The notes under the pieces: model-generated
The model's input: the letters and a program-made list of their open reading frames with translations, nothing else
What the model was told of the DNA's origin: nothing
Database searches by the model: none
DNA from: Frankineae bacterium MT45
GTDB lineage: Bacteria > Actinomycetota > Actinomycetes > Mycobacteriales > Jatrophihabitantaceae
DNA: 64,000 nucleotides
Assembly: GCA_900100325.1 (NCBI GenBank)
Contig: LT629697.1
Span: 2,043,423 to 2,107,422 of the forward strand
Reading direction: 5' to 3'
Position numbers and translations under genes: made by a program
In this document: positions 1-64,000 of the stretch, piece after piece
How the letters are laid out: the number at the start of each line of letters is the position of its first letter
How positions within the stretch are numbered: the first letter of the stretch is position 1

Positions 1-2
1 AC

Positions 3-3859
<3,857 letters not shown>

Positions 3860-3994
3860 AGAGATCGCAGTGAATCCCAACTGGAACTGATTTGTTATCT
3901 CACTCCCGCATCAGAATGGCGCCGCGAGGCGTCTAGTAGATGAGCGGATCAATTCGGTCCGAAGTCGTCGCGTCGCGGGTTGGTGAGGGCCACG

Positions 3995-4951
3995 GTGTTC
4001 AAGATGGTGTCGAAGCGTTTGTACTGTGTTTTATTGGCATCGGTGGCGATTGGTGCCGCCGTCTGTTCTGCGCCGGCGGGGCCGGAAGCCGCGGCGACGA
4101 CTGGGCGGTCCAGACCGGCCAGCGTGGCCGCACTCCAACCTTCCCTGGGGCTCACCCGGGCGCTGACTCTCGAGTCATCGCAGACGGCTGAACCCACACC
4201 CCACCCGAAGCCTGCGCTTCGCTCAACTGCTGAGCAGGGGCCGATCGCCCCGCCAGCATCGATCGCAACCCCGCGGGCGACCACGTCCCCGCGGCCAAGC
4301 ACAACCCCGCAGCCGACCCCGACCCCGCGGCCAATCGCCAGCCCGCGGCCGATCGCAAGGCAGCGCGCCTTCGCCACACAGCTGCCGCCGGTCACTCAGC
4401 GCGTCGTCCTCCGTCCGGTGACCGCGGCCGGCCGGCCGGCTTACGGCTACACCGTACGTGGAGCGCTCGGCATGCCGGTCTCCTGCTCTCGGGGCGGCGC
4501 ACTCTCCTCCGACGCTGCGGTAGATCCAAATATCCTGCAATGCTTCCCGACCGCAGCGAATGCCGAAGCTTGCTGGGCCGCGGTCGCACCGGCGACGCTG
4601 CTCTGCCTGCTGCACCCCTGGTCACATTCGCTGACACTGGTCAAGGCTGACTCGAACGCCGGCAAGACGATGCCGCCGGCCCATCCGCGGCCGATCGGCC
4701 TGCTGCTAACCGACGGTGAGAATTGCCAGTTGCGAGATGGCGGAGCATGGAGCGCGCCGGCGGCGGAGCCGTCCTGGACCGGGTACTACTGGTGCAGCGG
4801 AGGCCATTACATCTTTGCGCCGGACAACCAACCGGGGTCGGATGGGTTGAATCACTCGGCGCCGCTTTGGCGGGCTGAGGTCGGGACCTGGACCGGGAAG
4901 CTCCGCAGCATCGGGGTGCGCACCGCCTACTACGTCGGCACGGCTTCCTAG
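3995..4951 (+). CDS. Secreted hypothetical protein with Pro-rich linker
   Basis: I do not recognise the family. The GTG at 3995 follows GGTGAGGG and gives a good signal peptide (FKMVSKRLYCVLLASVAIG, then a small-residue stretch); TTG at 3980 and ATG at 4004 are alternatives. Residues about 60-125 are a Pro/Thr/Arg linker built on a repeated (T/S)PRP motif. The C-terminal 180 residues form a compact domain with at least six Cys (VSCS, LQCF, EACW, LLCLL, ENCQ, YWCSGG) and many aromatics (WTGYYWCSGGHYIF), suggesting a disulfide-bonded extracytoplasmic domain. It stands alone between galT and a convergent helicase gene. Export is well supported; function is unknown. Confidence 0.75.
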   Translation: MFKMVSKRLYCVLLASVAIGAAVCSAPAGPEAAATTGRSRPASVAALQPSLGLTRALTLESSQTAEPTPHPKPALRSTAEQGPIAPPASIATPRATTSPRPSTTPQPTPTPRPIASPRPIARQRAFATQLPPVTQRVVLRPVTAAGRPAYGYTVRGALGMPVSCSRGGALSSDAAVDPNILQCFPTAANAEACWAAVAPATLLCLLHPWSHSLTLVKADSNAGKTMPPAHPRPIGLLLTDGENCQLRDGGAWSAPAAEPSWTGYYWCSGGHYIFAPDNQPGSDGLNHSAPLWRAEVGTWTGKLRSIGVRTAYYVGTAS

Positions 4952-4992
4952 GCCGGGCTTCGTAGGCCGGGCTTCGTGGGCCGGGCTTCGTG
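4951..4992 (+). repeat. Three tandem 14-bp repeats
   Basis: The 14-bp unit ggccgggcttcgt(a/g) occurs three times in direct succession (4951-4964, 4965-4978, 4979-4992), immediately after the stop codon of the secreted protein gene and before the convergent helicase stop. It looks like replication slippage. No function is evident. Confidence 0.85.
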
Positions 4993-4993
4993 G

Positions 4994-5030
4994 GGGGAGG
5001 CCCCGCTACCGGGGGTGGCGGGGCTTCTTC
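4994..5030 (+). terminator. Hairpin between convergent genes
   Basis: GCCCCGC (5000-5006) pairs perfectly with GCGGGGC (5018-5024) around an 11-base loop. Weaker outer pairing extends to about 4994/5030, and on the plus strand a pyrimidine-rich ttcttctcctt follows. It would serve the secreted-protein gene; it overlaps the helicase stop codon on the other strand. Confidence 0.4.
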
Positions 5031-6847
5031 TCCTTGGGCTTGCCGTCCTTGGACGCGCCCTTGTCGGCGTACTTCTTGCCGCCAGCTGAGCCGACCGACC
5101 CCGGACGGCTGGGACGCCGGCCCTGGTACCCGCCGTCACCGGAGGGGGCCATCTCGGCTGCCGAGGCGAGGGCGAGCTCGATCAGCTGCCCGGAGATGCG
5201 CGTCGACTTGAGCGCCTCCAGCGTGCTTGGTGAGAGGTTTCTGGGCAGTTCCACCAGCGTGTGATCGACCCGGATGTCGATCGCCCCGAAGTCGGCCCGG
5301 CCGAGGCCGCCCTCGTTGGCGATGGCGCCGACGATCGAGCCCGGCATGACCTTCTGCCGGCGTCCGACCCGGATCCGGTACGTGGCCATCTCGACGTCCG
5401 AGCGGCGAGGGCGTCCCCGGTCGTCGCCGTCGCCGCGACGCGGGCGCTCGGGGCGTGATCCCCGCTCGCCTCGGACAGGACGGTCACCGCTGTCTCGGGC
5501 CGCCCGTCGTGGGGCCGGTGGCTCGGGCTTCAGCAGGAAGGAATCCTCCTGCGAGAGCACGGCGAGAGCGGCGGCCACGTCCACCACTGGCACGTTGTGT
5601 TCACGCTGGTAGTCCTCGATCAGCCCGCGAAACAAGGAGATCTCCGGCGAGAGCAGGCTGGTGGTGATGGCGTCGGTGAACTTGGCGACCCGGGAGGTGT
5701 TCACGTCGTCGACCGTCGGCAGCGGCATCTCGGTGACCGGCTGCCGGGTGGCTCGCTCGATCGAGGCCAGCAGGTGCTTCTCCCGGGGGGTGACGAACAT
5801 CAACGCCTCGCCGGAGCGGCCGGCCCGCCCGGTGCGGCCGATGCGATGCACGTAGGACTCGCTGTCGTGCGGGATGTCGTAGTTGAGGACGTGGCTGATG
5901 CGCTCCACATCCAGCCCGCGGGCGGCCACGTCGGTGGCGACCAGGATGTCGAGGTCGCCCGACTTCAACTGGCCGATGGTCCGCTCCCGCTGGGCCTGCA
6001 CCAGGTCGCCGTTGATTGCCGCCGCCGCGAAGCCGCGGGCCCGCAGCCGCTCGGCCAGGTCCTCGGTGGCGCTCTTGGTGCGGACGAAGATGATCATCGC
6101 CTCGAACGGCTCGACCTCCAGGACCCGGGTCAGCGCGTCCAGCTTCTGGGCGTTGGCGACCTGGATGAAGCGCTGCCGGGTGTTGGCGGCCGTCATCGTC
6201 TTGGACTTGACCGTGATCTCGGCCGCGTCGGTGAGGTACTTCTTGGAGATCCGCCGGATCTGCGAGGGCATGGTGGCCGAGAAGAGGGCGACCTGCTTCT
6301 CCTTCGGGGTATCGGCCAGGATCGTCTCGACGTCCTCCTGGAATCCCATCTGCAGCATCTCGTCGGCCTCGTCCAGCACCAGGAAGCGCAGCTTGGTCAG
6401 GTCGAGCGTCTTCTTGTTGAGGTGATCGATGACCCGCCCCGGCGTGCCGACGACGATATGAGCACCGCGCCGCAGCCCGGCCAGCTGAATGCCGTAGCTC
6501 TGACCCCCATAGATTGCCAGCACATTCAGCCCCGGCATGTGATGCGCGTACTTGCTGATGGCCTCCGACACCTGCAGCGCGAGCTCGCGGGTCGGGGCCA
6601 GGATGAGCGCCTGAGGTTCGTGCTGGGTGAGGTCGATCTGCGAGAGGATCGGGATGGCGAAGGCCGCGGTCTTTCCGGTACCGGTCTGGGCCAGGCCGAC
6701 GACATGACGTCCGGAGAGCAGGGCGGGGATGGTGGCGGCTTGAATGGGTGAGGCGCTTTCGTAGCCCACGTCGCCCAGCGCGCGCAGCACGCGGTCGTCG
6801 ATGCCCAGGTCAGCGAAGGAGATCTGCTCGTCGTCGGAGTTCGTCAT
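5006..6847 (-). CDS. deaD: DEAD-box RNA helicase, DeaD/CsdA type
   Basis: An ATP-dependent RNA helicase, expected to act in ribosome assembly and RNA turnover, especially under cold stress. The start is set at the ATG giving MTNSDDEQISFADLGI (613 residues); upstream in-frame sequence looks non-coding. Visible motifs: Q motif (residues 10-36), AQTGTGKT (53-60), PTRELA (85-90), DEAD (159-162), SAT (190-192), HRIGRTGR (334-341). A basic Arg/Asp/Gly linker (about 445-485) leads to a DbpA-like RNA-binding domain (about 488-560) and a Lys/Gly-rich tail. It lies 40 bp behind the LuxR-type regulator on the same strand and may be co-transcribed. Family assignment is certain; the symbol is by architecture. 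Confidence 0.95.
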   Translation of the reverse strand: MTNSDDEQISFADLGIDDRVLRALGDVGYESASPIQAATIPALLSGRHVVGLAQTGTGKTAAFAIPILSQIDLTQHEPQALILAPTRELALQVSEAISKYAHHMPGLNVLAIYGGQSYGIQLAGLRRGAHIVVGTPGRVIDHLNKKTLDLTKLRFLVLDEADEMLQMGFQEDVETILADTPKEKQVALFSATMPSQIRRISKKYLTDAAEITVKSKTMTAANTRQRFIQVANAQKLDALTRVLEVEPFEAMIIFVRTKSATEDLAERLRARGFAAAAINGDLVQAQRERTIGQLKSGDLDILVATDVAARGLDVERISHVLNYDIPHDSESYVHRIGRTGRAGRSGEALMFVTPREKHLLASIERATRQPVTEMPLPTVDDVNTSRVAKFTDAITTSLLSPEISLFRGLIEDYQREHNVPVVDVAAALAVLSQEDSFLLKPEPPAPRRAARDSGDRPVRGERGSRPERPRRGDGDDRGRPRRSDVEMATYRIRVGRRQKVMPGSIVGAIANEGGLGRADFGAIDIRVDHTLVELPRNLSPSTLEALKSTRISGQLIELALASAAEMAPSGDGGYQGRRPSRPGSVGSAGGKKYADKGASKDGKPKEKKPRHPR

Positions 6848-6887
6848 CGCACTCCAGCTTAGGCGACTGAGAGAGCAGGTATGACCG

Positions 6888-9728
6888 CTAGTTGGGACTC
6901 TCGTCGAGCACGAGCGCACCCTGGTACACCGCACGGATCAGTTCGTAGCGCCCGGCGTGCCCGGTCTTGGTGTAGATCCGCGAGAGGTACACCTCGACGG
7001 TCTTCGCGCTGTAGTGCAGCGCCGCCGCGACCTGCTTGTTCGACATTCCCTCGCTCACCAGCCGCGCGATGTTCGTCTCGGACGGGGTGAGGCTCACCGT
7101 CGGCTGGTTTCCGGTGTGCCGGGCCGCGTCGCTGCTGCTCTTGGCCGACGCGGTGCGCTGCCGCCACGGGGTGGCCCCGACCGCGTCGAAGCCGTCGAAG
7201 GCGGCGGCCAGATTGGTGTCGGCGTCGGTGCCCAGCTCGCCCAGCACCAGCTGGCATTTGGCGTGCTCGAAGGTGAGCCCCTCGCGCTGGGCGATGAGCG
7301 CCGCCGAGTGCGCGGCCTGCACGTCGCCGACCGCCGCGCCGAGCGCCCGCAGCGAGTAGACGTCCAGCAGCGACCAGCTCACCGGACGGAGCAGCTCAAA
7401 GTTCCGCTTGGCGATCACGCTGGCCTGCGTCGGGTTGCTCTCCAGCAGGACGTCGACCAGTTCGTGGGCCACCAGGCTGAGGTAGACGTAGCGGCGGGCC
7501 CGGGCCGCGAACTCGTAGTAAGAGCGGAGCATCTGCTGCGCGTTGGCCGAGTCACCGCGCAGGCGGGCGATGCGGGCGCGGGCCACCACCTCCAGCGGGT
7601 CGACGAAGGCACCGGTTCCGCGGAGCTTCTCGCAGACGGCAGCGGCCTCGTCGAGTTCGCCCCGATCGCTGAGGATCAGCGTGGTGATGGCCCGGATCAC
7701 CCGGAGCGGACGCTCGTTGCCGAAGGTCTCCAGCATCGGCAGCGTCGCCTGGGCCGAGGCCAGAGCCTCACTCCAGCGCCCGCGTAGCCACCCGATCATC
7801 ACCTCGCTCACCTCGGCGAAACCGCCGGAGCTGACCCCGACGATGCCTTCGCGCAGGCGCTGGACCTCGGCGAAGTCACTCTCGGCCTCGCCCAGGCCGG
7901 CCGGACCCTGGACGGCGAACTGAGTCACCGTCGGTTTCAACTCAGCGCGGATGGTCGGCGGGAACGACTGGAAATGGGTCTGGAGGATCCGCCGCAGCGC
8001 GGCCACATCGTCACTGCGCCCGGTCGCCGAGGCGAACGAGAGCAGGTTGATGTACCCGACCGTGCGGGCGATGTTGATCGCCGGGTCCGGGTTGGACATC
8101 GCGGCGACGTAGTACTTCTCGGCGTCACCACTGCGCCCGGCCTGGCTCAACAGGTTGGCCAGCCGGGTCTGGATACCGAAGACCTCGGACGGCTCCGGTC
8201 GGGCCGACTCCAGCACCTCGATCGCCTCGGTGAGGCGCAGCGTGTCGAAGAGCGCCCGGGAGGCGAGGCGGACGAACTCGATACTGCGACGCTCCGGGGG
8301 CACGGTGTGGACGAGCTGCTCCATCAGGTCGGCGGCCGGCGCCGAGCGTCCGCTCAGGATCAGCCCCTCGGCCTCGCGGATGAGGACGGCGATGCGCTCC
8401 TCGGAGTCGGTCGGGAGGAGGTCCGCGGCCCGGTGGTACCACTCGGCGGCGAGCAGCGGCGAGCGGGACCAGGCCGCCTCAGCCGCTTCGATGGCCACCG
8501 CGGCAGCCGCCGGATCCCGTTCGGAGATGGAGTTGGAGATGTGCGTGGCCAGGTCGAAGATGTCGACGTCGATGCCGGTGTGCCGCCGCTGCATCAGCAT
8601 CTCGGCCGCGACCGCGTGCATGCCCCGCCGCTCGGCGTCCCCGATTGCGTCGTAGAGCGCCTCCTTCATCATCGGGTGGACGAATCGGTACCCACCGTCG
8701 GCCGCTTTCGCCAGCAATTTCTTGGCAACCAGGGAGTCGAAGGTGGCGGTGACCGCGTCGGCGTCGAGATCGGTGAGGCGCTGCAGGATGTCGAGCTGGG
8801 TCAGCGGGAAGCGGGCGAAGATGGAGAGCGCCTTCCCCATCCGCAGCTCGGTGCCGCCGGCGGAGAAGAAGCGTCCGAGCAGCTGCCCGGCCGGTGATGA
8901 CTCCTGCGCCTTCGATCCGATGAGCGTGACCGGCTCGTGGCTGAGGTCGATCGCCGCTTCGTTGGCCAGCTGGGCGACGAGAGCCTTGGCGAAGAGGGGG
9001 TTTCCGCCGCTGCGTTCGGTGACGAAGGTGGTCAGGTGCTGGGAGGGAATGGCGTTCAGTTCGGTCGAGATGAGATGCGCGATCTGGCGCCCCCGCAGTG
9101 CCCCCAGTTCGATGACGGTGGCCCGGTCGTCGGCCTCGAGACGCTGCACGAAACTCAGTAGGTCCCCGGTACGGTCGGGGTGTCCGGGGCGCATGGTGAG
9201 CACGATGACCGCCGGCACGTCACGCAGCTGCCGCGACAGCAGACCGTAGAGGGTCACCGAAGCCGCGTCCGCGCAGTGCATATCCTCCAGGGCCAGCAGC
9301 ACCGGGCCGTCCGTGCCGAGTAGTTCGAGCAGTTCGGTGAAGGCGTGGAGCACCTGCTCGACCCGCGTCGATTCGTCAACCGCGACCTCGGTAACAACGC
9401 CGGAGGAGGCCTCATTGACTGGACGATCGATGGCGGCCCGAGCCCGCTCCAGCGCCTGCTTGGCCGCCGGCGTTAGCGCGGGGCCGCCGATCTGGCGCAG
9501 TGCGTCACGGAAGACCGCGTACGGCGCTCCGCGATCGAATTCGTCGGCCCGCCCGACGAGGGAGTACAGCCCCTCCTGGCGGGCCCGCTGGGTCAATTGA
9601 AACGCCAGATGGGACTTGCCGACGCCACCCTCGCCCACGAGTAGCGCGGTCTGCACGTTGCGATCCTCGGTGGCGGTGCCGAGTAAGCGCTGCAGCAGCC
9701 CCCACTCGGTGCTCCGTGGGACCAGCAA
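6888..9728 (-). CDS. Large ATP-binding LuxR-type transcriptional regulator (LAL family)
   Basis: A 946-residue regulator with an N-terminal AAA/NACHT-like ATPase (GEGGVGKS Walker A, residues 32-39; a LALEDMHCAD Walker-B-like stretch further on), a long helical, TPR-like middle, and a C-terminal LuxR helix-turn-helix (roughly the last 65 residues: LTPSETNIARL, then NKQVAAAL and AKTVEVYLSRI). Such proteins act as signal-responsive activators; the ligand is unknown here. The start is TTG at 9728, preceded by GAGG at suitable spacing. It is divergent from the mycothiol-dependent dehydrogenase gene across a 235-bp region containing a perfect palindrome, so it may control that operon, itself, or both (inference). 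Confidence 0.88.
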   Translation of the reverse strand: MLVPRSTEWGLLQRLLGTATEDRNVQTALLVGEGGVGKSHLAFQLTQRARQEGLYSLVGRADEFDRGAPYAVFRDALRQIGGPALTPAAKQALERARAAIDRPVNEASSGVVTEVAVDESTRVEQVLHAFTELLELLGTDGPVLLALEDMHCADAASVTLYGLLSRQLRDVPAVIVLTMRPGHPDRTGDLLSFVQRLEADDRATVIELGALRGRQIAHLISTELNAIPSQHLTTFVTERSGGNPLFAKALVAQLANEAAIDLSHEPVTLIGSKAQESSPAGQLLGRFFSAGGTELRMGKALSIFARFPLTQLDILQRLTDLDADAVTATFDSLVAKKLLAKAADGGYRFVHPMMKEALYDAIGDAERRGMHAVAAEMLMQRRHTGIDVDIFDLATHISNSISERDPAAAAVAIEAAEAAWSRSPLLAAEWYHRAADLLPTDSEERIAVLIREAEGLILSGRSAPAADLMEQLVHTVPPERRSIEFVRLASRALFDTLRLTEAIEVLESARPEPSEVFGIQTRLANLLSQAGRSGDAEKYYVAAMSNPDPAINIARTVGYINLLSFASATGRSDDVAALRRILQTHFQSFPPTIRAELKPTVTQFAVQGPAGLGEAESDFAEVQRLREGIVGVSSGGFAEVSEVMIGWLRGRWSEALASAQATLPMLETFGNERPLRVIRAITTLILSDRGELDEAAAVCEKLRGTGAFVDPLEVVARARIARLRGDSANAQQMLRSYYEFAARARRYVYLSLVAHELVDVLLESNPTQASVIAKRNFELLRPVSWSLLDVYSLRALGAAVGDVQAAHSAALIAQREGLTFEHAKCQLVLGELGTDADTNLAAAFDGFDAVGATPWRQRTASAKSSSDAARHTGNQPTVSLTPSETNIARLVSEGMSNKQVAAALHYSAKTVEVYLSRIYTKTGHAGRYELIRAVYQGALVLDESPN

Positions 9729-9811
9729 TTTGGGCTACCTCGTTAATAGTGGCTGAACAGCGGTCATCTAATAACTTGCTCTGCTGCGGCCAATATGTCT
9801 ACTTAAAGCGA

Positions 9812-9829
9812 TTGGCAGATTTCTGCCAA
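9812..9829. promoter_or_regulatory. Perfect 18-bp palindrome, candidate operator
   Basis: TTGGCAGA-TT-TCTGCCAA is a perfect 8+2+8 inverted repeat. It lies in the 235-bp divergent intergenic region, 83 bp upstream of the LuxR-type regulator start and 134 bp upstream of the dehydrogenase start. The symmetry fits binding of a dimeric regulator. Which protein binds is not shown by the sequence. Confidence 0.5.
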
Positions 9830-9963
9830 CTTCGCCCGCCCGCACGAGTACGCGATACCGGGGGTGCTGCGTTCGCGAGTCTCGCCCCAACCGATGTCGC
9901 TGGTGGGTACGGTCTATTCGTCCGCTCCAATTCGGATCGGGAATCGCGAAGGACGGGTCGTCG

Positions 9964-11055
9964 ATGAACCACGAAGTGCAGGGTGTTGTCAGTCTGAAGC
10001 AGGGCGAACCGGTATCGCTGGTGACCGTGCTGGTGCCAGATCCCGGGCCGTCCGAGGTGCTGGTCCGAGTGCAGGCCTGCGGGGTCTGCCACACCGACCT
10101 GCACTACCGCGAAGGCGGCATCAACGACGAGTTCCCGTTCCTGCTCGGACATGAGGCGGCGGGCATCGTCGAGGCGATCGGCCCCGGGGTAAACGAAGTC
10201 GAGGTCGGCGACTTCGTCGTGCTCAACTGGCGGGCGGTCTGTGGCCAGTGCCGGGCCTGTCGACGCGGCCAGGCCCAGTACTGCTTCAACACCCACAACG
10301 CCGCCCAGAAGATGACGCTCACCGACGGCACCCCGCTGAGCCCGGCGCTGGGCATCGGTGCCTTCGCCGAGAAGACGCTGGTACACCAGGGGCAGTGCAC
10401 GAAGGTCGATCCGGCCGTCTCGCCGCAGGTTGCTGGACTCCTCGGCTGCGGGGTGATGGCTGGTCTCGGCGCGGCGATGAACACCGGCGGCGTGCAGCGC
10501 GGCCAGAGCGTCGCCGTCATCGGCTGTGGCGGCGTGGGCGCGGCCGCCGTCGCCGGGGCCCGGCTGGCCGGTGCAGCCCAGATCATCGCCGTCGACCTCG
10601 ACGACCGCAAGCTCGCCGGGGCGGTGGAACTCGGGGCCACCCACACCGTCAACTCGCGCAGCGGCGATCCCATCGAGGCGATCCGTTCCCTCACCGACGG
10701 CAACGGCGCGGATGTCGTCATCGACGCGGTCGGCAACCCGCAGACCTATGAGCAGGCCTTCTACGCGCGCGACCTGGCCGGCACCGTGGTGCTGGTCGGT
10801 GTCCCGACGCCGCAGATGCGCCTCGACCTTCCCCTGCTGGACTTCTTCAGCCGGGGCGGGGCGCTGAAGTCCTCCTGGTACGGCGACTGCCTGCCGTCGC
10901 GGGACTTCCCGATGCTCGTCGACCTACACCTGCAGGGGCGCCTCCCGCTGGAGAAGTTCGTCAGCGAGACGATCGGCCTCGGTGACGTCGAGGAGGCGTT
11001 CGCAGCGATGGGGCGCGGCGATGTGCTCCGCTCTGTGGTCGTCTTCGAAGGCTGA
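9964..11055 (+). CDS. mscR: S-(hydroxymethyl)mycothiol dehydrogenase (Zn-dependent MDR)
   Basis: Class-III-like medium-chain alcohol dehydrogenase, 363 residues, that oxidises the formaldehyde-mycothiol adduct with NAD; homologues also reduce S-nitrosomycothiol. Catalytic Zn ligands are Cys42 (CGVCHTD) and His63/Glu64 (GHE). Structural Zn Cys are at 93, 96, 99 and 107, and the Rossmann motif GCGGVG is at 187-192. The sequence fits the actinobacterial mycothiol-linked group better than the glutathione one. It is followed 7 bp later by a metallo-beta-lactamase-fold hydrolase, a pairing also found in mycobacteria. Substrate is inferred from family and partner gene. Confidence 0.88.
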
Positions 11056-11062
11056 GACGGGC

Positions 11063-11698
11063 ATGACGGCTGATATGCGAATCGACCATCTGGTGACCTC
11101 GGGGACGTTCTCGCTGGACGGGGGGACCTGGGACGTCGACAACAACGTCTGGATCGTCGGCGATGAGCAGGAGTGTCTGCTCATCGACGCCCCGCACGAC
11201 TCGGTCGAGATTCTGGCCGCGATCGGGGACCGGCGGCTGATCGCCGTCGCCTGCACCCATGCCCATGACGACCACGTGGATGCCGCCCTCGCGGTTGCGG
11301 CCGCCAAGGGGGCCCCGATCTGGCTTCATCCGGCCGATGCGCCGCTGTGGCAACTGACCCACCCCGAGCACGCGCCGGACGCCGAGTTGAGCGACGGGCA
11401 GCACATCAAGGTCGGTTCGATCGAACTGCAGGTGCTGCACACGCCTGGCCACTCGCCGGGCGCTGTCTGCTTCTACGCGCCGGCGCTGCACTGCCTCTTC
11501 AGCGGGGACACCCTTTTCGCCGGCGGGCCCGGAGCGACTGGGCGTTCCTACTCCAGCTTCGAGACGATCATCGACTCGATCAGCAGCAAGTTGCTGGTGC
11601 TCCCGCCCGCGACGGTGGTGCACACCGGTCACGGCGCCGAAACGTCGATCGGGGTTGAGGCGCCGGCGCTACCGGAGTGGATCGCCCGCGGCCATTGA
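11063..11698 (+). CDS. Metallo-beta-lactamase-fold hydrolase
   Basis: A 211-residue MBL-fold protein. It shows THAHDDHVD (residues 65-73), HTPGHSPG, an FSGDTLF loop and a late HTGHG, together the full di-metal ligand set of the glyoxalase-II-like branch. Given its position directly behind the mycothiol dehydrogenase, a plausible role is hydrolysing the S-formyl-mycothiol product (inference). The start is ATG 11063 just after the dehydrogenase stop; ATG 11075 is an alternative. Confidence 0.88.
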   Translation: MTADMRIDHLVTSGTFSLDGGTWDVDNNVWIVGDEQECLLIDAPHDSVEILAAIGDRRLIAVACTHAHDDHVDAALAVAAAKGAPIWLHPADAPLWQLTHPEHAPDAELSDGQHIKVGSIELQVLHTPGHSPGAVCFYAPALHCLFSGDTLFAGGPGATGRSYSSFETIIDSISSKLLVLPPATVVHTGHGAETSIGVEAPALPEWIARGH

Positions 11699-11720
11699 TG
11701 GGAGGCGATCTGGGGAGATC

Positions 11721-11741
11721 CTGAGTTGATTCTCAGATTTT
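11721..11741 (+). terminator. Small hairpin followed by T-run
   Basis: CTGAG (11721-11725) pairs with CTCAG (11732-11736) and is followed by ATTTT, 23 bp after the hydrolase stop. The stem is only five base pairs, so this is a weak terminator candidate. Confidence 0.3.
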
Positions 11742-11849
11742 GGGGTGGCGTAACACCATGAACATGGGCCACAATGGTAGGCACGCGTACCACTGGCTTC
11801 AGGCGAGACGTTGGGGAAGACGATTTCGTCGACGAAGCGGAGGTGTGCG

Positions 11850-12368
11850 ATGACGACTTCCCGTACGCAGGGTGCGACGGCAAGCCGAGGCGTGGTGTTT
11901 ATTCACTGCTGCCCTGCCGCGATTGCTCCTCACGTCGAGTGGGCGCTCGCGGGTGTTCTAGGACGACCGGACAAGCTGAGCTGGACCGAACAGCCGGCTG
12001 CGCCCGGGCATCTGCGGGCCGAGGCCAACTGGCGGGCGCCGCTGGGTACCGGCGCCCGACTCGCCGCGTCGCTGCGCGCGTGGCCGATGCTGGTCTTCGA
12101 GGTTACCGAGCAGGGCACCGCTGACTCCGATGCCGAACGCCTGGCCTACGTCCCTGGCCGCGGCTTCCACCGCAGTCTCGTCTCGGCCAACGGCGACGTG
12201 ATGGTCACCGAGGAGCGACTGCGCGGCCTCCTGGCTCGAGCCCGCACGGCCGACGACTACACCCACGGATTGCAGGAGCTTCTCGGTACTGCCTGGGACG
12301 CCGAACTGGAGCCCTACCGGTACGCCGGTGACGGTTCGCCGGTCACCCTGCTGCACCAGGTCGTGTAG
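11850..12368 (+). CDS. DUF3145 family protein
   Basis: A 172-residue cytoplasmic protein matching the actinobacterial DUF3145 family (RGVVFIHCCPAAIAPHVEWAL near the start, W.APLGTGARLAASLR in the middle, YRYAGDGSPVTLLHQVV at the C-terminus). Function is unknown. The start is ATG 11850 because GGAGG lies six bases upstream; the open frame extends further but without a better site. Its last 26 bases overlap the 3' end of the convergent membrane-protein gene. Confidence 0.85.
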   Translation: MTTSRTQGATASRGVVFIHCCPAAIAPHVEWALAGVLGRPDKLSWTEQPAAPGHLRAEANWRAPLGTGARLAASLRAWPMLVFEVTEQGTADSDAERLAYVPGRGFHRSLVSANGDVMVTEERLRGLLARARTADDYTHGLQELLGTAWDAELEPYRYAGDGSPVTLLHQVV

Positions 12369-13503
12369 GCCGCTCCGGTTCTGTCGGCCGCTTTGGCTCA
12401 GGTGGAGTCGGGTCGGACGGGATCGGCGGGCTCTCCGCTGTCGCGTCGGTCGGCTCTTCCGATGGCTGCTCTTCCAACGGTGTCCGGTCATGGAGTGACA
12501 CCAGCGGCGCGTAGCAGGCCAACCCGACCGGAATCGGAATCCAGAAGCTGATCAGCCGCCAGGCCAGCACACCCAGGATGGCGATTCCGCGGGTCGCGTT
12601 GAAGGCCACCAGCGTGGGAACCAGGACGCCCTCCACGACGCCCAGACCGCCGGGAGTGATCGGCAGGGCCGCCGCCACGTTGGCCAGCCCGTAGGCGACG
12701 ATCAGCCCGACCGGACCCAGCGAGTGGCCGAACGCGCGCACGCTGCACCAGAGTGAGAAGGCATCGAGAAGCCAGTTCATCGTGGCCCAGATCAGCGTCT
12801 GACGCAGGAATCGCCGGTCCGAGCCGAGCTCGCGCAGTGTCGTGGCCAGTGCGGCGATCAGCCGGGCGCCGGACTCAGGATCGACCCGCGGCAGCCGGTT
12901 GAGCACTGCGCTGACGATCGAGATGATGGTCGACTGGCGGCGCACGATGAGCGCGCCGGACACCGCGACGACGACGATCATCAGCATTCCAAGCGTGGCG
13001 ATCGGCCCGTAGAGCGAGTCCCCACCGTGCAGCACCAGGGCGAAGACCAGCCCGACGAAGAGGATCACGTTGAGCACCACCGCCGACCCGATCGTCTGCA
13101 GGGTCTTGCCGGTGGCCGCCTTCTCGGCCGGCACTCCGGCCCGCAGCAAAAGGCGGTAGCCGAGGCCGACGCCGACCACCGCCCCGGCCGGCACGACGTG
13201 ACTCACCGCCGTGGTGCTGAGATCGATCTGGGCCAGCCGCCAGTACCCCGGTCGCTCGACCCGCAGAGTGAGTTGGGTCAGCCGGACGTAGGCGAGCAGG
13301 GACGCGATCTCGGCGACGATCCCCAGCGCGAGCCAGGCGATGTTGACGTCCGAGAGCAGGTGGATCGTTTTGCGGGCACCGGCGATCTGGGGGAGCAGCA
13401 CGTAGTTGAAGACGAGCAGGATGGCCAGGATGCCCAGGGTCGGCCTGATGACCTGGCGCAGTGGGACCCGGCGATGCTCAGTCGGGTGCTCAGCGGAGGC
13501 CAT
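12343..13503 (-). CDS. YbhN/UPF0104-like integral membrane protein (LPG synthase TM-domain family)
   Basis: A 386-residue polytopic membrane protein with about eight hydrophobic helices, for example IRPTLGILAILLVFNYVLL near the N-terminus. It has the family signature PAGAVVGVGLGYRLLL and ALPITPGGLGVVEGVL. Related proteins are the flippase-like membrane part of lysylphosphatidylglycerol synthases; free-standing members are of uncertain function, probably lipid-related. A Pro/Glu-rich cytoplasmic tail fills the last 50 residues, and it is this tail that overlaps the DUF3145 gene. Confidence 0.85.
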   Translation of the reverse strand: MASAEHPTEHRRVPLRQVIRPTLGILAILLVFNYVLLPQIAGARKTIHLLSDVNIAWLALGIVAEIASLLAYVRLTQLTLRVERPGYWRLAQIDLSTTAVSHVVPAGAVVGVGLGYRLLLRAGVPAEKAATGKTLQTIGSAVVLNVILFVGLVFALVLHGGDSLYGPIATLGMLMIVVVAVSGALIVRRQSTIISIVSAVLNRLPRVDPESGARLIAALATTLRELGSDRRFLRQTLIWATMNWLLDAFSLWCSVRAFGHSLGPVGLIVAYGLANVAAALPITPGGLGVVEGVLVPTLVAFNATRGIAILGVLAWRLISFWIPIPVGLACYAPLVSLHDRTPLEEQPSEEPTDATAESPPIPSDPTPPEPKRPTEPERPTRPGAAG

Positions 13504-13539
13504 TGCTCCAGTCTGCCCCGTCGGTGATGCCGCGCAGAC

Positions 13540-14121
13540 TCAGAATGACTTGATCCGGCTGATCGGCCAGATGATTGCCGTCACCCGCCCGACGATCATG
13601 CGAGTCGAGATGGCGCCGAAGACCCGGCTGTCGTCGGAGTTGCAGCGGTTGTCGCCCATGACGAAGACCTGGTCGGCGGTGAGCACGGTCGAGCCACTCC
13701 AATCGGGGGCCAGCGCCGCGCAGGCCGGATTGACGTAAGACTCGTGCTGCACCTGGTTGTTGATCCAGAGCACCGGCCCGGCCCAGCGCACACTGTCACC
13801 GGCCACCGCGACGACCCGCTTCACCACGGTCTTCTCCGGGACGGTCTTGTCCAGCGCGGGCGGCCGGCTGAAGACGACAATGTCGCCCCGATGTACCGGG
13901 TGCATCCGGAAGGAGATCTTGTCGACCAGGATGTGGTCGTCGCCCCGGCGGCAGTCCGAGCCTCCGCAGATCGTCGGCTCCATCGAGGCGGAGGGGACGA
14001 AGTACACCCGGAAGGCGACCGCGTGAACGATCTGCAGCCCGACCAGCAGCAGCACGCAGACGAGCACGATACGCAGCAGTCGTCCCGAACGGCGTGCGCT
14101 CCCGGCTGCGGGTGCACCCAT
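13540..14121 (-). CDS. lepB: Signal peptidase I
   Basis: Membrane-bound type I leader peptidase, 193 residues, which removes signal peptides from Sec- and Tat-exported proteins. One N-terminal membrane anchor (about 15-37) precedes the catalytic Ser46 in PSASMEPT. The general base is Lys101 in KRVVAVAGD, and the GDNRCNSDDSR box is at 156-166. The start ATG has GAGGAG a few bases upstream. It follows accD by 102 bp on the same strand, a spacer that contains a long inverted repeat reaching the ribosome-binding site. Confidence 0.93.
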   Translation of the reverse strand: MGAPAAGSARRSGRLLRIVLVCVLLLVGLQIVHAVAFRVYFVPSASMEPTICGGSDCRRGDDHILVDKISFRMHPVHRGDIVVFSRPPALDKTVPEKTVVKRVVAVAGDSVRWAGPVLWINNQVQHESYVNPACAALAPDWSGSTVLTADQVFVMGDNRCNSDDSRVFGAISTRMIVGRVTAIIWPISRIKSF

Positions 14122-14133
14122 GTGTTGCTCCTC

Positions 14134-14214
14134 CTCGGCAGACTCAGACCTCGGATAGAACCAATCGGCACGAACTTGGCAAACCTACATACTTTCTACC
14201 CTGAATCTGCCGAG
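14134..14214 (-). promoter_or_regulatory. Long-range inverted repeat ahead of lepB
   Basis: CTCGGCAGACTCAG (14134-14147) and CTGAATCTGCCGAG (14201-14214) are complementary at 13 of 14 positions across a 53-base spacer. In lepB mRNA the distal arm ends right against the GAGGAG ribosome-binding site, and the proximal arm starts 10 bases after the accD stop. It could be a terminator/attenuator stem or affect lepB translation. Confidence 0.4.
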
Positions 14215-14223
14215 AAAGAGCTT

Positions 14224-15642
14224 TTAGAGCGGGATGTTGCCGTGGGCGCCGCGGCTGGCCGGCTGTGCCGCCAGCGTCTCGGCCAGAATGGCCCGGGTGT
14301 GGTTCGGCTCGATGACCCGGTCGACGACACCGATCTCGATGGCGCGGGCCACGCCGCCGGCGATGAGCTCGTGCTCGGCCGCCAGCTTGGCGTGCAGCGC
14401 CTCCCGCTCTTCGGCCGGTGCGGCGGCCAGCTTCTTGCGATGCAGGATGCCGACCGCGGCCGACGAGCCCATCACCGCGACCTCGGCCCCGGGCCAGGCG
14501 TAGACGGCACTCGCACCGAGGGAGCGACCGTTCATGGCGATGTAGGCGCCACCGTAGGACTTGCGCGTCACCAGTGTCACGCTGGCCACGACCGCCTCGC
14601 CGAAGGCGTGCAGTAGCTTGGCACCCCGACGGACGACCCCGTCCCACTCCTGCCCGACGCCCGGCAGGTACCCGGGAACGTCGACCAATACGACCAGCGG
14701 CACCCCGAAGGCGTCGGCCATGCGCACGAAGCGGGCCGCCTTCTCAGCGCTGGCCGAGTCGAGACAGCCGCCGAGACGCAGTGGATTGTTGGCGATCACG
14801 CCTACTGTGCGACCGGCCAGCCGACCAAGCCCGGTGACGATGTTGGGCGCCCACATGGTGTGCGTCTCGACGAAGCTGTCGGTGTCCAGCACGCCGGTGA
14901 TGAGTGGGTGGACGTCGTAGGCCCGCTTGCGGTTCTCCGGCAGCAGCCCAGCCAGGTCGCGGTCCGGCCCGACCAGGTCGAGGTTGAAGGTGCCCTGCAG
15001 CGCCAGCAGCTTGGTGACGTCGCGGGCGGCGGAGATGGCGTCGGCGTCGGTGTCGGTGGTGATGTGCACGACCCCGCTGCGCCGTCCGTGGGTGTCCCGT
15101 CCGCCGAGCGACTCCATGTCGACGCTCTCGCCGGTGACGCTGCGCACCACCTCCGGGCCGGTTACGAAGACGCGGCCCGCCTCGGACATGATCACCAGGT
15201 CGGTGAGGGCCGGGCCGTACGCCGCCCCACCGGCGGCCGGGCCGAGCACGACCGAGATCTGCGGAACGCGCCCGGAGGCCCGGATCATCGCGGCGAAGAC
15301 GAGCCCGACCGCGTGCAGGGCGGTGACCCCTTCGGCCAGTCGCGCGCCGCCGCTGTGCCAGAGTCCGATCACCGGCACCCGGGTACGCAGTGCCTCGTCG
15401 ATGGCATCGACGATGTGGACGCATCCCTCCTCGCCCATCGCGCCACCCATCTTCAGCGGATCGCAGGCATACGCCACCACCGGCGCACCGCCGATCGTTC
15501 CGGTGACCGACTGCACGCCGCTGTCGTCGCGGTCATGCATCAGCTTCACGCTGCCCTCGTCCAGGAGGAGGGCCAGGCGGACCAGCGGATCGCGAGGATC
15601 GAGGACCGCTTCAGCCACGTCGGGCTGTGCCAGTGCCGTCAT
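14224..15642 (-). CDS. accD: Acyl-CoA carboxylase carboxyltransferase (beta) subunit, AccD6-like
   Basis: The 472-residue carboxyltransferase moves CO2 from biotin to acetyl-CoA and/or propionyl-CoA, supplying malonyl-CoA for the fatty-acid synthase encoded by the same cluster. Both crotonase-like halves are present, with oxyanion-hole glycines in HSGGARL and in SYGGAYIAMN. Length equals that of mycobacterial AccD6, which occupies the same position behind the ketosynthase genes. The biotinylated alpha subunit is not in the window. It lies 27 bp after fabF and is presumably the last gene of the fab operon. Confidence 0.92.
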   Translation of the reverse strand: MTALAQPDVAEAVLDPRDPLVRLALLLDEGSVKLMHDRDDSGVQSVTGTIGGAPVVAYACDPLKMGGAMGEEGCVHIVDAIDEALRTRVPVIGLWHSGGARLAEGVTALHAVGLVFAAMIRASGRVPQISVVLGPAAGGAAYGPALTDLVIMSEAGRVFVTGPEVVRSVTGESVDMESLGGRDTHGRRSGVVHITTDTDADAISAARDVTKLLALQGTFNLDLVGPDRDLAGLLPENRKRAYDVHPLITGVLDTDSFVETHTMWAPNIVTGLGRLAGRTVGVIANNPLRLGGCLDSASAEKAARFVRMADAFGVPLVVLVDVPGYLPGVGQEWDGVVRRGAKLLHAFGEAVVASVTLVTRKSYGGAYIAMNGRSLGASAVYAWPGAEVAVMGSSAAVGILHRKKLAAAPAEEREALHAKLAAEHELIAGGVARAIEIGVVDRVIEPNHTRAILAETLAAQPASRGAHGNIPL

Positions 15643-15669
15643 AGCTCACTCGCCTTTCTTCAGGGTGGA

Positions 15670-16902
15670 TCAGGCTTTGCTGAACAGGAGGGCCACGTTG
15701 TGGCCGCCGAAGCCGAAGGAGTCGCTCATGGCGGCCGGGACCGCCATCTTGCGGGCCTCCCGTGGGACATCGACTCGGACGGCGTCGTCCGGGTCGTCGA
15801 GGTTGATCGTCGGTGGCACGAGGTCGTTGTAGACGGTGAGGACGGTGGCGATCGATTCGATGGCCCCGGCCGCACCGAGGAGGTGACCGGTCATCGACTT
15901 GGTCGCCGTCACCACCGTCTGCTCGCCGAGCATGTCGGCGATCCAACCGGCTTCGGCTCCGTCCCCGGCCGGGGTGGAGGTGGCGTGGGCGTTGACGTGG
16001 ACGACGTCGGCGATATCCAGGCCGGAGCGCTCCAGCGCGGTCTGGGCGGCGCGGCGCTGGCCGTTGCCGGCCGGGTCGGGCTGCACGATGTCGTAGGAGT
16101 CCGCAGTGACTCCGGCGCCGGCGAAGGCGGCGTAGATGCGGGCACCGCGGGCGGTGGCGCTGGCCCGCGTCTCCAGCACCAGCACTCCAGCCCCTTCGCC
16201 GAGCACGAACCCGTCGCGCCCCTTGTCGAAGGGGCGGGATGCTGCGGCCGGCTCGTCGTTGCGGGTGCTCATGGCCCGCATCTGGGCGAAGCCCGTCATG
16301 GTGAGCGGATGGACGCAGGCCTCGGTGCCGCCGACGACCACGATGTCGGCCCGTCCGAGCTGGATGAGGTCCAGACCGTAGGCGATCGCCTCAGCGCCGG
16401 AGGCACAGGCGCTCACCGGGGTGTGGACGCCGGCTCGCGCACCGACCTCGAGCCCGACGTAGGCCGCCGGGCCGTTGGGCATGTTCATCGGGATGAGCAG
16501 CGGCGAGACACGGCTCGGCCCCTTCTCCTGGATGATGTCGTACTGCGTGAGGAGGCTGGTGACACCGCCGATACCGGTGCCGATGACGACGGCGACCCGA
16601 GCCGGATCGAGGCCGTTCTCCTCGGAATTTCCGGTGAATCCGGCATCGGCCCAGGCCTGGCGGGCCGCCACCAGGGCCGCTTGCTCGCTACGGTCGAGGC
16701 GGCGGGAGACGACACGGGGGAGTACCTCGGCCGGGTCGACCGTCATCTGGGCCGCGAACTGCACAGCGATGGACCGGGCCCAGTCGGCCTCGATCGTGGC
16801 GACGCCGGAGCGGCCTGCGATCAGGCCGTCCCAGTACGTCGCCACGTCCCCGCCGAGTGGCGTCGTTGCTCCTAGTCCGGTGACTACAACGTCGATTGTC
16901 AT
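15670..16902 (-). CDS. fabF: Beta-ketoacyl-ACP synthase II
   Basis: Type II FAS condensing enzyme that elongates acyl-ACP with malonyl-ACP. The 410 residues carry the Cys-His-His triad: Cys166 (SACASGA), His306 (NAHATSTPAGD) and His340 (SMTGHLLGAAG), as in KAS I/II rather than KAS III. A single KAS gene is present where mycobacteria have kasA and kasB. It follows acpP by 74 bp in the fab cluster. Confidence 0.95.
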   Translation of the reverse strand: MTIDVVVTGLGATTPLGGDVATYWDGLIAGRSGVATIEADWARSIAVQFAAQMTVDPAEVLPRVVSRRLDRSEQAALVAARQAWADAGFTGNSEENGLDPARVAVVIGTGIGGVTSLLTQYDIIQEKGPSRVSPLLIPMNMPNGPAAYVGLEVGARAGVHTPVSACASGAEAIAYGLDLIQLGRADIVVVGGTEACVHPLTMTGFAQMRAMSTRNDEPAAASRPFDKGRDGFVLGEGAGVLVLETRASATARGARIYAAFAGAGVTADSYDIVQPDPAGNGQRRAAQTALERSGLDIADVVHVNAHATSTPAGDGAEAGWIADMLGEQTVVTATKSMTGHLLGAAGAIESIATVLTVYNDLVPPTINLDDPDDAVRVDVPREARKMAVPAAMSDSFGFGGHNVALLFSKA

Positions 16903-16976
16903 TGGGTTCCTCGCGTCTTCGGTTCAGTACAGCTGCAGCGGGTTCACGGACGGAATCCGCTGTAAATCAGGGATGA

Positions 16977-17219
16977 TCAGGAGTGGCTGGCGATGAAGTT
17001 CACTGCATCGCCGACGGTCTTCAGGTTGGCCAGTTCCTCGTCGGGGATGGAGGCGCCGAACTTCTCCTCAGCCGCCATTGCGACCTCGACCATCGACAGC
17101 GAGTCGACGTCCAGGTCGTCGGAGAAGGTCTTCTCGTCGGTCACGTCTTCGGGGGATACGTCGGCGACTTCGTTGAGGATCTCGGCGAGGCCGGCCCGGA
17201 TTTCGTCGGTGGATGCCAC
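16977..17219 (-). CDS. acpP: Acyl carrier protein
   Basis: An 80-residue acidic carrier protein. Ser40 in the DVDSL motif is the 4'-phosphopantetheine attachment site. The start is GTG 17219, with AAAGGA six bases upstream. Located between fabH and fabF as in Streptomyces, so it is the fatty-acid ACP. Confidence 0.95.
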   Translation of the reverse strand: MASTDEIRAGLAEILNEVADVSPEDVTDEKTFSDDLDVDSLSMVEVAMAAEEKFGASIPDEELANLKTVGDAVNFIASHS

Positions 17220-17292
17220 TGCATTTCCTTTCGGTTGGTACTGCTGGTTGGTGGTGCGTTTGGGGCGGATCAGTCGGGGGTCGCGTCCTGCG

Positions 17293-18261
17293 TCAGGGGC
17301 AGAGCACTACCTGGCCGGCGTAGCTCAGGCCGGAGCCGAAGCCGAGAAGCAGGACCGGATCACCGGAGGAGATGTCACCGGCCTCGAGCATCCGCGAGAA
17401 GGCCAGCGGAATCGTGGCGGCGGAGGTATTCCCCGACGTGACGATGTCGCGGGCCACCACGGCGTTGTCGGCACCGATCTTCTTGGCGATCTGGTCGATG
17501 ATGCGGAGGTTGGCCTGGTGCGGGATGAACGCGGCCAGGTCACTCGGCTCGATGCCGGCCCGGTGGCAGGCTTCGATGCCGACCGGTGCGATCTCGCTGG
17601 TGGCCCAGCGGTAGACCGCCTGCCCCTCCTGGCGGAAGAAGCGGGACTCCTCGTCGATGGCCACCGCGTCGAACTGGGCGCCGTCACTGCCCCACACGAT
17701 CGGGCCGATCCCGGTCTCCGGTCCCGCGCCGACCACGGCGGCCCCGGCGCCGTCACCCAGGATGATGCAGGTGCTGCGGTCGCTGAAGTCGAGCCAGCCG
17801 GAGAAGCGCTCGGAGGCGATCACCAGGGCGTTGCGGGCCTGGCCGGTGAGGACCGCGCTGGAGGCGGCGTTGAGGGAGTAGACGAACCCGGAGCAGCCGG
17901 AACTGATGTCGTAGGCGCCGGGGGCGTCGATGCCGAGTCGGGCGGCGACGTTGGGGGCCGCGGCCGGGATCGGGGTGTTCATGGTGCAGGTGGCGACGAC
18001 GACCATGTCGATGTCGGAGGCGCTGAGCCCGGCCGCGGCCAGCGCCTTGCTGCCGGCCGACTCGGCCATGTCCACCACGGTCTCGTCGGGGTTGGCGTAG
18101 CGCCGCTCGACGACGCCGACCCGGGTGCGGATCCATTCGTCGTTGGTGTCCACACCCCGCGCGACCAGGTCGTCGTTGGTGATGACGTTGCTCGGGCGGT
18201 AGTGCCCGAGGCCGAGGATGCGGGTACCGGCGACGGTGGGGGCGGAGAGGAGACGGGTCAT
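17293..18261 (-). CDS. fabH: Beta-ketoacyl-ACP synthase III
   Basis: Initiates fatty-acid synthesis by condensing an acyl-CoA starter with malonyl-ACP. The 322 residues contain the KAS III triad Cys123 (SSGCSGF), His248 (IPHQAN) and Asn278 (SGNTSA). It begins 6 bp after the fabD stop, so the two are co-transcribed. Having fabH inside the cluster follows the Streptomyces layout; mycobacteria keep fabH elsewhere. Starter specificity (acetyl or branched) cannot be read from the sequence. Confidence 0.95.
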   Translation of the reverse strand: MTRLLSAPTVAGTRILGLGHYRPSNVITNDDLVARGVDTNDEWIRTRVGVVERRYANPDETVVDMAESAGSKALAAAGLSASDIDMVVVATCTMNTPIPAAAPNVAARLGIDAPGAYDISSGCSGFVYSLNAASSAVLTGQARNALVIASERFSGWLDFSDRSTCIILGDGAGAAVVGAGPETGIGPIVWGSDGAQFDAVAIDEESRFFRQEGQAVYRWATSEIAPVGIEACHRAGIEPSDLAAFIPHQANLRIIDQIAKKIGADNAVVARDIVTSGNTSAATIPLAFSRMLEAGDISSGDPVLLLGFGSGLSYAGQVVLCP

Positions 18262-18267
18262 GTTTGC

Positions 18268-19437
18268 CTACGCTTCGCTCTGGAGACGGGCAACCGGGAG
18301 GCCGGCGGCGACGATGTCACCGTCGTGCTTGAGCCATTCGGCGAGTTCACCGGCGCTCGGCGCGATGACCGGATGGGCGTCCCGGTTGGTGGTGATGGTG
18401 CCGATGCGGGCGCCGCGGGCGACCTGCTGTCCCTCGTGCAGATCGTCGTGGCGGGTGAAGATCCCCTTGGCCGGGGTGACGACGACCTGGAAGTCCGGGG
18501 TGTGCTCGCCCTGGCTCACTGCGCCGTAGTCATCCAGCAGCGCCCGGGCCGCGCCCAGGTCGTCCGGCGTCTTGAGGGCGACGACCTTCACCTCGGGCAT
18601 CTCGCGCTTGGCCAGTCCGGCCAGCGCCCCGGCCGGAGCCAGTTCGATGGCGGCGTTCACGCCAACGTGGGTGATCGTGGCCTGGCAGAGGTCCCAGCGC
18701 ACCGAGCGGGTGAGCTGCCCGACCAGGTTGGAGATCACCTGCGAGCCGGTGGTGAGTGCGGTGCCGTCGAAGTTGCTCAGCAGCAGGTGCCGCGGGTCGC
18801 TCAGCAGCAGGTCGTGGGTGAACTCGGCGAGCGGGCGCTGCGCGCTGATCATGAAGTCGGTGTGGAAGGCGCCGGCAACCGGCAGCGGCCGGACCCGAAC
18901 CCCGGTGGGGACATTTTCGGCTAATGCAGTTAGCCCACCCTGGGCCCCGGCGGCGACGATCTGGCCGGCGCCGTTCCGATTGGCCGCGGTGAGCCCGACC
19001 GCTTCGATCAGCCCGACCACCTCGTCCGGGTCACCGCCGAGGAGGGCGGTCATCCCGCTCGGCGCGAGGGCGCAGGCGGCGGCCATGGCGGCGCCGCGGT
19101 GCGCGGCGAGGGCCACCGCGTCGGCGCTGCTCAGAACACCCGCGATCGCGGCGGCGGCGACCTCTCCGACGGAGTGGCCGGCGGCCAGGATCGTGCTGTG
19201 GGTGGACTCGAGTCCGAGCTGCCCGGCGGCGATCAGGCTGAGGGCCACGATGAGTGGCTGGGTGACGGCGGTGTCCTTGATCTCGTCCGCGTCGGCCGTT
19301 GTACCCAGGCGCCGCAGATCGAGTTGTGCGGTGTCGCTGAAGAGCTCTACCTGCTCGGCGACGCCGGGTAGCTCAAGCCATGGTGAAAGCATTCCGGGCG
19401 TCTGTGCGCCCTGCCCCGGAGCAAGAATCGCGATCAT
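18268..19437 (-). CDS. fabD: Malonyl-CoA:ACP transacylase with C-terminal biotinyl/lipoyl-like domain
   Basis: Loads malonate from CoA onto ACP. Starting at ATG 19437 (MIAILAPGQGAQTPGM) the product is 389 residues; a longer frame adds 10 unlikely residues. Catalytic Ser89 lies in GHSVGE and His192 in GAFHTDFM. The transacylase fold should end near residue 310, as in 300-316-residue homologues. Residues about 316-389 resemble half of a biotinyl/lipoyl hammerhead: EGQQVARGARIGTI, then VIAPSAGELAEWL, then HDGDIVAAG. At the turn where the modified Lys would sit there is TTNRDA, with no Lys, so it is probably not a carrier. First gene of the fab operon, 167 bp after fasR. Confidence 0.92.
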   Translation of the reverse strand: MIAILAPGQGAQTPGMLSPWLELPGVAEQVELFSDTAQLDLRRLGTTADADEIKDTAVTQPLIVALSLIAAGQLGLESTHSTILAAGHSVGEVAAAAIAGVLSSADAVALAAHRGAAMAAACALAPSGMTALLGGDPDEVVGLIEAVGLTAANRNGAGQIVAAGAQGGLTALAENVPTGVRVRPLPVAGAFHTDFMISAQRPLAEFTHDLLLSDPRHLLLSNFDGTALTTGSQVISNLVGQLTRSVRWDLCQATITHVGVNAAIELAPAGALAGLAKREMPEVKVVALKTPDDLGAARALLDDYGAVSQGEHTPDFQVVVTPAKGIFTRHDDLHEGQQVARGARIGTITTNRDAHPVIAPSAGELAEWLKHDGDIVAAGLPVARLQSEA

Positions 19438-19604
19438 GTTCTCAACTGTGCCGCCCCGCCCCGGCAATGGGCCAGCGCGACGCGCACAGCATTCCCGGGC
19501 GAGTGTTTGTAGCTAACCTCTAAGGCGATGCCCCCCTTGAGGGGCAATCTATGGCCGGTGCTAAGAGGATTCATCCAATCGTTACCGCGCGTTACTTGAC
19601 CGTC
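19438..19604 (-). promoter_or_regulatory. fasR-fabD intergenic region (likely fab promoter/operator)
   Basis: This 167-bp gap should carry the fab operon promoter and the FasR/MabR binding site, judging from Streptomyces and mycobacteria. Visible: two CGTTAC direct repeats spaced exactly 10 bp (19580-19585, 19590-19595) right after the fasR end, and a GC-rich hairpin (GCCCC/GGGGC, 19530-19545) that could end fasR transcription. I cannot assign -35/-10 boxes with confidence. Confidence 0.45.
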
Positions 19605-20777
19605 TCACGAGGCCGGAGCGTCCAGGCGTCCGAGTGCGAGGGCCAGCGAGATGATGAACGCGCCCCGTGGGTCGGTCGGTGACTCGCCGCAGACCTCGCT
19701 CGCTCGCCGGAGTCGGTAGCGCACCGTGTTGGTGTGGACGAAGAGCGCGCGAGCAGTGCTCTCCAGCGCGGCACCGTTGGCCAGGAAGGTTGCGACCGTC
19801 TCCACCAGGACGTCGCCGGCCTCGACCAATGGCCTATAAATATTGTCGATCAGGGTGGCTCGCGCCTCGGCATCGCCGTTCAGCGCCCGCTCGGGGAGCA
19901 GGCTGTCGGTCGCCACCGGACGGGGTGCGCCGGGCCAGGCCCGGGCTGCGGCGAGTCCGCTCAGGGCGCTGCGCGTGGCGGTACTGGCGTCGTCCACGTC
20001 GGCCACCAGCGGTCCGACGACGACCGGCCCGTCGCCAAAAGCCGGGAGCATTTCGGTGGCCACGACGAGTGGTTCGGCGACGCTGCCGAGCACCATGACC
20101 AGCCGTCCGCCGAGAACACCGGCCAATACGTCCAGGCTAAGCTGATTAGCCAATTGTCGGGCGTCGGCCAGCACTTCATCGACTGGACGGTCGGGTGCCG
20201 CGCCGACGACGGCGGTCACCGGGCCGGTCGAGCGCCACCCCAGCGCGGCGATCTGGCTGGCCGGCGATAGCTCGCTGGCCGAGTCCCGGACCAGCCCGTC
20301 AATGAGGAGTGCCTCCAGCCGGGTGTCCCAGGCGCCGCGGGACTCCGCGGCCCGGGCGTAGACGCGCGCAGCGGCGAAGGCGATCTCGCGGCTGAAGCGC
20401 AGCAGTTCCAGCCGGACGGCATCCTCGCTCGGACCGAGCAACTGCGGGATCTGCTCCTCGGCCACCGCGATCGTGACCCGTACCAACTCCACCGTCTGCT
20501 GCAGCGTGACCATGCGGGCCATGGCCCGCGGTGCCGCCGCGAAGACCTCGCCGGTGAGGCGCAGTACCTCGTCCGGGGAGCGCAACCATTCGACGAAGGA
20601 GGCGACGCCGGCCTGGGCCACCAGGGCAACCCAGGAGCGCTGATCGGCCGGCAGGGCCCGGAACCAGCTGAGCCGCTCGTCCATCCGCGCCACGCTCACC
20701 GTCGCGATCCGGCCGGCCGACTGCTCGATGAGCCGGATCGTCTCCGCTGATCTCGCGTCGTCGTTGGTCAGCCGCAT
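19605..20777 (-). CDS. fasR: PucR-type fatty-acid biosynthesis regulator (FasR/MabR)
   Basis: A 390-residue DNA-binding regulator. The N-terminal part (IATVSVARMDERLSWF, then LPADQRSWVALVAQAG) and central GGDEF-like region match the FasR/MabR group. The C-terminal PucR helix-turn-helix is LESTARALFVHTNTVRYRLRRASEV. In Streptomyces coelicolor (FasR) and mycobacteria (MabR) it sits directly upstream of fabD and controls the fab operon; the same arrangement is seen here. It is divergent from the PHP gene with only 38 bp between start codons, so its own promoter must be compact or its start lies further in. Confidence 0.92.
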   Translation of the reverse strand: MRLTNDDARSAETIRLIEQSAGRIATVSVARMDERLSWFRALPADQRSWVALVAQAGVASFVEWLRSPDEVLRLTGEVFAAAPRAMARMVTLQQTVELVRVTIAVAEEQIPQLLGPSEDAVRLELLRFSREIAFAAARVYARAAESRGAWDTRLEALLIDGLVRDSASELSPASQIAALGWRSTGPVTAVVGAAPDRPVDEVLADARQLANQLSLDVLAGVLGGRLVMVLGSVAEPLVVATEMLPAFGDGPVVVGPLVADVDDASTATRSALSGLAAARAWPGAPRPVATDSLLPERALNGDAEARATLIDNIYRPLVEAGDVLVETVATFLANGAALESTARALFVHTNTVRYRLRRASEVCGESPTDPRGAFIISLALALGRLDAPAS

Positions 20778-20815
20778 CTGCCCAGCGTCCCACGCCGGGT
20801 ACCGCTGGGGCGAGA

Positions 20816-21865
20816 ATGGCAGGCATGACCGAACGCGACCCGGTGGCCGATCTGCGGCGAATCGCCTTCCTGCTGGAGCGCTCGCAGGAACCGACCTACC
20901 GGGTGCGGGCCTTCCGCACGGCGGCCAACGTCTGCGCGGAGCTATCCACCGACGAACTCCGCAGCCGGGCCGACGAGGGGACCCTGCGCGAGCTCACCGG
21001 CGTCGGTGAGGTGACCGCCCGCTGCATCGTCGAGTCCTTCGCCGGCGAGGAGCCGGTCTACCTGCGCCGGGTCGAGGCGACGGGTGAGACACCGCTGGCC
21101 GAACTCGGGACCCAGCTGCGGGCCGCCCTGCGCGGCGACTGTCACACCCACTCCGATTGGTCGGATGGTGGCTCGCCGATCCGTGAGATGGCCGAAGCGG
21201 CCCGGGCGATCGGGCACGAATACATGGTGCTCACCGACCATTCGCCGCGACTGAAGGTCGCCAACGGCCTCTCCGCTGAACGGCTGGAGCGCCAACTCGA
21301 CGTCGTGGCCGAGCTGAATCTGGAGCTGGCCCCGTTCCGCATCCTCACCGGGATCGAGGTCGACATCCTGGTGGACGGGACGCTGGACCAGTCGCCGGAG
21401 CTGCTCGGGCGTCTCGATGTCGTGGTCGGCAGCGTGCACAGCGAGTTGCGGATGCCGTCGGCGGAGATGACGCCTCGGATGGTCGCGGCGATCTCGAACC
21501 CGCACCTGGACATCCTGGGGCACTGCACCGGCCGGATGGTCACCGGCAAGCGGCAGCGACCCCCGTCGGAGTTCGAGGCCGAGATCGTCTTCGCCGCCTG
21601 CCGGCAGTTCGGGGTGGCGGTCGAGGTGAACTCGCGTCCGGAGCGGCAGGACCCACCCAAGCGGCTGCTACGGCTGGCCGTGGAGGCGGGCTGCCTCACC
21701 TCGATCGATACCGACGCCCACGCCCCGGGACAACTCGATTGGCAGCCTTACGGCTGTGATCGGGCGGCGCGCTGCGCGGTCCCGGCGAGCAGCGTCGTCA
21801 ACTCCTGGGCCATGGAGGACCTACTGGCCTGGACGTCGGATCACGCGCACCGCCCGGCGTCATGA
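20816..21865 (+). CDS. PHP-domain metal-dependent hydrolase with N-terminal HhH region
   Basis: A 349-residue protein. The N-terminal 100 residues contain a helix-hairpin-helix-like segment (LRELTGVGEVTARCIVE). The rest is a PHP phosphoesterase domain with metal-ligand clusters DCHTHSDWSDG, LTDHSPRLKVANGL, VGSVHSE, DILGHCTGR and IDTDAHAPG. This resembles the C-terminal half of PolX DNA polymerases without the palm/fingers, so it may act on phosphoester substrates such as DNA ends or histidinol-phosphate-like molecules; the substrate is unknown. ATG 20825 is an alternative start. Its stop overlaps the pirin start (ATGA). Confidence 0.85.
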   Translation: MAGMTERDPVADLRRIAFLLERSQEPTYRVRAFRTAANVCAELSTDELRSRADEGTLRELTGVGEVTARCIVESFAGEEPVYLRRVEATGETPLAELGTQLRAALRGDCHTHSDWSDGGSPIREMAEAARAIGHEYMVLTDHSPRLKVANGLSAERLERQLDVVAELNLELAPFRILTGIEVDILVDGTLDQSPELLGRLDVVVGSVHSELRMPSAEMTPRMVAAISNPHLDILGHCTGRMVTGKRQRPPSEFEAEIVFAACRQFGVAVEVNSRPERQDPPKRLLRLAVEAGCLTSIDTDAHAPGQLDWQPYGCDRAARCAVPASSVVNSWAMEDLLAWTSDHAHRPAS

Positions 21866-22530
21866 TCCGCGTGCTGCGCAGCGGCGAACGCTTCGTCAGC
21901 TGCGGCGACGGCATCACCACGCGCCACTGCTTCTCGGCCGGAGCCCACTTCGATCCGCAGCGGATGGGGTTCGGGGCGCTGATCGGACACGACGAGCATC
22001 TCCTCGAACCGGGAGCCGGATTCGCCACGCACCGCCATCGCGATGTGGAGATCCTCAGCTGGGTGCTCGAGGGCGTCCTTACCCATGAGGACGACGCCGG
22101 CCGTCTGCGCGAGGTTCATCCCGGGTCGCTGCAGTACCAGCGGGCGGGCATCGGGATCGCCCACAGTGAACGCAACGCATCTGGCAGCGAGCCGCTTCGC
22201 TTCATCCAGATGCTGCTGCAGCCGAGCGTGCCGCCCGGCCCTCCGGCCTACGAACTCCTCGGACGGGTCTCAGCGGAGGGCGTTGATCTTCAGGCCGGCG
22301 CCACCCTGCGAGTGCTGCGGCTCGACGACGCAGAACCCCACGAAGGAGCAGAGGTGCCGGTCAGCGTCGGCTCGGCCCTGCACCTGCACGTCACCTCCGG
22401 GGCGGTGGAACTGGGCGAGCTGCCACTGGCCCACGGCGACACGGCGGAGATCCGCGGGGACGGCGCCACCCCAATCGTGCGGGTGCTCCGCGGCGTCGGG
22501 CCGGCCGAGGTGCTGCTCATCGCCCTCTGA
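21862..22530 (+). CDS. Pirin family protein
   Basis: Bicupin pirin-like protein of 222 residues. The N-terminal cupin holds the metal-binding HRHRDVEILSWVLEG and the downstream IAHSERN. The C-terminal cupin is degenerate. Pirins are iron-binding; some act as quercetinases, others modulate partners such as pyruvate dehydrogenase in Serratia. The nearby aceE makes that idea tempting but unproven. Translationally coupled to the PHP gene by a four-base overlap. Confidence 0.88.
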   Translation: MIRVLRSGERFVSCGDGITTRHCFSAGAHFDPQRMGFGALIGHDEHLLEPGAGFATHRHRDVEILSWVLEGVLTHEDDAGRLREVHPGSLQYQRAGIGIAHSERNASGSEPLRFIQMLLQPSVPPGPPAYELLGRVSAEGVDLQAGATLRVLRLDDAEPHEGAEVPVSVGSALHLHVTSGAVELGELPLAHGDTAEIRGDGATPIVRVLRGVGPAEVLLIAL

Positions 22531-22609
22531 CGGCACCGCCCGTCCGTTTCGGTCGGCGGCGGCCTAGCCTCGAAGTGATAGGCGAATCCATCATCGAGGG
22601 AGCAGCACT

Positions 22610-23563
22610 GTGAACCGCATTGATCTGGCCGCACTGAACGTCTCGGCTCAAGGGCTTGGCTGCATGGGCATGAGCGAGTTTTACGGCGACACCGACTGGG
22701 ACGGCAGCATCGCGACGATTCATGCCGCCCTTGACGCCGGTGTCACCTTCCTCGACACGGCCGACATCTACGGCGCCGGGCACAACGAGGTACTGGTCGG
22801 GCGCGGCATCGCCGGCCGGCGGGCTGAGGTGCAGCTGGCCACGAAGTTCGGCATCGACCGGTCAGGCGGTGACGCCGGACGCCAGGTGCGCGGGGCCGCG
22901 GCCTACGTGAAGCGCTCCTGCGAGGCGTCCCTGCTGCGGCTGGGCGTCGATCACATCGACCTCTACTACGCGCACCGCCCGCCGCAGGACGTCGAGATCG
23001 AGGAGACGGTCGGCGCCATGGCCGAACTCGTGCAGGCCGGCAAGGTACGCCACCTCGGCCTCTCCGAGGTGGACGGCGACCTGCTGCGCCGGGCCTACGC
23101 CGTCCACCCCATCACCGCCGTGCAGAGCGAGTACTCCCTCTGGACCCGCGACGTCGAGTCCCAGGCGGTCGACGCGATGCGAGAACTCGGCGTCGGGCTG
23201 GTCGCCTACTCACCGCTCGGACGCGGCTTCCTCACCGCGACGCTCGACGTCGCTTCGCTGACCAGCAAGGATTTCCGGGGCATCAACCCACGCTTCGCCG
23301 GTGAGGCTGGCGTGGCGAATCAGGGGATCGCCGACGCCGTGGCCGCGGTGGCGGCGAAGAAGGAGGTCACCCCGGCCCAGGTCGCGCTGGCCTGGGTGTA
23401 CGCGCAGTCGGCCCGGTTGGGGATTCCGATCGTCGCCATCCCCGGCACTAAGCGGGTGAAGTGGCTCGAGCAGAACATCGCCGCCATGGACGTGTCTCTC
23501 AGCCTGTCGGAACTTGAGGAGCTGGACGGCCTGGCCGACGCGGTGGTCGGCTCGCGCTACTAG
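22610..23563 (+). CDS. Aldo/keto reductase
   Basis: NADPH-dependent (alpha/beta)8 oxidoreductase of 317 residues. Key residues are the DTADIYG motif (Asp and Tyr), Lys in ATKFG and His in LYYAHRPP. A cofactor-binding stretch [16 protein letters not shown] lies near the C-terminus. It resembles the YakC/AKR13-type branch. GTG start with GGGAG upstream. The substrate cannot be told; possibly quinones or aldehydes. Confidence 0.9.
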
Positions 23564-23592
23564 CGGCCGGAACGCTAGCGGCCGGAATGCGA

Positions 23593-23638
23593 AAGGTCCT
23601 GCGTATCGCGCGCCATGACGCGCAATACGCAGGACCTT
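23593..23638. terminator. Bidirectional terminator hairpin
   Basis: A near-perfect 20-bp stem with one mismatch: AAGGTCCTGCGTAT on the left pairs with ATACGCAGGACCTT on the right, continued by GCGCG/CGCGC around a six-base loop (23613-23618). It lies between the convergent aldo/keto reductase and aceE genes. There is no T-run, as is common for actinobacterial I-shaped terminators. Confidence 0.8.
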
Positions 23639-23660
23639 CGCCGAACGTTAGAGGTGACCG

Positions 23661-26405
<2,745 letters not shown>

Positions 26406-26449
26406 CCTCTAAGTGTCCTCCCTCACACGACGAGGTGCCCAGGCAGGTG

Positions 26450-26478
26450 TTAGCAAGCGGCGTGTCACGGGATAGGTT
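26450..26478 (+). promoter_or_regulatory. Sigma-70-type promoter for DUF3052-ahpE
   Basis: TTAGCA (26450-26455) and TAGGTT (26473-26478) are separated by exactly 17 bp and lie about 55 bp upstream of the GTG start. The TAGGTT -10 form is frequent in high-GC actinobacteria. Prediction only. Confidence 0.45.
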
Positions 26479-26532
26479 CTAAGACACACAGGCGGTCGTC
26501 CGCCCGCCACCGAGCAGTTGGAGGAATCCTTC

Positions 26533-27003
26533 GTGACTACGCCCCCCGCCTCTGGGGACGATGCTCTGGCCACGAGCGCACATGCGCGGTCCACGCCAGA
26601 TGTAGCTGAGCGCCTCGGGATCACGCCCGGCATGATCGTGCAGGAACTTGGATGGGACGACGATGTCGACCCGGAACTGCGCGATGCGATCGAAGCGCGC
26701 ACCGGCGAAGAGATGGTGGACGAGGACTCTGACGAGGTCGTCGACGTCGTCGTGCTCTGGTACCGCTACGACGACGGTGATCTGGTGGATGCGCTGGTCG
26801 ACGCGATCGCGCCGCTGGCCGACACCGGATTCATCTGGCTGCTCACGCCCAAACGCGGACGGGACGGGTACGTGGAACCCTCCGAGATCGCCGAGGCGGC
26901 GCCGACGGCCGGTCTCTCCCAGACTTCACTGGCCTCGATCGGTCCTGACTGGGCCGGAGCCCGACTGGCCAGCCGTCGCTCCCGCCCCACCGAGAGGCGC
27001 TGA
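26533..27003 (+). CDS. DUF3052 family protein
   Basis: A 156-residue acidic protein of the actinobacterial DUF3052 family (VAERLGITPGMIVQELGWDD, DVVVLWYRYDDGDLVDAL, PKRGRDGYVEPSEI). Function is unknown. The start is GTG 26533 because GGAGGA stands seven bases before it. Two bases separate its stop from the ahpE start, so the two are one operon; the mycobacterial homologue (Rv2239c) is likewise beside ahpE. Confidence 0.88.
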   Translation: MTTPPASGDDALATSAHARSTPDVAERLGITPGMIVQELGWDDDVDPELRDAIEARTGEEMVDEDSDEVVDVVVLWYRYDDGDLVDALVDAIAPLADTGFIWLLTPKRGRDGYVEPSEIAEAAPTAGLSQTSLASIGPDWAGARLASRRSRPTERR

Positions 27004-27005
27004 AC

Positions 27006-27473
27006 ATGCCGCTAGCCGTCGGCGACGTCGCCCCGGACTTCACCCTCCGCGACCAGAACAACGAAGAGGTCACCCTCTCCCAGTTCCGCGGTGAGAAGGC
27101 CGTCCTGATGATCTTCTACCCGTTCGCCTTCACCGGAATCTGCACCAATGAGCTCGGTGTGGTGCGCGACGACATGAGCTCCTTCCAGAACGACGACGTC
27201 GAGGTGCTGACGCTGAGCGTCGACTCCTCGTACTCGCACAAGATCTTCGCCGAGCGTGAGGGTTTCGAGTTCCAGTTGCTGGCCGACTTCTGGCCGCACG
27301 GCGCGGTGGCGCAGGCCTTCGACGTCTTCAATACCGAGGCCGGCATGGCCAATCGGGGAACGTTCCTGATCGACAAGGAGGGCATCATCCGCTTCGCCGA
27401 GATGAACTCCCCGGGTCAGGGGCGCGACGCCAACGCCTGGCGCGAGGCGATCCGGGCGCTCACCAGCGCCTGA
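27006..27473 (+). CDS. ahpE: 1-Cys peroxiredoxin AhpE
   Basis: Thiol peroxidase of 155 residues that reduces peroxides and peroxynitrite. The peroxidatic Cys46 is in PFAFTGICTNEL, and no other Cys occurs in the protein, consistent with the 1-Cys AhpE subgroup that is recycled by mycoredoxin/mycothiol in actinobacteria. That agrees with the mycothiol-linked dehydrogenase elsewhere in the window. Convergent with the SURF1 gene. Confidence 0.94.
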   Translation: MPLAVGDVAPDFTLRDQNNEEVTLSQFRGEKAVLMIFYPFAFTGICTNELGVVRDDMSSFQNDDVEVLTLSVDSSYSHKIFAEREGFEFQLLADFWPHGAVAQAFDVFNTEAGMANRGTFLIDKEGIIRFAEMNSPGQGRDANAWREAIRALTSA

Positions 27474-27508
27474 GTTAGCACCGGCAAATCAGTGCTGGAA
27501 GTCAACGC

Positions 27509-27535
27509 CTGAAGGTCAGTATCTGACGGTTTCAG
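27509..27535. terminator. Two-part hairpin between ahpE and SURF1 genes
   Basis: CTGAA/TTCAG (27509-27513 with 27531-27535) encloses GTCAG/CTGAC (27515-27519 with 27523-27527) and a three-base loop. It lies in the short convergent gap and overlaps the SURF1 stop codon. Plausible bidirectional terminator. Confidence 0.4.
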
Positions 27536-28434
27536 CGCCCGTAGCGGTCGGCGAGCTTCTTCGCCCGCAGTTCCTCTTCGCTCATCGTGACCGGGGTGGC
27601 GTCAACCTCCGCGCCTGAGGCGCCATCCATGTGGTCAAATTCGCGAGCGTCGTACTCCTCGTCGGCCCGCTTCAGATCGGCCCGGGCCATCGCGATCGGA
27701 GCGGCCAGTGCCAGGGCGGCGAAGAGGTACCACTGGATGATGTACGCCAGATGCTGCGGTTCCACCGCTCCGCCGGCCGGGTTGGAGAGGTCAGGTTCGT
27801 CCAGCGGAACCAGGTTCTGGGTGCCGGGTTGACCGGCCGGCAATTGTAGCCACCCCTGAAAGACGTTGGCTCCGAGCCGCGGAGCCTGCTCGCTCGGGTT
27901 GATCGACTCGACCTGGGGCCGGGGGAGTTGTTCGGCCTTGTCCGCGCGGGACTCGGCCATCCGTACCCGTCCGACGATGCTCACCTCGCCGGCCGGCGGC
28001 GCGGGGGCGGTGATCGTCTCGTGGGCGCCGACGCCGGTCGCCGAGATGAAGCCGCGGACGACCAGCGCGGTGCCGGCGGCGGTGCGCAGCGGGGTGAGGA
28101 CGTAGTAGCCGGTGTCGCCGCCGACGATGCGCTGCCGGACGAGCTGCTGGTGGGTGCCGTCGTAGGTGCCGGTGGCGCTCACCCGGCGGTACTCGATCGC
28201 GTCTGTGCTCGGGGCCGGTGCGCTACCCCAGAGCGGCAGGACGTCGGCGATCGGGGCGACGGCGGCGTGGTCGTTGTGCCGCAGTGCAGCGTTCTCATCG
28301 CGTTTGGTGGCCAGCCGGGCGATCTGCCAGGTGCCGAGGAAGACGCAGAGGCCGGCAACCAGGAGCATCAGCGCCGAGAGTGCGGCGTAGCGCGGCTGAC
28401 GTAGGGTCCTGAGCACGGCAATCACGGTACGCAA
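27532..28434 (-). CDS. SURF1 family cytochrome oxidase assembly protein
   Basis: A membrane protein of about 300 residues. One N-terminal helix (about 17-38, ending FLGTWQIARL) and one near residue 235 (IIQWYLFAALALAAPIAMA) flank an extracytoplasmic domain with the family motifs RRVSATGTYD and VRGFISA. SURF1 assists cytochrome aa3 oxidase assembly, so an aerobic respiratory chain is implied. The frame opens with TTG at 28434; GTG at 28425 is an alternative, and neither has a clear ribosome-binding site. The last 60 residues form a charged cytoplasmic tail. Confidence 0.9.
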   Translation of the reverse strand: MRTVIAVLRTLRQPRYAALSALMLLVAGLCVFLGTWQIARLATKRDENAALRHNDHAAVAPIADVLPLWGSAPAPSTDAIEYRRVSATGTYDGTHQQLVRQRIVGGDTGYYVLTPLRTAAGTALVVRGFISATGVGAHETITAPAPPAGEVSIVGRVRMAESRADKAEQLPRPQVESINPSEQAPRLGANVFQGWLQLPAGQPGTQNLVPLDEPDLSNPAGGAVEPQHLAYIIQWYLFAALALAAPIAMARADLKRADEEYDAREFDHMDGASGAEVDATPVTMSEEELRAKKLADRYGR

Positions 28435-28579
28435 TGCGGGTGTGAGTCAGGAAATGGCGTCGGCCGAAGGCGGTGATTCTCACGCCTGCGGTGGTTCGCT
28501 GGATTGTGGGCCGCAGCCGGAAGCCAGGTACGCTGGCCGACGGCCCTGCTCGTCGCGAGTTGGACCGAGTTGAACATTG

Positions 28580-28651
28580 GGGCGCTTAGCTCAGCGGAAG
28601 AGCTCTCGGTTTACACCCGAGCGGTCGGCGGTTCGAACCCGTCAGCGCCCA
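28580..28651 (+). tRNA. tRNA-Val (anticodon TAC)
   Basis: A 72-nt cloverleaf. Acceptor stem GGGCGCT/AGCGCCC, D-arm GCTCAGCGGAAGAGC, anticodon stem CTCGG/CCGAG with loop TTTACAC (anticodon TAC, reads GUA), T-arm containing GGTTCGAACCC, discriminator A. The 3' CCA is not encoded. A strong hairpin follows 13 bases later. Confidence 0.95.
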
Positions 28652-28663
28652 CCCAGATAGACA

Positions 28664-28704
28664 GATGAACCCGGGCGGGTCGACGGACCACGCCCGGGTT
28701 CATC
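28664..28704 (+). terminator. Terminator after tRNA-Val
   Basis: GATGAACCCGGGCG (28664-28677) is perfectly complementary to CGCCCGGGTTCATC (28691-28704), a 14-bp stem with a 13-base loop. No T-run. It ends tRNA transcription and may also stop the convergent fibronectin-III gene. Confidence 0.8.
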
Positions 28705-28743
28705 CGGTGTTTCGGGGGAAGTACGGCGCCCCAGATCAGCCGG

Positions 28744-29790
28744 CTACGGGGTGCAGCTCGCGGCGCTCGGAGTGTCTCCGTAGGCGTTCGTCATCATGAT
28801 GCGGTAACAGGTACCGGCCGGTGGCGACGAGACGTCGGTGGCGCTGCCTCTGCCGCCCACACCGCTCACCGGTGCGTATTCGGTGCCGACCTGAAGCCAG
28901 CTCGCTCCGGCGTCCAGACTGCGCTGCAGGTAGTAGCCGGCCTCGTCGTTGGCGTTGTCAGTGAAGGTCACGATCATCGACGTACCGGTGTTGCGGACGT
29001 CGAGGTTGGTGGCGGCCGACGGCTTGCCGGGCGTCACGTACGTCACGCAGTAGAAGTCATTGTCTGAACCTCCGCCGACGTTGATCGCCCGCAGACAGAG
29101 TTGATGCGTTCCCTTGACGGTGCTCTTGCCGAGGTAGAAGCCGAACCCGTGGGTGTCGCCATATCCGGGATTGATCTGGTTGAGACCAGTCACGGTGGCG
29201 GAGGCGGGAGTCGATGTCTGCACCACGCCATCGAGGACAACCGCCACATTGATCGGCGCGGTGGTGTCCCAATCGATGGCCCAGCCGGTGAGGTAGAACG
29301 AGTTGCCGTAGACGCTATTCGTGGTGAGCCGGGCGACCGGGCTGGCCGGCGCCGGGTGGGTCGTCACGGTGATGTGAGCGGAGCTGCTACTGGCGCAGTT
29401 TCCGCCAGAAATACAGGACACCGCGCTTACGTAGTAGTCCACCGTCGAACCAGCCGGTACGACGTCCGGGAATGAGACGGAGTTCGCTGGTAGTGAGGTT
29501 GATGTTGCCACCCCGTTCAGAATTCGGTGGACGGAGTAGGAAGTCTCGGTGCTCGCCTTGTCCTGCCACTGCAGGTAGACATTGGACTGGAGCACGGAGG
29601 TCGCGGCCAGGCCCGTCGGAGCGGCCGGTGGGATCGCCACCGGTCCGGGATCCGGAAGGGTGCAGGTCTCGGGCGGGTTGTCGCCGAGGCATGGGTTCAT
29701 CGCCTGGGCCGGGGCAGCGACTGCAAGTGTGGCGCCGAAGAAGGCGGCCGTCATCGCTACGAAGGCTGCACCGGCTCGATTGAAATGCAC
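28744..29790 (-). CDS. Secreted fibronectin type III protein
   Basis: The start is set at GTG 29790, preceded by AGAGAGGAAC, giving a clean signal peptide (HFNRAGAAFVAMTAAFFGA, then APAQA and the mature MNPCLGDNPPETC). A longer frame to 29934 would bury the signal sequence. The 348 residues contain an FN3 domain (about 55-145), a central module common in actinobacterial secreted proteins (GWAIDWDTTAP, then GYGDTHGFGFYL and HQLCLRAIN), and a second FN3 domain near the C-terminus. No catalytic domain is seen, so it is probably an adhesive or accessory surface protein. It is divergent from the giant repeat-protein gene. Confidence 0.82.
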   Translation of the reverse strand: MHFNRAGAAFVAMTAAFFGATLAVAAPAQAMNPCLGDNPPETCTLPDPGPVAIPPAAPTGLAATSVLQSNVYLQWQDKASTETSYSVHRILNGVATSTSLPANSVSFPDVVPAGSTVDYYVSAVSCISGGNCASSSSAHITVTTHPAPASPVARLTTNSVYGNSFYLTGWAIDWDTTAPINVAVVLDGVVQTSTPASATVTGLNQINPGYGDTHGFGFYLGKSTVKGTHQLCLRAINVGGGSDNDFYCVTYVTPGKPSAATNLDVRNTGTSMIVTFTDNANDEAGYYLQRSLDAGASWLQVGTEYAPVSGVGGRGSATDVSSPPAGTCYRIMMTNAYGDTPSAASCTP

Positions 29791-30126
29791 GTCTGGGTTC
29801 CTCTCTGGTGGTTGGTTGACCTGGGAGAGGAGTTGAGGCCGGAACGGGTGATACCAGGTGTGGCTTGTACCACGCCAGGGCTGGACTGTTGCGAAGACCC
29901 GCAGACGAGAAACCGTGTTGGGCGAAAGTTTCACGACTATTTGACATCAGGGCATTGTTCTGCCCGTCACACGCTGTTACGCTCTGTCACGCGTTGTACC
30001 GGCTCGGTCTTCTGCGCGTAGCGGCGCACGGTCCTGTCGGTGACGAAGTAGCACCGGAGAGTATTTTCTGGCCGGTGCCTGCCTCCTGCAGTGTGAAGCT
30101 GTCGGATCGTCTGGGGGACGAAGGCA
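29791..30126. promoter_or_regulatory. Divergent intergenic region between FN3 gene and giant gene
   Basis: 336 bp without a gene. Visible: a hairpin GGTGTGG/CCACGCC around CTTGTA near 29858-29877; a TTGACA hexamer at 29941-29946 without a convincing -10 at 17 bp; a short GGGCA/TGCCC inverted repeat next to it; and four 10-bp-phased repeats (separate entry). The plus-strand frame of the giant gene has stops at 30019, 30049 and 30094, so the gene cannot start earlier than 30097. I recognise no known riboswitch. Confidence 0.5.
29965..30000. promoter_or_regulatory. Four 10-bp-phased GTYAC-type repeats
   Basis: The hexamers CGTCAC, TGTTAC, TGTCAC and TGTACC begin at 29965, 29975, 29985 and 29995, exactly one helical turn apart, with a weaker TTGTTC at 29955. 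Direct repeats on one DNA face are typical of OmpR-family regulators (MtrA sites are GTCAC/GTAAC-like). Placed between the two surface-protein genes, this is a plausible shared operator. Confidence 0.4.
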
Positions 30127-33100
30127 ATGAGGGTAGGGGACGAGTGCGTGCCTGCGGGCCGCTCTAACCGTCCTCTTCGCATACTCAGACTCGGACCGCT
30201 CACCTCGTTTGTCGCCTTCGTTGTGGTGCTCGCGCTCACCTTCGCGCTGGCCCCGTTGGCGTCGGCGTTCACTACGACCGCCGCCCCCACCTCGACCATC
30301 ACGCGGGCCACCGTCACGGTGAATCTGCCGCTGCCGCTGGTCGCTCCACGTCCCTCGCCGGCCGTCGCCGCGAAGCGCGCGGTGGCCGCCGTTCACTCGA
30401 AGGCCACGCCGAAAAAGGTGGCCTCGACGAAGGTCGTCTATCGTTCGACATCAGGCCAGACAGTCAGCAAAACTCAGGTAAAACTTGCCGCAACGCCGGC
30501 CGTCAATCCAACGATCAGGGTCATCTCGCGACCGACGAAGCCGGCTACGTTGACCCCGTCGATCGGTGGGAATCCCTCCTGCGTCAGCCACTCGAACGAC
30601 GCCAAGCCGCAGACGACGACCACCACCACCGACGGCACCACGACGACCAGTTCGTCGAGCTCGAGCAGCTCCAGCAGCACGCTGACCTGCGGCCCGACTT
30701 CGCACGCAACACCGACCCCGGCGCCGACCTCCTCACCGGCGGCGTCGCCGACGCCAGCCGTGACTCCGCAGCCCACCCCGACCGCGACCCCGGATCCGAC
30801 CCCGGCCCCCACTCCGGTGGCGACACCGGACCCGACGCCCGCGCCGACTCCGGTGGCGAGTGTCGAGGCGACGCCGGATCCGACACCGGTTGCTACACCC
30901 GCTCCGGTCGCCACGGCGACTCCCACGGCTCCGGTCGCGACACCTGATCCGGTCGCCACGGCAACCCCGGCTCCAGCTCCGACGCCGACCGACCCGGCGG
31001 CCACCCCGGCCCCGGCCACGCCGGCACCTGGTGCATCCCCGACTCCGGCCCCTACTCCCGCACCGGTTGGCAGCGCTCCGGCGACGCCGTGGAACTACGA
31101 GGCAACGGGTTCGGGCGTACACAACATCTCGGTACGGGTCAGCGGCGGGAACCTGCTCGTTATCGATAACGGCACCGTCAGCAGCCGGCCGCTCGACAGC
31201 GTCTCCGGGCTATCCATCTCGGGCAGCGCCGCCTCCGCCAAGAACCTGAGCATTGACCTCTCCGGCGGCTCGATCACCGCGCCGATCTCATTCGTCGGCG
31301 GTACCGGCAGCAACGCAGTCGCCGTCGGTGCCGGGCAACTCGACTGGAGTATTGACGCCTCGCACGGCGGCAGCGTTGCCGGCGCCGGGCTCGCCTCGCT
31401 GACCTACAGCGGCGTCTCCGCGGTCCAAGCCGGAGGCGGCAGCAACACCCTGCGCGGACCCTCCTCGGACACGACCTGGAACATCACCGGCTCGAACGCG
31501 GGCTCGGTCGACGGGCAGAGCTTTGCCGGCTTCGGCAGCCTTGTCGGTGCCGCTGACAATCGAGACACATTCGTCGTCTCGCATGGTGGTCGGCTGAGCG
31601 GCTCGCTGGACGGCGGCGCCGGTGGTTTCGACACGCTCGTCCTCGACGGGGTCGGCGGCGACGTCACCTCTGTGCCCTCAGGGTCGCAGTCGGGGTCGGT
31701 CGTCTTCGAGGGCAGCCCGATCGTGTACGTGGGCCTCGAACCGATCACGATCACCGGGACGGCCAACCTCGTCGTCACCGGTACCGCCGCCGGAGACACC
31801 CTCCAGGTCGGACCGGACCCGAACGTGGCCGGAAACCTGAAAGTGTCCAGTACCACCGGATCGATGGAGAGCGTCTCGTTCGCGATTCCCACCGTGTCGC
31901 TGACGATCTCCGACCTGGCCGGCGGGGTGACCATCGTCGTGATCGGCAACCTGGTCATGCACGGCGTCAACCTCGAGATCGACGCGACGACGATCACGGT
32001 CAACGCCGGCGTCACGATCGACACGACCAAGCCGGGTCACGACGGCACGGTGACCCTCAAGGCGTCGGACGCCCAGACCGCTACTGACCCGGCCGCCGCA
32101 TCGGTCTCGCTGCTCGGCGCCACCATCCGCGCCGGGAACGTCGACCTCGAAGCGACCGCCTCGGACGTTCCCACGTCGACCACCCTGGTGCCCGGCGTCG
32201 CATCCACCACCGGTTCCTCGACCGCGTCGGTCGCACTCAACGGTGCCTCCGCGATCATCTCCAGCGGTGACGTCACTGTCCGCGCCGCTTCGTCAGTGAA
32301 GGCGTCGGTGAGCGTCAACGGTGTCGGCGCGAGCACCGCGGTCGATGCCGCCCTAGCGCGGGCCAACATCAGCAGCCAGGCCAGCGCCCACATTTCGGGC
32401 ACCACCTCGATTCAGGCGGCCGGCCTGCTGCAGGTCCTCGCTGTGAACACGGTTGCGGTGAACACCACCGCCGACGCCTCGACCGCCTCGGCCGGTGCCG
32501 GCATCGCGCTCGCCACCGTCGTCGCCGATACCGCCGCCTTCATCGACACAGCCAGTACGACCGGCGTCAGCGCCGGCAGCATCCTGGTCGCGGCCGACTC
32601 CAACAACGCCATCGTCACGACGGCCAAGGCCAGCCCCGGAGGCTCGACGGCCAACGGGCAGAGCCCGGACGCGAACACCGCGACCGCGGCCAAGCCCGGC
32701 GGCTACGCCAACACCCCCTCCGGCTCGGTTGGCATCGCCGGCGCCCTCGCCTTCACCAACCTCACCCCGACGACCAGCGCCTTCATCGCCCCGAAGGTCG
32801 CCGGCCTCACGGTTACCGCCACCAATCCGACGGGCGCCGGCGGCACAGCGCCGATCGTCGTCCATGCAGCGACCGGCGGGACGTCCACCTCGGACGCCGA
32901 CGGTACTGCCGTCGGCGGAAGCGCGGCCGGTGTCGGGAACGCGGTCGCCGTCAACCTCGCCACTGTCACTGATCGCGCCTTCGTCGCCAATGTGACGGTG
33001 AAGGCGGCGATCCTGAAGGTGGAGGCGTTGTCGCAGCCGCAGACGGCAGGCGCACACAATGCGTACGCCGCGATGTCCACCTCCGGAGCGGGTGGGGCGG

Positions 33101-36100
33101 CGATGGTCGGCGTTGCCGGATCGCTGGCGGTGAACGTCGCGACGCTCACCACCGACGCCTCGATCGCGGCCACCAACCCGGTGACGATCTCCGGTGGTGA
33201 CGTGCAACTTGCGGCCACGTCGTCGAACAACAACGACGTGCAGGCACTACCGGGTTCGACCGGCGCCACCGTCGTCGGGATCGGTGCCGCCGTCGCACTC
33301 AATGTGGTCAACGACCGGACGAACGCCGGCCTGGCCAACGGCGCGGTGATGACCGGTACCCGCAACCTGACCCTGCAGGCGACCACCGTCGACCCGACCA
33401 CGACGACGGCCAAGGGCGGCGCCTTCGCCGGGCGGATCGCGATCGCCCCGGTCGTCGCGATCACCACCTCGAACGTCACCACCACCGCCAACGTCGGAAC
33501 TGGTTCGACGCTCACCATCAGCGGGACGCTCTCGGCGACGGCGACGCAGACCGTTCCGGTGGTGACCACGGCAACCGGCGCCGTCGACGCGAGCGGGGCG
33601 GCGGTGGGACCGGTTCTCGCGGTGACCTTCGCGACCGACTTCGTGCAGGCGACGACGCTGCGCAATGTCGTCGCCGGTGCAGCCGTCACCTTCCTGGCCA
33701 CTGGAGCGACCTCGACTCAGAGCCAGGCCACCGCCAGCGCCACCGGTGGGCCCGGTGACAACGGCAACCAGCCGGCCCCGGCGGCCCAGCTGGCCGGTGC
33801 CCGTTCCCTCGCCGACTCCGCCGCCCCGACGACCGGGGGCGCGCTCACCGGCGGCGCTGGGGGGACCGGTGGTGTACCGAGCCCGCCAGCACCCCAGACA
33901 CCCGACGGCGTCGTCACCGTCGCCGCAGCGATAACGGTGAACGTCCACACGTCCAGCGCGGATGCCTCTCTTAGCGGGGTCTCCGTCGTGACCGGCGGCC
34001 TCCTCACCCTGCACGCCACACTCAATACCTCCGCTCTCTCCAACGCCTCCGGCGCGGCCGCTGCTCGCGGACCTCCTAGCGGCGTCGGGACCATCGCAGC
34101 TGCGGTGGCCATCAACGTCGCCAACGACTCCGTCCATGCCGATGTGGCGGCCGGTGCGACGATCGCGGCCAGGGGCCTCAGCCTGAATGCCGCAGTCGGC
34201 CCGACTGACGCCAGCGGCGCGGCCAGCACCTCCGACAACTTCACGACCACGGCCACCTCCGGCGCCGGAGGCGGCGGCAAGATCAGCGTCGCCGGGTCGG
34301 TCGCAATCCAGACCGTCTCCCTGACAACCTCAGCCTCGCTCGTCTCGACGGCGGGGGCGGCAGCGCCCACCGTGACTCTCTCCGGTGGCACCGCGGATGC
34401 ATCGTTCAGTGCGACCTCGTCAGCGACCACCAAGACTTCAGCACTCTCGGCCGACAGCGGGCCGGGCACAGCCAAGACCGGCATCGGGGCCTCCTTTGCG
34501 CTCGGCATCGTCAACGATGCGACCACTGCCGCGATCGGTGACGGGGCAATCCTCACCGGAGCCCGCGGGCTTACCCTGACGGCCACCGCAACCGACACCA
34601 TGACGACGGCGGCCACCAACGGTGCCAGCTCGCCCGACGTCGCGCTGGCCCCAGTCGTCGCCATCAGCACCTCGAACGTCACGACAACGGCCTCCGTCGG
34701 TCTGCTCGCGGCAGGGACCTTGACGCTCACCGGCGCCTTCGTTGCGACGGCAACGCAGACGGCCGCCGCGACGACCAGCGCGACCGGTGCCACGCAGGCG
34801 GGGAGCGCGTCGGTCGGTGTCTCGACGGCGCTGACCTTCGCCCATCACTCCGTCGCCGCCACCACCGCACGCTCCATCAAGTCCGGCGGCGCGCTGACGC
34901 TGAGCGCCATCGGCAGCTCGATCGACCTCTCCACAGCCACCGCCTCGGCCGGTGGCGCGCCCGGTGATGGTTCGGCCGGTGCCCCGGCCGGTGGTGTCGA
35001 CGGCCAGATCGCCGGAGATCGCAGTGTCGCCGACACCTTCGCTCCGGCCGGCGGCGGCACCGGCTCGACAGCGGCTCCGTCCGCCTCCACCTCGAAAGGG
35101 AAGGTCTCGGTCGCCGCCGCGATCGGGCTGACCCTGGCTACGACGAGTTCGTCGGCGACGCTGGTCGGCACCGGCCTCTCACTGAGCGCCGGTGGCCTCA
35201 TCACGCTCGCCTCTAGTGCCGGCACGGCCGCTGGCACTATCGCAGACGGTTCGGCCAGTGGCGCGGCCTCACTCGGCATCGGCGCGGGCGTGGCGATCAA
35301 CCTGGCGAATGTCACCAACACCGCCGCACTGCCGGCCGGTGACTCCATCAGCTCGGCCACCGGGCTTGTCGTCTCGGCGACGCTGACCCCGGGCGTCAGC
35401 CCGCAGCCAGCGGCTGGCGGCCACATGTTCGGTGCCCTCGCCTCATCCGGCGCCGGCGGCGGGGGAGTCTCGGTCGCCGGGTCGCTGGCACTGAACATCG
35501 TCAATCTGTCGACGACGGCCCGGGTGGACGGATCGGTGGCCGTTACCGCCACCGGGAGTGTGGCGATCACCGCCGGATCCTCCTCGATGGCCACCGCGCG
35601 AGCGCTCCCCACCGGCGCCGGGACGACGACCACCGGCAGCCTTGGTTTCGGTGCCTCGGTGGCCCTGGACCTGGTTACCGACACCACCGTCGCGGCGATC
35701 GGAAATGCCGCGACGCTGACTGGCGCCGGCGCGGTCACCCTCTCTGCCGTGAGCGCCGATGTGGCGACGACGATCGCCATGATGGGCGCGGCCGGCGGCA
35801 AGGTCGCGTTGACGCCGGCGGTGGCGGTGACGATCGGCAATGTCAGCACCCTTGCATCGGTCGGGACGGGCGCGTTGCTTTTGGTGACCGGTGCGTTCGC
35901 CGCGAATGCGGTGCAGACGGCGTCGTCATCAACTTCGGCTGGGGCGACCGCTTCGGGTGCGTCGACGGCGGCGGTCGGTGTGGGTGTTGCGCTGAACATT
36001 GCGAATGATTCGGTGTCGGCGACGACGGCCCGGTCGATCACCGCGACTGGTGCGTTGACGTTGTCGGCGTTCGGTTCGTCGATTTCGTCGGCGTCTGCGT

Positions 36101-39100
36101 CGGCGTCGGCGGGTGGGGCGCCGGAGAACTCGGGTGCTGGCGGTGCGTCCGGATCGGGCGTGGACGATCAGGTCGCGGCCGAACGCTCCAATGCTGATTC
36201 GACCGCAACGGCCAATGGTGGCAAGGGTTCCGGCACGACGACGACGCCGTCGGCCTCAACTTCCGGTGGGAAGGTGTCGGTTGCCGCGGCGGTCGGCATC
36301 AACCTCGCCACCACAAGTTCGCTGGCGACCCTGGTCGGGACCGGACTGACGCTGACATCGGGCGGCTTGGTCACCTTGGCGTCGTCGGCGAACACGGATG
36401 CTTCGGCCAGCGCGGATGGTTCAGCCACCTCGGGCACCACGGCGACGATCGGCGCCGGGGTTGCGATCAACCTTGCCAACGTCACGAACACGGCGTCGGC
36501 TCCAGCTGGGGACACGATCAACGCGAAGTCCCTGACGGTGAGCGCGACCGAGACGACAGTCGGCACGGACACCCAGAACACCTACGGCGCGGCTTCGGTG
36601 GCGGGTGCTGGGGGCGGAAAGATTTCGGTCGCCGGGTCGTTGGCGCTCAACATCGTCAACCAGACCACGAGTGCATTGGTCGGTGCGACGGTGACGCTGA
36701 CCGGTGGCGACGTGATCGTCACGGCGGTCAGCAGTGCCTCTTCGACGGTCACCGCGTTCCCAACAGCGGGTGGCGTCACGTCGACCAGTGTCGGCATCGG
36801 TGCCAGTGTCGGGCTGAACCTGATCACCGACTCCACCACCGCGTCCGTCGCGAATGGTGTTGCCCTCACGGGCGCCAGGAACGTCACCCTCACGGCGACC
36901 GCGACCGACGCAGCCACGACATCGGCCAAGATGGGCGCTGCCGGTGGCAGTGTTGCGTTGACGCCGGCGGTAGCGGTGACGATCGGCAACGTCACTACGT
37001 CCGCTTCGGTCGGCACCGGGACGCTGCTCTCGCTGACGGGTGCGTTCGCGGCGAATGCGGTGCAGACGGCGTCGTCGGCCACGTCGGCTGGTGCGACCGC
37101 GACCGGTGCGTCGACAGCGGCCGTCGGGGTGGGTGTTGCCCTGAATATCGCGAACGATTCGGTCTCGGCGACGACGGCCCGCTCCATCACGGCCGGTGGG
37201 AACCTCACTCTGAGCGCCTTCGGTTCGTCGGCTAGCTCGGCGAGTGCGTCGGCGTCTGCGGGTGGGGCTCCGGAGAACAGTGGTAGCGGCGGTAGCGGTG
37301 GCTCCGGCGTGGATAGCCAGGTTGCGGCCGAGCGCTCCAACGCTGACTCCACGGCAACGGCCAATGGTGGCAAGGGGTCCGGCACCACTGCGACCCCGAG
37401 TGCGTCGACGTCGGGTGGAAAGGTCAGCGTCGCGGCGGCGGTTGGCATCAACCTCGCCACCACCAGCTCGCTGGCCACTCTCGTCGGGACCGGCCTCGCA
37501 CTCACCTCCGGGGCGCTGGTCACGCTGGCCAGTTCGGCGAACACCGATGCAGCGGCGAGCGCTGACGGTTCGGCAACCTCCGGCACGACGGCAACGATCG
37601 GGGCCGGGGTAGCGATCAACCTCGCCAACGTCACCAACACGGCTTCTGTCCCGGCCGGCAGCAGCGTCAAGGCTCATGACCTGACGGTGAGCGCGACCGA
37701 GACCACGGTCGGCACCGACACCCAGAACACGTATGGTGCGGCGTCGGTGGCCGGTGCGGGCGGCGGGAAGATCTCGGTCGCCGGCTCCTTGGCGCTCAAC
37801 ATCGTTAACCAGACCACGAGTGCATTGGTCGCCGCGACGGTGACGCTGACCGGTGGCGACGTGATCGTCACCGCGGCCAGTAGCGCATCCTCGACGGTAA
37901 CCGCGTTCCCGACCCCGGGCGGCGTCACATCGACGAGCGTCGGTGTCGGTGCCAGCGTCGGGTTGAACCTGATCACCGACTCGACGACCGCCTCCGTAGC
38001 GAATGGTGTTGCGTTGACGGGTGCTCGCAACGTCACCATCACCGCTACCGCAACCGACGCAGCCACCACATCGGCGAAGATGGGCGCAGCCGGCGGCAGT
38101 GTTGCCTTGACGCCGGCGGTGGCGGTGACGATCGGGAATGTCACCACTTCTGCTTCTGTCGGTACCGGGACGCTGCTGACCCTGACAGGCGCGTTTGCTG
38201 CGAATGCGGTGCAGACGGCCTCGTCGTCTACGTCGGCTGGTGCTACGGCGACCGGGGCGTCGACGGCCGCCGTTGGTGTCGGTGTTGCCCTGAATATCGC
38301 GAATGATTCGGTGTCGGCGACGACGGCCCGCTCGGTCACGGCCGGCGGAAACCTGACGCTGAGCGCCTTCGGCTCGTCGGCTAGCTCGGCGAGTGCGTCG
38401 GCGTCGGCGGGTGGGGCCCCGGAGAACAGCGGCGGCGGTGGCAGCGGTGGTTCCGGCGTGGATAGCCAGGTCGCGGCCGAACGCTCCAACGCTGACTCCA
38501 CGGCAACCGCCAATGGCGGCAAGGGATCCGGCACTACTGCGACCCCGAGCGCATCGACCTCCGGTGGGAAGGTCAGCGTCGCCGCCGCCGTCGGGATCAA
38601 CCTGGCCACCACATCCTCGCTCGCCACCCTCGTAGGAACGGGACTCGCACTCACCTCCGGCGGGCTGGTAACGCTTGCCAGCTCGGCCAACACCGATGCG
38701 TCGGCGAGCGCGGACGGTTCGGCCACCTCGGGCACGACGGCAACGATCGGCGCCGGGGTAGCGATCAACCTGGCGAACGTCACGAACACGGCGTCGGCTC
38801 CGGCTGGGGACACGATCAACGCGAAGTCCCTCACGGTCAGCGCGACGGAGACCACGGTCGGGACCGACACCCAGAACACCTACGGCGCGGCGTCGGTGGC
38901 GGGTGCGGGTGGCGGCAAGATCTCCGTCGCCGGGTCGCTGGCGCTGAACATCGTCAACCAGGCGACCAATGCGTTGGTCGGTGCGACGGTCACGCTCACC
39001 GGCGGCGATGCGACGCTCACCGCGGCCAGCAGCGCTGCGTCGACGGTCACCGCCTTCCCGACGCCAGGCGGAGTGACTTCCACGAGCGTCGGCATCGGTG

Positions 39101-42100
39101 CCAGTGTCGGGCTGAACCTGATCACCGACTCCACCACCGCGTCGGTCGCGAACGGCGTGGCTCTCACCGGTGCTCGCAATGTCACCTTGAGCGCGACGGC
39201 GACCGATGCGGCCACGACTTCGGCGAAGATGGGCGCCGCGGGGGGCAGTGTCGCGCTGACGCCGGCGGTCGCGGTAACGATCGGCAACGTCACCACTTCT
39301 GCTTCGGTCGGGACTGGGACGCTGCTGACCCTGACAGGCGCGTTTGCGGCGAATGCGGTGCAGACGGCCTCGTCCTCGACCTCGGCGGGGGCGACCGCGA
39401 CCGGTGCGTCGACCGCGGCGGTCGGTGTCGGTGTTGCCCTGAATATTGCGAATGATTCGGTGTCGGCGACGACGGCCCGGTCGATCACGGCCGGCGGTCC
39501 GTTGACGTTGTCTGCGTTCGGTTCGTCGAGTTCGTCGGCGAGTGCGTCGGCGTCGGCGGGTGGAGCGCCGGAGAACAGTGGCAGCGGCGGTAGCGGCGGC
39601 TCCGGCGTGGATAGCCAGGTCGCGGCCGAACGCTCCAATGCTGACTCCACGGCAACCGCCAACGGTGGCCAGGGATCCGGCACCACCGCGACGCCGAGCG
39701 CGTCGACGTCGGGTGGGAAGGTAAGCGTCGCCGCTGCGGTTGGCATCAACCTGTCCACCACGAGCTCGCTGGCCACCCTGGTCGGGACCGGGCTCACACT
39801 GACGTCAGGTGGCCTTGTCACTCTCGCCAGTTCGGCGAACACGGATGCGTCCGCTAGTGCGGATGGTTCAGCCACCTCCGGTACCACGGCGACGATCGGC
39901 GCCGGGGTGGCGATCAACCTGGCCAACGTCACCAACACCGCCTCGCTACCGGCCGGCAACAGCATGAAGGCCCACGACCTGACGATCAGCGCCACCGTAA
40001 CCACGATCACGCTCCCGACCGGCGGCACCGACACCCAGAACACCTACGGCGCGGCTTCGGTGGCCGGCGCGGGTGGCGGGAAGATCTCGGTCGCCGGATC
40101 GCTGGCCCTCAACATCGTCAACCAGAGCACGAGTGCTCTGGTCGGTGCGACGGTGACGCTGACTGGTGGCGATGCGACGCTCACCTCGGCCAGCAGTGCG
40201 TCCTCGACGGTTACGGCGTTCCCGACCGCAGGCGGGGTCACGTCGACGAGCGTCGGTGTGGGTGCCAGTGTCGGGCTGAACCTGATCACCGACTCCACCA
40301 CCGCGTCGGTCGCGAATGGTGTTGCCCTCACGGGCGCAAGGAACGTCACCCTCGCCTCGACCGGGACCGACGCAGCCACCACGTCGGCCAAGATGGGTGC
40401 CGCGGGCGGCAGTGTTGCGTTGACGCCGGCGGTAGCGGTGACGATCGGCAACGTCACCACTTCTGCTTCAGTCGGCACCGGGACGCTACTTACTCTTACG
40501 GGTGCGTTTGCGGCCAATGCGGTGCAGACGGCGTCGTCGTCTACGTCGGCTGGTGCGACCGCTTCGGGCGCGTCTACGGCGGCCGTCGGTGTGGGTGTTG
40601 CCCTGAACATCGCAAACGATTCGGTCTCGGCGACGACGGCCCGCTCGATCACCGCCGGCGGAAACCTCACGTTGAGCGACTTCGGCTCGTCGGCTAGCTC
40701 CGCGAGTGCGTCGGCGTCGGCGGGTGGAGCGCCGGAGAACAGCGGCAGCGGTGGCAGCGGCGGCTCCGGCGTCGACAGCCAGGTCGCCGCCGAACGCTCC
40801 AATGCTGACTCCACCGCAACCGCCAACGGTGGCAAGGGATCCGGCACCACCGCGACGCCGAGCGCGTCGACCTCCGGTGGGAAGGTAAGCGTCGCCGCTG
40901 CGGTTGGCATCAACCTCGCCACCACGAGTTCGCTGGCGACCGTGGTCGGTGCTGGGCTGACTCTCACCTCCGGCGCTCTCGTGACGCTCGTGAGTTCGGC
41001 CAATACGGATGCGTCGGCGAGCGCGGATGGTTCGGCCACTTCGGGCACCGCGGCGACGATCGGTGCTGGGGTTGCGATCAACCTGGCCAACGTGACGAAT
41101 ACGGCGTCGGCTCCGGCTGGGGACACGATCAACGCGAAGTCCGTCACGGTCAGCGCGACGGAGACCACGGTCGGGACCGACACCCAGAACACCTACGGCG
41201 CGGCGTCGGTGGCCGGTGCGGGCGGTGGGAAGATCTCGGTCGCCGGCTCCTTGGCGCTGAACATCGTGAACCAGACGACGAGTGCTCTGGTCGGTGCGAC
41301 GGTGACGCTGAGCGGTGGCGACGTGATCGTGACCGCGGCCAGCAGTGCTGCGTCTACGGTGACCGCGTTCCCGACAGCGGGTGGCGTCACGTCGACGAGT
41401 GTCGGGGTGGGGGCGAGTGTCGGGTTGAACTTGATCACCGACTCCACCACCGCGTCGGTCGCGAATGGCGTTGCGTTGACTGGTGCTCGCAACGTCACGT
41501 TGAGCTCGACGGCGACCGATGCGGCCACGACGTCGGCAAAGATGGGTGCGGCTGGTGGCAGCGTTGCGTTAACGCCGGCGGTCGCGGTGACGATCGGCAA
41601 TGTCACGACGAGCGCGACCGTCGGCACCGGAGCACTTCTCACTCTTACGGGTGCGTTCGCCGCGAATGCGGTGCAGACGGCGTCGTCGTCAACTTCGGCT
41701 GGTGCGACCGCTTCGGGCGCGTCGACGGCGGCGGTTGGGGTCGGTGTTGCGCTGAATATCGCGAATGATTCGGTGTCGGCGACGACAGCCCGCTCCATCA
41801 CCGCCGCTGGGAACCTCACTCTGAGCGCCTTCGGCTCGTCGAGTTCGTCGGCGTCGGCCAGTGCTTCGGCGGGTGGGGCACCGGAGAACAGCGGCAGTGG
41901 CGGCAGCGGTGGTTCTGGTGTCGATAGCCAGGTCGCGGCCGAACGTAGCAACGCTGACTCCACGGCAACCGCCAATGGGGGTAAGGGATCCGGCACCACG
42001 GCGACCCCGAGCGCGTCGACCTCCGGCGGGAAGGTCTCAGTTGCGGCCGCGGTCGGGATCAACCTCGCCACCACGTCGTCGCTGGCGACCGTGGTCGGTA

Positions 42101-45100
42101 CTGGTCTGACGCTCACCTCAGGAGCTCTCGTGACGTTCGCGAGTTCGGCGAACACCGATGCTTCGGCCAGCGCGGATGGTTCGGCCACCTCGGGCACGAC
42201 GGCAACGATCGGCGCCGGGGTAGCGATCAACCTGGCCAACGTCACGAACACTGCGTCGGCGCCGGCTGGGGACACGATCAACGCCAAGTCGCTGACGGTA
42301 AGCGCCACCGAAACGACAGTCGGCACCGACACCAAGTCGACTTATGGCGCGGCGTCGGTGGCGGGTGCTGGTGGCGGGAAGATATCGGTCGCCGGGTCCT
42401 TGGCGTTGAACATCGTCAACCAGACCACGAGTGCTCTGGTCGGTGCGACGGTGACGCTGACCGGTGGCGACGTGATCGTCACGGCGGCCAGCAGTGCCTC
42501 CTCGACGGTCACCGCGTTCCCGACAGCGGGCGGAGTGACCTCCACCAGCGTCGGCATCGGCGCGAGCGTCGGGCTCAACCTGATCACCGACTCGACCACC
42601 GCCTCCGTCGCGAACGGTGTTGCCCTGACGGGCGCGCGGAATGTGACGCTGACGGCCACGGCGACCGACGCAGCCGCCACTTCCGCAAAGATGGGCGCGG
42701 CCGGAGGCAGTGTTGCGTTGACGCCGGCGGTGGCGGTGACGATCGGCAACGTCACGACGACCGCGACCGTCGGCACCGGAACACTTCTCGGTCTCACCGG
42801 TGCGTTCGCGGCGAACGCGGTGCAGACGGCGTCGTCGTCCACGTCGGCTGGTGCGACCGCGACCGGTGCGTCGACGGCGGCCGTCGGGGTGGGTGTTGCC
42901 CTGAATATCGCGAATGATTCTGTGTCGGCGACGACGGCCCGCTCCATTACCGCCGGCGGAAACCTCACTCTGAGCGCCTTCGGCTCGTCGAGTTCGTCGG
43001 CCTCGGCCAGTGCGTCGGCGGGTGGGGCACCGGAGAACAGTGGCAGCGGTGGCAGTGGCGGTTCCGGTGTCGACAGCCAGGTCGCCGCGGAACGCTCCAA
43101 CGCCGACTCCACGGCAACCGCCAACGGCGGTAAGGGGTCCGGCACCACCGCGACCCCGAGCGCGTCGACGTCGGGTGGGAAGGTCAGCGTCGCCGCGGCG
43201 ATCGGGATCAACCTGGCCACCACGTCCTCGTTGGCCACCCTGGTCGGGACCGGCCTCGCACTCACCTCCGGGGCGCTGGTCACGCTGGCCAGTTCGGCCA
43301 ACACCGATGCAGCGGCGAGCGCCGACGGTTCAGCCACCTCCGGCACGACGGCGACGATCGGGGCCGGGGTAGCAATCAACCTGGCCAACGTCACCAACAC
43401 CGCGTCTCTGCCGGCCGGCAACGCCCTGAAGGCCCACGACCTGACCATCAGCGCCACCGAAACCAGCGTGACTCTCCCGACCGGCGGCGTCGATGCCCAG
43501 TCGACGTACGGTGCGGCGTCGGTGGCGGGTGCGGGTGGCGGGAAGATATCGGTCGCCGGTTCGCTGGCGCTGAATATCGTCAACCAGACGACGACGGCTC
43601 TCATCGCGGGCCCGGTCACGCTCACCGGCGGCGATGCGACGCTCACCGCGGCCAGCAGCGCATCCTCGACGGTTACGGCGTTCCCGACAGCGGGTGGGGT
43701 GACCTCGACGAGTGTCGGTGTGGGTGCGAGTGTCGGTTTGAACCTCATCACCGACTCCACCACCGCCTCCGTAGTGAACGGTGTTGTCCTGACGGGCGCT
43801 AGGAATGTCACCCTCAGCGCGACTGCGACCGATGCGGCGTCGACGTCGGCGAAGATGGGTGCGGCTGGTGGCAGTGTTGCGTTGACGCCGGCAGTGGCGG
43901 TGACGATCGGCAATGTCACGACGAGCGCGACCGTCGGCACCGGAACACTTCTCGGTCTCACCGGTGCGTTCGCGGCGAATGCGGTGCAGACGGCGTCGTC
44001 CTCGACTTCGGCTGGTGCGACCGCGACCGGTGCGTCGACGGCGGCCGTCGGGGTGGGTGTTGCCCTGAATATCGCGAATGATTCGGTCTCGGCGACGACA
44101 GCCCGCTCCATCACGGCCGGCGGGAATCTCACGTTGAGTGCGTTCGGTTCGTCGAGTTCGTTGGCGTCGGCCAGTGCATCGGCGGGTGGGGCACCGGAGA
44201 ACAGCGGCGGTGGCGGCAGTAGCGGCAGCGGCGTCGACAGCCAGGTCGCCGCCGAACGCTCCAACGCTGACTCCACGGCGACCGCCAATGGTGGCAAGGG
44301 ATCCGGCACGACAACCACCCCGAGTGCGTCGACGTCGGGTGGGAAGGTCAGCGTCGCCGCGGCGGTCGGGATCAACCTGGCCACCACCAGCTCGCTGGCC
44401 ACTCTCGTAGGAACGGGGCTCACCCTCACCTCCGGCGGGCTGGTCACGCTGGCGTCGTCGGCGAATACGGATGCGTCGGCGAGCGCGGACGGTTCGGCCA
44501 CCTCAGGCACGACGGCGACGATCGGTGCTGGGGTCGCGATCAACCTGGCCAACGTCACGAACACGGCGTCGGCTCCGGCTGGGGACACGATCAACGCCAA
44601 GTCGCTGACGGTGAGCGCGACCGAAACGACGGTCGGCACGGACACCCAGAACAGTTATGGGGCAGGTTCAGTCGCCGGTGCTGGTGGCGGGAAGATCTCG
44701 GTCGCCGGGTCGTTGGCGCTGAACATTGTCAACCAGACCACGAGTGCGTTGGTCGGTGCGACGGTGACGCTCACCGGTGGCGACGTGACTATCACCGCCG
44801 CCAGCAGCGCCTCCTCGACGGTCACCGCCTTCCCGACAGCGGGTGGGGTGACCTCGACCAGCGTCGGCATCGGCGCGAGCGTCGGGCTGAACCTGATCAC
44901 CGACTCCACCACCGCGTCGGTCGCGAACGGTGTGGCTCTCACCGGCGCCGGAAATATCACCTTGAGCGCAACGGCGACGGACACCTCGACCAATGCGGCG
45001 AAGATGGGCGCGGCCGGAGGCAGTGTTGCGTTGACGCCGGCAGTGGCGGTGACGATCGGCAACGTCACGACGAGCGCGACCGTCGGCACCGGAACACTTC

Positions 45101-48100
45101 TCGGTCTCACCGGTGCGTTCGCGGCGAATGCGGTGCAGACGGCGTCGTCGTCCACGTCGGCTGGTGCGACCGCGACCGGTGCGTCGACGGCGGCCGTCGG
45201 GGTGGGTGTTGCCCTGAATATCGCGAATGATTCTGTGTCGGCGACGACGGCCCGCTCCATTACCGCCGGCGGAAACCTCACTCTGAGCGCCTTCGGCTCG
45301 TCGGCTAGCTCCGCCAGTGCCTCCGCGTCGGCGGGTGGGGCGCCGGAGAACAGCGGCAGTGGCGGCAGCGGTGGTTCTGGTGTCGATAGCCAGGTTGCGG
45401 CCGAGCGCTCCAACGCTGACTCCACGGCAACGGCCAATGGTGGCCAAGGATCCGGCACTACGACGACTCCGTCGGCCTCGACCTCGAGTGGCAAGGTCTC
45501 CGTTGCTGCCGCGGTCGGGATCAACCTCGCGACCACGAGTTCGCTCGCCACGCTGGTCGGGACCGGCCTGACACTGACCTCGGGTGGCCTGGTAACGCTC
45601 GCCAGTTCGGCGAACACGGATGCTTCGGCGAGCGCGGACGGTTCGGCCACCTCCGGCACGACGGCAACGATCGGTGCCGGGGTTGCGATCAACCTTGCGA
45701 ACGTCACGAACACCGCGTCGGCTCCGGCTGGGGACACGATCAACGCCAAGGCCCTCACGGTCAGCGCCACCGAGACGACGGTCGGCACGGACACCCAGAA
45801 CACCTACGGCGCAAGTTCAGTCGCCGGTGCTGGTGGCGGGAAGATCTCGGTCGCCGGATCGCTGGCGTTGAACATCGTCAACCAGACCACGAGCGCGTTG
45901 GTCGGTGCGACGGTGACGCTGAGCGGTGGCGACGTGATCGTCACCGCGGCCAGCAGCGCTGCGTCGACTGTGACCGCGTTCCCCACGCCGGGCGGCGTCA
46001 CCTCCACCAGCGTCGGCATCGGTGCGAGCGTTGGGCTGAGCTTGATCACCGACTCCACCACCGCCTCCGTTGCGAATGGCGTTGCATTGACCGGTGCCCG
46101 CAACATCACCTTGAGCGCAACGGCGACGGACACCTCGACGAACGCGGCGAAGATGGGTGCGGCCGGAGGCAGTGTCGCGTTGACCCCGGCCGTGGCGGTG
46201 ACGATCTCGAACGTCACGACGAGCGCGACGGTCGGCACCGGTACGTTGCTCACCCTGACGGGTGCGTTTGCAGCGAATGCCAGCCAGACGGCCGGTGCGT
46301 TGACGTCGGCCGGGGCGACCGCGACGGGTGCGACGACGGCGGCGATCGGTGTCGGGTTGGCGTTGACGGTCGCGAATCATTCGGTGTCGGCGACTACGGC
46401 CCGGTCGATCACCGCCGGTGGGAACCTGACACTTAGTGCCTTCGGTAGCTCGGGGAGCAACGCGATCGCCAGCGCGTCGGCGGCCGGTGCCCCGGAGAAC
46501 AGCGGCGGCGGTGGCAGTAGCGGCTCCGGTGTCGACAACCAGGTCGCGAGCGAGCGCTCCAATGCCGACAGCACGGCAACAGCGAATGGCGGTAAGGGAT
46601 CGGGCACCACGACCACGCCGAGTGCGTCGACGTCGGGTGGGAAGGTCAGCGTCGCCGCGGCGGTCGGGATCAACCTGGCCACTACGAGTTCGCTCGCCAC
46701 GCTGGTCGGGACCGGCCTGACGCTCACCGCCGGTGGCCTGGTCACCTTCGCCAGTTCCGCCAACACCGACGCGGCGGCCGGGGCCGATGGTTCGGCCACC
46801 TCGGGCACCACCGCGACGATCGGGGCCGGGGTCGCAATCAACCTGGCCAACGTCACCAACACCGCCACGCTCCCGGCCGGCGACAACGTCAAGGCCCATG
46901 ACCTGACGGTGAGCGCGACCGAGACCACGATCGGCAGCGATACTCAGAGCACCTACGGTGCCAACTCGGTGGCCGGTGCTGGTGGCGGGAAGATCTCAGT
47001 CGCCGGGTCGCTGGCCCTCAACATCGTCAACCAGACGACGACCGCGCTGGTCGCCGGACCGGTCGTGCTGACCGGGGGAGACGCGACGCTCACCGCGGCC
47101 AGCAGCGCCTCTTCGACGGTGTCGGCCTTCCCGACGCCGGGCGGCGTCACCGCGACCAGCGTGGGTATTGGTGCTGCCGTCGGCTTGAACCTCATCACGG
47201 ACGTCACCTCGGCCAGCCTGCCGGATGGAGTGACGCTCACCGGTGCGCGAAACGTCAACCTGAGTGCGACCGCGGTCGACCTGGCCACCACCGCCGCGAA
47301 AATGGGTGCCGCTGGCGGCAAGGTAGATATCACGCCGGCCGTCGCCATCACCCTCTCCAACGTCACGACCTCGGCGACCATAGGTTCCCTTCCGGCCAAC
47401 GGAGTCCTCACGCTGACCGGTGCGTTCGCGGCGAAGGCGAGCCAGACGGCTGGTGCGTTGACGTCGGCCGGGGCGACCGCGACCGGTGCGACGACGGCGG
47501 CGATCGGTGTCGGGTTGGCGTTGACGGTCGCGAATCATTCGGTATCGGCGACCACGGCCCGATCGATCAACGCCGGCGCGAGCCTGTCGTTGAGCGCGTT
47601 CGGCAGTTCGGGGAGCAACGCGATCGCCAGTGCGTCGGCGGCCGGCGCGCCGGAGAACAGCGGCAGTGGCGGCAGTAGCGGTTCGGGTGTCGACAACCAG
47701 GTCGCGAGCGAGCGCTCCAATGCCGACAGCACGGCAACGGCCAATGGCGGTAAGGGATCCGGCACCACCGCGACGCCGAGTGCGTCGACGTCGGGTGGGA
47801 AGGTCAGCGTCGCGGCGGCGGTCGGAATCAACCTGGCCACAACGAGTTCGCTGGCCACTCTCGTCGGGACCGGGCTCACCCTGACGTCGGGCGGGCTGGT
47901 CACCTTCGCCAGCTCGGCAAACACGGACGCGGCGGCTGGCGGCGACGGTTCCGCCACCTCCGGTACGACCGTCACCATCGGGGCCGGGGTCGCGATCAAC
48001 CTGGCCAACGTCACCAACACTGCCTCGCTCCCGGCCGGCAATAACGTCAAGGCCCACGACCTGACGGTGAGCGCGACCGAGACGGCGGTCGGAAGCGACA

Positions 48101-51100
48101 CCCAGTCCACCTACGGCGCCGACTCAGTGGCCGGTGCCGGTGGCGGGAAAATCTCGGTCGCCGGGTCGCTGGCCCTGAACATCGTCAACCAGACGACAAC
48201 CGCGCTGGTTGCCGGACCGGTCGTGCTCACCGGGGGCGACGCGACGCTCACCGCAGCCAGCAGCGCCAAGTCGAAGACGACCGCTGAGCCGACCGTCGGT
48301 GGTGTTACCGCGACCAGCGTCGGCATCGGCGCGAGTGTCGCCCTCGACCTGATCACCGACGTGACCTCGGCGAGCCTGGCCGACACCATTCCGATCACCG
48401 GCGCCCGCAACATCACCCTCACCGCCTCGGCGACCGACCTCGCGACGACCGAGGCCAAGATGGGCGCGGCCGGCGGGAAGGTCGACATCACCCCGGCCGT
48501 GGCGATCACGCTGTCGAACGTCACGACCTCGGCGACGATCGGGACCGGGGCGCTCCTCACTCTCACCGGTGCGTTCGCGGCGAACGCCAGCCAGACGGCC
48601 GTCGCGCTCACCACCGCGGGGGCGACAGCGACCGGTGCGACGACGGCGGCGATCGGTGTCGGGTTGGCGTTGACGGTCGCGAATCATTCGGTGTCGGCGA
48701 CGACGGCCCGGTCGATCACCTCCGGTGGGAACTTGACACTGAGTGCCTTCGGTTCCTCGGGGAGCAACGCGATCGCCAGCGCCTCGGCGGCCGGTGCGCC
48801 GGAGAACAGCGGCAGCGGTGGTAGTAGCGGTTCGGGTGTCGACAACCAGGTCGCCAGTGAGCGTTCCAACGCCGACAGCACGGCAACAGCGAATGGCGGC
48901 CAGGGGTCCGGTACCACGACCACGCCGAGTGCGTCGACGTCGGGTGGGAAGGTCAGCGTCGCCGCGGCGATCGGGATCAACCTGGCCACCACGTCCTCGC
49001 TGGCCACCCTGATCGGAACCGGACTCACCCTCACCGCCGGCGGGCTGGTCACCTTCGCCAGTTCCGCGAACACCGATGCAGCCGCCGGGGCGGACGGTTC
49101 GGCCACCTCGGGCACCACGGCGACGATCGGGGCCGGGGTCGCGATCAACCTGGCCAACGTGACCAACACCGCGTCCCTCCCGGCCGGCAACACGCTGAAG
49201 GCTCACGACCTGACCATCAGCGCCACCGAAACCAGCGTCACCCTCCCGACCGGCGGCGTCGATGCCCAGTCGACCTACGGCGCCGACGCCGTCGCCGGGG
49301 CTGGCGGGGGCAAGATCTCGGTCGCCGGGGCGCTCGGCCTGAACATCGTCAACCAGACGACGACGGCACTCATCGCCAGCCCAGTGACCCTCACCGGCGG
49401 CGACGCGACCGTCACGGCCGGCAGCAGCGCCACGTCGAAGACCACCGCCGAACCGACGCCGGGTGGAGTCACCGCGACCAACGTCGGCGTCGGTGCCGCC
49501 GTCGCGCTGAACCTCATCACCGACCTCACCACGGCCACTCTCGCCGACGGCATCACCCTCGTCGGCGCCCGGAACGTCACGCTCACCGCGACGGCGACCG
49601 ACCTGGCAACCACCGAGGCCAAGATGGGCGCGGCCGGCGGCAAGGTCGACATCACCCCGGCCGTCGCCATCACGCTCTCCACCGTGACCACGACGACCTC
49701 GATCGGCACCCTCCCGGGCAACGGCACGATCGTCCTCACCGGCGCCTTCGCCGCCAACGCCAGCCAGACCGCCGGCGCCGCCACCACAGCCGGGGCGGTC
49801 GCCACCGGCGGGACGAGCGCCTCGATCGGTGTCGGGCTGGCCCTGAACCTGCTGAAGCACTACGTCACCTCGACGACGGGGCGGAACATCACCGCCGGTG
49901 GCGCGATCGCCTTCTCGGCCTTCGGCTCCTCGGTCGACTCGGCCAACGCGAGTGCCTCGGCCAGCGGCGCTCCCGGCAAGTCCTCCGGCGGTGCACCGTC
50001 GGGTGGCGTCGACGGCCAGGTCGCCACAGAGCGCAGCAACGCGACCAGCACCGACATGGCCAATGGCGGTGGCGGCACCAGCACCAGCGCCACCCCGTCG
50101 GCCTCCACCTCGGACGGCAAGGTGGCGGTCGCGGCCGCGGTCGCCCTGAACATCGCGGACGTCAGCGCCACCGCAACCCTTCCGGCCTCACTGGCCCTCA
50201 TCGCCGGCGGCATCGTGAGCCTGCGTACCTCGGAGAATGTCGACGGCACGGTCAAGTCGGACGGCACCGCGGTGAAGGCCGAGGACGTCGGCGTCGGAGC
50301 CGCCGTCTCCATCAACCTCGTCACCATCACCAACCAGGCCTCGATCGGACGGCTGAGCAGCGTCACCAGCAACGGCTTCGACGCCGAGGCGACGATGACC
50401 AACCTCAACGGCGACACCGTGCACACCTTCGACGTCGAGGCCGACGCCGGCGCCGGGTCGAAGGACGTCGGCGTCGCCGGAGCCGTCTCGCTGAACCTGG
50501 TCACCGACCGGACCGAAGCCTTCGTCACGACCACCGCCAGCGTGAACGCCGGCAGCGGCGACATCTCCCTCATCGCCCAGAACCTGCGCTCGGACAGCTC
50601 GAAGGCCAAGGCAGACGCCAGCATCGGTGGCGGCGGCAAGGTCGGCGTCGGTGCTTCGGTGGCGATCAACGTCCTCACCACCAACATCACGCGGGCCGAG
50701 GTCGAGGACAACGCCAGCCTCACTGGCGGCCGGAACGTCACGCTCATCGCGACCTCGGCCGAGCCGGTCGTCAACCAGGTCACCGCGGGCTCGGCCGGCA
50801 GTTCGGTCGCCGTCAGCCCGGCCGTCGGCATCAACATCACCACCAACGTCACCACCGCCCGGCTGGGCACACCAGGCACCGGATCGCTCGTGGCCACCGG
50901 TGACGTCCAGATCCGCGCCACCCACACCGGATCGAGCACGATCACCGGCGACGCCAAGGCGGCCAGCGACAGCGTCGCGGTCGGCGCGATCATCGCGGTG
51001 AACGTCGTCACCGACACCACGCTGGGCGCCACTGCACGCAACATCACCGGCGCGTCGATCGCCATCACCGCGACGACCCAGGACTCCGGAGCGGCCAACG

Positions 51101-54100
51101 TCACTGCCAGTGCCCAGGGATCGCAGAAGGGCACCGGCAGCAACTCCGACCAGCAGGCCAGCAGCCAGGTCAACAACACCCCGAGCACCAGCGGTCAGAC
51201 CGGAACACTCCCGTCAGCCAGCGACAACGTGGCCAGCGGAAACAGCCAGGCCAGCTCGCAGTCGGGTAACAGCGGCTCGGGGGTCGGCGTCGGCGCCGCG
51301 GTGAGCGTCAACTGGGTCACCGACTCCAACACCGCCTCAGTGGCCGCCGGCCTCGCCATCCTGAGCACGGGCGCAGTCGTCGTCGCCGCCACCAACGAGA
51401 CCGACGCCACCGGAAAGGCAATGGGCATCGCGCTCAAGCTCGGGAGCACGAACATCGGCGCCGCGGTCGGCCTCAACGTCGCCTCAATCACCAACACCGG
51501 TTCGATCGGCGCCGGCGCCACCATCACCGGCTCGAGCCTGGTCGTCAGCGCCGTCACCCCCGCCCAGGCCGAGAACGACTTCATCGTCTGGGGCATCTCG
51601 GCCGCCGGCGGTGACGGGGACGCCAGCGTCGCCGGTTCGGTCGGCGTCCAGGTGATCACCTTCCACAGCACGGCCTCGATCGGCAGCGGCTCGCACGTCA
51701 CCCTCACCGGCGCGCTGACGATGAACTCCACGGCCCCGACCGGTCTGCAGAACATCGCCGCCTCCGGTGCCCTCTCGCTCGGCGGCGACGCGGGGGTCGG
51801 CGCGGCGGTCGCGGTGAACATCATCGACCTCACCACCCTCACCTTCATCGACTCCTCGCCGACATCGGTCACCCGCATCGACGCCGGCGGGGCGATGAGT
51901 CTCAATGCAGCGCAGTCGATCGGGGCGCTGGTGCCAGACATCCCGAAGATCACCACGCCGGCGGTGAGCTCCGTGGCGATCGCCGGTGCGGCCGGAACGA
52001 GCGGGGTGGCGATCGGTGGCTCGGTGATCGTCGACGTCATCAACCTGACCACGCAGGCCTACATCGCGGCCGCGGCGCTGGTGAACCAGGCTGGGCCGGC
52101 CACCCCGGGTCAGTCCCTCTCCCTTACCTCCAGTGACTCGACCACCCTGGTGAACCTGGCCGGCGCCGTCGCTCTCTCCGGTGGCGACGTCGGGGTCGGC
52201 CTCGGCCTGGTCGTCGACGTGATCAACAAGGACACCCGCTCGTACATCGGCCAGGGCGCGCACGTTGTCGTCGGCGGCAACGTGGCTATCGGCGCCACGA
52301 CGAGCGAGGACATCACCGAGATCGCCGTCGACGCCGCGGCCTCCACCGAGGCGGCTGTCACCGGTTCGTTCATCGTGCTGGTGATGAACCAGGGCAGCGG
52401 AGAGGGCAACCAGACACCGGGCACCCGGGCCTACATCGACGGCAGCGGCAACCAGCCGACGGTCGTGCATGCCGGTGGGAACCTGGCCATCGCCGCCGCC
52501 GACAACGCCTCGAACCTCGGCCTCTACGCCGGCAACGTCACCATCGGTGGCAACGCCGGGGTCGGCATCTCCTCCTCGATCCTCATCCGCAGCGGCATCG
52601 TCGACGCCTACATCGGGGCCGGCAGCGACATCGAGGCGAAGGGGACGAGCGGACTCTCCGTCGCCGCCAGCCAGAACGAGGGCATCAAGATCTTCGCCAT
52701 CGGCGGCACGGCCGGCGGCGACGCGGGAGTCGCAGGCTCCGCCACCGTCGACGTCCTCGACGACACGACGCATGCCCACATCGACAGCGGTGTCACCATC
52801 AACGCCAACAACAGCGGAGCCTCCTCGACCAACGGGATCGCCCTGGCCGCCAGCGACACCACGACGATCCTCGGTATCGCCGGTGCATTGGCCGCCGGTG
52901 GATCGGCCGGCATCGGGGCCGGCGTGGACGTCGAGACGCTCAGCAAGGACACCCAGGCCTTCATCGCCACCGGTGTGAACGCCAACGCCAACGGCAACGT
53001 GACGGTCGACTCCACCTCGAGCGAGCAGGTCACCTCGGTGTCGGCCAGCGTCAGCCTCGGCGGTTCGGTGGCGGTCAGCGTCAACGCCGGCGTCTCGGTC
53101 TTCACCATCGTCACCAAGGCCTTCATCGGCGGCCTCTGCGAGGCTGGGACCTCAGCGGCCTGCGGCGGTTTCCGCTCGACGATCAACACACGGGGCAGCG
53201 CTCGGGTCTCGGCCAACGAGCAGCTCACCCTCAACGTGGTGGCCGGCAACCTCTCGGTGTCGGGCTCGGCCGCCGTCGGCGCCGCAGGCGCCGTGCCCAT
53301 CGTCAACAAGACGACCACCGCCTTCATCGGCGACGACTCCACCGTGAACGCGCTGGCCACCAATGACGCGAGCCTCACCGTCGCCACCGGCACCCACAAC
53401 GAGCAGTACACCGACATCCGGTTCACCCCGACCTCGGCTGTGGAGGGCGATCACCGCACCCTCAACCTCGGCTACGTGCATGGGTTCACCGAGGGGCAGC
53501 AGGTCATCTACGACAACGGTGGCGGCCAGAACATCATCGGTCTCATCGGCGGTAACCCGTACTACGTGCACGTCGTCTCCCCGACCGAAGTGCAGCTCTC
53601 GGCCACCTCCGGCGGTCCGGCGATCACCCTCACCGCGCCGGCCCGAGGTGGCGAGTCGCAGCGTCTCGTCGCCACGAACTCCGCGGTCACCCCGCAGAAC
53701 AGCTCGCCCTACTTCACCCCGTCCCTGGACGTCGTGGGCAACTCGATCAATCTGCCCTACGACATGGCGCTCAGCACCGGTGACGCGGTGGTCTACGGCT
53801 CCGGCAGTGAGGCCCCGATCGGCGGTCTCATCGACGGGCACACGTACTACGCGATCGTCACCGGAGCCCACACCATCCAGCTTGCGGCGACCAAGTGCCA
53901 GGCGACCGGTACCTGCAGCGGCATCGCCCAGCAGGCGATCACCCTCAACGCGGCGGCCGCAGGCAGCGGACGTTCGCACAGCATCGTCCCCTCCGGCAGC
54001 ACCCCGTCGGGCAACGCCGCTCAGGTGACGGGCATCCACACCGTCCTCAACGGAACCCAGGGCGGATTCCGCGGGGTCGCGGTCACCGCCAGCAACAGCG

Positions 54101-57100
54101 ACGACGTCTCGGGCGTCGGGATCAGCGGCGCGATTTCGGCCGGGGCCAGCGTGAGCGTCGGCGGCAGCGTCAACGTCGTCACCAGCAACACCGCCGCCTT
54201 TATCGGCAAGTTCGCCACCATCAACTCGCCGAACAGCGGCGCCAGCAGCAGCCAGTCGGTGCTGGTCGCGGCGGGCAACGACTACCACCAGCTGATGGTC
54301 TCCGGGGTGCTGGCCGTTGGCGTCTACGCCGGTGTGGCCCCGAGTGCATCGGTCGGGCTCATCCACCTCAACACCGACGCCTACATCGGCGCGCAGAGCA
54401 CGGTCAACGCCGCGCAGGACGTCGTCGTCAACGCCAACGCCAAGGACAGCATCGTCTCGGTGGCTCTCGCCGGTGGTGGCGGTATCGCCGGCATCGCCGG
54501 CGCCGTCTCGGTGATCTCGCTCAACACGCACACCTACGCCGACACCGGCTTCGGTGACACCATCCTGGCCGGCAACAACCTGCTGGTCGGATCCCGCGAC
54601 GACACCAAGGTGATCATGGTCGCCGGTGGGGTCGCCGGTGGCATCGTCGGTATCGGCGCCGGCGTCGGGGTCACGCTGGCCACCAAGGACACGCAGGCCT
54701 TCATCAGCGCCGGCAGCACAGTCGACGCCCTGGCCACCCAGCCTGGCATCACGCTGGCCGGCATCTACGCGAACAAGCTCAACGGCGACAGCTTCACCAC
54801 GACGTCCTTCAACGGGCTGGCCGTGCAGGCCGGCTCGAGTGAGGACATCTTCGGGCTGACGCTCGGCCTGGCCGGTGGCTTCGTCGGCGTCGCCGGCGGT
54901 ATCGGCATCACGCTGCTGCACGCCACCACGATCGCCTTCATCGACAGCAACCCGCAGGCTCCGACCCTGGTCAACACCAAGGCCGGGGGCGGCGCCGCGC
55001 AGTCGGTGAACGTCGCCGCGGCCGACGCCACCAAGACGCTCACCATCGCCGGTGCACTGGCTGGGGGAGCGGTCGGCATCGCCGGCGGCGTGGACGTCGG
55101 CGTCGTCGACACCACCACCAAGGCCTACCTCGGCATCGGCGCCACGGTCCACGCGAAGAACAACGTCGACGTGTACGCGCTCTCCACCAAGGACATCGCC
55201 AGCTACGCGGTGAGCGTCGGCGGTGGGTTCGTCGGAGCCGCGGGCTCCGTCTCGGTCTGGACGGTCGGCACGCAGCCCAACCCGAACTACAGCAACGGCC
55301 CCGGCCCGTCGACGAATGGCCTCTCCTCCAACGGTGACCCGCAGGGCGAGGCCGACAGCCAGGCCACCGGGTCCGGCGGATTCCAGGGCATCCTCAGCGG
55401 CACGTCCGGCAGCTCGACGAGTCGCAGCAATACCCTGATCAAGAGTCACACCGGTGACGCGACCAGTTCGATCCAGAGCAACTCGCCCACCGCCGGCCAG
55501 GTCAGTGGCGGCGTCACCAACCCCGGCCTCCCCGAGGGCACCGTCGCCGCCATCGGCCAGGGCGTCACGATCGTCGCCGGTGGCAGTGTGGACGTCCAGG
55601 CGGTGGAGAACTTCGGCTTCGCCGGCCTCGCCGGTAGCGCGTCGGGCGGCTTCGTCGGCATCGGCATCTCGCTGGTGATCGCCAACCTCGACAGCCACGC
55701 CGACGCCTCGATCGGTTCGAACGCGACCGTCTCGGCCGGCGGCGACATCGCGGTCGGGGCAACCACCAACGAGAACTCCTCCGCCCTCGCCTTCGGCGGC
55801 CAGGCCGGAGCGGTGGCGGTCGGTGGCCAGATCGCGGTGATCAACGACCTCAGTGACCAGAACGCGCACATCGACGACAACGTCACCATCCCGCAGGCCG
55901 GCGGCGTCATCCGGGTCACCGCCAACGGCAACCGGACGGTCACCCCGAGCGCCATCGGCGGCCAGGTCGGCGCCATCGCGGTCGGCGCGGCGGTGGCCGT
56001 CTCTAGCATCGACGGCGACACGACGGCCACCGTCGGCAACGTCACGATCGGCTCGGCCTCCCCAGTCGGTGGGGTGAGCGTCTCGGCGAATTCGACGATC
56101 AACGCGCCTGCTATTGCCTACTCGATCGGCGTCGGCGCGGTCGGGGTCGGTGCCGGCGTCGCGATAACCACGATCGACGGGACGACGGCCGCATCCTTCG
56201 GCGGGCACGGTCCGGTGGCCGGCGCGGTCTCCGTCACCGCCAGCGGCACCAACACGATCAGCGCCTACGTCCTGAACGTGAAGGCCGGTGGATTCGCCGC
56301 CGGGCTGACGATCGCCACCGCCACCCAGAACCGCACCACCGCGGCCAACTTCACCAGCACCGCGAACATCTCGGCCGGTGGCGCCGTGACGGTCTCGGCG
56401 ACGTCGCAGAACCACGCCACCGCGACGACACCCGGAGGCACCGCCGGCGGCATCACGATCGGTGCCCTGCTGCCGACGGCCACCGTCAACGGCTCGACCA
56501 CGGCCACCGTCGACGGGCAGATCACCGCCTCCAGCGCGATCACCGTCAGCGCGGCCGGCCAGAACCAGGCCGACGCCGAGGCGACCATCATCAGCATCTC
56601 GGTCGGCGGCCTCAGCGGCGTGAACGCGGACGCCGAGGTGACGGCCCAGGCCGCCATCCGGGCCACCGTGAGCAAGTCCAGCACAATCGCCTCGACCGGC
56701 CTGGTGAGCGTCTCCGCCGCCTCCACTCCCGACGGCTCCGGCAACGCCGACTACGCGCGCACCCGCATCTTCTCCGGAGCCGGGGGTGGCATCTCGATCG
56801 GCGTCTTCGTCGCCCAGGCGATCGTCGCGGCGCCGGTCTCCGCCCAGCTCAACGGCACCGTCAGCAACTCGGGCAGCGTGAGCGTCTCGGCCGGCGGCGG
56901 CAACCGGGCCGACGGCCAGACCCTCAGCTTCGCCCTCGGCGCCTTCGGGGTCTCGGTCTCCGGCATCCAGGCCCTCATCGCCACCACCGCGGTGACGGAC
57001 GCCATCGTGCTCGGTGGTTCGGTCACCTCCGCCGGCGCGGTCTCGGTGACGGCTACCTCGCACAACACCGCGACGGCCGACACCGACACGGCCGGCGTCG

Positions 57101-60100
57101 GGATCATCAGTGCTGGCGGCACCATCCCGATCGCCACCATCGCCGGTCGCACCCACGCCGAGTTGGGTGACGTGCTGCAGAGCCAGGGCCTCACCGTGGC
57201 CGCCTCGGCCAGCAACAACGCCACGGCCACCTCGGAGATCATCGAGGTCGGGTTCATCGTCGGTGGGTACGCCGGCTCCGACGCCGAGGTCACCAGCGAC
57301 GCCGCCGTCGACGCCCTGGTCGACGGCAGTGCCAGCACCGTCAACGCCGGTGGTGGGGCCGTCGCGGTCACCGCGACCTCGACCGACCACGCCACCGCCA
57401 CCCCGTCGCAGATCGCGGTCGGCGGGTACAGCCTCTCGGCGCTCACCCCGACGGCGAAGATCGGCGCCCACACCAACGCCGCCTTCAACGGCGGGGGCAC
57501 CACCTCCGGCTCGTTCCTGGTCGGCGCCAACGGGCAGAACGTCGCGATCGCCACGGCCAAGGTCGCCAGCTTCCACCTCGCCGGCGGCTCCGGCGTGATC
57601 GTCGACGCCGAGGTGCTGGCTGGTGCCGATGTGACCGCCTCGGTCGCCAGCAGCGCCACCATCACCGCCTCGGGCGGGGTCACCGTCCAGGCCGTCCTCA
57701 CCGCCGACGGCAGCGGTCACCAGAACTTCGCCTCGGCCAGCGCTGAGAGCGCCAGCGGCGGGCTGATCGACGCCGGGGTCTACGTCGGTACCGCCACCGT
57801 GGCCGGTGCCGTCACCGCCACCCTCAACGGTGCGGTGACCACGTCGGCGGCCATCACCGTGAAGGCCGCCGGCGCCAACGACGCCGAGGCGAGCACCCGG
57901 ACGGTCGGCATCGGACTCTTCACCGTCACCGGAGCCGGTGTGGTCGCCAGCGTCACCTCGGCGGCCGGCGTCACCGCGCAGATCGGGAACCGCACCATCA
58001 GCTCCACCGGCGCGATCCAGGTCCTCGCCAACTCGGGGAACACCGCCAACGCCAGCACCGACGCGGCGAACATCGGCCTCATCTCCGGCAGCGTCAGCAT
58101 CCCGACGGCCACCGTCGCCGCCGCCACGCTGGCGAGCAGCGGCGCCCCGATCAGCAACGCCGGCTCCTTCACGGTCAGCGCCGGTGGGAACAACAGCGCC
58201 TCCGCCACCTCCGGGATCGTCGCCATCGGGCTCATCACCGGCGGCGGCGCCGGGGCTGACGCCGAGGTGCTCGCCTCGGCCGCGGTCACCGCCCAGGTCA
58301 CCTCGTCCGCGAGCAGCGTCCAGGTCAGCGGCGCCATCTCTGTGAGCGCCACCTCGACCGATCACGCGACCGCCACCCCGTCGCAGCTGGCCGCCGGCGC
58401 CATCAACCTGGTCGCGCTGCTGCCGACGGCGAAGGTGGCCGCCCCGACCACGGCCTCCTACGCGGGTGGAACGACCAGCTCGGGCAACTTCACCGTGTCG
58501 GCCAGCGGGCAGAACATCGCCGTCGCCACCGTCGACGTGAAGAACTTCGGCATCGTCGGAATCACCGGCGTCTCGGTGGATGCCGAGGTGCTGGGGTCGG
58601 CCGACGTGAACGCCACCGTCGCCGCCAACACCGCGCTCACCGCGACCGGGGCGGTTCTCGTCTCAGCCACTCTCACCCCGGACGGCTCCGGGCACCAGAA
58701 CTACGCGGCGGCGAAGGTCTCCAGCACCAGCGGCGGCCTCATCACCGGCGGTATCTTCTTCGCCAAGGCGCAGGTCGGTGGCGCGGTCGGGGCGGCGCTC
58801 AACGGCGCCGTGCTGGCCTCCACGCAGGCCACCGTCAAGGCGAGCGGGGCGAACACGGCCGAGGGTACGACGCTCTCGATCGGCATCGGTCTCGGCTCGA
58901 TCAGCGGCTCGGCGGTCGATGCCGAAGTGCTCAACGGCGCCAACGTCTCGGCGGCGACCGGCGGTGGCGCACTCGCCTCCAGCGGCCTGGTCAACGTGCT
59001 GGCGAACGGCACGAACACGGCGACCGCCCTGAGCGACTCGGTGAACGGCGGCTTCATCGCCGGCAGCGCCAACATCCCGATCGGGCGGACGGCCGGGGCC
59101 GTCACCGCCGAATTCGACGGACGGTTGAGCGGTGCCACCGGCCTCATCGTCAAGGCCGTCGGCGCGAGCAGCGCCGCCTCGACCTCGGGAGCGCAGGGCG
59201 GTGGCTTCATCTCCGCCCACGACTCCTCGCCGACCGCGACCGTCGACTCGGCCAGCCTCACCTCGGCCATCATCGGCTCCGGCGCCCTGCTGAACGCACC
59301 CAGCGCCGCCGTGTCGGTGATCGCGAACGCCACCAACAGCGCTACCGCGTCGGGTGGTTCGGTGAACGGTGGGCTGGCCACCGTCGACGTGAGCAACCCG
59401 GTCGCCAACGACTTCGGTGTCACCCAGGCCAAGATGCTCGGCAGTGCCCACGGCGCCAGCAACACCGCCCCCGGCGCCGGCTCCATCTCGGTGCAGGCCT
59501 CCGGCAGTGACGCCAGCACCGCCCTCATCAGCGACACCAGCGTCGCCGGTGTGGGCGTCGGCAGCGCCGGGGCGACGGCCACCACGACCACCACCGTCGA
59601 GGCCGACCTGGCCAGCAGCGGATCGGTGATCACCACCGTCGGCGACATCAGCGTCGGGGCCGCCTCCTCGCCGGTCGCCACGTCGGCCTCGCGCAGTACC
59701 TCGGCCGGCATCCTGCTGAACATCGACGGGAACACCTCGACCATCAACAACACGCCGACGGTCAACGTGAACATCGCGCCGAACGCGCAGATCTACTCCG
59801 GCGGCAGCATCACCGTCACCGCGCAGCAGAACACCACCGCGCCGCCGCCGTCGGGGAACACCGGCTTCTTCGACGGCAGCACCGGGGTGAACACCGGCAC
59901 CAACACCATCACCTTCACCGCCCCGCACGGCCTGCTCACCGGTAACACGGTGACGTACACCAACGGCGGCAACCCGAACGTCGGTGGACTCACCAACAAC
60001 GCGCAGTACAACGTCTTCGTGGTCAGCGCCAACAGCGTGCAGCTGGGGAGCACCTTCGGTGGCGCCAACATCGACCCGACCACCGGCACCATCTCCTTCG

Positions 60101-63100
60101 GGCGGATGGTCGGCCCGACGTTCGTCCCGCTCAACCACAACCTGCACGAGGGTGACCTGGTCATCTACGAGGTTCCCTCCGGCGGTAGCGCGATCCCGGG
60201 TCTGACGCCGGGTGGCCTGTACCGGGTGCACGTCGTCGACGCCTCGCACATCCAGCTCTTCGACCCGAACGCCTCGACCGCGGTGATCAGCCTGACCGGG
60301 GCCAATGTCTCGGGAAACACGATCAATGCGACCAACCCGTTCGGCAACGGCACCCCGGTGACCTACACCCCGCCGGCCCCGATCGCGATCTTCACCAGTG
60401 GCCTGGTGAGCGTGAACGTCGATGGCAGCAACAACCCGATCTACCCGGTGCAGAACAACAGCGACAACCGCATCCTGATCCACAACCACGGCCTGGCCAC
60501 CGGCACCGCGGTGGTCTACAACGGCGGCAGCGACCCGATCGGTGGCCTCACCAACGGCGTCACGTACTTCGTCATCAACGTCAACTCCAACCAGATCCAG
60601 CTGGCCGACTCCCTCTGCCACGCGACCGGAGCCTGCGTTGACGGCAGCAACAACCCGATCCCGCAGCAGGCGATCACGCTGACGCCCGACAAGTCGGCGG
60701 CCGGTGAGGCGGTCACCCAGGGCCTCTACGCACCGGGGCAGCAGCCGATCGGTGGCCTCGTCGCCGGCGGCCGGTACTACATCGTCAACGCCACCGGAAC
60801 CTCCTTCCAGCTGGCCGCCACCCCGGGCGGTTCGGCCATCACCCTGGACGGAACGGGCCGGGTCGGCACCAGCACCATCAAGCTGGCCCCGATCGCGATC
60901 GGTGTCGGCACCGGTGACCAGAACCTGATCGTCGATCTCAGCTCGACCAGCAGCGGCACCCAGCAGCTGGCCCCGGTCGGCATCACCGGCCCGGCGGCCG
61001 GCGGCGGAGTCCTCTCGACGGCCACCGTGACCGGCAGCGGCGGCGGCTTCATCAACTCCACGCACGCCAACACCAACGCCACCGAGACGGTCACCGTCCA
61101 CGTCGAGGTGGGCGCCAACACCTCGCTCACCACCGTCGGCTCGATCACCATCACGACCAACTCCTCAACCGGGGTCAGCGCGAACTCCTCCAACGGCGGC
61201 GGCGGCCTCATCTCGGTCGGCAGTGCCCAGGCCAAGGCGACGGCCACCGGCAACACCACGGTGAAGGTCGACGCCGGCACGAACCTCACCGCCGGAGACA
61301 GCGTCAAGATCGCCCCGCTGAACTTCGTGCAGGCCATCTCGGCCGCCAACGCCAGCGGTGGTGGTCTGGGAGCCGGGGTCAGCGCCTACGCGAAGTCGAC
61401 CGACAACTACACGACGCTCACCGACATCGCCGGGAACATCACCGCCGGGAACAACCTCAACATCGAGGCCCACACCGCGGCCAACGGTGACGTCTCGACC
61501 AGCGCCGAGGGGGGTGGCCTGGGCGTCGACGCGCACGCCGGGGACGACGGCGACGGCGACAACAACCTCGACATCACCGGCTCCACCAACGTCCACCTCG
61601 AGTCCGGCACCCACCTCACCGCCGACAACGTGCAGGTGACCGCCCAGACCGACAGCATCACCGCTCACAACAACGGCCACACTCACGCCTCGGCCCTCGG
61701 GGCGGCCTCGGATGCCGAGGCGACCATCAACGACAACACCGGCCAGCAGGTGCTCATCGACGGCGGCACGAAGATCGTCGGCTACGAAACGGTCGGCATC
61801 GCGGCCAACGCGGTCAACCTGAGCTTCGCGGCCAACACCGACGCGCACTGCAGCTGCTTCGGCGGTGACACCAACACCACCGAGAACATCACCTACAACA
61901 GCGACTCCGACGTCACCGCGAACGCGACCGCGATCATCCGCACCGGCCACCTCGACGTCGAGGTCGTGCAGAACGTCATCAACTGGAACACCGACCACGA
62001 CAACGACGGCGCGACCTTCGACGGCGGCGGAAACCACGGCGGCTCCAGCAATAACGCCCAGCGCACCATCCACTGGAACGCCGACGTCTACCTGCACACC
62101 CCTGATCCGCAGCTCGTCGTCGACGTGACCGGCAAGATCGTGAAGCTGTACGGCGTGACCGTCACCGACGACCTGGGTAACAGCTACGGGCTGGGTGACA
62201 CGATCCCGACCGGGCGCATCATCGAGGTCGGCAACATCATCAACGACGGGGGAGCGACGGCGCTCTTCAACGCGAGCGTCTCGCAGACCGAAGGTGGCTC
62301 GACGGCGCCGGCCAGCGTCATCGACGGCAGCCAGGGGAAGTTCGTCCAGCAGAACACCTTCGACTTCGTGAAGATCTTCAACTACTCCAGCCGGGCCCTG
62401 ACGACCCACATCATCAACGTCGTCAACCTGAACAACCCGGGTGCAACGGTGACCATCCAGCTCAACCAGATCCCGTTCACCTTCCACGTCGGCCCGCCGA
62501 TCTTCACCCCGACCGCGGTCGACATCGAGAACTTCGCCGGCAGTGTCGCCAACTCCGACGTCACCATCGACGGGCTCATCTACAACCCGATCGGAAGCAC
62601 CGTCGTCAACAACGGCCGCGGGAACATCTTCGCCGGCCCCGACAAGCCGCTGATCGAGACGAACACGCTGGTCCTCGAGGCCCCGGCCGGCACCATAGGT
62701 GTGCTCTTCAACCTCTTCGGGATCAGCATCCGCATTCCGATCCCGGTGCTGCTCGTGCAGAGCGACTACATCGTCGACAACGTTGACCCGACCCGCTTCA
62801 TCTCCCTCGTCGCCGAGGCGCTGGGCAACGTCGTCCTCGACATCACCTCGATCCTGCGGGCGAACCAGACGCCCTTCGCGCCAACGCTTGGGCCGATCCA
62901 CGCCGGTGGCAACATCGACATCGTCGTGAACGACAGCGCCTGGGGCAATGACGCACCGGTCTGGCCGTCGGAGGCGATCCAGGTCAACCTGCACAACCCG
63001 CCGGACCTCGTGACCAACCTCCCCGGCACCGGTCTGTACCAGGTCTTCTTCCGCCCGGATCAGCCCTTCGTCGACAACGACCCGGTGCTGGCCGTCTTCG

Positions 63101-64000
63101 GTACCGTCCTGACGCCGATCGACAGCACCTACAACTTCACCGATCTCAGCGCCGGCAACAACATCAATGTCCGGCACGTGGCTACCGGTACCCAGGTCAC
63201 CTTCGTCGTGCACTCCAACGTGGACGCCACTCTCTTCGAGATGAGCAACCCGGCGGTGCAGCTCTCCCAGAGCGACCAGGTGGGCGAGATCGACCTCTTC
63301 ACCAACGGGCGCATCACCGACACCGAGACGGTGAGCGATCTGCGGGTTGGGACCATCACCTCGACCAACAACGACGTGGTGCTCATCGCCGCCGACAACC
63401 CGGCCTCGATCTTCGACGTCGCAACCACCGACGACGGCGTGGCCCGGGTGACCGGCAACAACATCACGCTGCTGGCTCTCCACGGCGGCATCGGCTTCGT
63501 TACCCCGACCGTCAACTACCTCGAAATTCATTCGTCGAACGCCGCCGTCGGTGCCCTGCTGGCGCTGGCCAACCTCGGCATCTACATCGAGCAGACCCAG
63601 GGCAACCTCAACGTCTCGCTGGCCGACTCGCTCACCTCCGATGTCGCGCTTGTCACCGACGCCGGGTCGATCCTCGACAACCACACGGCGGCCGGGGCGA
63701 GCGTCGTCGGCCGCAGCATCGACCTCATCGCCCATGGCGGCTCGATCGGCACCTTCACCTCGGATGCCTCGGGCGATGTGCGGATCGACTCGAGTAGTTC
63801 AGCTACCGGCCGCCTCTACGCGTTTGCCGACGGATTCGGCGGCGACCAGGTCGGGGCGGTCGCGCTCTCCGGTGGCGGCGTCTACATCACCGAGACGAAT
63901 GGCCCGTTGAACGTGCTGCGGGCCCAGTCCGTGCACGGTGACGTCCGGCTCCGGGTTCCCTTCGTCACCGGCCGCACCGACGCCGACCTGACTCTGCTCG
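30127..64000 (+). CDS. Giant secreted beta-strand-repeat protein, adhesin-like (3' end outside window)
   Basis: One frame runs from ATG 30127 to the last base with no stop: 11,291 codons, still open. A signal peptide (hydrophobic FVAFVVVLALTFALAPL, cleavage near ASA|FT at residue 47) follows; GTG 30148 is an alternative start. Residues about 50-190 are basic and Thr/Ser-rich, and 193-317 a Pro/Thr/Ala stalk (TPAPTPVATPDP-like). Then come hundreds of 50-65-residue beta repeats of the type VGVGVALNIANDSVSATTA...GGNLTLSA, similar to LktA-type filamentous adhesins. Residues 1385-6779 are 14 units of about 383 residues; 8760-9734 are 325-residue units. HGL..TG modules lie at 7779-7956 and 9928-10243, acidic loops near 10473 and 10623, and the visible end is filamentous-haemagglutinin-like. 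No catalytic motif is seen. Likely a parallel beta-solenoid surface or matrix fibre; the anchor is not visible. Confidence 0.9.
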   Translation, partial: MRVGDECVPAGRSNRPLRILRLGPLTSFVAFVVVLALTFALAPLASAFTTTAAPTSTITRATVTVNLPLPLVAPRPSPAVAAKRAVAAVHSKATPKKVASTKVVYRSTSGQTVSKTQVKLAATPAVNPTIRVISRPTKPATLTPSIGGNPSCVSHSNDAKPQTTTTTTDGTTTTSSSSSSSSSSTLTCGPTSHATPTPAPTSSPAASPTPAVTPQPTPTATPDPTPAPTPVATPDPTPAPTPVASVEATPDPTPVATPAPVATATPTAPVATPDPVATATPAPAPTPTDPAATPAPATPAPGASPTPAPTPAPVGSAPATPWNYEATGSGVHNISVRVSGGNLLVIDNGTVSSRPLDSVSGLSISGSAASAKNLSIDLSGGSITAPISFVGGTGSNAVAVGAGQLDWSIDASHGGSVAGAGLASLTYSGVSAVQAGGGSNTLRGPSSDTTWNITGSNAGSVDGQSFAGFGSLVGAADNRDTFVVSHGGRLSGSLDGGAGGFDTLVLDGVGGDVTSVPSGSQSGSVVFEGSPIVYVGLEPITITGTANLVVTGTAAGDTLQVGPDPNVAGNLKVSSTTGSMESVSFAIPTVSLTISDLAGGVTIVVIGNLVMHGVNLEIDATTITVNAGVTIDTTKPGHDGTVTLKASDAQTATDPAAASVSLLGATIRAGNVDLEATASDVPTSTTLVPGVASTTGSSTASVALNGASAIISSGDVTVRAASSVKASVSVNGVGASTAVDAALARANISSQASAHISGTTSIQAAGLLQVLAVNTVAVNTTADASTASAGAGIALATVVADTAAFIDTASTTGVSAGSILVAADSNNAIVTTAKASPGGSTANGQSPDANTATAAKPGGYANTPSGSVGIAGALAFTNLTPTTSAFIAPKVAGLTVTATNPTGAGGTAPIVVHAATGGTSTSDADGTAVGGSAAGVGNAVAVNLATVTDRAFVANVTVKAAILKVEALSQPQTAGAHNAYAAMSTSGAGGAAMVGVAGSLAVNVATLTTDASIAATNPVTISGGDVQLAATSSNNNDVQALPGSTGATVVGIGAAVALNVVNDRTNAGLANGAVMTGTRNLTLQATTVDPTTTTAKGGAFAGRIAIAPVVAITTSNVTTTANVGTGSTLTISGTLSATATQTVPVVTTATGAVDASGAAVGPVLAVTFATDFVQATTLRNVVAGAAVTFLATGATSTQSQATASATGGPGDNGNQPAPAAQLAGARSLADSAAPTTGGALTGGAGGTGGVPSPPAPQTPDGVVTVAAAITVNVHTSSADASLSGVSVVTGGLLTLHATLNTSALSNASGAAAARGPPSGVGTIAAAVAINVANDSVHADVAAGATIAARGLSLNAAVGPTDASGAASTSDNFTTTATSGAGGGGKISVAGSVAIQTVSLTTSASLVSTAGAAAPTVTLSGGTADASFSATSSATTKTSALSADSGPGTAKTGIGASFALGIVNDATTAAIGDGAILTGARGLTLTATATDTMTTAATNGASSPDVALAPVVAISTSNVTTTASVGLLAAGTLTLTGAFVATATQTAAATTSATGATQAGSASVGVSTALTFAHHSVAATTARSIKSGGALTLSAIGSSIDLSTATASAGGAPGDGSAGAPAGGVDGQIAGDRSVADTFAPAGGGTGSTAAPSASTSKGKVSVAAAIGLTLATTSSSATLVGTGLSLSAGGLITLASSAGTAAGTIADGSASGAASLGIGAGVAINLANVTNTAALPAGDSISSATGLVVSATLTPGVSPQPAAGGHMFGALASSGAGGGGVSVAGSLALNIVNLSTTARVDGSVAVTATGSVAITAGSSSMATARALPTGAGTTTTGSLGFGASVALDLVTDTTVAAIGNAATLTGAGAVTLSAVSADVATTIAMMGAAGGKVALTPAVAVTIGNVSTLASVGTGALLLVTGAFAANAVQTASSSTSAGATASGASTAAVGVGVALNIANDSVSATTARSITATGALTLSAFGSSISSASASASAGGAPENSGAGGASGSGVDDQVAAERSNADSTATANGGKGSGTTTTPSASTSGGKVSVAAAVGINLATTSSLATLVGTGLTLTSGGLVTLASSANTDASASADGSATSGTTATIGAGVAINLANVTNTASAPAGDTINAKSLTVSATETTVGTDTQNTYGAASVAGAGGGKISVAGSLALNIVNQTTSALVGATVTLTGGDVIVTAVSSASSTVTAFPTAGGVTSTSVGIGASVGLNLITDSTTASVANGVALTGARNVTLTATATDAATTSAKMGAAGGSVALTPAVAVTIGNVTTSASVGTGTLLSLTGAFAANAVQTASSATSAGATATGASTAAVGVGVALNIANDSVSATTARSITAGGNLTLSAFGSSASSASASASAGGAPENSGSGGSGGSGVDSQVAAERSNADSTATANGGKGSGTTATPSASTSGGKVSVAAAVGINLATTSSLATLVGTGLALTSGALVTLASSANTDAAASADGSATSGTTATIGAGVAINLANVTNTASVPAGSSVKAHDLTVSATETTVGTDTQNTYGAASVAGAGGGKISVAGSLALNIVNQTTSALVAATVTLTGGDVIVTAASSASSTVTAFPTPGGVTSTSVGVGASVGLNLITDSTTASVANGVALTGARNVTITATATDAATTSAKMGAAGGSVALTPAVAVTIGNVTTSASVGTGTLLTLTGAFAANAVQTASSSTSAGATATGASTAAVGVGVALNIANDSVSATTARSVTAGGNLTLSAFGSSASSASASASAGGAPENSGGGGSGGSGVDSQVAAERSNADSTATANGGKGSGTTATPSASTSGGKVSVAAAVGINLATTSSLATLVGTGLALTSGGLVTLASSANTDASASADGSATSGTTATIGAGVAINLANVTNTASAPAGDTINAKSLTVSATETTVGTDTQNTYGAASVAGAGGGKISVAGSLALNIVNQATNALVGATVTLTGGDATLTAASSAASTVTAFPTPGGVTSTSVGIGASVGLNLITDSTTASVANGVALTGARNVTLSATATDAATTSAKMGAAGGSVALTPAVAVTIGNVTTSASVGTGTLLTLTGAFAANAVQTASSSTSAGATATGASTAAVGVGVALNIANDSVSATTARSITAGGPLTLSAFGSSSSSASASASAGGAPENSGSGGSGGSGVDSQVAAERSNADSTATANGGQGSGTTATPSASTSGGKVSVAAAVGINLSTTSSLATLVGTGLTLTSGGLVTLASSANTDASASADGSATSGTTATIGAGVAINLANVTNTASLPAGNSMKAHDLTISATVTTITLPTGGTDTQNTYGAASVAGAGGGKISVAGSLALNIVNQSTSALVGATVTLTGGDATLTSASSASSTVTAFPTAGGVTSTSVGVGASVGLNLITDSTTASVANGVALTGARNVTLASTGTDAATTSAKMGAAGGSVALTPAVAVTIGNVTTSASVGTGTLLTLTGAFAANAVQTASSSTSAGATASGASTAAVGVGVALNIANDSVSATTARSITAGGNLTLSDFGSSASSASASASAGGAPENSGSGGSGGSGVDSQVAAERSNADSTATANGGKGSGTTATPSASTSGGKVSVAAAVGINLATTSSLATVVGAGLTLTSGALVTLVSSANTDASASADGSATSGTAATIGAGVAINLANVTNTASAPAGDTINAKSVTVSATETTVGTDTQNTYGAASVAGAGGGKISVAGSLALNIVNQTTSALVGATVTLSGGDVIVTAASSAASTVTAFPTAGGVTSTSVGVGASVGLNLITDSTTASVANGVALTGARNVTLSSTATDAATTSAKMGAAGGSVALTPAVAVTIGNVTTSATVGTGALLTLTGAFAANAVQTASSSTSAGATASGASTAAVGVGVALNIANDSVSATTARSITAAGNLTLSAFGSSSSSASASASAGGAPENSGSGGSGGSGVDSQVAAERSNADSTATANGGKGSGTTATPSASTSGGKVSVAAAVGINLATTSSLATVVGTGLTLTSGALVTFASSANTDASASADGSATSGTTATIGAGVAINLANVTNTASAPAGDTINAKSLTVSATETTVGTDTKSTYGAASVAGAGGGKISVAGSLALNIVNQTTSALVGATVTLTGGDVIVTAASSASSTVTAFPTAGGVTSTSVGIGASVGLNLITDSTTASVANGVALTGARNVTLTATATDAAATSAKMGAAGGSVALTPAVAVTIGNVTTTATVGTGTLLGLTGAFAANAVQTASSSTSAGATATGASTAAVGVGVALNIANDSVSATTARSITAGGNLTLSAFGSSSSSASASASAGGAPENSGSGGSGGSGVDSQVAAERSNADSTATANGGKGSGTTATPSASTSGGKVSVAAAIGINLATTSSLATLVGTGLALTSGALVTLASSANTDAAASADGSATSGTTATIGAGVAINLANVTNTASLPAGNALKAHDLTISATETSVTLPTGGVDAQSTYGAASVAGAGGGKISVAGSLALNIVNQTTTALIAGPVTLTGGDATLTAASSASSTVTAFPTAGGVTSTSVGVGASVGLNLITDSTTASVVNGVVLTGARNVTLSATATDAASTSAKMGAAGGSVALTPAVAVTIGNVTTSATVGTGTLLGLTGAFAANAVQTASSSTSAGATATGASTAAVGVGVALNIANDSVSATTARSITAGGNLTLSAFGSSSSLASASASAGGAPENSGGGGSSGSGVDSQVAAERSNADSTATANGGKGSGTTTTPSASTSGGKVSVAAAVGINLATTSSLATLVGTGLTLTSGGLVTLASSANTDASASADGSATSGTTATIGAGVAINLANVTNTASAPAGDTINAKSLTVSATETTVGTDTQNSYGAGSVAGAGGGKISVAGSLALNIVNQTTSALVGATVTLTGGDVTITAASSASSTVTAFPTAGGVTSTSVGIGASVGLNLITDSTTASVANGVALTGAGNITLSATATDTSTNAAKMGAAGGSVALTPAVAVTIGNVTTSATVGTGTLLGLTGAFAANAVQTASSSTSAGATATGASTAAVGVGVALNIANDSVSATTARSITAGGNLTLSAFGSSASSASASASAGGAPENSGSGGSGGSGVDSQVAAERSNADSTATANGGQGSGTTTTPSASTSSGKVSVAAAVGINLATTSSLATLVGTGLTLTSGGLVTLASSANTDASASADGSATSGTTATIGAGVAINLANVTNTASAPAGDTINAKALTVSATETTVGTDTQNTYGASSVAGAGGGKISVAGSLALNIVNQTTSALVGATVTLSGGDVIVTAASSAASTVTAFPTPGGVTSTSVGIGASVGLSLITDSTTASVANGVALTGARNITLSATATDTSTNAAKMGAAGGSVALTPAVAVTISNVTTSATVGTGTLLTLTGAFAANASQTAGALTSAGATATGATTAAIGVGLALTVANHSVSATTARSITAGGNLTLSAFGSSGSNAIASASAAGAPENSGGGGSSGSGVDNQVASERSNADSTATANGGKGSGTTTTPSASTSGGKVSVAAAVGINLATTSSLATLVGTGLTLTAGGLVTFASSANTDAAAGADGSATSGTTATIGAGVAINLANVTNTATLPAGDNVKAHDLTVSATETTIGSDTQSTYGANSVAGAGGGKISVAGSLALNIVNQTTTALVAGPVVLTGGDATLTAASSASSTVSAFPTPGGVTATSVGIGAAVGLNLITDVTSASLPDGVTLTGARNVNLSATAVDLATTAAKMGAAGGKVDITPAVAITLSNVTTSATIGSLPANGVLTLTGAFAAKASQTAGALTSAGATATGATTAAIGVGLALTVANHSVSATTARSINAGASLSLSAFGSSGSNAIASASAAGAPENSGSGGSSGSGVDNQVASERSNADSTATANGGKGSGTTATPSASTSGGKVSVAAAVGINLATTSSLATLVGTGLTLTSGGLVTFASSANTDAAAGGDGSATSGTTVTIGAGVAINLANVTNTASLPAGNNVKAHDLTVSATETAVGSDTQSTYGADSVAGAGGGKISVAGSLALNIVNQTTTALVAGPVVLTGGDATLTAASSAKSKTTAEPTVGGVTATSVGIGASVALDLITDVTSASLADTIPITGARNITLTASATDLATTEAKMGAAGGKVDITPAVAITLSNVTTSATIGTGALLTLTGAFAANASQTAVALTTAGATATGATTAAIGVGLALTVANHSVSATTARSITSGGNLTLSAFGSSGSNAIASASAAGAPENSGSGGSSGSGVDNQVASERSNADSTATANGGQGSGTTTTPSASTSGGKVSVAAAIGINLATTSSLATLIGTGLTLTAGGLVTFASSANTDAAAGADGSATSGTTATIGAGVAINLANVTNTASLPAGNTLKAHDLTISATETSVTLPTGGVDAQSTYGADAVAGAGGGKISVAGALGLNIVNQTTTALIASPVTLTGGDATVTAGSSATSKTTAEPTPGGVTATNVGVGAAVALNLITDLTTATLADGITLVGARNVTLTATATDLATTEAKMGAAGGKVDITPAVAITLSTVTTTTSIGTLPGNGTIVLTGAFAANASQTAGAATTAGAVATGGTSASIGVGLALNLLKHYVTSTTGRNITAGGAIAFSAFGSSVDSANASASASGAPGKSSGGAPSGGVDGQVATERSNATSTDMANGGGGTSTSATPSASTSDGKVAVAAAVALNIADVSATATLPASLALIAGGIVSLRTSENVDGTVKSDGTAVKAEDVGVGAAVSINLVTITNQASIGRLSSVTSNGFDAEATMTNLNGDTVHTFDVEADAGAGSKDVGVAGAVSLNLVTDRTEAFVTTTASVNAGSGDISLIAQNLRSDSSKAKADASIGGGGKVGVGASVAINVLTTNITRAEVEDNASLTGGRNVTLIATSAEPVVNQVTAGSAGSSVAVSPAVGINITTNVTTARLGTPGTGSLVATGDVQIRATHTGSSTITGDAKAASDSVAVGAIIAVNVVTDTTLGATARNITGASIAITATTQDSGAANVTASAQGSQKGTGSNSDQQASSQVNNTPSTSGQTGTLPSASDNVASGNSQASSQSGNSGSGVGVGAAVSVNWVTDSNTASVAAGLAILSTGAVVVAATNETDATGKAMGIALKLGSTNIGAAVGLNVASITNTGSIGAGATITGSSLVVSAVTPAQAENDFIVWGISAAGGDGDASVAGSVGVQVITFHSTASIGSGSHVTLTGALTMNSTAPTGLQNIAASGALSLGGDAGVGAAVAVNIIDLTTLTFIDSSPTSVTRIDAGGAMSLNAAQSIGALVPDIPKITTPAVSSVAIAGAAGTSGVAIGGSVIVDVINLTTQAYIAAAALVNQAGPATPGQSLSLTSSDSTTLVNLAGAVALSGGDVGVGLGLVVDVINKDTRSYIGQGAHVVVGGNVAIGATTSEDITEIAVDAAASTEAAVTGSFIVLVMNQGSGEGNQTPGTRAYIDGSGNQPTVVHAGGNLAIAAADNASNLGLYAGNVTIGGNAGVGISSSILIRSGIVDAYIGAGSDIEAKGTSGLSVAASQNEGIKIFAIGGTAGGDAGVAGSATVDVLDDTTHAHIDSGVTINANNSGASSTNGIALAASDTTTILGIAGALAAGGSAGIGAGVDVETLSKDTQAFIATGVNANANGNVTVDSTSSEQVTSVSASVSLGGSVAVSVNAGVSVFTIVTKAFIGGLCEAGTSAACGGFRSTINTRGSARVSANEQLTLNVVAGNLSVSGSAAVGAAGAVPIVNKTTTAFIGDDSTVNALATNDASLTVATGTHNEQYTDIRFTPTSAVEGDHRTLNLGYVHGFTEGQQVIYDNGGGQNIIGLIGGNPYYVHVVSPTEVQLSATSGGPAITLTAPARGGESQRLVATNSAVTPQNSSPYFTPSLDVVGNSINLPYDMALSTGDAVVYGSGSEAPIGGLIDGHTYYAIVTGAHTIQLAATKCQATGTCSGIAQQAITLNAAAAGSGRSHSIVPSGSTPSGNAAQVTGIHTVLNGTQGGFRGVAVTASNSDDVSGVGISGAISAGASVSVGGSVNVVTSNTAAFIGKFATINSPNSGASSSQSVLVAAGNDYHQLMVSGVLAVGVYAGVAPSASVGLIHLNTDAYIGAQSTVNAAQDVVVNANAKDSIVSVALAGGGGIAGIAGAVSVISLNTHTYADTGFGDTILAGNNLLVGSRDDTKVIMVAGGVAGGIVGIGAGVGVTLATKDTQAFISAGSTVDALATQPGITLAGIYANKLNGDSFTTTSFNGLAVQAGSSEDIFGLTLGLAGGFVGVAGGIGITLLHATTIAFIDSNPQAPTLVNTKAGGGAAQSVNVAAADATKTLTIAGALAGGAVGIAGGVDVGVVDTTTKAYLGIGATVHAKNNVDVYALSTKDIASYAVSVGGGFVGAAGSVSVWTVGTQPNPNYSNGPGPSTNGLSSNGDPQGEADSQATGSGGFQGILSGTSGSSTSRSNTLIKSHTGDATSSIQSNSPTAGQVSGGVTNPGLPEGTVAAIGQGVTIVAGGSVDVQAVENFGFAGLAGSASGGFVGIGISLVIANLDSHADASIGSNATVSAGGDIAVGATTNENSSALAFGGQAGAVAVGGQIAVINDLSDQNAHIDDNVTIPQAGGVIRVTANGNRTVTPSAIGGQVGAIAVGAAVAVSSIDGDTTATVGNVTIGSASPVGGVSVSANSTINAPAIAYSIGVGAVGVGAGVAITTIDGTTAASFGGHGPVAGAVSVTASGTNTISAYVLNVKAGGFAAGLTIATATQNRTTAANFTSTANISAGGAVTVSATSQNHATATTPGGTAGGITIGALLPTATVNGSTTATVDGQITASSAITVSAAGQNQADAEATIISISVGGLSGVNADAEVTAQAAIRATVSKSSTIASTGLVSVSAASTPDGSGNADYARTRIFSGAGGGISIGVFVAQAIVAAPVSAQLNGTVSNSGSVSVSAGGGNRADGQTLSFALGAFGVSVSGIQALIATTAVTDAIVLGGSVTSAGAVSVTATSHNTATADTDTAGVGIISAGGTIPIATIAGRTHAELGDVLQSQGLTVAASASNNATATSEIIEVGFIVGGYAGSDAEVTSDAAVDALVDGSASTVNAGGGAVAVTATSTDHATATPSQIAVGGYSLSALTPTAKIGAHTNAAFNGGGTTSGSFLVGANGQNVAIATAKVASFHLAGGSGVIVDAEVLAGADVTASVASSATITASGGVTVQAVLTADGSGHQNFASASAESASGGLIDAGVYVGTATVAGAVTATLNGAVTTSAAITVKAAGANDAEASTRTVGIGLFTVTGAGVVASVTSAAGVTAQIGNRTISSTGAIQVLANSGNTANASTDAANIGLISGSVSIPTATVAAATLASSGAPISNAGSFTVSAGGNNSASATSGIVAIGLITGGGAGADAEVLASAAVTAQVTSSASSVQVSGAISVSATSTDHATATPSQLAAGAINLVALLPTAKVAAPTTASYAGGTTSSGNFTVSASGQNIAVATVDVKNFGIVGITGVSVDAEVLGSADVNATVAANTALTATGAVLVSATLTPDGSGHQNYAAAKVSSTSGGLITGGIFFAKAQVGGAVGAALNGAVLASTQATVKASGANTAEGTTLSIGIGLGSISGSAVDAEVLNGANVSAATGGGALASSGLVNVLANGTNTATALSDSVNGGFIAGSANIPIGRTAGAVTAEFDGRLSGATGLIVKAVGASSAASTSGAQGGGFISAHDSSPTATVDSASLTSAIIGSGALLNAPSAAVSVIANATNSATASGGSVNGGLATVDVSNPVANDFGVTQAKMLGSAHGASNTAPGAGSISVQASGSDASTALISDTSVAGVGVGSAGATATTTTTVEADLASSGSVITTVGDISVGAASSPVATSASRSTSAGILLNIDGNTSTINNTPTVNVNIAPNAQIYSGGSITVTAQQNTTAPPPSGNTGFFDGSTGVNTGTNTITFTAPHGLLTGNTVTYTNGGNPNVGGLTNNAQYNVFVVSANSVQLGSTFGGANIDPTTGTISFGRMVGPTFVPLNHNLHEGDLVIYEVPSGGSAIPGLTPGGLYRVHVVDASHIQLFDPNASTAVISLTGANVSGNTINATNPFGNGTPVTYTPPAPIAIFTSGLVSVNVDGSNNPIYPVQNNSDNRILIHNHGLATGTAVVYNGGSDPIGGLTNGVTYFVINVNSNQIQLADSLCHATGACVDGSNNPIPQQAITLTPDKSAAGEAVTQGLYAPGQQPIGGLVAGGRYYIVNATGTSFQLAATPGGSAITLDGTGRVGTSTIKLAPIAIGVGTGDQNLIVDLSSTSSGTQQLAPVGITGPAAGGGVLSTATVTGSGGGFINSTHANTNATETVTVHVEVGANTSLTTVGSITITTNSSTGVSANSSNGGGGLISVGSAQAKATATGNTTVKVDAGTNLTAGDSVKIAPLNFVQAISAANASGGGLGAGVSAYAKSTDNYTTLTDIAGNITAGNNLNIEAHTAANGDVSTSAEGGGLGVDAHAGDDGDGDNNLDITGSTNVHLESGTHLTADNVQVTAQTDSITAHNNGHTHASALGAASDAEATINDNTGQQVLIDGGTKIVGYETVGIAANAVNLSFAANTDAHCSCFGGDTNTTENITYNSDSDVTANATAIIRTGHLDVEVVQNVINWNTDHDNDGATFDGGGNHGGSSNNAQRTIHWNADVYLHTPDPQLVVDVTGKIVKLYGVTVTDDLGNSYGLGDTIPTGRIIEVGNIINDGGATALFNASVSQTEGGSTAPASVIDGSQGKFVQQNTFDFVKIFNYSSRALTTHIINVVNLNNPGATVTIQLNQIPFTFHVGPPIFTPTAVDIENFAGSVANSDVTIDGLIYNPIGSTVVNNGRGNIFAGPDKPLIETNTLVLEAPAGTIGVLFNLFGISIRIPIPVLLVQSDYIVDNVDPTRFISLVAEALGNVVLDITSILRANQTPFAPTLGPIHAGGNIDIVVNDSAWGNDAPVWPSEAIQVNLHNPPDLVTNLPGTGLYQVFFRPDQPFVDNDPVLAVFGTVLTPIDSTYNFTDLSAGNNINVRHVATGTQVTFVVHSNVDATLFEMSNPAVQLSQSDQVGEIDLFTNGRITDTETVSDLRVGTITSTNNDVVLIAADNPASIFDVATTDDGVARVTGNNITLLALHGGIGFVTPTVNYLEIHSSNAAVGALLALANLGIYIEQTQGNLNVSLADSLTSDVALVTDAGSILDNHTAAGASVVGRSIDLIAHGGSIGTFTSDASGDVRIDSSSSATGRLYAFADGFGGDQVGAVALSGGGVYITETNGPLNVLRAQSVHGDVRLRVPFVTGRTDADLTLL
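42688..42990 (+). repeat. 303-bp tract nearly identical to 45001-45303
   Basis: These two stretches, two units apart (offset 2313 bp = 1164 + 1149), differ at three positions by my reading and share unusual synonymous choices such as gattctgtgtcg and tccattaccgcc. The same part of the unit between them (near 43850-44160) has different choices there. This points to duplication of a two-unit block or gene conversion. Confidence 0.8.
45001..45303 (+). repeat. Partner copy of the 303-bp tract
   Basis: Second copy of the tract at 42688-42990; similarity breaks off abruptly on the 3' side (tcgagttcg in one, tcggctagc in the other). Confidence 0.8.
53461..53994 (+). repeat. Two HGL..TG-type modules inside the giant protein
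   Basis: About 80-90-residue modules of the form YVHGFTEGQQVIYDNGG...IGLIGGNPYYVHVVSPTEVQL and MALSTGDAVVYGSG...IGGLIDGHTYYAIVTGAHTIQL. The second ends in a Cys pair (KCQATGTCSG) likely to form a disulfide outside the cell. They interrupt the beta repeats; the same module type returns at 59908. Confidence 0.75.
56404..59328 (+). repeat. Second tandem array, exact 975-bp (325-residue) period
   Basis: Matching landmarks recur at exactly 975 bp. The TS(T/Q)(D/N)HATAT motif is at 56404, 57379 and 58354, with a degenerate match at 59329. DGSG is at 56731, 57706 and 58681. N-T-A-(T/N)-A is at 57064, 58039 and 59014. Unit boundaries are therefore 56404, 57379, 58354 and 59329. Sequences are clearly diverged, unlike the first array, yet show no length change. 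Each unit has about six beta sub-repeats, with DAEV marking two of them. Confidence 0.85.
59908..60855 (+). repeat. Four further HGL..TG-type modules
   Basis: Successive modules PHGLLTGNTVTYTNGG, NHNLHEGDLVIYEV, NHGLATGTAVVYNGG and a shortened GLYAPGQQPIGGL, each followed by a YxVxVxxxxxIQL-type strand. The third carries LCHATGACVDG, a Cys pair with the same five-residue spacing as in the module near 53896. Confidence 0.75.
61543..62010 (+). other. Two acidic Asp/Asn-rich loops, possible calcium sites
   Basis: GDDGDGDNN (codons from about 61540) and TDHDNDGATFDGGG (Asp codons from 61993) carry closely spaced Asp/Asn. The second contains a DxDxDG pattern as in dockerin or thrombospondin type-3 calcium loops. 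Calcium binding is inference. Confidence 0.35.

Follow-up and report, generated by a model that had tools for sequence, protein, structure and literature searches.

Giant surface proteins and giant genes in the size class treated here are already known from bacteria (PMC12863079, PMC10066038, PMC11573180, PMC5352709), and surface protein or synthase is the annotation that most giant genes of bacteria carry (PMC5352709). In layout the closest described systems are the fibrillar and periscope adhesins, which combine a long repeat shaft, a C-terminal sortase-type signal and a number of units varying between relatives (PMC9210967). In size the largest planctomycete genes, of about 36 kb, fall in the same class, and they are likened to the present gene by size class alone; the envelope differs (PMC5352709). 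The giant ORFs of Omnitrophota, of more than 20 kb and in some cases with presumed adhesion domains, differ from it in reaching up to 39,678 aa, in having many membrane helices, in being mostly poorly conserved and in belonging to another envelope (PMC10066038).

The locus described here lies in Frankineae sp. MT45. The window, by which we mean the whole stretch of DNA analysed (64,000 nucleotides), corresponds to positions 2043423-2107422 of this genome (single contig, 4,228,602 bp, 99.92% complete). The main comparison is with a genome of the same genus, Jatrophihabitans sp. GAS493 (G001; one contig, 4,879,921 bp; name assigned by inference). MT45 and GAS493 are forest-soil isolates with PacBio genomes, whose announcement gives SRX2158410 and SRX3048269 for the raw reads and makes no mention of the giant gene (PMC7498423).

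Extent and selection of the giant gene

On the + strand the frame starting with the ATG at 30127 has zero stops over the 11,291 codons to the window edge, as the original prediction had claimed for a single frame running on from the signal peptide. Extension past 64000 with a search for an anchor, which had been proposed as a check, reached the true stop after a further 4,037 bases, at window coordinate 68037 (genome 2111459), and found a LAATG-type signal. The whole gene is 37,911 nt long and encodes a product of 12,636 aa (1.19 MDa, pI 4.5), high in Ala, Thr, Gly, Ser and Val and with 0.13% each of Cys and Trp. The remaining two + frames within the gene hold 371 and 118 stops, with longest open runs of 226 and 680 codons. 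Openness by itself is not proof of a gene, because one antisense frame is open over up to 1,836 codons.

In GAS493 the same locus carries an orthologue of 11,874 aa, colinear and uninterrupted, which begins with the same ATG and has the same signal-peptide start and layout, and which is shorter than the MT45 protein by two 383-aa repeat units. The two proteins are 74-93% identical per 500-column alignment block, and the main alignments of the flanks are colinear at a DNA identity of 77-87%. Over 11,841 codon pairs dN/dS (NG86) is 0.133 (dN 0.080, dS 0.60), and the 13 blocks into which the pairs were divided (612-1,000 each) all fall between 0.098 and 0.182. dS is 0.77-0.91 in the blocks at residues 1000-6000 and 0.38-0.60 from residue 6000 on; non-orthologous units may have been paired in the array part, and the ratio is low throughout regardless. 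Since the orthologue is intact and dN/dS is 0.13 along the full length, the frame is a real gene under protein-level selection.

Three further members of the family (G004, G006, G011) have the SURF1-to-NIF3 interval too, and there it gave no match to the upstream neighbour or to Band_7 (E<=1e-6). None of the three has a match to the 53-aa repeat model NF012206, and with the C-terminal 1,485 aa as query nothing was found in G006 and G011, while G004 matched the Ig-like part only. The site is thus variable, and the gene was either gained here or lost elsewhere. In the loci of the relatives, many of which come with little or no flank, tblastn gave no match to the Band_7 and upstream neighbours, and a partner in an operon may have escaped this comparison. 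A promoter scan found no promoter-like site, and shuffles expect none either.

Table 1. Features of the giant gene and its neighbour, in window coordinates.
Feature	Position	Strand	Basis
Giant surface-protein gene	30127..64000 in window, stop at 68037 outside	+	Open frame, orthologue, dN/dS
Signal peptide, residues 1-48	30127..30270	+	Read by eye; GAS493 layout alike
Low-complexity Pro/Thr/Ser/Ala-rich region, about residues 49-320	30271..31086	+	Translation
N-terminal beta-like region, about residues 321-865	31087..32721	+	Translation; no Pfam match
Three diverged 383-aa-type units, residues 866-2046	32722..36264	+	Unit HMM 169, 221, 453 bits
Twelve tandem 383-aa units, residues 2047-6662	36265..50112	+	Unit HMM, unit comparison
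Degenerate units, residues 6664-7242, start of widely conserved body	50116..51852	+	Unit HMM
Further repeat body	51001..63999	+	NCBIfam LktA_tand_53 over cut-off
Start of C-terminal part, residues from 11,152	63580..64000	+	Translation
Divergent neighbour, 396-aa protein, no Pfam match (neighbour only)	28744..29934	-	ORF, Pfam

Repeats, predicted fold and relatives

Read by eye, the signal peptide has a basic n-region, the hydrophobic core LTSFVAFVVVLALTFALAP and ASA ahead of the likely cut. The Pro/Thr/Ser/Ala-rich region that follows, with short tandem repeats at 30712-30859, is probably the wall-distal end. A Pro/Thr-rich stretch had been predicted at the N-terminus and is present, but it is poorly described as a stalk, since attachment to the wall would be through the C-terminus. 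Alignments to relatives (blastp) start at residue 318 (Humibacter) or 327 (Geomonas), and residues up to about 11,934 are colinear with relatives; among the matches listed at E<=1e-30, at most 6 pieces per giant, residues 11,935-12,598 had no alignment to the five Microbacteriaceae giants compared at full length.

The repeat body has a 325-aa periodicity in the 3,000-residue windows starting at residues 7500 and 9000. NF012206 scored 63 bits for residues 6959-11291 (cut-off 50), 45.1 for residues 1-3000 and gave no match in residues 11152-12636, the three stretches scanned. Its single matches in a six-frame search of the genome all lay below the cut-off (best 48.8), and within the order it matched 4 of 249 genomes, MT45 included, again with no single match over the cut-off. 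Beyond the window, Big_1-like (12376-12443) and Ig_3-like (12481-12552) stretches fell under the Pfam cut-offs; in the C-terminal 1,485 aa as a whole Pfam gave Ig/Big-like and BNR matches alone, all below cut-off, and no autotransporter beta-barrel. No known adhesive domain exceeded the Pfam cut-off in residues 1-3000 and 6664-12636, the stretches scanned. Pfam did not match a TPS/haemagglutination activity domain either in residues 1-3000 (E<=0.01) or in 1-900 (E<=0.05), and the LEPR-XLL motif (NF012209) went unmatched by NCBIfam in residues 1-900. A metalloprotease was considered and rejected, the HExGHxxG motif being absent from the MT45 giant. Relatives that do carry it include Humibacillus, Sinomonas and Geomonas; several belong to the sister subclade and one is Gram-negative.

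The twelve tandem units of MT45 share 69-97% identity in protein and 68-87% in DNA; GAS493 has ten, and the repeat thus turns over by whole units. Within a genome the central units have a DNA identity of 0.83 (MT45 units 1-9) or 0.81 (GAS493 units 1-7), against 0.76 between genomes, which argues for homogenisation within the arrays, while the last units pair across species at 0.82. Units 1 and 4 of GAS493 are identical at two decimals and may reflect a recent duplication or an assembly effect. Seven giants of the first subclade, to which the MT45 gene belongs, have 13-16 near-full-length units of the 383-aa type, and three Gram-negative ones have 2-4. There was no 383-aa unit among the matches listed for Humibacillus, Sinomonas, Desulfoluna and Comamonadaceae, but blastp does align the unit regions of Humibacillus, Sinomonas and Comamonadaceae.

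For the 383-aa unit, an AlphaFold2 model from 13 own units (pLDDT 77.3, pTM 0.78) places strands in residues 1-334, followed by a Gly/Ser linker of low confidence (335-383); the five unit models ranged from pLDDT 77.3 down to 28.9, and the low one counts against the fibre reading given below. Residues 6766-7415, modelled from a 70-row alignment, reached pLDDT 81.5 and pTM 0.85, with a low-confidence insert at positions 234-285 of that piece. Both modelled regions are predicted to be all-beta and probably beta-helical. The original prediction is supported as to the intact gene, the Sec-type signal peptide, as read by eye, and the giant beta-repeat protein in an actinobacterium. The modelling of single units, also suggested originally, succeeded as far as the all-beta fold goes (pLDDT 77.3) but yielded no PDB match in Foldseek at E<=0.001; neither model had one, the best E being 0.45 for the unit and 0.43 for residues 6766-7415. 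By sequence, profiles A1 and A2 had 0 solved relatives at E<=0.1. With VIA-align, in which a Z under about 13 may for repeats reflect common arrangement alone, residues 6766-7415 matched SufB/SufD (Z 14.0), HxuA (13.6), the EtpA secretion domain (12.2) and the FHA secretion domain (11.1), and the unit matched SufB/SufD (11.5) and EtpA (9.2). We take all of these chains to be beta-helix or beta-solenoid folds. The matches, of which the best are weak, favour a beta-helix geometry for the models and not membership in one family; that SufB/SufD and not adhesins head both lists counts against an adhesin fibre.

When genomes were scanned with alignment A1 (region 6766-8406), 332 pattern stretches and 193 relatives came out, the best 80 of which resolved into 77 loci; 50 of the 77 were examined further, 49 of them lying in 48 searched genomes (one with two loci), and all 48 matched. 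Among the matches listed for the 24 actinobacterial genomes are 26 giants. In 23 the open frame, stop to stop, is 9,593-11,161 aa (G268 and G271 reach the contig end). Of the other three, one measures 6,860 aa up to a contig end, one 6,518 aa with a separate 866 aa beside it, and one is broken into 1,726 and 1,047 aa. In the 24 non-actinobacterial genomes the best frames run from 4,553 to 12,129 aa, the longest being truncated where its contig ends. A fibre of this size had been called unusual in the original prediction. It is no lone case: Microbacterium, Humibacter, Leifsonia and other genera have giants of about 10,000-11,000 aa, and relatives of similar length are present in many soil actinobacteria. 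Thirteen members of the first subclade have a mean length of 10,925 (SD 726), all as stop-to-stop frames except MT45 and GAS493. Not counted in this mean are the broken G257 and G265, G270, which runs into a contig end, G252 (11,158), whose upstream extension does not look like coding sequence, and a further giant in G272 (10,999, not placed in a subclade).

In a 71-row tree, made by a quick method with no bootstrap, all actinobacterial rows fall to the same side of one branch (SH-aLRT 98), where they form two subclades. MT45 and GAS493 group with Humibacter, Leifsonia and Diaminobutyricibacter (SH-aLRT 99), and the sister grouping includes Humibacillus (SH-aLRT 94). A Jatrophihabitans MAG of the same family as MT45, probably the one with contig G002:C76 (26,361 bp), is placed beside Microbacterium sp. 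ASV49 in the second subclade, and simple vertical descent was considered and set aside on this separation. As M. jejuense carries both types, transfer and old paralogy both fit. More distant relatives belong to Gram-negative phyla, and some of them (from Comamonadaceae, Geomonas and Bradyrhizobium) have a LEPR-XLL start, with 3/3 N-termini over cut-off.

C-terminal sorting signal and sortases

No anchor had been visible to the original prediction. One candidate lies beyond the window, where the MT45 protein ends with LAATG (12599-12603), a hydrophobic span (KD 2.46 over 17 residues) and the Arg-rich tail RRQRLARLD (4 Arg/Lys in the last 10), and the genome encodes a class E sortase (NF033747, 256.3 bits, cut-off 160; locus at genome 483980-484432). 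LAXTG is described as a class E sortase signal (PMC5148588); to judge from its sequence the LAATG end is of this type, and anchoring is predicted. No NCBIfam anchor model scored over its cut-off at this C-terminus (LAXTG_small_WW 16.3 bits vs 65), which counts against an anchored fibre. MT45 has five ORFs with a sortase domain, one of class E and one of class F being over cut-off; the other three, all below cut-off, are a class F ORF (a trimmed fragment) and two class-E-like ones.

In the subclade that includes the MT45 gene 15 C-termini could be read (L091 is broken and L097 reaches a contig end), and every one combines LAxTG or LPxTG and a hydrophobic span (KD 1.9-2.9). Within their last 10 residues 14 of these tails carry 4-5 Arg/Lys, and that of Leifsonia (L072) carries 1. 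In the sister subclade none of the nine C-termini seen has LAxTG or LPxTG. One of these nine, L177, is 76% identical to L178 and lacks LAxTG in its last 90 residues. The giant body does not need a sorting signal, since the giants of the sister subclade lack one. Of 25 genomes searched for a class E sortase, 23 had one over cut-off: all 15 other genomes with a member of the MT45 subclade, and 8/10 of those where only the sister type was seen. Incompleteness could explain the two exceptions, Humibacillus G262 and the MAG G266. The enzyme is necessary for the anchoring idea, yet with 8 of 10 sister-type genomes also positive its presence hardly discriminates.

A candidate surface fibre, its alternatives and known systems

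Taken together, we consider it probable that the gene encodes a single-chain, class E sortase-anchored giant surface fibre, most likely for attachment. Sec would export the chain with the N-terminus leading, and once outside, the repeats would fold as a series of beta-helical rods connected by flexible Gly/Ser linkers. The class E sortase would then cut LAATG between T and G and link the chain to peptidoglycan, so that the Pro/Thr-rich N-terminus and the N-terminal beta-like region would end up outermost, and the 383-aa units would form a length-tunable shaft. If 25-27 residues go into each 0.48-nm rung, the fibre might reach, roughly, about 0.15-0.25 um. By analogy, it most likely attaches the cell to solid organic matter or to other cells, a role suggested by the resemblance of the layout to fibrillar and periscope adhesins as these are described (PMC9210967). 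Export route, covalent anchoring, orientation, length and adhesion are all what we infer.

The alternative that survives best is an anchored structural coat or barrier, not an adhesin, which would set surface hydrophobicity, spacing and the access of phages and predators. It would account for a roughly constant length in the 13 subclade members and for scanned stretches without an adhesive domain over Pfam cut-off, and the class E sortase substrates described in Actinoplanes are surface-hydrophobicity and morphogenesis proteins (PMC13251363). We nevertheless regard it as rather unlikely, because a repeat shaft with an anchor and a variable unit number is the layout of fibrillar and periscope adhesins (PMC9210967). 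Improbable, in our estimate, is a released matrix protein that is processed and shed, its wall link being merely transient: the sister-subclade giants of similar size, without the signal at 9/9 seen ends, are presumably secreted free, but in the MT45 subclade the signal is kept at every one of the 15. A toxin-delivery or contact-inhibition giant of the CdiA/FhaB type, to which the LktA-like repeats and the VIA-align matches to the EtpA and FHA secretion domains could point, is very improbable and was rejected, since no C-terminal effector or other toxin domain was matched in the last 1,485 aa, which consist of weak Ig/Big-like stretches and the sorting signal, nor a TPS secretion domain in residues 1-3000, and a single membrane is presumed. 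An assembly artefact or decaying gene is scarcely credible and was rejected on the orthologue, dN/dS and flank synteny: the mean subread, about 5.0 kb for MT45 and about 3.5 kb for GAS493 as calculated from PMC7498423, is shorter than the 13.8-kb array, which makes the exact unit number less sure, and two GAS493 units are near-identical as noted, but the same frame stands in two genomes with a low dN/dS throughout, the MT45 units are 13-32% apart in DNA, enough for read placement, and long relatives are present in separate assemblies.

Beyond the anchored fibre itself, we suggest tentatively, and with more doubt than belief, that it represents a new kind of appendage in soil actinobacteria: one class E sortase-anchored chain of about 1.0-1.2 MDa, its total length kept near 10,000-12,600 residues even as whole repeat units are gained, lost and homogenised, on a beta-solenoid body common to several phyla whose export and anchor ends are exchanged according to the envelope (a LEPR-XLL start in Gram-negatives, a LAXTG end here). 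Were the protein expressed and anchored as proposed, ordinary Sec and one sortase would serve a bacterium with a single membrane to export, fold and covalently attach a chain of 1.2 MDa, and the natural length variants of sister species (12 vs 10 units) would give a handle on what sets the length of the fibre. One giant beta-repeat body would then also be seen to serve in several phyla, with export and anchor modules that differ. No description of an actinobacterial sortase-anchored giant family was found in the literature searched, most subscription papers lying outside its reach.

LktA uses a two-partner secretion route. The MT45 giant resembles the LktA-type filamentous proteins (NF012206) in its 53-aa repeats, which exceed the cut-off of that family along one stretch, and differs in having no TPS domain in the stretches scanned and a wall-anchor signal instead of the two-partner route. 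With the LEPR-XLL giants (NF012209) it is connected through those Gram-negative relatives of its body (Comamonadaceae, Geomonas, Bradyrhizobium) that score over the LEPR-8K cut-off; the MT45 protein, in distinction, starts with a signal peptide, ends with LAATG and leaves the motif unmatched. The staphylococcal extracellular matrix-binding protein homologue has helical-bundle repeats and an anchor different from that of the MT45 giant. It is likewise a Gram-positive surface protein, of almost 10,000 aa (PMC11573180). Giant1-5 of Apilactobacillus are also giant extracellular tandem-repeat proteins, with an estimate of 0.2 um for Giant3, but they are of 3,000-8,000 aa, the shafts of Giant1-3 are alpha-helical and the C-termini are of the DUF5776 type; the main text of that paper contains neither 'sortase' nor 'LPXTG' (PMC12863079). 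From the fibrillar adhesins, whose layout it shares, the MT45 giant is set apart by a length about ten times the mean of 1,196 residues given for their training set (PMC9210967), by scanned stretches with no known adhesive or stalk domain over cut-off, and by a shaft of 383-aa units predicted to be all-beta.

Sortase-like proteins and candidate substrates in MT45

Two further membrane proteins of MT45, L040 and L041, resemble class E sortases, and in this pair the position held by TLTTC in the MT45 sortase L037 is occupied, on comparison by eye, by TLETA and TFETS. The catalytic cysteine thus seems to be missing from both, which are possibly inactive sortase homologues. Judging from their C-termini, which carry LSNTG (L044) or LASTG (L045) followed by a hydrophobic span and a basic tail, two other MT45 proteins are candidate sortase substrates in addition to the giant.

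Coordinates of the features discussed
Feature	Location	Strand	Remark
Divergent neighbour, MT45	window 28744-29934	-	396 aa
Divergent neighbour, GAS493	G001:C1:3896182-3897243
Antisense open frame	window 53152-58365	-	1,737 aa
L040	G000:C1:3863916-3864140		class E, 64.6 bits, under cut-off
L041	G000:C1:3774417-3774641		class E, 60.9 bits, under cut-off
L044	G000:C1:1043040-1043168
L045	G000:C1:1766315-1766422

Upstream flank and antisense frame

The divergent neighbour upstream of the giant gene has a signal-like N-terminus, and its C-terminal half is similar to repeats found in many proteins of this family. The gap between this neighbour and the SURF1 gene is about 6 kb in GAS493 (G001:C1, about 3897243-3903190), whereas it is only about 0.3 kb in MT45. 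The long antisense frame lying within the giant gene is probably a high-GC codon shadow, a caution that long open frames alone are not to be trusted.

Giant relatives in other genomes

Two Microbacterium genomes, one from a strain (G265:C1:1304203-1308857) and the other a MAG (G257:C9), have giants that seem to be split up into separate open frames. Two separate giants, with open frames of 10,100-10,999 aa, are present in each of Microbacterium jejuense (G254) and Microbacterium sp. ASV49 (G272); the M. jejuense pair places one giant in each subclade of the tree.

An HExGHxxG metalloprotease motif lies close to one end in a number of sister-subclade giants and in the relative from Geomonas (L087/L155, L090/L158, L169-L170, L093, L095, L100 and L080); it was not found within the stretch read of L085, L089 and L092. 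The match to Matrixin is above the cut-off in Sinomonas and Geomonas and under it in Humibacillus.
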